Shown here one piece after another: positions 1-24,775 of a stretch of DNA of 24,775 nucleotides. The stretch's first letter is position 1; each line of letters begins with the position of its first letter. The DNA comes from a virus, in IMG/VR virus record IMGVR_UViG_3300032282_000540, positions 1 to 24,775 of that record. One strand, written 5' to 3'. The position numbers and the translations under genes are program-made. The notes under the pieces were generated by a model that had not been told where the DNA came from, did not search any database, and saw only the letters and a list, made by a program, of their open reading frames with translations.

Positions 1-216
1 AATCCCGGAGCAGGTAAAAACTTTATTAACATTTTAGATGGCAAAGATGGTTACCGACAGATTCACGGCAAAAAAGATGGCCGTTTAATTTTACGAGCAG
101 TAGAAAAAGACCAAGGCAAATTTAGACGAAATATCATAAGCGGCGTTGAAAGAGCAATGGTGAGATGTCAAGAGCGCATGAACATTACCGATACTTTTGG
201 GGGTTCAAATGGCTAA
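1..216 (+). CDS. gp10-like minor tail/connector protein, 3' part only
   Basis: The reading frame is open from base 1 and stops with TAA at 214-216, so only the last 71 residues are present. The tail of the protein (NPGAGKNFINIL near its start, GRLILRAVEKDQGK later) matches the C-terminus of the gene at 14855-15472 (NPQAGSQFINAL and GRLIFRAWAEDQGK), which sits in the same place just before a tape measure gene. That gene looks like the HK97 gp10 family of small head-tail/tail-completion proteins. The stop overlaps the tape measure start (ATGGCTAA). Assignment to the family is by the paralogue and by position. Confidence 0.75.
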   Translation, partial: NPGAGKNFINILDGKDGYRQIHGKKDGRLILRAVEKDQGKFRRNIISGVERAMVRCQERMNITDTFGGSNG

Positions 217-1996
217 TGGTGTTGTATTTGATTTTTTTACCCGGGTAGATACCAAAGCGTTAAAAAAAGGCACTAAAGAAATAAATCATTTTGCATCGGG
301 AGTTAAAAAACTTGGAGTAACCATAGGTGCCGCTTTTGCAGCACAAAAAATAATTGCATTTGGTAAAGCATCACTTTCCGCGTTTGTGGCCGATGACAAA
401 GCGGCAAAGATACTTGCCAAGTCATTAGATAATCTTGGACTATCTTATGCCAACCCCGAGGTTAAAAACTTTATTTCAAATCTTGAAACTCAAACCGGTG
501 TACTTGATGACAAACTCAGACCGGCATTTCAAAAGTTAGTTACTACTACGGCTGATTGGCGTAAGTCTCAAGACTTATTAAAAACCGCTTTAGATTTAAG
601 CGCAATGAGTGGTTCGGATGTAGTGAGCGTTGCCGATGATTTGGCTAGAGCATACTCAGGTAATACAAAAGGATTATTAAAGTACGGCATAGGCTTAAGT
701 AAAACTCAACTTCAGGCAATGTCATTTGATGACATATTAAAACAAATTGCTAAAGTTTCAAGTGGCCAAGCGCAAACCGCCGCTGATAGTTATGCGGGAA
801 GTTTAGATAAACTCAATGTTGCCGCCAAAAACGCTCAAGAAACTATTGGTAAAGGTTTAGTACAGGCACTTACTGAAGTTGGTGGGGCTAATGGTTTTGA
901 AGGTGCCTTGGCTGGCATAAATGCTTTTTCTTCAGGAATTGCCGATGCAATCATTGGTACAGGGCGTTTAATCAAAATCATTGGTATTTTCCGAGAGAGT
1001 AAAGGCGGTTTTGCCGGGGCTTACAGAGAGGTTGCGGCGTTTAACAAAGCCAATGCGCGTTCGGATATGTTGAGCCGGCAGCAATTTGGTGGACCGGCGG
1101 CGGAAAAATATAAGGCGGCTGCCGACAAAGCGGCTGAATTGAAGTTATTAAAAAATGCAAATGCCTTACGGGCTATTGAAAACAAATCATTATTTGATAA
1201 ACTCCAAGCATCTAAAGACCAAAAGATTTTAGATGATTTGAAAAAGCGTAATGATGTTGAACGCATAGGTTTGGAATATGCGCTAACTCAAGCAACTACT
1301 GAGAGCGCGCGCCTATCTATTAAATCTCAGTTAGACATAATGGATGGCAATGCCAAGGCTGCCGCTGAAGATTTGGCCGCGCAAGTAAAAATGGCTACCG
1401 ATAAAGCCGCTGCCGAACAAAGAGCGCAAGAACGGCTCGATGCAACTACTAAAGCATTTGAAGCATTAAATATAAACACAAAAGCATTAACCGCCACAAT
1501 TGACCCATTAGGCATTGCCTTTACAAGTTTGGCAATTGCTACCGATGCACTTTCAACTACACTAATGGATAAAATTAAAGCACTCAATGAAGGCGAAACG
1601 CACGCTGCGGCAGTGGTCAGACCGCCTTATGTATCACCTTTTAATCCATCATTAAGTGCTTTTGGTGGAAAATTGCCCGCGCCAAGTACAAGTCATCATG
1701 ATTTTGGTACAGACGGTGGAGATATGGGGCCAATTAACGGTACAGGCACAGATGGCGGCGGCAAAACATATTCAGTGGTTGCAGGTGCAGTAGATGAAGT
1801 TCAATCAATTGTTGATTATTGGGCCGAACAAACCGCATTGACCTTAGCGGCTATGGCTGACAATATCGCCAACACTCCAATTGAATTACAAATTTATGGT
1901 GATTTGAATGATTACGGTTTCCAATATGCAGTTCAACGGGCTAACCAAGCCAATGCGCGAGCAGGGGTTTCAATCTCAGGTACAGCGAGCACCTAA
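209..1996 (+). CDS. Tail tape measure protein (unit 1)
   Basis: 595 residues from ATG 209; a TTG at 199 in the same frame is possible, but the GGGGG at 199-203 serves well as ribosome binding site for the ATG. The N-terminal ~210 residues (DDKAAKILAKSLDNLGLSY, GLLKYGIGLSKTQLQAMSFDDI, AAKNAQETIGKGL) are strongly similar to the second tape measure at 15472. They are followed by a charged Ala/Lys-rich, probably coiled-coil region at about 270-420 and a Gly/Ser/Pro-rich C-terminal part. This protein would set tail length; at about 0.15 nm per residue it predicts a tail near 90 nm. It is joined to the next gene by TAATG. The composition is richer in GCC and ACC codons than the unit 2 homologue. 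Confidence 0.9.
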   Translation: MANGVVFDFFTRVDTKALKKGTKEINHFASGVKKLGVTIGAAFAAQKIIAFGKASLSAFVADDKAAKILAKSLDNLGLSYANPEVKNFISNLETQTGVLDDKLRPAFQKLVTTTADWRKSQDLLKTALDLSAMSGSDVVSVADDLARAYSGNTKGLLKYGIGLSKTQLQAMSFDDILKQIAKVSSGQAQTAADSYAGSLDKLNVAAKNAQETIGKGLVQALTEVGGANGFEGALAGINAFSSGIADAIIGTGRLIKIIGIFRESKGGFAGAYREVAAFNKANARSDMLSRQQFGGPAAEKYKAAADKAAELKLLKNANALRAIENKSLFDKLQASKDQKILDDLKKRNDVERIGLEYALTQATTESARLSIKSQLDIMDGNAKAAAEDLAAQVKMATDKAAAEQRAQERLDATTKAFEALNINTKALTATIDPLGIAFTSLAIATDALSTTLMDKIKALNEGETHAAAVVRPPYVSPFNPSLSAFGGKLPAPSTSHHDFGTDGGDMGPINGTGTDGGGKTYSVVAGAVDEVQSIVDYWAEQTALTLAAMADNIANTPIELQIYGDLNDYGFQYAVQRANQANARAGVSISGTAST

Positions 1997-3237
1997 TGGC
2001 CATTCCAGTAATCAATGCCATAATTAACTTCTCAACAGGTCCAGGCTTTGCTCAAGCCATGATTTTAGACCAGGGCGTTTTGGGTACAAATGTATTGGCA
2101 GATGCGGCTTCAGTAATTGTAGATGTGTCAGATGTAATTGATAGAATTTCAACTGTACGCGGTCGCAACATAACTGCCGACCAATTCCAAACTGGCACTC
2201 TCTCACTTCGCATTGTTGACCAAAACGGAAATTTCAACCCCGAAAACCCATTGTCACCGTACGCAGGTTTGTTATCTCCAATGCGTAAAATTACAATAAC
2301 AGCCACCTATGACACCGTGACTTACCCAATTTTTGCCGGCTACATAACAAGTTACCAATATGTAATACCAAGTAACACAATGGATACCATTGGATACACC
2401 ACCATTACTGCCGTGGATGCTTTCCGGTTGGCTAACCTTGCAAACATCACTACCGTCACAGGTGCAACCGCTGGAGATTTAACTGGTACCCGTATCAATC
2501 AAATACTGGACCAAATCTCATGGCCGGCCACAATGCGTGATATTGATGCAGGTTTGACTACTTGCCAAACCGACCCCGGCACTTCTCGCACTTCACTTGG
2601 CGCAATGCAAACCGTTGAAACTACCGAGTATGGGGCTTTATATGTATCCGCATCCGGGTCATTTGTATTTCAGGACAGGCAAGTAACTTCAACCTCGGTA
2701 GCGGCAACACCAACAGTATTTGCAGATGATGGCAGTGGCATAGATTATTACGATGCCAAGTGGAATTTATCTGACATCCTGGTATACAACCAAGCAAACA
2801 TAACCGCAACAGGATTAGCGATGCAGACTGCTACCAACGCGGCTTCAATAGAGCAATATTTTGCTCACACTTATATTGCTTCAGGTTTACTTATGCAGGA
2901 TACCGACACCGCCTTAAACTACGCCCAAGCCTATGTTGCATCCCACGCTCAAACTGCAATTAGATGCGACCAACTTACGCTTGATTTGTACACGGCCAAT
3001 TATGATTTGGGAATTAAAGCCGCTCTAGGTTTAGATTTTTTTGACCCGGTAAGTATTCAAACCAGTCAACCTGGTGGCACCTCAATCAGTAAAATTGAAC
3101 AAATTTTTGGCGTTGCCATGGACATAACACCGGGAACATGGCGCGTTAACTTCGTGACAATGGAGCCTATTCTGGATTCATTTATACTAAACTCAACTTT
3201 ATACGGAATTTTAGATACATCCGTATTAAGTTATTAA
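1996..3237 (+). CDS. Minor tail protein (distal tail/baseplate-like), unit 1
   Basis: 413 residues. It starts inside the TAATG joint with the tape measure gene. It is homologous along its whole length to 17130-18353: both share an ILDQ/EGVLGTNVLAD motif near residue 25-35, a NPxxPLSPYAGLLxPxRKI stretch near 80-95, and an almost identical C-terminus ending STLYGILDTSV. The position directly after the tape measure and the beta-rich sequence fit a distal tail or tail-tip protein that links the tube to the fibre. The exact family (Dit-like or hub-like) cannot be settled from sequence reading. A purine-rich ribosome site (AAGGAGCAGGG) for the next gene follows its stop. Confidence 0.75.
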   Translation: MAIPVINAIINFSTGPGFAQAMILDQGVLGTNVLADAASVIVDVSDVIDRISTVRGRNITADQFQTGTLSLRIVDQNGNFNPENPLSPYAGLLSPMRKITITATYDTVTYPIFAGYITSYQYVIPSNTMDTIGYTTITAVDAFRLANLANITTVTGATAGDLTGTRINQILDQISWPATMRDIDAGLTTCQTDPGTSRTSLGAMQTVETTEYGALYVSASGSFVFQDRQVTSTSVAATPTVFADDGSGIDYYDAKWNLSDILVYNQANITATGLAMQTATNAASIEQYFAHTYIASGLLMQDTDTALNYAQAYVASHAQTAIRCDQLTLDLYTANYDLGIKAALGLDFFDPVSIQTSQPGGTSISKIEQIFGVAMDITPGTWRVNFVTMEPILDSFILNSTLYGILDTSVLSY

Positions 3238-3249
3238 GGAGCAGGGAAC

Positions 3250-4356
3250 ATGGCCAAACAAACCTATACCGTTGGGCAGGTTCTAACTGCCGCCCAAATG
3301 ACAACACTGCAAACTAACGATTACAACCAAACCGTAAGCGCAAAGGTAGCGAGTTATGTGCTAGTGGCCGCAGATGCCGGCACTCGCATTACGATGAACA
3401 ATGCTGGGGCCACAACAATTACTGTAAATACCGCATTGTTTACCGCCGGGGATACCTTAATAATTACAAACATTGGTGCAGGTATTTGTACTATAACTGC
3501 CGGCACTGCAACTGTATCCACCGCAGGTTCACTTGCATTAAATCAATATGACAGCGGCACTTTATATTTTACAAGTACAGGTGTATCAATCTGGAATGGA
3601 GCAAACCCGGGTGACATAACCGGTGTGACTGCCGGTACTGGCATTTCAGGCGGGGGCACATCGGGTGCTGTAACCGTTACTAACTCAATGGCAACTGCAA
3701 TAACAACTAACGGCGATTTACTTTATGGCACAGGTTCGGGTACATTCTCACGCCTTGGCATTGGCTCATCTGCGCAAGTGTTAACTGTGAGCGGTGGAAT
3801 ACCAGCATGGAGCACACCGTCAAGCGGCGGCATGACTTTAATTTCAACTGTAGTGCCAAGTGCATCAACTGGATTTTCTTTTAGTTCTATTTCAGGTTCA
3901 TACAAACATTTGTTACTTACTTGGGATGGCATTTTACATTCTAATAACTCAACCGCTTTTGATGTGCGCTTAAATGCCAACTCTGGAGCCAATTACAATT
4001 CAATGGTTTATTACGGCGCAAACACAACATTGACCCAAGCCAACGCGGGCGGTGCTACTTCATACAATCCGACCGTACCGGTATTTGGTAAGAATGTCGC
4101 GAACGCTGGATTTAATAACACAAACAGCGGTTATCTTTGGCTCTACGATTATGCAAACACTTCATACGCAAAACAATGTTCTGGCGCGTGGATGTTTTAC
4201 GATTCAAGCGCGGCGGCACATACTCAAATTTGGAATAGTCAAATGACCTTTGACATATTAACCGCAATTAGTTCAATAGATATAACTCGTTTATCGGGTA
4301 CTGGCACAATGACAATAACAACAAATGGAAGCGTTAAGTTATGGGGTATGGCGTAA
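3250..4356 (+). CDS. Tail fibre / receptor-binding protein (unit 1)
   Basis: 368 residues, preceded by AAGGAGCAGGG. The first ~120 residues (MAKQTYTVGQVLTAAQMT, ASYVLVAADAGT, TITVNTALFTAGDTL, TAGSLALNQ) are close to those of 18364-19263, and then the two proteins part. Residues ~125-200 are Gly/Thr/Ser-rich repeats typical of fibre shafts (GTGISGGGTSGAVTVTN, TTNGDLLYGTGSGTFSRLG). The C-terminal ~170 residues have no counterpart in the second fibre and look like a beta-rich lectin-type head. The conserved N-terminus would dock on the tail tip and the variable end would bind the host surface. The binding role is inferred from position and this pattern. Confidence 0.8.
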   Translation: MAKQTYTVGQVLTAAQMTTLQTNDYNQTVSAKVASYVLVAADAGTRITMNNAGATTITVNTALFTAGDTLIITNIGAGICTITAGTATVSTAGSLALNQYDSGTLYFTSTGVSIWNGANPGDITGVTAGTGISGGGTSGAVTVTNSMATAITTNGDLLYGTGSGTFSRLGIGSSAQVLTVSGGIPAWSTPSSGGMTLISTVVPSASTGFSFSSISGSYKHLLLTWDGILHSNNSTAFDVRLNANSGANYNSMVYYGANTTLTQANAGGATSYNPTVPVFGKNVANAGFNNTNSGYLWLYDYANTSYAKQCSGAWMFYDSSAAAHTQIWNSQMTFDILTAISSIDITRLSGTGTMTITTNGSVKLWGMA

Positions 4357-4565
4357 TGAAAACAATTATAAACTGCAAAACAGGCGAAGTAATCGAAAGA
4401 GAATTAAACGCCGATGAAATAAAACAACAAACAACAGACGAGAAAGAGTACGCCAATGTGCAAAAAGTTGAGGCTGACAAATTAACAGTTAAGCAATCAG
4501 CACAGGCAAAACTTGCTGCATTGGGATTGACTGCGGATGAAATAGCGGCAATATCAAATGCCTAG
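4356..4565 (+). CDS. Small charged protein after the fibre gene (unit 1)
   Basis: 69 residues from ATG 4356, which overlaps the fibre stop (TAATG); an in-frame start at 4341 lies inside the fibre gene and is less likely. It is acidic and lysine-rich with a probable coiled coil, and ends in KLAALGLTADEIAAISNA. A gene with the same kind of C-terminus (LLKRLGITAEEAALLLS) follows the unit 2 fibre at 19265, so the two are likely orthologues despite diverged N-termini. The place suggests a fibre-associated or fibre-assembly protein, but nothing in the sequence proves it. I do not recognise a named family. Confidence 0.7.
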   Translation: MKTIINCKTGEVIERELNADEIKQQTTDEKEYANVQKVEADKLTVKQSAQAKLAALGLTADEIAAISNA

Positions 4566-4812
4566 TACCGCGCAGAAAACCGTTACAACCACCGCAACGC
4601 TATTGGTGGCCGCTAATCGTGGCGACCAAATAGTGAACTTGCATAATTCAGGTGGCGCGCTATACATAGGTGATGCAACCGTTACTACATCAACGGGTTT
4701 CAAAATGGATACAAACGATAAACTTGAAATTCCATTGGGTGATAATGAAGCCCTTTATGGCATCGTTGCATCGGGTACTAGCACCGTGTATGTAATGGCC
4801 ACCATCAATTGA
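4558..4812 (+). CDS. Small beta-rich probable virion protein (unit 1)
   Basis: 84 residues with a repeating Thr/Val/Gly pattern (TVTTTATLLVAANRGDQIV, GALYIGDATVTTSTGFKMD, VASGTSTVYVMA). It is homologous to 20075-20329 (TVTTTRSVVVADD, GTLYLGGADVTVANGYRMDNGDK). The start overlaps the previous gene and its TGA overlaps the TTG start of the endolysin. Small all-beta proteins like this are often decoration, fibre-tip or baseplate proteins, but the function here is unknown. In unit 2 the homologue lies after the endolysin and holin-like genes, not before them, so the gene has moved relative to the lysis genes. Confidence 0.75.
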   Translation: MPSTAQKTVTTTATLLVAANRGDQIVNLHNSGGALYIGDATVTTSTGFKMDTNDKLEIPLGDNEALYGIVASGTSTVYVMATIN

Positions 4813-5297
4813 TTACTAGCCAAAACGGGTGGCCAGCATCTAAAGACCCACATGAGATTGGCGTAAAGCAATACGCCATTGCCGATTCGGGCGTTAAATT
4901 ACGATGCGCGGAAAAGGTTGCACCATTATTGGTTGCCTTTGCTTCGCAATTTCATGAGCACATTGAAGCCATAAATGATGGAAATGACGATTGGGGTTAC
5001 TGTTACCGCGAGATTCGTGGGAGTCAAACAGTGCTTAGCAATCATTCAAGCGGTACGGCCATTGACCTTAATGCAACAAAACATCCATTGGGTGCCGCCG
5101 GTACTTTTACGCCATTGCAGGTCACATTGATTCAAGCATTATGTAAAAAATATGGCATTCGATGGGGTGGAGATTACAAAGGCAGAAAAGATGAGATGCA
5201 CTTCGAGATTTCACTTGATGAAGCGAAAGTCGCTGCATTGATTGGAAAATTGGGCCTATCAACTAACAAGGAGAAAACCAATGAAAAAATCACTTGA
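4809..5297 (+). CDS. Endolysin, M15 (VanY-like) zinc peptidase
   Basis: 162 residues starting at TTG 4809, inside the TTGA joint with the preceding gene. This start is chosen because the N-terminal SQNGWPAS motif is typical of M15 endolysins and no in-frame ATG precedes it. Zinc-site residues are visible: SNHSSGTAIDLN supplies His79 and Asp86, and DEMHFEI supplies His131. Peptidases of this family cut the peptide stems of peptidoglycan. The protein has no signal peptide and no separate wall-binding domain, so release would need the membrane proteins encoded next. The end overlaps the holin-like gene by 17 bases. The unit 2 endolysin is a different type. Confidence 0.9.
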   Translation: MITSQNGWPASKDPHEIGVKQYAIADSGVKLRCAEKVAPLLVAFASQFHEHIEAINDGNDDWGYCYREIRGSQTVLSNHSSGTAIDLNATKHPLGAAGTFTPLQVTLIQALCKKYGIRWGGDYKGRKDEMHFEISLDEAKVAALIGKLGLSTNKEKTNEKIT

Positions 5298-5475
5298 GGC
5301 ATTAAAAAAACCTGCAATGTCATGGCTTCGGGCAAGCATCGCCGGTGTTGGAGCATTGTATTTATCCGGGATTTCAGACCCAAAGATTTTGGCCAATGCC
5401 GCGATTGCCGGGTTTATTGGGCCAGTATTAAAGGCCTTAGATGTACCCGCAATTGCTGGAAAGGCAAAAAAGTAA
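5281..5475 (+). CDS. Holin-like small membrane protein (unit 1)
   Basis: 64 residues from ATG 5281, placed 8 bases after an AAGGAG ribosome site (5269-5274); an in-frame start at 5242 would lie well inside the endolysin. A positively charged N-terminus (MKKSLEALKKP) is followed by one or two hydrophobic stretches (about 13-29 and 36-52) and a lysine-rich tail (AGKAKK). The gene overlaps the endolysin, the usual place for a holin. The holin role is inferred from size, membrane segments and position, with no family motif recognised. Confidence 0.7.
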   Translation: MKKSLEALKKPAMSWLRASIAGVGALYLSGISDPKILANAAIAGFIGPVLKALDVPAIAGKAKK

Positions 5476-5476
5476 A

Positions 5477-5698
5477 ATGACCATAACCTCATGGGCGGGC
5501 TTGATTGTGGCCTTAACGGCCATTGTCGGCTCGTTCGTGGGGTGTGTGGGTTGGTTAGTCAAGCATTACCTAAGCGAACTTAAACCCGATGGTAATGGCG
5601 GGCATAACCTCGAGGGAAGGATTGCCCGCCTTGAGGGTCGAATTGATGCAATTTATAGCCTACTTTTGACCCGCGACACACCGAACAGAGACTATTGA
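5477..5698 (+). CDS. Membrane protein with C-terminal coiled coil, possible second holin
   Basis: 73 residues from ATG 5477, two bases after the previous stop. It has one strong membrane segment (about residues 5-28, AGLIVALTAIVGSFVGCVGWLV) and then a soluble heptad-like tail (LEGRIARLEGRIDAIYSLLLTR). The end of the tail matches a 49-residue protein at 20326-20475 (RVDEIYNILLER), so both units keep it. The topology resembles the single-pass holin or holin partner proteins found beside actinophage endolysins. Function is inferred. Confidence 0.7.
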   Translation: MTITSWAGLIVALTAIVGSFVGCVGWLVKHYLSELKPDGNGGHNLEGRIARLEGRIDAIYSLLLTRDTPNRDY

Positions 5699-5722
5699 CA
5701 AAGAACGGTAATGGCGTATTCT
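5695..5722 (+). promoter_or_regulatory. Candidate sigma-70 promoter for the unit 1 early-type block
   Basis: TTGACA at 5695-5700, then 16 bases, then TATTCT at 5717-5722. It sits in one of the few gaps in unit 1, exactly where tail/lysis genes end and the HTH-containing block begins. The predicted transcript leader (about 5725-5749) can fold AGT-ATGC with GCAT-ACT, with one bulged T, just ahead of the GGAAAGGG ribosome site of the next gene. The -10 box matches only 4 of 6 positions. Confidence 0.45.
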
Positions 5723-5764
5723 TCAGTTATGCACCAAAAGGCGCATACTAGGAAAGGGCCTCAA

Positions 5765-5932
5765 ATGTCAGCAACAAAAAATGAATTATGCAGGATTCAA
5801 GAGGGTTTAAGGTTAGCCGGTCAGAATTTATTGATTGCTTCAGAATTAGATGATGGCGATTTAATTGAAGCAATTTTAGTAAACACACTTGCATCATTGC
5901 CGAGTTACTTAGATGCTGTGGTCGGTAACTAA
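5765..5932 (+). CDS. Small acidic protein, first gene of unit 1 early-type block
   Basis: 55 residues from ATG 5765, preceded by GGAAAGGG at 5751-5758; a longer frame from 5711 would remove the leader and lacks a ribosome site. The protein is acidic and leucine-rich with a predicted helical hairpin (IQEGLRLAGQNLLIASELDD, then IEAILVNTLASLPSYLDAVVGN). It heads a run of overlapping genes that continues to HNH. No family is recognised and unit 2 has no clear counterpart. Confidence 0.6.
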   Translation: MSATKNELCRIQEGLRLAGQNLLIASELDDGDLIEAILVNTLASLPSYLDAVVGN

Positions 5933-6114
5933 TGAGAGCATTTAACGGATTATTAACCACTGAAGATGCAGCCTGGGTTTTAGGTGTTGCAGGTTCGACA
6001 GTGCGAAAACTGGTACGAGAAGGCAAACTCCCACATAAAACCACATTTGGTGGACACTACCGTTTTGAATTAGCGGTTATTGAAGCCTTTGCGGCTGAAC
6101 GGGAGAAAAAATAA
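5932..6114 (+). CDS. Excisionase-type (MerR-like) helix-turn-helix protein 1
   Basis: 60 residues. It starts within a TAATG joint. The sequence LLTTEDAAWVLGVAGSTVRKLVREGKLP followed by a short wing (HKTTFGGHYRF) is the pattern of the small HTH_17/excisionase family: helix-turn-helix at about 8-27, beta wing at 30-44, then a short C-terminal helix. Such proteins bend DNA as excisionases or act as small transcription regulators. With no integrase in sight, a regulatory or replication role is more likely. Unit 2 has no equivalent. Confidence 0.8.
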   Translation: MRAFNGLLTTEDAAWVLGVAGSTVRKLVREGKLPHKTTFGGHYRFELAVIEAFAAEREKK

Positions 6115-6302
6115 TGTATCAATTACTCGCACAAATACCGCAACCAATTTGGGTCATTATTTTGTTTGCTTTGATGACCTTGCCAGTTTATGTGGCGTAT
6201 GTTGTAGCCAATGAGCGCGGTTTAGATGATGGCTTTAGGGCAGGTTATGACTTAGGCAAACGCCAAGTAAATGTAACCGATACAAAGCGGGGCAATCAAT
6301 GA
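6114..6302 (+). CDS. Small single-pass membrane protein (unit 1)
   Basis: 62 residues starting in a TAATG joint after GGGAG. One membrane segment (about residues 11-32, IWVIILFALMTLPVYVAYVV) is followed by a charged tail with the pattern GFRAGYDLGKRQ. A 51-residue protein at 21872-22027 in unit 2 has the same plan and a similar motif (GKREGYIAGR), so the two may be orthologues. The function is unknown; it lies between two HTH genes rather than in the lysis block. Confidence 0.65.
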   Translation: MYQLLAQIPQPIWVIILFALMTLPVYVAYVVANERGLDDGFRAGYDLGKRQVNVTDTKRGNQ

Positions 6303-6487
6303 ATCAAAATACAGAGATTCCAAAACTGTACAAAATTGATGAAGTTATGGAGATTCTTGGTTTAAGCCGGTCAATGATAAACCGATTGACGGCCGATAAA
6401 TCATTGGGGTTTGTCAAAATTGGCAAATCTTTGCGTTTTACCAATGCTCAAATTAACGATTTTGTGCAAACATTGGAGCAATCATGA
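6299..6487 (+). CDS. Excisionase-type helix-turn-helix protein 2
   Basis: 62 residues, overlapping its neighbour by ATGA. KLYKIDEVMEILGLSRSMINRLTADKSL is a helix-turn-helix of the HTH_17/AlpA-like family, followed by the wing GFVKIGKSLRFTNAQI. It is paralogous in fold to the protein at 5932-6114 but not close in sequence. Two small HTH proteins in one block suggest a regulatory pair, or an excisionase-like architectural pair. No operator can be assigned with certainty; the GTTATCAAA repeats at 7916-7946 are a possible target. Confidence 0.8.
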   Translation: MNQNTEIPKLYKIDEVMEILGLSRSMINRLTADKSLGFVKIGKSLRFTNAQINDFVQTLEQS

Positions 6488-7143
6488 GTTTCGACCTTGA
6501 CGGGTATATTGATGTTGCTGCTAGGTTGCAAATTCTGAAGGATATGTACCCGGAAGCATCCTTGCAACCCTTGAACTCAGAAAAACCCTATGCAATTGAG
6601 CGCATTGGCGATAAAACCTACATCGTGGTAATTGCTGCCTGTTATCGTGACCCGATGGATGCAAGGCCGGGCGTTGGAATGGCTTGGCAAGAGATACCGG
6701 GCAAAGGTTTCACCGCTGGCAGTGAACTCATGGTTGCTGAAACTAGCGCATGGGGTCGAGCAATTGTGGCAGCAATACAAACTGCTACAAAGCGCATTGC
6801 TAGTAAACAAGAGGTTAAGGCCGCTCAAATGACCACCGATGAGGGGTTGGATGCCAACGGTACTACCGCCTGGCAACGCGCACACATGGCTCAAGCAAAA
6901 CGCGAACCCATCCCGGTAGCAAATGCAATTGATGAGTTGCCGGATAAGGTTGCAACTGGAGAGTTAGAAGAACCGCCTAAATGTAAACATGGCACGATGC
7001 TTCAACGCAAAGGTACATCTGAAAAAACAGGCTTACCTTATTTCGGTTATGTTTGCGGTGAGAAGGCTCGAGATAGACAATGCCAACCTAATTGGTATGA
7101 GTTATCTCCAACAGGCCAGTGGCGCGAGAAGATAGCCAAATGA
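6484..7143 (+). CDS. Putative ssDNA-annealing/recombination protein with C-terminal zinc site (unit 1)
   Basis: 219 residues; ATGA joint at the start. The N-terminal ~105 residues contain SELMVAETSAWGRAIVAA, comparable with ENCETSAIGRALANAGY of the unit 2 homologue at 22541. This AETSAxGRA signature occurs in phage proteins that I associate with Rad52/ERF-type annealing, though I cannot confirm it. After a low-complexity linker (about 110-160) comes a likely zinc site, Cys167-x-His169, Cys191, Cys200, then NWY. The unit 2 protein keeps the same spacing style (CMHG, C, QC, IWY). Being followed by a nuclease gene fits a recombination or replication role. Confidence 0.6.
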   Translation: MSFDLDGYIDVAARLQILKDMYPEASLQPLNSEKPYAIERIGDKTYIVVIAACYRDPMDARPGVGMAWQEIPGKGFTAGSELMVAETSAWGRAIVAAIQTATKRIASKQEVKAAQMTTDEGLDANGTTAWQRAHMAQAKREPIPVANAIDELPDKVATGELEEPPKCKHGTMLQRKGTSEKTGLPYFGYVCGEKARDRQCQPNWYELSPTGQWREKIAK

Positions 7144-7520
7144 GCCGCTCAGACTTCGATTTGGACTTGCGTTATGGTCAAGCCGGGGAAGTCTATGTAA
7201 ACCATCTGCTCACATCACCAATTGAGACAGTTGAATGCAAAAGAGATAAACGCTGGATTGATACCGGCAACCTATATGTTGAAACTCAATGCTGGTCAGA
7301 TTTTACCGAACAATGGTATGACTCGGGCCTAGCAATCTCCAGGGCATCGCATTGGTCATTCATTCTTGAGGAGATGGTGATTACCGTACCAATTCAAACA
7401 CTCATCAAGGCCGTTGGAGAATACGGCGCACCAATTGAGTGTGACATTGAACCAAACCCATCACGGGGCTATTTGATAACAATAAACGCATTGATAATGG
7501 CAATGAAAGGTAAAGAATAA
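7140..7520 (+). CDS. Putative PD-(D/E)XK-type nuclease (unit 1)
   Basis: 126 residues from ATG 7140 (ATGA joint); a longer frame from 7119 lies inside the previous gene. FDLDLRYGQAGEVYVNHLL is followed by the strand ETVECKRDKRWIDTGNLYVE. An acidic residue before ECK and a following aromatic/Gly-rich strand form the usual layout of a PD-(D/E)XK core, with Glu in GE, then Glu and Lys in ECK. The likely role is recombination or resolution of replicating DNA. Unit 2 has a different nuclease at 23364 in the matching block. The family call is moderate. Confidence 0.6.
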   Translation: MSRSDFDLDLRYGQAGEVYVNHLLTSPIETVECKRDKRWIDTGNLYVETQCWSDFTEQWYDSGLAISRASHWSFILEEMVITVPIQTLIKAVGEYGAPIECDIEPNPSRGYLITINALIMAMKGKE

Positions 7521-7720
7521 TGGGCGAAATGATAATGCAAATGAGCGATGGGCGCGAGATAGTGTTTGGCACAGAGCCGGACACCTTTACGCCACATTTA
7601 ATGGCAATGTGCGATAGATGTGAGAAGCGAAAGCCAATAGGCCACGGCCAACACATTTACGATGACTCAGGCCAACTTCAGATGTGGTTTTGTTCAAATT
7701 GCAGGTTGGCCAGCGAGTAA
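7520..7720 (+). CDS. Zinc-ribbon protein A (unit 1)
   Basis: 66 residues, starting in a TAATG joint. An N-terminal strand pair (MGEMIMQMSDGREIVFGTEP) precedes a ribbon with CDRC at about 34-37 and CSNC at about 59-62. Two CxxC pairs 21 residues apart are the standard four-cysteine zinc site. Its function is unknown; it belongs to a run of small zinc proteins next to the nuclease and HNH genes. Confidence 0.65.
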   Translation: MGEMIMQMSDGREIVFGTEPDTFTPHLMAMCDRCEKRKPIGHGQHIYDDSGQLQMWFCSNCRLASE

Positions 7721-7893
7721 TGTTGGTTGAACTCAAGTGCCGGGTATGCAAAGAGGTACTCAAACACCTTATCCGGGAAGAGTTTGACACGCTCCCACCC
7801 AACACTTACCTCGTCGAATGTTATGGGTGTGGGGTATTGGGCATTGAACTCATCTCAGATAGCATCATTAACCAAGGTGTGAATAACTTATGA
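7720..7893 (+). CDS. Zinc-ribbon protein B (unit 1)
   Basis: 57 residues from ATG 7720 (TAATG joint); an upstream in-frame start at 7684 lies inside the previous gene. CRVC at about 7-10 and CYGC at about 34-37 form a four-cysteine site. It has the same length as the zinc-ribbon protein at 23198-23371 in unit 2, but I see little sequence similarity outside the cysteines. The stop overlaps the next start (ATGA). Confidence 0.65.
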   Translation: MLVELKCRVCKEVLKHLIREEFDTLPPNTYLVECYGCGVLGIELISDSIINQGVNNL

Positions 7894-8369
7894 AGCGTTT
7901 TGATTATAACAAAATGTTATCAAACTGTTATCAAATCGTTATAATCATTTGCTCAAATACTAAGCGTAAGTCTATTGACACCGTTGGTACGATTCGTCTC
8001 GCTTTGCGAGCCGCTGTGGCGGACTGCTCGCAGAGAATCTTACGGGCCGCCTATTGTCTACTAGCGGTGACCTTAGCAATGCAAGGAATGATTGATTTAA
8101 GCACTAATCCCATTAAAAGATATGCTCATTTAAGAGTAAGTAATATGATTGAGTTAGGGGCAATGGATGAGTTATATCAGCGCGAGAGTAACTGGAATCC
8201 ATTGGCTCGTAATGGTAGCCATCATGGTATCTGTCAAGGTAAGAGTGATTGGCTTAAAGGCAAGGATTACCGGACTCAATTGGATTGGTGCCATAGATAT
8301 ATCATTAGCAAATATGATGGTTCGTATGTCAAGGCACTCGCACATTGGAGAGCGTATGGCTGGCACTAA
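7890..8369 (+). CDS. Membrane-anchored lysozyme/transglycosylase-like protein (unit 1)
   Basis: 159 residues from ATG 7890. Residues ~36-68 are mostly hydrophobic and could anchor or export the protein. The C-terminal ~70 residues resemble the small actinobacterial SLT/lysozyme-like fold: catalytic-type Glu99 in RESNWNP, NGSHHGICQG, a WCHRYIISKY strand, and a final HWRAYGWH like the classic HxxxxGWY end. The homologue at 23974-24402 shares this plan. It would attack peptidoglycan. The first ~35 residues have no counterpart in unit 2, overlap the GTTATCAAA repeats and a TATAAT box, and may not all be translated; a later start (for example TTG 8005) cannot be excluded. Confidence 0.7.
   Translation: MKRFDYNKMLSNCYQIVIIICSNTKRKSIDTVGTIRLALRAAVADCSQRILRAAYCLLAVTLAMQGMIDLSTNPIKRYAHLRVSNMIELGAMDELYQRESNWNPLARNGSHHGICQGKSDWLKGKDYRTQLDWCHRYIISKYDGSYVKALAHWRAYGWH
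7902..7946 (+). repeat. GTTAT repeat array with flanking inverted repeat and a -10 box (unit 1)
   Basis: GTTATCAAA at 7916-7924 and 7927-7935 and GTTATAATC at 7938-7946 repeat every 11 bases, one helical turn. GATTATAAC at 7902-7910 is the exact inverse of the last unit. A perfect TATAAT lies at 7940-7945, with TTATCA 17 bases upstream at 7917-7922 as a weak -35. The same 17 bases, GTTATCAAATCGTTATA, recur in unit 2 at 21491. Such arrays are usually operators or replication iterons. Confidence 0.6.
7991..8039 (+). other. Conserved nested-hairpin element (unit 1 copy)
   Basis: Arm CTCGC (7998-8002) pairs with GCGAG (8006-8010). Alternatively TGCGAG (8005-8010) pairs with CTCGCA (8027-8032), enclosing the inner hairpin CCGC-TGTG-GCGG (8011-8022) and a 3' bulge ACTG. 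GATTC (7991-7995) and GAATC (8035-8039) can close the whole. Arms 1 and 3 are the same sequence and compete for arm 2. The unit 2 copy at 24007-24062 has the same plan with different stem bases. It may be an RNA switch, an origin or a packaging element; the function is unknown. Confidence 0.55.
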
Positions 8370-8694
8370 GAAACTAACAGACGGTAACTACCATAAATGG
8401 CGCAAGCAACGCGAGCGTGTGTTGCAGCGTGACCAATACAGTTGCTTTTATTGCCAGGCTGAGGCTAATACTGTGGACCATTTGATTGCTCGGGTTAAAG
8501 GCGGCGATGATTCATTAGATAACTTGGTGGCCTGTTGTAATCGCTGCAATGTCAGGAAGGGTTCAAGAGCCATGGGCGTTTTTTTAGGTCGCTCTGATAC
8601 CCCCCCTGTCTTTTCAGGCAATCTCTCTCCAAGAGCAGCCTCAGTCATCCCAGACAATCCGTTCGTAACCGAAACCACACCAACCATTAACTGA
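8356..8694 (+). CDS. HNH endonuclease (unit 1)
   Basis: 112 residues from ATG 8356, overlapping the lysozyme-like gene by 14 bases; an upstream in-frame ATG at 8167 lies deep within that gene and would add unrelated sequence. The HNH core is clear: zinc pair Cys30 and Cys33 (CFYC), Asp41-His42 (VDHL), KGGDDSLDNLVACCNRCNVRKG with the second Cys pair and the Asn residues. It ends in FLGRSDTPPVF and a Pro/Ser tail, matching the unit 2 copy. HNH genes next to terL in cos phages help TerL make the staggered packaging cut. The stop overlaps the terL start. Confidence 0.92.
   Translation: MAGTKKLTDGNYHKWRKQRERVLQRDQYSCFYCQAEANTVDHLIARVKGGDDSLDNLVACCNRCNVRKGSRAMGVFLGRSDTPPVFSGNLSPRAASVIPDNPFVTETTPTIN
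8598..8613 (+). promoter_or_regulatory. Conserved C7 block upstream of terL (unit 1 copy), candidate packaging site
   Basis: TACCCCCCCTGTCTTT is identical to 24632-24647. In both units it follows a T7 run (8579-8585 here) by the same 14 bases between the runs and lies about 75-80 bases before the terL start. It is inside the HNH gene, encoding TPPVF. Protein conservation explains part of the match. A cos or terminase-binding site is one possible reason for the exact base identity. Confidence 0.35.
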
Positions 8695-10136
8695 TGACTA
8701 CCAAAGCAGCCCCAGTCAAGAGAGGGGCAAAGAAAAAGGCGTTAGTCGGAGTTGTGAAACCACGCATCCATACGCCTTTACTTAAGGGTGAAACACGCTC
8801 ACAAGAAGTTGCAGACTTAGCTGAGAAGATTGGTATGCCGTTGCTTGATTGGCAACGATTTGTTCTCGATGACATGTTGCGAGTTAATGCTAAAGGAGAA
8901 TTTCGCCGAAAGACCCTAGGATTGCTCATAGCTCGTCAAAATGGTAAGACTCACCTAGCTCGTATGCTCATCTTGGCTCATTTGTTCTTATGGGATACAA
9001 AAATGGTGATTGGTATGTCATCTAACCGAAATATGGCCTTAGATACTTTTAGGCAGGTTGCAAACGCAATTGAAGATAATGATTTCTTAAAAGCGCAAGT
9101 TAAACAAATAAGGTTTGCCAATGGCCAAGAATCTATAACCACACTCAAAGGAAACCGCTATCAGATTGTTGCAGCGACTAGAGATGGCAGTCGCGGATTG
9201 TCAGCAGGATTTTTATTCATTGACGAATTGCGGGAAATTACCGAAGAAGGATGGAAAGCTGCAAGACCAACAACACGGGCGACCGGTGGACAGACTTTAA
9301 CGTGTAGCAATGCCGGCGATAGTTATAGTACAGTATTGAACGATTTGCGTGAGCGCGCTTTGTCATACCCATCTCCTACACTTGGTTGGTATGAGTATTC
9401 CGCGCCAGCACATTGCAAAGTTGATGACCGCAATGCTTGGGCTATGGCTAATCCTTCGCTTGGTACACTCATATCAGAAGAAACTCTGGAAGAAGCGGTA
9501 GCAACGAACCCAATAAATAATACTCGTACGGAAATGCTTTGTCAATGGGTAGATTCAATGACCAGCCCATTTACAACACAAATGATTACTGATACCTCGG
9601 ACTCAAATCTTCAAATTACTTTAGGTGGCAATATTGCTTTTGGCATAGATGTTTCACCTTCTAAACGTTCAGGTGCTTTAGTAGCTGCAAAACTAAATCA
9701 AGCAACCGGAAAGATTGAAATTGGCCTTTTACAACTTTGGACTAGTGATGTCGCTATTGACGACTTAAAAATGGCCTCAGATATTCACACGTGGGCGCAA
9801 AAGTTCAAACCTAGAATTATTATGTACGACAAGTACGCAACTGCGTCTATTGCTCAAAGACTCCAGCAATCCGGTCATAAATTAGAAGATTGTTCAGGTC
9901 AATCCTTTTACCAGGCTTGCGGTGAATTGCTAGATGCGTTTGTTAATCAGCGTTTAGTTCATTCCGGTACTAAAGAACTTACAGAATCATGGTTCTCGGT
10001 AGGGGCTAAAACTAATGATGCTGGCTGGCGTATCGTCAGAAGAAAATCAGCCGGAGACGTTACAAGCGCAATTTGCAGCGCAATGTTGGTTCACTATTTG
10101 ACACGCCCACAAAGCACTCCACAGATATATGTTTGA
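8694..10136 (+). CDS. terL: Terminase large subunit
   Basis: 480 residues, starting in the HNH stop. The ATPase domain has a Walker A-like loop IARQNGKT (79-86) and Walker B FLFIDE (173-178), followed by the coupling motif region TCSNAGDS (203-210). The RNase H-like nuclease domain has the expected acidic residues at Asp319 (FGIDVS), Asp379 (MYDKY) and Asp455 (GDVTSAI). The protein pumps and cuts DNA at the portal. No small terminase gene is visible next to it; the HNH protein may fill part of that place. It opens unit 2. Its N-terminal KRGAKKK stretch is echoed by KRGAKQK at 24720. Confidence 0.95.
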   Translation: MTTKAAPVKRGAKKKALVGVVKPRIHTPLLKGETRSQEVADLAEKIGMPLLDWQRFVLDDMLRVNAKGEFRRKTLGLLIARQNGKTHLARMLILAHLFLWDTKMVIGMSSNRNMALDTFRQVANAIEDNDFLKAQVKQIRFANGQESITTLKGNRYQIVAATRDGSRGLSAGFLFIDELREITEEGWKAARPTTRATGGQTLTCSNAGDSYSTVLNDLRERALSYPSPTLGWYEYSAPAHCKVDDRNAWAMANPSLGTLISEETLEEAVATNPINNTRTEMLCQWVDSMTSPFTTQMITDTSDSNLQITLGGNIAFGIDVSPSKRSGALVAAKLNQATGKIEIGLLQLWTSDVAIDDLKMASDIHTWAQKFKPRIIMYDKYATASIAQRLQQSGHKLEDCSGQSFYQACGELLDAFVNQRLVHSGTKELTESWFSVGAKTNDAGWRIVRRKSAGDVTSAICSAMLVHYLTRPQSTPQIYV

Positions 10137-10178
10137 TATTCGTCTTACATTGTGAGATAATTTGCGAAATAGTGTAAG
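10133..10178 (+). promoter_or_regulatory. Promoter with overlapping inverted repeat before the portal gene
   Basis: TTGATA at 10133-10138, 17 bases, GATAAT at 10156-10161: five of six matches in each box with ideal spacing. The inverted repeat CTTACA (10144-10149) and TGTAAG (10173-10178) straddles the -10 box and the likely start point, so a regulator bound there could block or modulate transcription. As RNA, the arms extend to 8 pairs. The ribosome site AAGG lies at 10176-10179 and the portal start at 10187. Confidence 0.55.
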
Positions 10179-10186
10179 GTTGGTGT

Positions 10187-11311
10187 ATGGGTTTATTCTC
10201 TCGCTTTAGCAGACCACAAGTTATCGAAGCGCAGTATGCACCGCCAGTAATGGCTGATACCTACCAATACCAAATACCTTACAATCTATTGACTATTGAC
10301 AGAATTTCTGCAATGTCAATTCCTGCCGTTAATCGCTGCCGTAATTTAATATGCGGAGTAATCGGCACAATGGAATTAAATTTACAATTAAAACGAACAG
10401 ATGAAGATTTACCAAAACTTCCGTGGATGGAACAACCATCTCTAAATCAACCAATGCCTGTGACCATGGCATACACAATTGACAGTCTTCTCTTTTTTGG
10501 TGTCTGTTACTGGGAAATTACCGAAGTCTATGCGGACAATGGATATCCGGCTAGATTTAATTGGGTTGCTAACTCTCGCGTTATTCCAAAATATAATAAA
10601 TCAAATACTTTTATTGAAGGTTATGCGGTTGATGGAACTTTGCGCCCAATGTCAGGAATTGGCTCACTTGTAACATTCCAGTCAATGACTGATGGAATTC
10701 TTAATGTTGGCGCAAGAACTTTATTAGCTGCTCTTGATTTAGATAAAGCCGCTAGTATTGCAGCAGCAACTCCAATGCCATCCGGCGTATTAAAAAATAC
10801 TGGAGCTGACTTAGGTGAATCAGAAGTTCAAGGATTGTTAGCAGCTTGGCGAAACGCCAGAAATAACAGGTCTACTGCCTACCTTACTAGCAGTTTGGAA
10901 TTCCAGCCAACTTCATTTTCACCTAAAGACCAAATGCTAAACGAAGCTAAACAATATATGGCAACAGAAATTGCACGTCTTATGAACGTACCTGCATATT
11001 ACATTTCAGCAGATATGAATAACTCAATGACTTATTCAAACGTTCAAGACGAGAGACGTCAGTTCGTTTCACTATGTTTGCAACCTTACATTTCTGCCGT
11101 TGAGTCAAGACTCAGCATGAATGATATAACTCCTTCAACACAATATATCGAATTTGATTTGGACTCAGGATTCCTTCGTTCAAATCCAATTGAACGCCTA
11201 AACGTAATTGAGAAGATGTTATCTCTTGGTTTAATTGACGTTCAACAAGCAATGGCAATGGAAGAACTATCACCGAACGGAAGTGCTACAAATGCAACTA
11301 ACTTTCAGTAG
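10187..11311 (+). CDS. Portal protein
   Basis: 374 residues, shorter than many HK97-type portals but of the same type: N-terminal AVNRCRNLICGVIGTMELNL, then MAYTIDSLLFFGVCYWEI, VTFQSMTDGILNVGARTLLAALDLDKAA, and the clip/stem region LMNVPAYYISADMNNSMTYSNVQDERRQFVSL, which is diagnostic for phage portals. It forms the ring at the capsid vertex through which TerL packs DNA. AAGG precedes the start. The end overlaps the next gene by 20 bases. Confidence 0.9.
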   Translation: MGLFSRFSRPQVIEAQYAPPVMADTYQYQIPYNLLTIDRISAMSIPAVNRCRNLICGVIGTMELNLQLKRTDEDLPKLPWMEQPSLNQPMPVTMAYTIDSLLFFGVCYWEITEVYADNGYPARFNWVANSRVIPKYNKSNTFIEGYAVDGTLRPMSGIGSLVTFQSMTDGILNVGARTLLAALDLDKAASIAAATPMPSGVLKNTGADLGESEVQGLLAAWRNARNNRSTAYLTSSLEFQPTSFSPKDQMLNEAKQYMATEIARLMNVPAYYISADMNNSMTYSNVQDERRQFVSLCLQPYISAVESRLSMNDITPSTQYIEFDLDSGFLRSNPIERLNVIEKMLSLGLIDVQQAMAMEELSPNGSATNATNFQ

Positions 11312-12824
11312 CGATATTGAGTGCGACCAAGGTCGTAGACTTATCTCTGGCAAAATTGTTCCTTATGACGGCGAAATCGGGCAAACTTCGGTTGGCAAGG
11401 TTGTATTTGAACAAGGAAGCATCCAACTACCAGAACCCGGTAAATCTAAATTACTTTTAGAACATGACGCAAAAAAACCTATTGGCAAAGCCGTTGCATT
11501 TAATGAAACAGCAGATGGCGTTTATGCATCTTTCAAAGTCTCCAACACTAGTCGCGGAACAGACTCACTAATCGAAGCATCAGACGGCCTTCGTTCAGGA
11601 CTTAGTGTTGGAGTCGAAGTTTTAGCATCACAACCACGTAACGGCGTGTTGTATGTTCAATCAGCTCGTTTATTTGAAACGAGTTTGGTACAAGCAGCTG
11701 CGTTCGATTCAGCAGCAGTAACTAGCGTTGCAGCATCAGCGGCAGAAACCGAAGATGAAGCACTAACCGAAATCACCCAATCAGAAAGTGAGGCCATCTT
11801 GGAAACTCCAGATGCCGTAGCACCTGAGGCTGTAGTAGAAACCCCTGCGGTTGAAGCCTCACGCCCAACAGTAACAGCAGCGTTTTACACCGAACCACGT
11901 CTTGAGTTCACAAAGGAAAAATTCCTTGAGAACACAATTCGCGCACAATTCGGCGATGACGATGCACGTCAATATATCAAAGCAGCCGGCGCATCAACTT
12001 CAAACAACGCTGGTCTTGTTCCAACACGTCAGTTAACAGAAGTTATTAACCCTCTTGCTAATGCAGACCGCCCAGCGATTGACGCAATTTCTCGCGGAGT
12101 TCTTCCAGATGCAGGAATGACTTTTGAAATTCCTAAAATTACAACTGTGCCAACAGTTGCAGTAACAGCAGAAGAAGGAACACCATCTAATACTGTGATG
12201 GCCGATTCCTATCTAACAGTAAATGTGCAAAAATTTGCTGGCCAACAAGTATTTTCTGTTGAGCTACTTGACCGCTCATCTCCAGCATTTTATTCTGAAT
12301 TAGTTAAGAACATGGAATACGCATACGCTAAAGCTACAGATGCTCGCGTACTAGATATTCTTGCAACCGGTGGAACAGATGGCGGCAACCGCACAATGTC
12401 AGCTGCTAACCTTCTTGACTTTGTTGCAGATGCAGCAGTAGATGTTTATGCAAACACACTTGGCTTTGCACAAAACATTATTGTTTCTCCAGAGCAATGG
12501 GGCGCAATCATGGGTCTCCTAGACTCAACAAACCGCGCAATTTATACAGCTATTAACCCTGTTAATGCTGGCGGCGCTTTGGCTCCAACTTCTTTGCGTG
12601 GCCAGATAAATGGTCTCAATCTATACGTAGATAGAAACCTAACTGGTACTGGCGATAATACAATTATGATTACTAACCCAGAATCATATACTTGGTACGA
12701 GTCACCATCATTCAAACTAGAAGCAGCAGTAATCGCTTCTGGCCAAATCAACGTTGCCTATTATGGCTACGGAGCAGTCGCAACTAAGGTTGCAAAGGGC
12801 TGCTACAAGTGGATGGTTGCATAA
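11292..12824 (+). CDS. Capsid maturation protease fused to major capsid protein
   Basis: 510 residues from ATG 11292, preceded by GGAAG; a longer frame from 11235 lies within the portal gene. Residues ~1-145 are an S78-type prohead protease: ISGKIVPYDG, His58 in LLLEHDAKKPIGKA, and the serine motif GLRSGLSVG (Ser102/Ser105). Residues ~150-200 are an acidic, Ala/Glu-rich linker that may act as scaffold (delta domain). Residues ~205-510 are an HK97-fold coat protein (GLVPTRQLTEVIN, DRPAIDAI, AVTAEEGTPS, IIVSPEQWGAIMGLLDS, YESPSFKLEAAVI, GYGAVATKV). The fusion is known from very small actinophages. The protease must cut itself off during maturation. Confidence 0.93.
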   Translation: MQLTFSSDIECDQGRRLISGKIVPYDGEIGQTSVGKVVFEQGSIQLPEPGKSKLLLEHDAKKPIGKAVAFNETADGVYASFKVSNTSRGTDSLIEASDGLRSGLSVGVEVLASQPRNGVLYVQSARLFETSLVQAAAFDSAAVTSVAASAAETEDEALTEITQSESEAILETPDAVAPEAVVETPAVEASRPTVTAAFYTEPRLEFTKEKFLENTIRAQFGDDDARQYIKAAGASTSNNAGLVPTRQLTEVINPLANADRPAIDAISRGVLPDAGMTFEIPKITTVPTVAVTAEEGTPSNTVMADSYLTVNVQKFAGQQVFSVELLDRSSPAFYSELVKNMEYAYAKATDARVLDILATGGTDGGNRTMSAANLLDFVADAAVDVYANTLGFAQNIIVSPEQWGAIMGLLDSTNRAIYTAINPVNAGGALAPTSLRGQINGLNLYVDRNLTGTGDNTIMITNPESYTWYESPSFKLEAAVIASGQINVAYYGYGAVATKVAKGCYKWMVA

Positions 12825-12843
12825 CCCACACTTAGCAATAGTG

Positions 12844-12880
12844 TTGTAGGGGCTTTGTAGCCCTTAGCCCCTACAATTTA
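12844..12880 (+). terminator. Stem-loop after the capsid gene, likely terminator or attenuator
   Basis: TTGTAGGGGCT (12844-12854) pairs perfectly with AGCCCCTACAA (12866-12876), 11 pairs with an 11-base loop, followed by TTTAATTA. An inner alternative is GGGCT (12850-12854) with AGCCC (12859-12863). The short T tract makes it a partial terminator at best, which would give capsid more transcript than the connectors downstream. Confidence 0.6.
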
Positions 12881-12895
12881 ATTAGAGAGGAAAAT

Positions 12896-13519
12896 ATGGC
12901 AGCCACATACGTTACCGAAGCCGAACTGCGTACAGTTTTGGGTATTGGTTCTCTCTACAGTTCAACTGTAATAGAAGAAGTTTGCTCTGCAGCTGAAAAC
13001 ATTATTAAAGGGCATCTTTGGTTTAACAATTATTACGCAGCAGCACGTAGCCTGACAAGCAACGTTGCGACACTTTATTTTCAAGAACCTCATGGAATGT
13101 ATATTGGTCAGAGCGTAACCATCACTAATGCGGGAAGTCCATTCAACGGAACTAAGACAATTACTGACGTTAATGGTGCATTAGAAGTATCAGCTCTTAA
13201 TTATCAAAATTATACTTTGACGGCGTATAACTATTCAATCTCTTACGCAGCTACAGGTTCAGACCAAGTTAAAAACCCAATCCAACCTTACGCAACAGTA
13301 GCGGCTACAACTAACATTGACTTTGCCACAATTCCCGAAATTAGAGAAGCTAGTTTGCTCATAGCGGTTGATATTTACCAATCAAGACAACTTTCAAATG
13401 CCGGCGGCGTTTCACCGGATGGATTCACACCTTCACCTTATCGTATGGGCAACACACTACTTGCTAGAGTTCGTGGTTTGATTGCGAATTACTTAAATCC
13501 TAATGGACTAGTCGGATGA
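12896..13519 (+). CDS. Head-tail connector (adaptor) with inserted beta domain
   Basis: 207 residues, ribosome site AGAGGA at 12885-12890. The N-terminus (YVTEAELRTVLGIG, VIEEVCSAAENIIKGHL) and C-terminus (IPEIREASLLIAVDIYQSRQ, LLARVRGLIANYL) form the small helical bundle of gp6/gp15-like adaptors. Residues ~50-140 between the halves are a Thr/Tyr/Asn-rich beta segment (YIGQSVTITNAGSPFNGTKTITDVNGALEV) that is not part of the usual adaptor. The protein would sit under the portal. The inserted segment might decorate the neck. Confidence 0.75.
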   Translation: MAATYVTEAELRTVLGIGSLYSSTVIEEVCSAAENIIKGHLWFNNYYAAARSLTSNVATLYFQEPHGMYIGQSVTITNAGSPFNGTKTITDVNGALEVSALNYQNYTLTAYNYSISYAATGSDQVKNPIQPYATVAATTNIDFATIPEIREASLLIAVDIYQSRQLSNAGGVSPDGFTPSPYRMGNTLLARVRGLIANYLNPNGLVG

Positions 13520-13905
13520 CAGTTGCCGTCACAACTCTCCGTTCTACCATTGCAACGGCCTTAAGTAATCCAACAGTCTGGCAGGTATTTAGCTTTCCAC
13601 CTGCCAGTCCGTTGGCCAACAGCGTTGTTGTAGAACCTGATGACCCTTACATTGTTCCAAGCAATAACAGTCGGAATACTGTAAGTCCGCTTGCTAACTT
13701 TCGTATTAAATTATATCTGCCGCTGTTGGATAACCAAGGTTCACTTATGGACATTGAAGAATTTATAGTCGGCGTGTTTAATAAACTAGCCGCGTCATCG
13801 CTATCATATAATATTGGCTCTGTGTCTGGGGTATCAGTTGATACAACTGCTGGAGACCTTCTGACGTGCGAACTGCGTGTCAGTATCTTAACGAGTTGGA
13901 GTTAA
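13516..13905 (+). CDS. Putative tail terminator / head-tail connector protein
   Basis: 129 residues, joined by ATGA overlap to the adaptor gene. TTLRSTIATALSNPTVWQVFSFPPASPLANSVVVEPDDPYI is followed by strands ANFRIKLYLPLLDNQ, IEEFIVGVFNKL and LLTCELRVSILTSWS, the alpha/beta layout of small tail-terminator or stopper proteins. The position between adaptor and major tail protein agrees. No specific motif settles which of the two it is. Confidence 0.6.
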   Translation: MTVAVTTLRSTIATALSNPTVWQVFSFPPASPLANSVVVEPDDPYIVPSNNSRNTVSPLANFRIKLYLPLLDNQGSLMDIEEFIVGVFNKLAASSLSYNIGSVSGVSVDTTAGDLLTCELRVSILTSWS

Positions 13906-13908
13906 ACA

Positions 13909-14007
13909 ATGACTAATCTAACACCTGAGGATTTGGCTTTTCTTAAAAAGATTGGTCAAGTTCAACCATCAGCCCCTAAGGCATCAGCCACGAAAGACGA
14001 GGAATAA
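13909..14007 (+). CDS. Very small acidic protein between connector and tail tube genes
   Basis: 32 residues (MTNLTPEDLAFLKKIGQVQP, then an Ala/Lys/Glu tail). GGAG lies 9 bases before the ATG and the stop is three bases before the tail tube start, whose ribosome site is inside this frame's end. Spacing and coding context support translation. No function is apparent; it may mainly keep ribosomes moving into the tail tube gene. Confidence 0.5.
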   Translation: MTNLTPEDLAFLKKIGQVQPSAPKASATKDEE

Positions 14008-14010
14008 ATA

Positions 14011-14430
14011 ATGGCAATTTTTCTAAATAACAAAGTTGGCTTTAAGATTGCAACTGTAGATTTGAGTGACCACGTAACTTCATTTCAACTTAGCCGTCAG
14101 AAAGACCAAATCTCTGTTACAGCGATGGGCGATACCGCAAATAAATTTGTGTCTGGCCTGTCTAGCGATACCATCACAGTATCATTTTTGAACGACACAG
14201 CAGCAGCATCTGTTTTGGCAACACTTCAAGCAGCATATGGAACAACAGTTGCTTTCACAGCAATTCAGGATTCAACAGCTGCTATTTCGGCAACCAATAA
14301 ATTGTATTCAGGTACAATTCTTGTGGACAATATCACCGACATTAACGGCACTCCAAGTGATGAAGCGACTATTGACATTACATTTACTTGCAACAGCACA
14401 ACAGCACTTGCAACAACAGGTACTTGGTAA
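14011..14430 (+). CDS. Major tail (tube) protein
   Basis: 139 residues with AGGA in front. The sequence NKVGFKIATVDLSDHVTSFQLSRQKDQISVTAMGDTANKFVSGLSSDTITVSFLND and the later strands SGTILVDNITDINGTPSDEATIDITFTCN are typical of small siphovirus tube proteins with a beta-sandwich core. It is followed directly by the frameshifted tail chaperone genes, the standard order. It would polymerise around the tape measure. Confidence 0.85.
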   Translation: MAIFLNNKVGFKIATVDLSDHVTSFQLSRQKDQISVTAMGDTANKFVSGLSSDTITVSFLNDTAAASVLATLQAAYGTTVAFTAIQDSTAAISATNKLYSGTILVDNITDINGTPSDEATIDITFTCNSTTALATTGTW

Positions 14431-14458
14431 TCTAAACAACTAAAAGAAAAGGGCTAAA

Positions 14459-14716
14459 ATGGCAAAGTTAAGAGTAGTAAGGGTGGATGGCAGCGATGTC
14501 ACTCACACAATCACACCTGCAATAGAAGTAGCATTTGAAGCATACGCCAAAATGGGGATGCATAAATGTTTTCGGGAGACGGAACGTCAAACGGATGTCT
14601 ATTGGTTAGCTTATGAGTGTACTCGTAGAGCAGGGGAAATCTTAAAACCTTTCCCCGGTGACTTTATAGATTCACTTGTGCGTGTGGAAGTTCTTGATGA
14701 TGACCCTTTGGACTGA
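14459..14716 (+). CDS. Tail assembly chaperone, short (G-like) form
   Basis: 85 residues, ribosome site AAAAGGG. The position between the tube and the tape measure and the slippery site CCCTTTG just before its stop mark it as the G-like chaperone. The sequence (AIEVAFEAYAKMGMHKCFRETERQTDVYWLAYECTRRAG) is close to the domain found in many actinophage chaperones. It would keep tube and tape measure proteins soluble during assembly. Confidence 0.85.
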   Translation: MAKLRVVRVDGSDVTHTITPAIEVAFEAYAKMGMHKCFRETERQTDVYWLAYECTRRAGEILKPFPGDFIDSLVRVEVLDDDPLD

Positions 14717-14880
14717 CTAGGGATTCCCTAACTTATCTCATTGCACGAATGAGTTTGGAAACGGGAATCCCTGCACAATCCTTTATAGATATGGATGTGC
14801 GAATGTTCAAAACTTATTTAATGGCTATGAAGGATAGGGCGAAGGAGAGGGAACATGCCAACCGAGTTAAAAGGCGTTAA
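14459..14880 (+). CDS. Tail assembly chaperone, long (G-T) form made by -1 frameshift
   Basis: Reading shifts -1 at CCCTTTG (14704-14710) and continues GLTRDSLTYLIARMSLET, GIPAQSFIDMDVRMFKTYL, with a basic Lys/Arg-rich end and TAA at 14878-14880; the product is about 140 residues. The -1 frame has a TGA at 14701-14703, so it can be entered only across the 14-base stretch that carries the slippery heptamer. The T segment has no start codon or ribosome site suited to its own translation. It overlaps the next gene by 26 bases. Confidence 0.85.
14704..14772 (+). promoter_or_regulatory. Programmed -1 ribosomal frameshift signal
   Basis: Slippery heptamer C CCT TTG (14704-14710) is in the zero frame. 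Eight bases later AGGGATTCCC (14719-14728) pairs perfectly with GGGAATCCCT (14763-14772), a 10-bp stem that encloses a second hairpin CTCATT-GCACG-AATGAG (14737-14753). The zero-frame stop TGA (14714-14716) lies between the heptamer and the stem. Confidence 0.85.
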
Positions 14881-15472
14881 AGAACTCCGTTACGCTCTTC
14901 GAAACTTTGAACCTGACTTAGCTAAAGAATTACAAGAACAGATGGCAACTGCTCTAAAACCTATTGTTAAAAAGGCCAGAGGGTTTGTTCCCAGCGATTT
15001 TACGCCTTCACATTGGCGCGGTGAAACTAAGACAGGCAAATGGCCTTTGTATAACGCAGCTCTTATGCGCCGCGGCATTGGCTATAAAACAACACCAAGT
15101 AAGCCCAACCGCCGTGGTTTTTCTTATGCAGCTTCAATTAACAACAAAACTGCTTCCGGTGCTATTTTTGAAACTGCCGGCCGTAAAAATCCGGGCGGTA
15201 TGCAGAAAGCTCCTAAAGGTACACCTAGAACTAACAAGAATTTTAGTCATTCAAACAACCCGCAAGCTGGGTCACAATTTATCAACGCATTAGAAAATGC
15301 AAGTCCTATTGCTCAAGGCAATACACGTTCAGGCTCTGGTCGCCGTGGTCGTTATATGAAAGGTCGTTTGATTTTTCGCGCTTGGGCAGAAGACCAAGGC
15401 AAAGCAAATGCGGCAGTAATTAAAGCCTTGGAAAATGCTGCAAATAAATTTAGAACTAGGAAAGGTTACTAA
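14855..15472 (+). CDS. gp10-like minor tail/connector protein (unit 2)
   Basis: 205 residues, ribosome site GGAGAGGG at 14843-14850. The N-terminus (MPTELKGVKELRYALRNFEPDLAKELQEQMATALKPIVKKARGFVP) matches the HK97 gp10-like family pattern. The middle is very basic and Gly/Asn-rich (GRKNPGGMQKAPKGTPRTNKN). It starts inside the T frame of the chaperone and ends in a TAATG joint with the tape measure. Family members complete the head-tail joint or tail. Its C-terminus matches the fragment at 1-216. Confidence 0.75.
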   Translation: MPTELKGVKELRYALRNFEPDLAKELQEQMATALKPIVKKARGFVPSDFTPSHWRGETKTGKWPLYNAALMRRGIGYKTTPSKPNRRGFSYAASINNKTASGAIFETAGRKNPGGMQKAPKGTPRTNKNFSHSNNPQAGSQFINALENASPIAQGNTRSGSGRRGRYMKGRLIFRAWAEDQGKANAAVIKALENAANKFRTRKGY

Positions 15473-17130
15473 TGGCAAACGTAGATTTAGGTATTGGCAT
15501 TGGTGCTGAATATAAAGGCCGTGGAGCTTTTAATAAAGCTAACAAAGATATTTTTGGTTTGCAAAAAGGTGTTAAACAACTTGCAAAAGCCTATATTGGC
15601 TTGGCAGGCGCACAAAAGGTTTTCCGTTATGGACAACAATCTCTTCAAGCATTTGCGCAAGATGACTTAGCGGCACAAAAACTAGCCAAGACAGTTGGCA
15701 ATTTAGGTTTAGCCTATGAAGCAACTAACGTTGAAAACTTTATTCAAGGATTAGAAAAAACCTTTCACGTGGCCGATGATTTACTGCGCCCAGCTTTTGC
15801 TCGACTCATTCAGGTTACAGGCTCATACACCAAGTCTAAAGAACTATTAACAACTGCACTTAATGCCTCAGCTGGCGCAGGCGTAGATTTAACAACCACA
15901 GTTCAGGATTTATCACAGGCATACGTTGGAAACCTTAAGGGGCTAAAGAAATACAATCTTGGACTAACAAATGCTGAACTTGCAACCATGTCATTCCAAC
16001 AGATTCAAGATAAGTTAGACACTACCTTTTCAGGTCAAGCTGCTATATCTGCCGCAACTTATGCTGGACAAATAAATGCTTTAAGTATTGCCGCTGGAAA
16101 TGCCAAAGAAGTTATTGGCAAAGGCCTTGTTGATGCTTTAACAACAGCGGCAGGCAAAAAAGGTGACATAGATGGTTTAGTACAAGATATGGAAACTTTA
16201 GCTAATGCCGCTGCAAATGTAGTTAGATTTGTGGGCGCAGCGGCAAATATTTATTCTAAAATTGGTTTTGGAATTGCTAATATATTTGGTTATTCAGATA
16301 AGCCAAAACAAAAAGCTAAACCTTATGACCCAATGTCTGCAAAAACTGAAGGATTATCTGCTCAACAAATTAAAAATATTCAAGCTCGCGCAAAGGTAGA
16401 TAGAGAAGCAGCTAAACGTCAAAAGGAATTAGCCGCGCTTATGACGAAACAAACTAAGGCATTAAAAGAACAAACTGCTCTAGCCAAAGCTAAAGCAGTT
16501 TTAGAAAAAGCTTCTGCCGTGATGGATATGGATTTAATTCAAAACACAGCTGCATTGCAAGGCAAAGTTACCGAAAATGAAACTTTGAGACTTAATTTAC
16601 AACGTGAAATTTTACTGGGAAATTCAGAAGCCGCGGCAAAATTGGCACAAGAATTACTGGGAGTTCAATTAGCGGCAGTAATGGCTGCAAATGTAGACCC
16701 ATTTGGCAAGTTTAATGATTCAGCAATGTTGGCAATGGATTCAATCAAAAAAATGCGGGAAGAATTAGCCAAACTTGGAACTCCAACAGTTACTCCAGCA
16801 CAGTTACTGCTTGCAAATGATTATGTAAATGTGTTGAAAGATGCTCAAGATATATCTTATTTAATAGCCCAAGATGAAACACAAGCTGCTCTTGATGGAT
16901 TACTAGCACTAAAAGACCTTCCGAGCATAGAAAGTTTATTGCCAAAAAGCAGTCCATATAGTCCAACAACAGGCAATTTTACCTATGGTCAAGGTAATCC
17001 ATTAAATGTAAAGGTTTTTGTAGACCCATCAGCTATGGCTTATGGAATTAGCGCAGCAGTAATAGATAACAATGCTAATGGGAACAGCAATACTTATAGC
17101 ACTATTCAAAGTTTTGCTGGCGGTATGTAG
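15472..17130 (+). CDS. Tail tape measure protein (unit 2)
   Basis: 552 residues. The N-terminal ~210 residues are homologous to the unit 1 tape measure (DDLAAQKLAKTVGNLGLAYEATNVENFIQGLEKTF, GLKKYNLGLTNAELATMSFQQI, AKEVIGKGLVDAL). A Lys/Ala/Glu-rich coiled-coil region follows at ~290-350, then a less ordered C-terminus. The predicted tail is about 83 nm. It is joined by TAGTG to a GTG-started minor tail gene. It uses GCA, ACA and CCA codons much more than the unit 1 copy does. Confidence 0.9.
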   Translation: MANVDLGIGIGAEYKGRGAFNKANKDIFGLQKGVKQLAKAYIGLAGAQKVFRYGQQSLQAFAQDDLAAQKLAKTVGNLGLAYEATNVENFIQGLEKTFHVADDLLRPAFARLIQVTGSYTKSKELLTTALNASAGAGVDLTTTVQDLSQAYVGNLKGLKKYNLGLTNAELATMSFQQIQDKLDTTFSGQAAISAATYAGQINALSIAAGNAKEVIGKGLVDALTTAAGKKGDIDGLVQDMETLANAAANVVRFVGAAANIYSKIGFGIANIFGYSDKPKQKAKPYDPMSAKTEGLSAQQIKNIQARAKVDREAAKRQKELAALMTKQTKALKEQTALAKAKAVLEKASAVMDMDLIQNTAALQGKVTENETLRLNLQREILLGNSEAAAKLAQELLGVQLAAVMAANVDPFGKFNDSAMLAMDSIKKMREELAKLGTPTVTPAQLLLANDYVNVLKDAQDISYLIAQDETQAALDGLLALKDLPSIESLLPKSSPYSPTTGNFTYGQGNPLNVKVFVDPSAMAYGISAAVIDNNANGNSNTYSTIQSFAGGM

Positions 17131-18353
17131 TGGCAACACCAACAATTGTTGTAACTTTTGATTTTAGTTCTGGAGCAACTTTTGGTTACCCTTTTATTTT
17201 AGATGAAGGCATTTTAGGCACAAACGTTTTAGCCGATAATGCGGCCGATATAGTAGATATATCAAATCAAGTCAATCGAATCAGCATCAACCGGGGCTAC
17301 AATTTATTGCAAGAGCAGTTTCAAGCTGGAACAGGCACAATTAGAGTATTAGACCCTAATGGTGATTGGAATCCGACCAATTTATCATCACCCTACGCGG
17401 GAAAATTAGTTCCGCTACGTAAGGTACGCATATCTGCCAATACTTATTTTTTATTTTCAGGCTATACAACTGCTTACAATTACACGTGGGATAAAGAACA
17501 AAACATAGGGTATGTAGATATATCTCTTGTAGATGCTTTTCGCTTGCTTAATATGTCAAATATAACAACAGTTATTGGAGCAACTGCAGGAGAAACAACT
17601 GGCAATCGCGTAACTGATATTTTGGACACAATCGGTTTTCCATTATCTATGCGTGAAATAGAAGTAGGTGCGACAACAGTTCAAGCCGACCCGGGTACTT
17701 CTAGGACAGCCATTCAAGCAATTCGTAATATGGAATTCTCAGAACAGGGAGCATTTTATATTGGCACAAACGGCAACGCAGAATTCCACGCTCGTTCTTA
17801 CATTCAACAAAAGTCTGGCGCAAACCCTACTTTCTTTTCCAATGATGGCACGGGCATTAGTTATCGCAATATAATTACAGCTTTGGATGATAAATTAGTT
17901 GTAAATCAGGCTTCTATTACTCGCGCAGGTGGCGCGGCTCAAACTGCAAGCAATACGGCCAGCCAAATTAAATATTTTCCTCATTCTTTTACCGCTACTG
18001 ATTTGCTAGTACAGACAGATGCTCAATCATTAGACATTGCTCAGGCTTTTGTGGCGACTAGAGCTGAAACAACGCTGCGCGTAGATGCGCTCACTCTTGA
18101 TTTGAATACTCCTTCATATACTGCTGGAACAACAGCAGCTCTAAGCCTAGATTTTTTTGACACAATCAGAGTTAAAAACGTTGGACAAGATGGAACAGTT
18201 ATAGACAAGACTTTGCAATGTATGGGCGTTGCCCATGAAATCACGCCGGCCACTTGGCTGACAACTTTCGTGACATCAGAACCAATAATTGACGGGTTTC
18301 TGTTGGATAGTACGCTATATGGTATTCTTGATACGTCAGTAATTACTTACTAA
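17130..18353 (+). CDS. Minor tail protein (distal tail/baseplate-like), unit 2
   Basis: 407 residues from GTG 17130, which overlaps the tape measure TAG. It is homologous along its length to 1996-3237, including ILDEGILGTNVLAD, NLSSPYAGKLVPLRK, the ITTVIGATAGETTGNRVTDILD stretch and the end STLYGILDTSVITY. The GTG start fits the unit 1 protein, where the next residues (MA-P) align with its N-terminus. The high conservation of the C-terminus suggests that it contacts another conserved tail part, perhaps the fibre N-terminus that follows. Confidence 0.75.
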   Translation: MATPTIVVTFDFSSGATFGYPFILDEGILGTNVLADNAADIVDISNQVNRISINRGYNLLQEQFQAGTGTIRVLDPNGDWNPTNLSSPYAGKLVPLRKVRISANTYFLFSGYTTAYNYTWDKEQNIGYVDISLVDAFRLLNMSNITTVIGATAGETTGNRVTDILDTIGFPLSMREIEVGATTVQADPGTSRTAIQAIRNMEFSEQGAFYIGTNGNAEFHARSYIQQKSGANPTFFSNDGTGISYRNIITALDDKLVVNQASITRAGGAAQTASNTASQIKYFPHSFTATDLLVQTDAQSLDIAQAFVATRAETTLRVDALTLDLNTPSYTAGTTAALSLDFFDTIRVKNVGQDGTVIDKTLQCMGVAHEITPATWLTTFVTSEPIIDGFLLDSTLYGILDTSVITY

Positions 18354-18363
18354 GGGGCAATAA

Positions 18364-19263
18364 ATGGCAAAACAAACGTTCACGACAGGGCAAGTACTGA
18401 CTGCTGCCCAGATGACCTCACTTCAACAGACAGCAATGGGCGGCGGTGCGGCAGTAACTAAGACCGCTTCATACGTTCTAGTAGCAGCTGACGCTGGAAC
18501 AACTATTCAAATGAATAGTGCAAGCCCAACAACAATTACAGTTAATACAGCTTTGTTTGCAGCTGGAGATGTTGTATTTATTCAAAACATTGGCGCAGGA
18601 ACTTGTACAGTTACCGCTGGAACAGCAACAGTTACTACTGCCGGTTCATTGGCATTGACCCAATGGGAAGGCGGCCAGTTATATTTTACTAGCACTAGCG
18701 CGTCTATATTCTTTGATTATATTCAAGCTGGAACTTCAATCCCATTAACTACTAAAGGCGATTTGTTTGGCTTTGACACCGCTAACGCCAGAATTCCTAT
18801 CGGCACAAACAACCAAGTACTAACCGCTGATAGCGCACAAGCATTAGGGCTTAAATGGGCAACCCCGTCTTCTTCTCCTACAAGTGCTAACTCAACAGTA
18901 AACACAGGAGAAAGTACAACTTCCTTCACCTATAACAATTTAACAACAACTCAAAGCGTAACGCTTACAACAGGCACAAAGGCTCTAGTCATAATTGGAG
19001 CATCAGTTTACGCATCTTCTGGCACTAACTCAGCGGCTTGTATGACTTACGCAGTATCGGGCGCAACAACAATTGCGGCCTCAGATACACCAGCTTGCAA
19101 AATAATGACTATTGCTGGTGAAACTGTTGCGGCTTCTAAAGCAAGTGTTGTGACCCTTACTGCTGGTTCTAATACTTTTACAATGAAATTTGCTAACGGC
19201 AACAATACAAATACAACAGTTTTTAATTATCGTTCAATGACAGTAATAGATTTGGGGTCATAA
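18364..19263 (+). CDS. Tail fibre / receptor-binding protein (unit 2)
   Basis: 299 residues, ribosome site AAGGGG. The N-terminal ~120 residues match the unit 1 fibre closely (MAKQTFTTGQVLTAAQMT, ASYVLVAADAGTTIQMN, TAGSLALTQ). A short linker with TTKGDLFGFDTANARIPIG follows. The C-terminal ~120 residues (STVNTGESTTSFTYNNLTTTQSVTLTTGTKALVII) form a Thr-rich beta domain that differs from unit 1 and is shorter. The domain break marks a module swap at the host-binding end. Confidence 0.8.
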   Translation: MAKQTFTTGQVLTAAQMTSLQQTAMGGGAAVTKTASYVLVAADAGTTIQMNSASPTTITVNTALFAAGDVVFIQNIGAGTCTVTAGTATVTTAGSLALTQWEGGQLYFTSTSASIFFDYIQAGTSIPLTTKGDLFGFDTANARIPIGTNNQVLTADSAQALGLKWATPSSSPTSANSTVNTGESTTSFTYNNLTTTQSVTLTTGTKALVIIGASVYASSGTNSAACMTYAVSGATTIAASDTPACKIMTIAGETVAASKASVVTLTAGSNTFTMKFANGNNTNTTVFNYRSMTVIDLGS

Positions 19264-19264
19264 A

Positions 19265-19525
19265 ATGGCAATCACAAACAAAAACATAAATCTCTCACAA
19301 CTTGATAAAGAATTAGGCTCACAAGGCTTAATTGCGGATTTTAACAATCCTGATGAGAAACTTATCCTGCCTTGCGAATCATCTAATTTAAGCGAAGCAG
19401 AATTAGAAGCAGGCATCGCAAAACATATCGCAATTGACGATGTTGCAGTTGCCGCAACTGCTAAGGCTGCACTCCTAAAGCGTTTAGGCATTACTGCCGA
19501 AGAAGCAGCCCTGCTTCTATCGTGA
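19265..19525 (+). CDS. Small charged protein after the fibre gene (unit 2)
   Basis: 86 residues; GGGG lies 9 bases upstream. Acidic and Ala/Leu-rich, it ends in KAALLKRLGITAEEAALLLS, which matches the end of the protein at 4356-4565 (LAALGLTADEIAAIS). The N-terminal NLSQLDKELGSQGLIADFNNPDEKLI differs. It may be associated with the fibre, by position only. The stop overlaps the GTG start of the endolysin (GTGA). Confidence 0.7.
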   Translation: MAITNKNINLSQLDKELGSQGLIADFNNPDEKLILPCESSNLSEAELEAGIAKHIAIDDVAVAATAKAALLKRLGITAEEAALLLS

Positions 19526-19947
19526 AACCAAAACTAAGCAAAAGTGCAGTTCAATTACGGCAACAAGTAGATGACTCGTATCCATCTCGTGACCGCCGAA
19601 CTGATGGGTGGATTGGTGACGCTAAGCACGACAGCAAATCAGACCATACGCCTGATGCTTTGGGCTGGGTACGTGCCATTGACATTGACGCCGATTTATC
19701 AAACCACAAATCCGAATCTATTTATCTTGCAAATCAAATTCGTGAATATGCAAAGTCTGATAAAGCTAAACGAATTGCTTACGTTATACATAACAAAAAG
19801 ATTGCTAGTCGAATCCTTAACTGGAAATTCCGCAAATACACCGGAATTAACCCACACACCTCACACATTCACGTCTCTTTCAATAAGGGAGCGGCTGACA
19901 CGAATGATGATTTTTTTGAAATACCTATGCTAGGGGGCAAACAATGA
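19522..19947 (+). CDS. Endolysin, divergent M15-like zinc peptidase
   Basis: 141 residues from GTG 19522. The pattern SDHTPDALGWVRAIDID (His42, Asp54 or Asp56) and the later HTSHIHVSF (His115/His117) give a His-Asp-His zinc site like that of D,D- or L,D-peptidase domains in actinophage lysins. It is not close to the M15 enzyme of unit 1: spacing and surrounding sequence differ. There is no signal peptide and no wall-binding domain. It is followed by an overlapping holin-like gene (ATGA). Confidence 0.8.
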   Translation: MKPKLSKSAVQLRQQVDDSYPSRDRRTDGWIGDAKHDSKSDHTPDALGWVRAIDIDADLSNHKSESIYLANQIREYAKSDKAKRIAYVIHNKKIASRILNWKFRKYTGINPHTSHIHVSFNKGAADTNDDFFEIPMLGGKQ

Positions 19948-20078
19948 AAAATCCTATATTCCTGATGTCAGGTGCGTTCTTGGCTGCTTGGGCAGCTTCT
20001 AATTTCTCCATTGACTATCGTGCAATTCTCTGGGCTATCTTAGCCGGAGTCTTTGGATATGCGACCCCTAAGAAATGA
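19944..20078 (+). CDS. Holin-like 44-residue membrane protein (unit 2)
   Basis: MKNPIFLMSGAFLAAWAASN is followed by FSIDYRAILWAILAGVFGYATPKK. It has two hydrophobic segments (about 5-19 and 25-40) separated by a short polar turn and a basic end, a small class II holin-like plan. It overlaps the endolysin stop by ATGA and the next gene by ATGA. It is the positional equivalent of 5281-5475 but not clearly homologous. The holin call is by place, length and hydrophobicity. Confidence 0.65.
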   Translation: MKNPIFLMSGAFLAAWAASNFSIDYRAILWAILAGVFGYATPKK

Positions 20079-20329
20079 CAATCTCAAGCGCAAACTACAC
20101 GGTAACAACCACACGTTCAGTAGTGGTAGCAGATGACCAAGCTGCTGAGGAAGTCCATTTCCATTCCTCATCAGGCACGTTGTATCTTGGCGGTGCAGAC
20201 GTAACTGTTGCTAATGGATACCGAATGGATAATGGCGATAAAACAGTAATCCAGAATCACGGTAACGCTATCTATGCTGTTACTTCTGCTGGCACATCCA
20301 ACCTATCAACGCTGGTAATTCAGAAGTGA
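20075..20329 (+). CDS. Small beta-rich probable virion protein (unit 2)
   Basis: 84 residues, the same length as its unit 1 homologue at 4558-4812. Shared blocks are TVTTT near the start, GTLYLGG/GALYIGD, VTxxxGYRMDNGDK, and the Ala/Ser/Gly/Thr end. Here it follows the endolysin and holin-like genes. An all-beta virion protein is the best guess. It ends in a GTGA joint with the coiled-coil membrane protein. Confidence 0.75.
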   Translation: MTISSANYTVTTTRSVVVADDQAAEEVHFHSSSGTLYLGGADVTVANGYRMDNGDKTVIQNHGNAIYAVTSAGTSNLSTLVIQK

Positions 20330-20475
20330 ACCAACAAGACTTTTTAACGTTATACATAGCCACAGTTTCTATTATTGGTGGCTTGTCTGGGTATGTAATT
20401 ACGCATTTGCTTGGCGAAATTAAACGCCTAAACTCGCGTGTTGATGAGATTTATAACATACTTTTAGAGCGATAA
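20326..20475 (+). CDS. Membrane protein with C-terminal coiled coil, possible second holin (unit 2)
   Basis: 49 residues from GTG 20326. One membrane segment (about 6-27, FLTLYIATVSIIGGLSGYVITHLL) is followed by GEIKRLNSRVDEIYNILLER, which matches the tail of the unit 1 protein at 5477-5698. The conserved single-pass topology with a coiled coil in both units suggests that it is needed for lysis. The protein is shorter than its unit 1 relative by a Gly/Asn loop. Confidence 0.7.
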   Translation: MNQQDFLTLYIATVSIIGGLSGYVITHLLGEIKRLNSRVDEIYNILLER

Positions 20476-20482
20476 TTTTCCT

Positions 20483-20710
20483 ATGGCGCGCAAAGTTAAA
20501 GTCCAAGACGATACCTACTCTCCATTGGAGATGTATTGCATTGGACTTAATGAGTATTACAAGGCCTTGCGCAAAGCTGGATTCAACGTTGATATATGTA
20601 TGGCAATGATTATGGACAAAGCCTCTTACCCAGATTGGCTTCTTCCTACACCTATTGACTTTGACCCCAATAATCCAAATTTCACTCCCTATGAGGATGA
20701 CGAGGACTAA
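20483..20710 (+). CDS. Acidic protein of unknown function (unit 2)
   Basis: 75 residues. The helical N-terminal half (SPLEMYCIGLNEYYKALRKAGF) leads into MIMDKASYPDWLLPTPIDFDPNNPNF and a strongly acidic end EDDED. I recall similar short proteins with the YPDWLLP and DPNNP blocks in other actinophages, but with no known function. The ribosome site is weak. It lies between the lysis genes and the metallophosphoesterase. Confidence 0.7.
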   Translation: MARKVKVQDDTYSPLEMYCIGLNEYYKALRKAGFNVDICMAMIMDKASYPDWLLPTPIDFDPNNPNFTPYEDDED

Positions 20711-20712
20711 CC

Positions 20713-21447
20713 TTGAAAAAAATCTGCATCGTTCCAGATTTGCAAGTTCCATATCACGATGTAAGAGCCACCAAGACATTATCTAGGTTTATCGCTAAAC
20801 AGAAGTTTGACCAAGTTATCAGCTGTGGCGATGAAATAGATTTACCTCAAATTTCGCGTTGGACAGAGGGCACACCGGGTTGGTATGAACAGACCCTGGC
20901 AGCCGATAGAGACATGGCTGTTGATGTTCTTTACGATTTGCAGGTTACCGACATGATACGCAGTAACCATACAGACCGCCTATACAACGTAATTATGAAA
21001 AAAATCCCTGCTTTTCTATCATTACCTGAACTCAAGTTTGAAAAGTTTATGAAGATGGATGAACTTGGGATTAAGTTCCATAAAGCCCCATTAGAGATAG
21101 CAAAAGATTGGATTGTAATACATGGAGACACAGGTAGCGTAAAGCCTACACCGGGTCTTAGTGGGCTTGAGAACGCCCGTAAAGCGGGTAAAAATGTTAT
21201 CCAAGGACACACCCACAGAGCTGGAATTTCTGCCTTCTCAGAGGCCTCTGGGGGCGTTTTAGGGCGTGTTCTAAAGGGTTATGAAGTGGGACATTTGATG
21301 GATTACAAGAAGGTTTCATATACTGCCAATCCGAACTGGCAACAAGCGTTCTTGGTTGTATATGTAGATAAGAATAAGGTAAGCCCAGTTCTTACATACT
21401 TTGAAAAAGACGGCAGCTTCATATTTGAAGGCAAAGTCTATGGATGA
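20713..21447 (+). CDS. Calcineurin-like metallophosphoesterase
   Basis: 244 residues from TTG 20713, two bases after the previous stop and with GAGG upstream; the TTG gives MKKICIVPDLQVPYHD, the expected first strand. Metal-binding motifs run in order: Asp9 and His14 (DLQVPYH), Gly39-Asp40 (CGDEID), Asn85-His86 (SNHTDR), His137 (IHGDTG) and GHTHR at 165-169. Enzymes of this fold cut phosphoester bonds of nucleotides or DNA. In phages they are linked to DNA processing or to small-molecule signals; the substrate cannot be read here. There is no counterpart in the visible part of unit 1. Confidence 0.88.
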   Translation: MKKICIVPDLQVPYHDVRATKTLSRFIAKQKFDQVISCGDEIDLPQISRWTEGTPGWYEQTLAADRDMAVDVLYDLQVTDMIRSNHTDRLYNVIMKKIPAFLSLPELKFEKFMKMDELGIKFHKAPLEIAKDWIVIHGDTGSVKPTPGLSGLENARKAGKNVIQGHTHRAGISAFSEASGGVLGRVLKGYEVGHLMDYKKVSYTANPNWQQAFLVVYVDKNKVSPVLTYFEKDGSFIFEGKVYG

Positions 21448-21535
21448 GGCTTGTTGCGGCGAGGCTTGGCTTGGATATGACGAGGATTTCGTTATCAAAT
21501 CGTTATACAAATATGCCATTATGAGGTTGATTTAG
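21440..21535 (+). CDS. Possible 31-residue peptide over the GTTATCAAA repeats
   Basis: ATG 21440 overlaps the phosphoesterase stop by 8 bases and has GAAGG about 6 bases upstream. The peptide is MDEACCGEAWLGYDEDFVIK followed by SLYKYAIMRLI. The overlap style and ribosome site match true genes here, but the peptide has no homologue in unit 1 and covers repeat DNA, so it may be chance. Confidence 0.35.
   Translation: MDEACCGEAWLGYDEDFVIKSLYKYAIMRLI
21491..21510 (+). repeat. GTTAT repeat pair (unit 2 copy)
   Basis: GTTATCAAA at 21491-21499 and GTTATACAA at 21502-21510 are 11 bases apart. The 17 bases from 21491 are identical to 7927-7943 in unit 1. They lie in the largest gap of unit 2, just before the early genes. 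Confidence 0.5.
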
Positions 21536-21545
21536 CCTTAATTAA

Positions 21546-21596
21546 GTGCCACCCTTTAGGTGTTGGCGAAGCACAGTAGCCGACAAGAAGGGCTAC
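21546..21596 (+). promoter_or_regulatory. Structured leader with ribosome site in a hairpin loop
   Basis: GTGC (21546-21549) and GCAC (21571-21574) enclose CACC-CTTTA-GGTG (21550-21562). A second hairpin GTAGCC (21576-21581), loop GACAAGAAG, GGCTAC (21591-21596) holds the AAGAAGG ribosome site of the gene at 21600 in and beside its loop. GTTGGC (21562-21567) can instead pair with GCCGAC (21579-21584) and break the second hairpin. The arrangement could control translation. No known riboswitch class is recognised. Confidence 0.45.
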
Positions 21597-21599
21597 AAA

Positions 21600-21872
21600 A
21601 TGGATATCACAGCAGAAGACTTTGAACATTTATTTGAAACTGCTATGGAATGGGATGCTAAAGCTTGGCAAGACCAAGAATTTCGCTTTGACTTTGATGT
21701 TGAAATGCCAACAGGCCACATTTATTGGGTAGAAGATTACTCATCCATGATGCTTTGCCGTCAATTCCTTAATGAACGTGGATTTAATTTCACTAGTTCA
21801 TTCGATGAATCATTAGAACAATGGGCATTTATCTCAGATTATGATTTTCATGCAGCTAGAGTGAGTGCATAA
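21600..21872 (+). CDS. Acidic protein, first gene of unit 2 early block
   Basis: 90 residues from ATG 21600 with AAGAAGG in front; an in-frame GTG at 21546 would consume the structured leader. It is very acidic and aromatic (DITAEDFEHLFETAMEWDAK, EFRFDFDVEMPTG, FDESLEQWAFISDYDF). A DNA-mimic or inhibitor-type protein is conceivable from the charge, but there is no direct evidence. It ends in a TAATG joint. Confidence 0.6.
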   Translation: MDITAEDFEHLFETAMEWDAKAWQDQEFRFDFDVEMPTGHIYWVEDYSSMMLCRQFLNERGFNFTSSFDESLEQWAFISDYDFHAARVSA

Positions 21873-22027
21873 TGGAAGAACTAAATGCTTTGAGTTTGTT
21901 AGTCGCGCTTGTATGTCCAGTATTGGTTGGCTTTGCTTGTTATTGGCAAGGTTTTAACAATGGCAAACGTGAGGGTTACATTGCTGGCCGTTCACTAATG
22001 CGTGTGCCGGTTCGCAATGATAGCTAA
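21872..22027 (+). CDS. Small single-pass membrane protein (unit 2)
   Basis: 51 residues: one membrane segment at about 6-27 (ALSLLVALVCPVLVGFACYW), then the tail NNGKREGYIAGRSLMR. The tail motif GxxxGYxxGR resembles that of 6114-6302 in unit 1. It starts in TAATG and overlaps the next gene by 11 bases. Function unknown. Confidence 0.65.
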   Translation: MEELNALSLLVALVCPVLVGFACYWQGFNNGKREGYIAGRSLMRVPVRNDS

Positions 22028-22298
22028 AGAGATATTACTAAGTGCTACTGATGCAATCGGAGACAGAGGCGCAATTTATGGCCATCCAAGAATTAACCAA
22101 ACCCGAATTGCTTTGCGACTCCAACAGCTCTTTGAAATCCCAATTGCGGATTACCAAGCGTGTCTGGCACTCGTGGAAGTCAAACTCTCAAGAATACAAG
22201 AGAGTCCTCACCATATTGACTCCTACGTTGATGCTTGTGCATATCTCGCACTTGCAGCTGAACTTGCAACAGAGAATGATGACTATATTGCTGACTAA
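22017..22298 (+). CDS. DUF6378-like phage protein
   Basis: 93 residues from ATG 22017 (a GTG at 22002 is also in frame). The pattern RGAIYGHPRINQTRIALRLQQLF, then ADYQACLALVEVKLSRIQESPHHIDSYVDACAYLALAAEL, matches my recollection of the DUF6378 phage family: YG.P motif, K.aR, and HxDSxxDxxxY. The helical plan with acidic residues recalls MazG-like nucleotide pyrophosphohydrolases, which is only a suggestion. The family name should be checked by profile search. Confidence 0.65.
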   Translation: MIAKEILLSATDAIGDRGAIYGHPRINQTRIALRLQQLFEIPIADYQACLALVEVKLSRIQESPHHIDSYVDACAYLALAAELATENDDYIAD

Positions 22299-22551
22299 AG
22301 CAAAACTTGGAATTTGGTGCGATTACTGCAAGAGCAGATTTTCAACTAATTCTATTAAAGGGCAGCAACAAGCTGCTTGGACTGTTCATAGTCAACTTCC
22401 AAAAAGTCATGGGCGTAAGCGTTCTTATTGTAATGACTGTGCGATAGATGTATCTAAGTGGGCTGATGGCTCTTATTTCTCCTTAGACCAACAAATAGAA
22501 TATGCAAAGACAAATGGAAACACTACACAAGGAGTATTAAATGGCTTTTAA
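22276..22551 (+). CDS. Zinc-ribbon protein C (unit 2)
   Basis: 91 residues from ATG 22276 (or 22279). The cysteine pairs are CDYC near residue 15 and CNDC near 53, with a basic loop between (KGQQQAAWTVHSQLPKSHGRKR). The four cysteines predict a zinc site with a long insert. It overlaps both neighbours. A DNA-binding helper role is inferred from charge and neighbours only. Confidence 0.6.
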   Translation: MMTILLTKAKLGIWCDYCKSRFSTNSIKGQQQAAWTVHSQLPKSHGRKRSYCNDCAIDVSKWADGSYFSLDQQIEYAKTNGNTTQGVLNGF

Positions 22552-23197
22552 CCTAGACAATTACGAGACAGTAGAAGTTCGTTTAGAGAAATTTATTTCA
22601 GATTGGCCAGATTTCAGAATTGACACAGAATTGGAGAGTTTTGCTAATGATAGATTTATTGTTAAAGCGTACATATACAGAACTTTTGCGGATGGTGTCG
22701 CGTTCGCAACCGGATACGCTGAAGAGAAGATTTCTGACCGCGGCGTTAATTCGACTAGTGCGCTGGAGAATTGCGAGACTAGCGCGATTGGCCGGGCTCT
22801 TGCAAACGCAGGTTACGCAGCTAAAGGAAAACGCCCTAGCCGAGAAGAAATGGGAAAAGTCGCTAGATTAAAGAATGACATTGCTAGTCAAACCATAGCA
22901 AACGCACCCCTAGCAATTAACAATACATGGGATGAATTTGTAGGAGCTGAACCTAAGCAAGAGATAACAACGCTTGGAGTAGCAGCGGAGTTAGTGCAGC
23001 AATCGTTTGGTGAAGTAACTATCGTTCCAACTTGTATGCATGGAGAACGCGATATAAAGACCGGTATAACAAATGGTAAGTCATGGCAAGGTGCTATGTG
23101 TCCATCTAAGACTTTGCCAAAAGCTCAACAATGCCAAGCAATTTGGTACAAATTAAATAAGGATGGACATTTTCGATTACCTGAGGGGGTGGAATAA
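22541..23197 (+). CDS. Putative ssDNA-annealing/recombination protein with C-terminal zinc site (unit 2)
   Basis: 218 residues, AAGGAG upstream of ATG 22541. The N-terminal ~110 residues contain the diagnostic-looking STSALENCETSAIGRALANA (71-90), preceded by strands FIVKAYIYRTFADGVAFATGYAEE. A linker follows, then a zinc-type site at Cys165-x-His167, Cys187, Cys198 with IWYKLNKDGHF. The same two-part plan is seen at 6484-7143. Annealing or ssDNA binding is my best reading of the N-terminal signature, not a proven family match. Nuclease and zinc-ribbon genes follow. Confidence 0.6.
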   Translation: MAFNLDNYETVEVRLEKFISDWPDFRIDTELESFANDRFIVKAYIYRTFADGVAFATGYAEEKISDRGVNSTSALENCETSAIGRALANAGYAAKGKRPSREEMGKVARLKNDIASQTIANAPLAINNTWDEFVGAEPKQEITTLGVAAELVQQSFGEVTIVPTCMHGERDIKTGITNGKSWQGAMCPSKTLPKAQQCQAIWYKLNKDGHFRLPEGVE

Positions 23198-23371
23198 ATG
23201 GGATATGTTGAAATAATAAGACCAGACGGCACAACAACTTTGCTGGGAGATGTGCCGGTTCTGATATGTCAAATGTGTAACGAAATGCCTCACATGGATA
23301 CTACTGTGAGGGTGCAAAGTATAACTCCAATTCAATGGCAATGCGAGAAGTGCCACGCTGTCAATGGCTAA
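23198..23371 (+). CDS. Zinc-ribbon protein D (unit 2)
   Basis: 57 residues. The N-terminal strands YVEIIRPDGTTTLLGDVPVL lead into CQMC (24-27) and a later CEKC (50-53). The compact form is that of a rubredoxin-like or ribbon zinc knuckle. It starts after the annealing-like gene's TAA and overlaps the nuclease start by 8 bases. It corresponds by length and place to the unit 1 zinc ribbons. Confidence 0.65.
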   Translation: MGYVEIIRPDGTTTLLGDVPVLICQMCNEMPHMDTTVRVQSITPIQWQCEKCHAVNG

Positions 23372-23768
23372 TCACCGCAAACACAGAGGCTACAAGACAC
23401 AATCTGTTGTAGCTGAGTGGTTAAAACAATGGTATCCCTACGCTGAGTCCACAGGGGCAGGTAGACAGGGCGAAGATATAACAGGGATACCATTCTCAAT
23501 AGAAGTTAAAGCTCGTTCAGACTTCTCGCCACTCGCTTGGATTAAACAAGCTGAGACTAATAAAGGTGATAAACTTGCCTTTGTCGTTTCAAGATGCAAC
23601 GGCCAAGGAGAAGATGCGGGGCAGTATTTAGCCTTTATGCGCCTAGGGGATTTGATGAATATCCTACAAACTTATGCAGCTAACCAAGAACCCAAAAGAT
23701 GTACACAATGTGGTTCGTGGATTAACACAATGTGTCGCACGTGCCAGATAGGTGGGATAAATGCCTAG
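23364..23768 (+). CDS. Holliday-junction-resolvase-like nuclease with zinc knuckle
   Basis: 134 residues. GYKTQSVVAEWLKQWYPYAES, then GAGRQGEDITGIPFSIEVKAR, then WIKQAE gives the PD-(D/E)XK nuclease core: Glu in VAEW, Asp38-Ile-Thr (EDITG), Glu47-x-Lys49 (EVK), and a Gln in the next helix. Archaeal Hjc-type and phage resolvases have this order. The C-terminus adds CTQC and CRTC, a zinc knuckle absent from the unit 1 nuclease. It may resolve branched or concatemeric DNA before packaging. Confidence 0.75.
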   Translation: MANHRKHRGYKTQSVVAEWLKQWYPYAESTGAGRQGEDITGIPFSIEVKARSDFSPLAWIKQAETNKGDKLAFVVSRCNGQGEDAGQYLAFMRLGDLMNILQTYAANQEPKRCTQCGSWINTMCRTCQIGGINA

Positions 23769-23925
23769 ATATGATTACGGCTGCGACTTATGTGCAGTTA
23801 TATACGAGACCACCGACAATCCTGAATCCATCCAATGTACTTGCGGTGGAACAATGACACGCATTTGGACTGCACCGGCAGTTGTATTCCGTGGGAAGGG
23901 CTTTTACAAGACCGATAACCGATAG
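23761..23925 (+). CDS. FmdB-like zinc-ribbon protein
   Basis: 54 residues. MPRYDYGCDLCAVIYET, then CTCGGTMTRIWTAPAVVFRG and KGFYKTDNR, is the FmdB family pattern: P-Y-Y near the N-terminus, CxxC, CxCGG, and the end FxGxGFYxTD. Short FmdB proteins are common in Actinobacteria; their role is unclear and regulatory naming is historical. It overlaps the nuclease gene by 8 bases. Confidence 0.85.
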   Translation: MPRYDYGCDLCAVIYETTDNPESIQCTCGGTMTRIWTAPAVVFRGKGFYKTDNR

Positions 23926-23933
23926 CCGAAACG

Positions 23934-23948
23934 TCTCACATAGTGAGA
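23934..23948 (+). promoter_or_regulatory. Hairpin between the FmdB-like and lysozyme-like genes
   Basis: TCTCAC-ATA-GTGAGA is a perfect 6-bp stem with a 3-base loop in the 48-base gap. No T tract follows, so a terminator is unlikely; it may be an operator or an mRNA processing/stability stem. The strong AAGGAGA ribosome site follows at 23959-23965. Confidence 0.45.
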
Positions 23949-23973
23949 TGACACGCCGAAGGAGAACGCTCAA

Positions 23974-24402
23974 ATGAATAATGGATTTGACAAGGGCATT
24001 ACACTTAGCTTGCTAGAGTGCCTCAAGCACTCAGCGCAAGCCGCCACGCGGATAGCTTGCGCAGTAGTAAGTGTTGTGGGGATTCTATTATCTGGCTCGG
24101 CTTACGCCTACGCTCCAGTTCACACTCAAATAACAATTAAACAGATTACTCCGAAGATGTATGCAAAAGCCACATTAAGTAAATCTGAATACAAATGCGC
24201 TTTAGAGCTATATACAAAAGAAAGCAATTGGCGGCCTGATGCTAAGAATGGTAATCATTATGGGATACCACAAGGGCGTTCAATATATCTAAAGACTGCT
24301 GACCCAATAGCGCAAGTAAGATGGGGTGTGCGTTACTCTAAGGCTAGGTATAACGGAATGTGTAATGCACTCAAACACTTTAATCGTAAGGGCTGGCACT
24401 AA
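23974..24402 (+). CDS. Secreted lysozyme/transglycosylase-like protein (unit 2)
   Basis: 142 residues with the strong ribosome site AAGGAGA. Residues ~26-47 form a signal-peptide-like segment (ATRIACAVVSVVGILLSGSA, then YAYA) with an AxA cleavage pattern before PVHTQ. The mature part has Glu83 in TKESNWRPDAKNGNHYGIPQG, then DPIAQVRWGVRYSKARYN, and the end HFNRKGWH, the order seen in small actinobacterial SLT/lysozyme-like wall enzymes. Homologue: 7890-8369. As a Sec-exported wall enzyme it would act outside the membrane without a holin. Its 5' coding part contains the conserved nested hairpin. Confidence 0.8.
   Translation: MNNGFDKGITLSLLECLKHSAQAATRIACAVVSVVGILLSGSAYAYAPVHTQITIKQITPKMYAKATLSKSEYKCALELYTKESNWRPDAKNGNHYGIPQGRSIYLKTADPIAQVRWGVRYSKARYNGMCNALKHFNRKGWH
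24007..24062 (+). other. Conserved nested-hairpin element (unit 2 copy)
   Basis: Arm 1 GCTTGC (24008-24013) can pair with arm 2 GCAAGC (24036-24041), enclosing the hairpin GAGTGC-CTCAA-GCACTC (24016-24032). Alternatively arm 2 GCGCAAG (24034-24040) pairs with arm 3 CTTGCGC (24056-24062), enclosing CCGC-CAC-GCGG (24041-24051) and a 3' bulge ATAG. The second form has the same architecture as 8005-8032 in unit 1, with changed but still complementary outer stems. Confidence 0.6.
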
Positions 24403-24710
24403 TGGGTAGTAAGCATCTTGGTAGTTACAAATGGAAGCAACAACGATTGTTGGTGTTGAGACGAGACAATCACATTTGCGCGTATTGTGGAGAAGCAGCT
24501 AACGAAGTAGACCACATACAACCACGAGTATTAGGTGGCACAGATGACCTAGATAACCTTGTTGCTGCTTGTCGAAGATGTAACGCAAGCAAAGGTCGCG
24601 CCTCAGAGGCGCTTTTTTTAGGGCGACAGTCTACCCCCCCTGTCTTTCCTGACCTTTCTCTCCCTGAAATGGACACAAGCCAGCCTGAATCACCCTTTGA
24701 GAAGCCGTAG
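24402..24710 (+). CDS. HNH endonuclease (unit 2)
   Basis: 102 residues, TAATG joint with the lysozyme-like gene. HNH motifs: CAYC (26-29), Asp37-His38 (VDHI), LGGTDDLDNLVAACRRCNASKG with the second zinc cysteines (Cys57, Cys60) and Asn61. It ends in FLGRQSTPPVF and an acidic Pro-rich tail as in unit 1. It presumably works with TerL in cutting at packaging. An intrinsic terminator-like hairpin lies inside its coding region. Confidence 0.92.
   Translation: MGSKHLGSYKWKQQRLLVLRRDNHICAYCGEAANEVDHIQPRVLGGTDDLDNLVAACRRCNASKGRASEALFLGRQSTPPVFPDLSLPEMDTSQPESPFEKP
24598..24619 (+). terminator. Intragenic rho-independent terminator-like hairpin in the HNH gene
   Basis: GCGCC-TCAGA-GGCGC is a 5-bp GC stem with a 5-base loop, extendable by TC/GA within the loop, followed directly by seven T. 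It is 100 bases before the next terL. In unit 1 the T7 run is kept (8579-8585) but no stable stem precedes it. Confidence 0.6.
24632..24647 (+). promoter_or_regulatory. Conserved C7 block upstream of terL (unit 2/3 junction copy)
   Basis: Identical over 16 bases to 8598-8613, with the same 14-base spacing from the T7 run and about 73 bases before the terL start. Candidate cos or terminase-recognition DNA, or simply conserved coding for TPPVF. Confidence 0.35.
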
Positions 24711-24719
24711 AAGGCCGTT

Positions 24720-24775
24720 ATGAGCGATGTTGATGCGAAGGTAATACCAATCAAACGAGGGGCAAAACAAAAGCC
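24720..24775 (+). CDS. terL: Terminase large subunit of a third unit, 5' fragment
   Basis: ATG 24720 with AAGG 6 bases upstream. Only 18 codons are inside the window: MSDVDAKVIPIKRGAKQK. The KRGAK(Q/K)K stretch, the position right after HNH and the spacing match the terL start at 8694 (PVKRGAKKK). The call rests on synteny and this short motif. It shows that the phage-unit order repeats again beyond the window. Confidence 0.7.
   Translation, partial: MSDVDAKVIPIKRGAKQK

Follow-up and report, generated by a model that had tools for sequence, protein, structure and literature searches.

Closest described phages and cohesive ends

According to Kavagutti et al. 2019 (PMC6802176), tailed freshwater 'miniphages' of ~15 kb are abundant, and some of them were assigned to Actinobacteria. 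The phages described here are alike in the ~15 kb size class, in being tailed and in their freshwater origin, a likeness of description. A shared cos, a split HNH gene or mixed concatemers were not found in the passages covered. Identical or similar cohesive ends that anneal and ligate are also known for the lambda-like phages lambda, 434, phi80, 21 and N15, and even mismatched ends still circularise and are ligated (PMC4669245). The ends of lambda are 12-nt 5' extensions, whereas a 13-nt 3' overhang is deduced for the present phages. In the literature on mixed cohesive-end concatemers or a cos-spanning gene, nothing direct was found.

The window, i.e. the whole stretch of DNA that was analysed, is a linear-classed IMG/VR record; it has 24,775 bp, no Ns and a GC content of ~42%. 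The nearest cultured phages were Arthrobacter Decurrovirus (15.5 kb), Arthrobacter Atraxavirus (14.9 kb) and Curtobacterium phage Penoan (15.3 kb) with 30-41% identity. They resemble the present phages in genome size and in a portal with ~31% identity; Decurro and Atraxa also share the order terL, portal, protease/capsid fusion, tail and lysis genes, with an HNH gene at the right end. The hallmarks of a small actinophage of the Decurrovirus/Atraxavirus type (15-17 kb, protease-capsid fusion, right-end HNH) were all found. In contrast, the three cultured groups carry extra genes ahead of terL and other terminal sequences, and their HNH gene, which reads through the cos here, leaves 27 bp to the right end in Decurro and 23 bp in Atraxa. 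No cultured phage gave a megablast match for the whole window, and amino-acid identities of 30-40% place the phages outside the genera Decurrovirus and Atraxavirus.

Relatives of the TerL lie in a MAG of an uncultured actinobacterium and in a Nanopelagicales MAG, placements that may be binning errors. The host may tentatively be sought among freshwater Actinobacteria (acI / Nanopelagicales), with which the GC content is compatible.

Composition of the window

The window consists of pieces from three ~16 kb freshwater phages that differ from each other, joined end to end at short sticky ends common to the whole phage group, and is most likely no new kind of genome. The three head-to-tail pieces are called U1, U2 and U3. 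U2 is a complete genome of 16,034 bp from cos to cos, and the evidence for U3 is limited to 128 bp. All recognised genes lie on the + strand.

1-8613, +: U1, clade-C miniphage, right arm from tape measure to HNH, by its 94-96% nucleotide identity to contig L092
197-1996, +: tape measure protein of U1, homolog of 15472-17130
1996-3237, +: minor tail protein of U1 (phrog_5313; 96% to L092)
4809-5297, +: endolysin of U1 (phrog_1512)
7890-8369, +: transglycosylase-like protein of U1 (phrog_12661, weak)
8614-24647, +: U2, complete clade-A miniphage genome, by clade-A collinearity and the spacing of the cos cores
8694-10136, +: terminase large subunit of U2 (phrog_9, E=2e-64)
10187-11311, +: portal protein of U2 (phrog_12; 31% to Arthrobacter Decurrovirus portals)
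11235-12824, +: capsid maturation protease-major capsid fusion of U2 (phrog_2263/80; Arthrobacter 'major capsid and protease fusion protein')
14011-14430, +: major tail protein of U2 (phrog_4574)
15472-17130, +: tape measure protein of U2, by position and relatives (36% to 197-1996; without family match)
17130-18353, +: minor tail protein of U2 (phrog_5313; 50% to 1996-3237)
20713-21447, +: metallophosphoesterase of U2 (phrog_221)
22541-23197, +: gp49-like protein of U2 (Pfam PF25690, score under the family cutoff)
23364-23768, +: Holliday junction resolvase-like nuclease of U2 (phrog_244, E=4e-15)
23974-24402, +: transglycosylase-like protein of U2 (phrog_12661, E=6e-16)
24648-24775, +: U3, 128 bp from the left end of a clade-B miniphage, by identity to L044, L048, L054 and L055
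24720-24775, +: first 56 bp of terL of U3, with the start ATGAGCGATGTT as in clade-B contigs

The gene set from tail to HNH is present twice in equal order, with a single complete head module (terL, portal, protease-capsid fusion) in between. Protein identities between U1 and U2 were 36% for the tape measure, 50% for the minor tail protein, 51% (partial) for the fibre-like protein, 28% for the gp49-like protein, 48% for the transglycosylase and 50% for HNH. The longest exact match between both units was 17 bp. In the gene and family search of the window, which is a contig fragment, neither a host gene nor an integrase was recognised.

The original prediction, made from this DNA alone, had described duplicated modules in one repeating order and small phage genomes of three kinds in head-to-tail arrangement instead of a concatemer of one phage. 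Gene and family annotation confirmed the modules, and the comparison with outside relatives upheld the three genomes. Its ~16 kb repeat also stands, but the units border on each other at the cos cores (8600-8613 and 24634-24647) and not at the terL starts. Its third unit represents a real lineage, of which only the short left end with the start of terL is present. Two lysis blocks had been named as well; in the comparison of U1 with U2 they had no homologous endolysin in common.

Assignment to three lineages

U1 matched contig L092 with 92-97% nucleotide identity, and the TerL of L092 was only 54% identical to that of U2. U2 was collinear with about 40 clade-A contigs (L003-L042; the longest ~16 kb) at about 77-80%. 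U3 was 88-94% identical to the left ends of the four clade-B contigs, whose TerL shares about 68-69% with the TerL of U2. By these comparisons, U1, U2 and U3 were shown to belong to three lineages and not to be repeats of one. A circular genome of two phages (C-A-C-A) was considered as well and rejected, as U3 belongs to clade B and U1 to clade C.

Elsewhere, right arms like that of U1 carry a clade-C TerL (L092, L445, L422). Right arms like that of U2 carry a clade-A TerL in at least seven other contigs and never one of clade B, and clade-B left ends are normally preceded by a B-type right arm (L250, L507, L508, L509). Since the arms of each clade pair with their own kind elsewhere, the C/A and the A/B joint are both foreign.

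The cos core

Both joints fall on the 14-mer CCCCCCCTGTCTTT, 73-81 bp upstream of terL.

8600-8613, +: cos core 1 (CCCCCCCTGTCTTT), joint U1/U2, by the pile-up of relatives' contig ends; joint also in L002; putative 13-nt 3' overhang 8601-8613
24634-24647, +: cos core 2, joint U2/U3, by the contig-end pile-up; joint 100% identical in L172; putative overhang 24635-24647

The 14-mer is present in more than 100 IMG/VR contigs, and a scan for the core plus a downstream motif gave at least 119 stretches. Among the contigs beginning or ending near the core, 46 started exactly one base past CCCCCCCTGTCTTT and 12 ended exactly past its first C, with few at each other position. Hence the genome ends are fixed and sequence-specific and lie within a conserved core, as expected for phages of the cos type. 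As the core is absent from both contig ends, a cos with the 13-nt 3' overhang CCCCCCTGTCTTT, which would be removed by end repair, is the most straightforward reading. With the shared cos, missed by the original prediction, both the position of the joints and the reason for them are explained.

The left ends of L022 and L043 carry GATCT/CCGATCT, which is Illumina adapter-like, directly ahead of the pile-up base. Positions 1-7 of the Decurro genome (L491, KT355471) read CCGATCT, also like an Illumina adapter end, which may be chance. Core variants occur in relatives, e.g. CCCCCCTGACTCT in L422 and CCCCCCTGTTTCT in L445; further minority variants were seen in L425, L432, L448, L481, L485 and L456. 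A run of six to seven T is almost always present shortly ahead of the core (window 8579-8599) and is possibly part of the packaging site. Decurro and Atraxa have a similar T-run close to their right ends.

An HNH gene divided by the cos

HNH proteins of other phages assist the terminase during cos cutting. In the window, an HNH frame runs through each core.

8356-8694, +: HNH endonuclease through cos 1 (Pfam HNH, 3e-10), frame open across the cos; start 8356 presumed; the listed ORF is 8167-8694, with the HNH domain at its residues 93-134
24402-24710, +: HNH endonuclease of U2 through cos 2 (Pfam HNH, 2e-13), its tail from 24648 on U3

The HNH frame was open through the core in 114 of the 117 joints with enough flank; for the other two frames this was the case in 0/117 and 1/117. 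In the HNH frame the core codes for TPPVF, followed by a tail of about 19-39 codons. In most clades the tail varied most at third codon positions, as for translated sequence (variable sites by codon position 6/6/15 in clade A and 20/10/24 in a group of 45 sequences); one group of four did not follow this bias, and in another it was weak. The open frame together with the third-position bias indicates that the cos cut lies within the HNH gene. At cos 1 the last 26 codons (8614-8691) sit on U2. By this frame, the HNH domain receives the tail of another phage wherever a joint is foreign, which applies to both joints of the window. By analogy with the other phages, the HNH protein may take part in cos cutting with the terminase.

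Recurrence of the joints and other joined contigs

Contig L002 (3300034198_002290) repeats 5425-12421 with 99.97% identity and two differences (6826, 7812) and includes the C/A joint. Contig L172 (3300034198_000357) repeats 20105-24736 at 100% and includes the A/B joint.

For 115 joints, TerL identity on the left and HNH identity on the right were correlated (Spearman 0.52), so that most of them look native. HNH identity alone was too coarse for the classing of single joints; wider right arms were compared instead. Eleven relatives close on themselves at 97-100% (L352, L496, L497, L501, L333, L334, L335, L353, L355, L357, L363) and six continue into a relative at 67-92% (L326, G026, G027, L351, L336, L350); only relatives long enough for self-overlap were covered, and due to this length selection the ratio is no estimate of frequency. 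In L326 the successive left arms were 67% identical. L506 probably also changes phage at the core. The run shared between successive joints was 16 bp in L326, as at the joints of the window, and 44, 76 and 75 bp in G026, G027 and L351, respectively.

Two candidates for foreign joints were rejected: L497 (the contig of L402) is self-closing over 123 bp at 100%, and in L468 the whole arm is native and the HNH alone differs.

Mosaics of arms were observed as well. The right arm of L497 was 92% identical to that of L416 and its TerL only 63%, and the right arms of L360 and of L207, L186 and L218 were 83-88% identical with a TerL identity of only 56-57%. Judged from these contigs, arm exchange between lineages is a real natural process.

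The actinobacterial MAG bin UppL4_bin-798 holds two different miniphage contigs, L499 and L500 (C56, C145), whose HNH domains are near-identical and whose tails differ, with the same cos core in both.

Origin of the joints

The joints were probably formed by ligation of distinct miniphages with identical sticky ends, either in vitro or during co-infection. The units would derive from different freshwater miniphages with a common cos, as linear genomes or as end fragments. The C/A joint would then combine a C phage's right end with an A phage's left end, and the A/B joint the right end of A with a B phage's left end, the annealed ends being ligated in library preparation or in a co-infected cell ahead of replication. 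We infer this source from the sharp mapping of the cos by contig ends with both joints on that core, from the mismatched arm lineages together with a shared run below k-mer size, and from the six further contigs that also change phage at the core. Some points count against ligation. The ligated molecules were deduced from assembled contigs, L092 ends before the cos core, so that the native core of U1 is not seen there, and the long shared runs of G026, G027 and L351 could reflect assembly walks. Plain k-mer misassembly at the conserved cos may thus apply to some multi-unit contigs, but for the window it is quite improbable: the 16 bp shared at its joints are shorter than assembler k-mers (21 or more), and joint-crossing reads or molecules probably existed in the libraries. 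The original prediction was right that no shared stretch above ~20 bases occurs and that short-read k-mers could not join the units. An assembly path via natural recombinants (C right arm with A left arm, A right arm with B left arm) that share arms with phage A is somewhat less improbable, as arm mosaics like L497 and L360 are real. It needs, however, two recombinants that were not seen, both with arms almost identical to those of a single A phage, and these arms are paired in no other contig. Least probable of all is that several phage genomes stably persist as a tandem array or in fused form, either integrated or as an episome. The unbroken contig and the second contig set with the same joints would fit, but the window holds no integrase or host DNA, the order C-A-B is not periodic, many monomeric relatives of the arms exist, their arms pair natively elsewhere, and the eleven self-closing relatives are of ~16 kb. 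Thus, among the origins proposed originally, the tandem array in a host finds no support, whereas co-replicating sister phages and a cloning or long-read chimera both fit cos ligation.

The partners bear on the place of ligation, in vitro or in a cell, but do not decide it. Random in vitro ligation is expected to give several partners per right end and a break of the contig, but both joints were assembled through. If B left ends were the commonest, chance in vitro should also have joined the C right end to B, and A often to A. Furthermore, the same two joints are unlikely to arise in two independent libraries, so their recurrence in 3300034198 would argue against pure in vitro chance; this argument is void if the same reads underlie both contig sets. 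With independent samples the recurrence would fit persistent molecules, formed where the ends of multiple miniphages in one cell annealed crosswise and were sealed by host ligase. Mixed concatemers of this kind would be cut back to monomers by the terminase. This in vivo form of ligation is possible, but clearly less probable than ligation as such: the natural arm exchange seen in L497 speaks for it, whereas direct evidence of co-infection is lacking, three partners in one contig equally fit random in vitro ligation, and self-circularisation is normally favoured.

Implications

Multi-phage contigs in public collections of virus sequences would be accounted for by such ligation at a common cos, and a contig joined at cos does not equal one genome. 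For an abundant uncultured phage group a shared cos is now mapped, and its packaging site cuts a nuclease gene in two. If the joints form in cells, they would offer a simple route of arm exchange between phage lineages. It is a rather doubtful extension that freshwater miniphages of many lineages keep one sticky end, that co-infection routinely yields mixed concatemers, and that one further crossover swaps whole arms, the HNH tail changing with the partner. If true, this would be a community-wide sticky-end system of genome shuffling, in which the gene of the HNH packaging nuclease is completed only by the joint.
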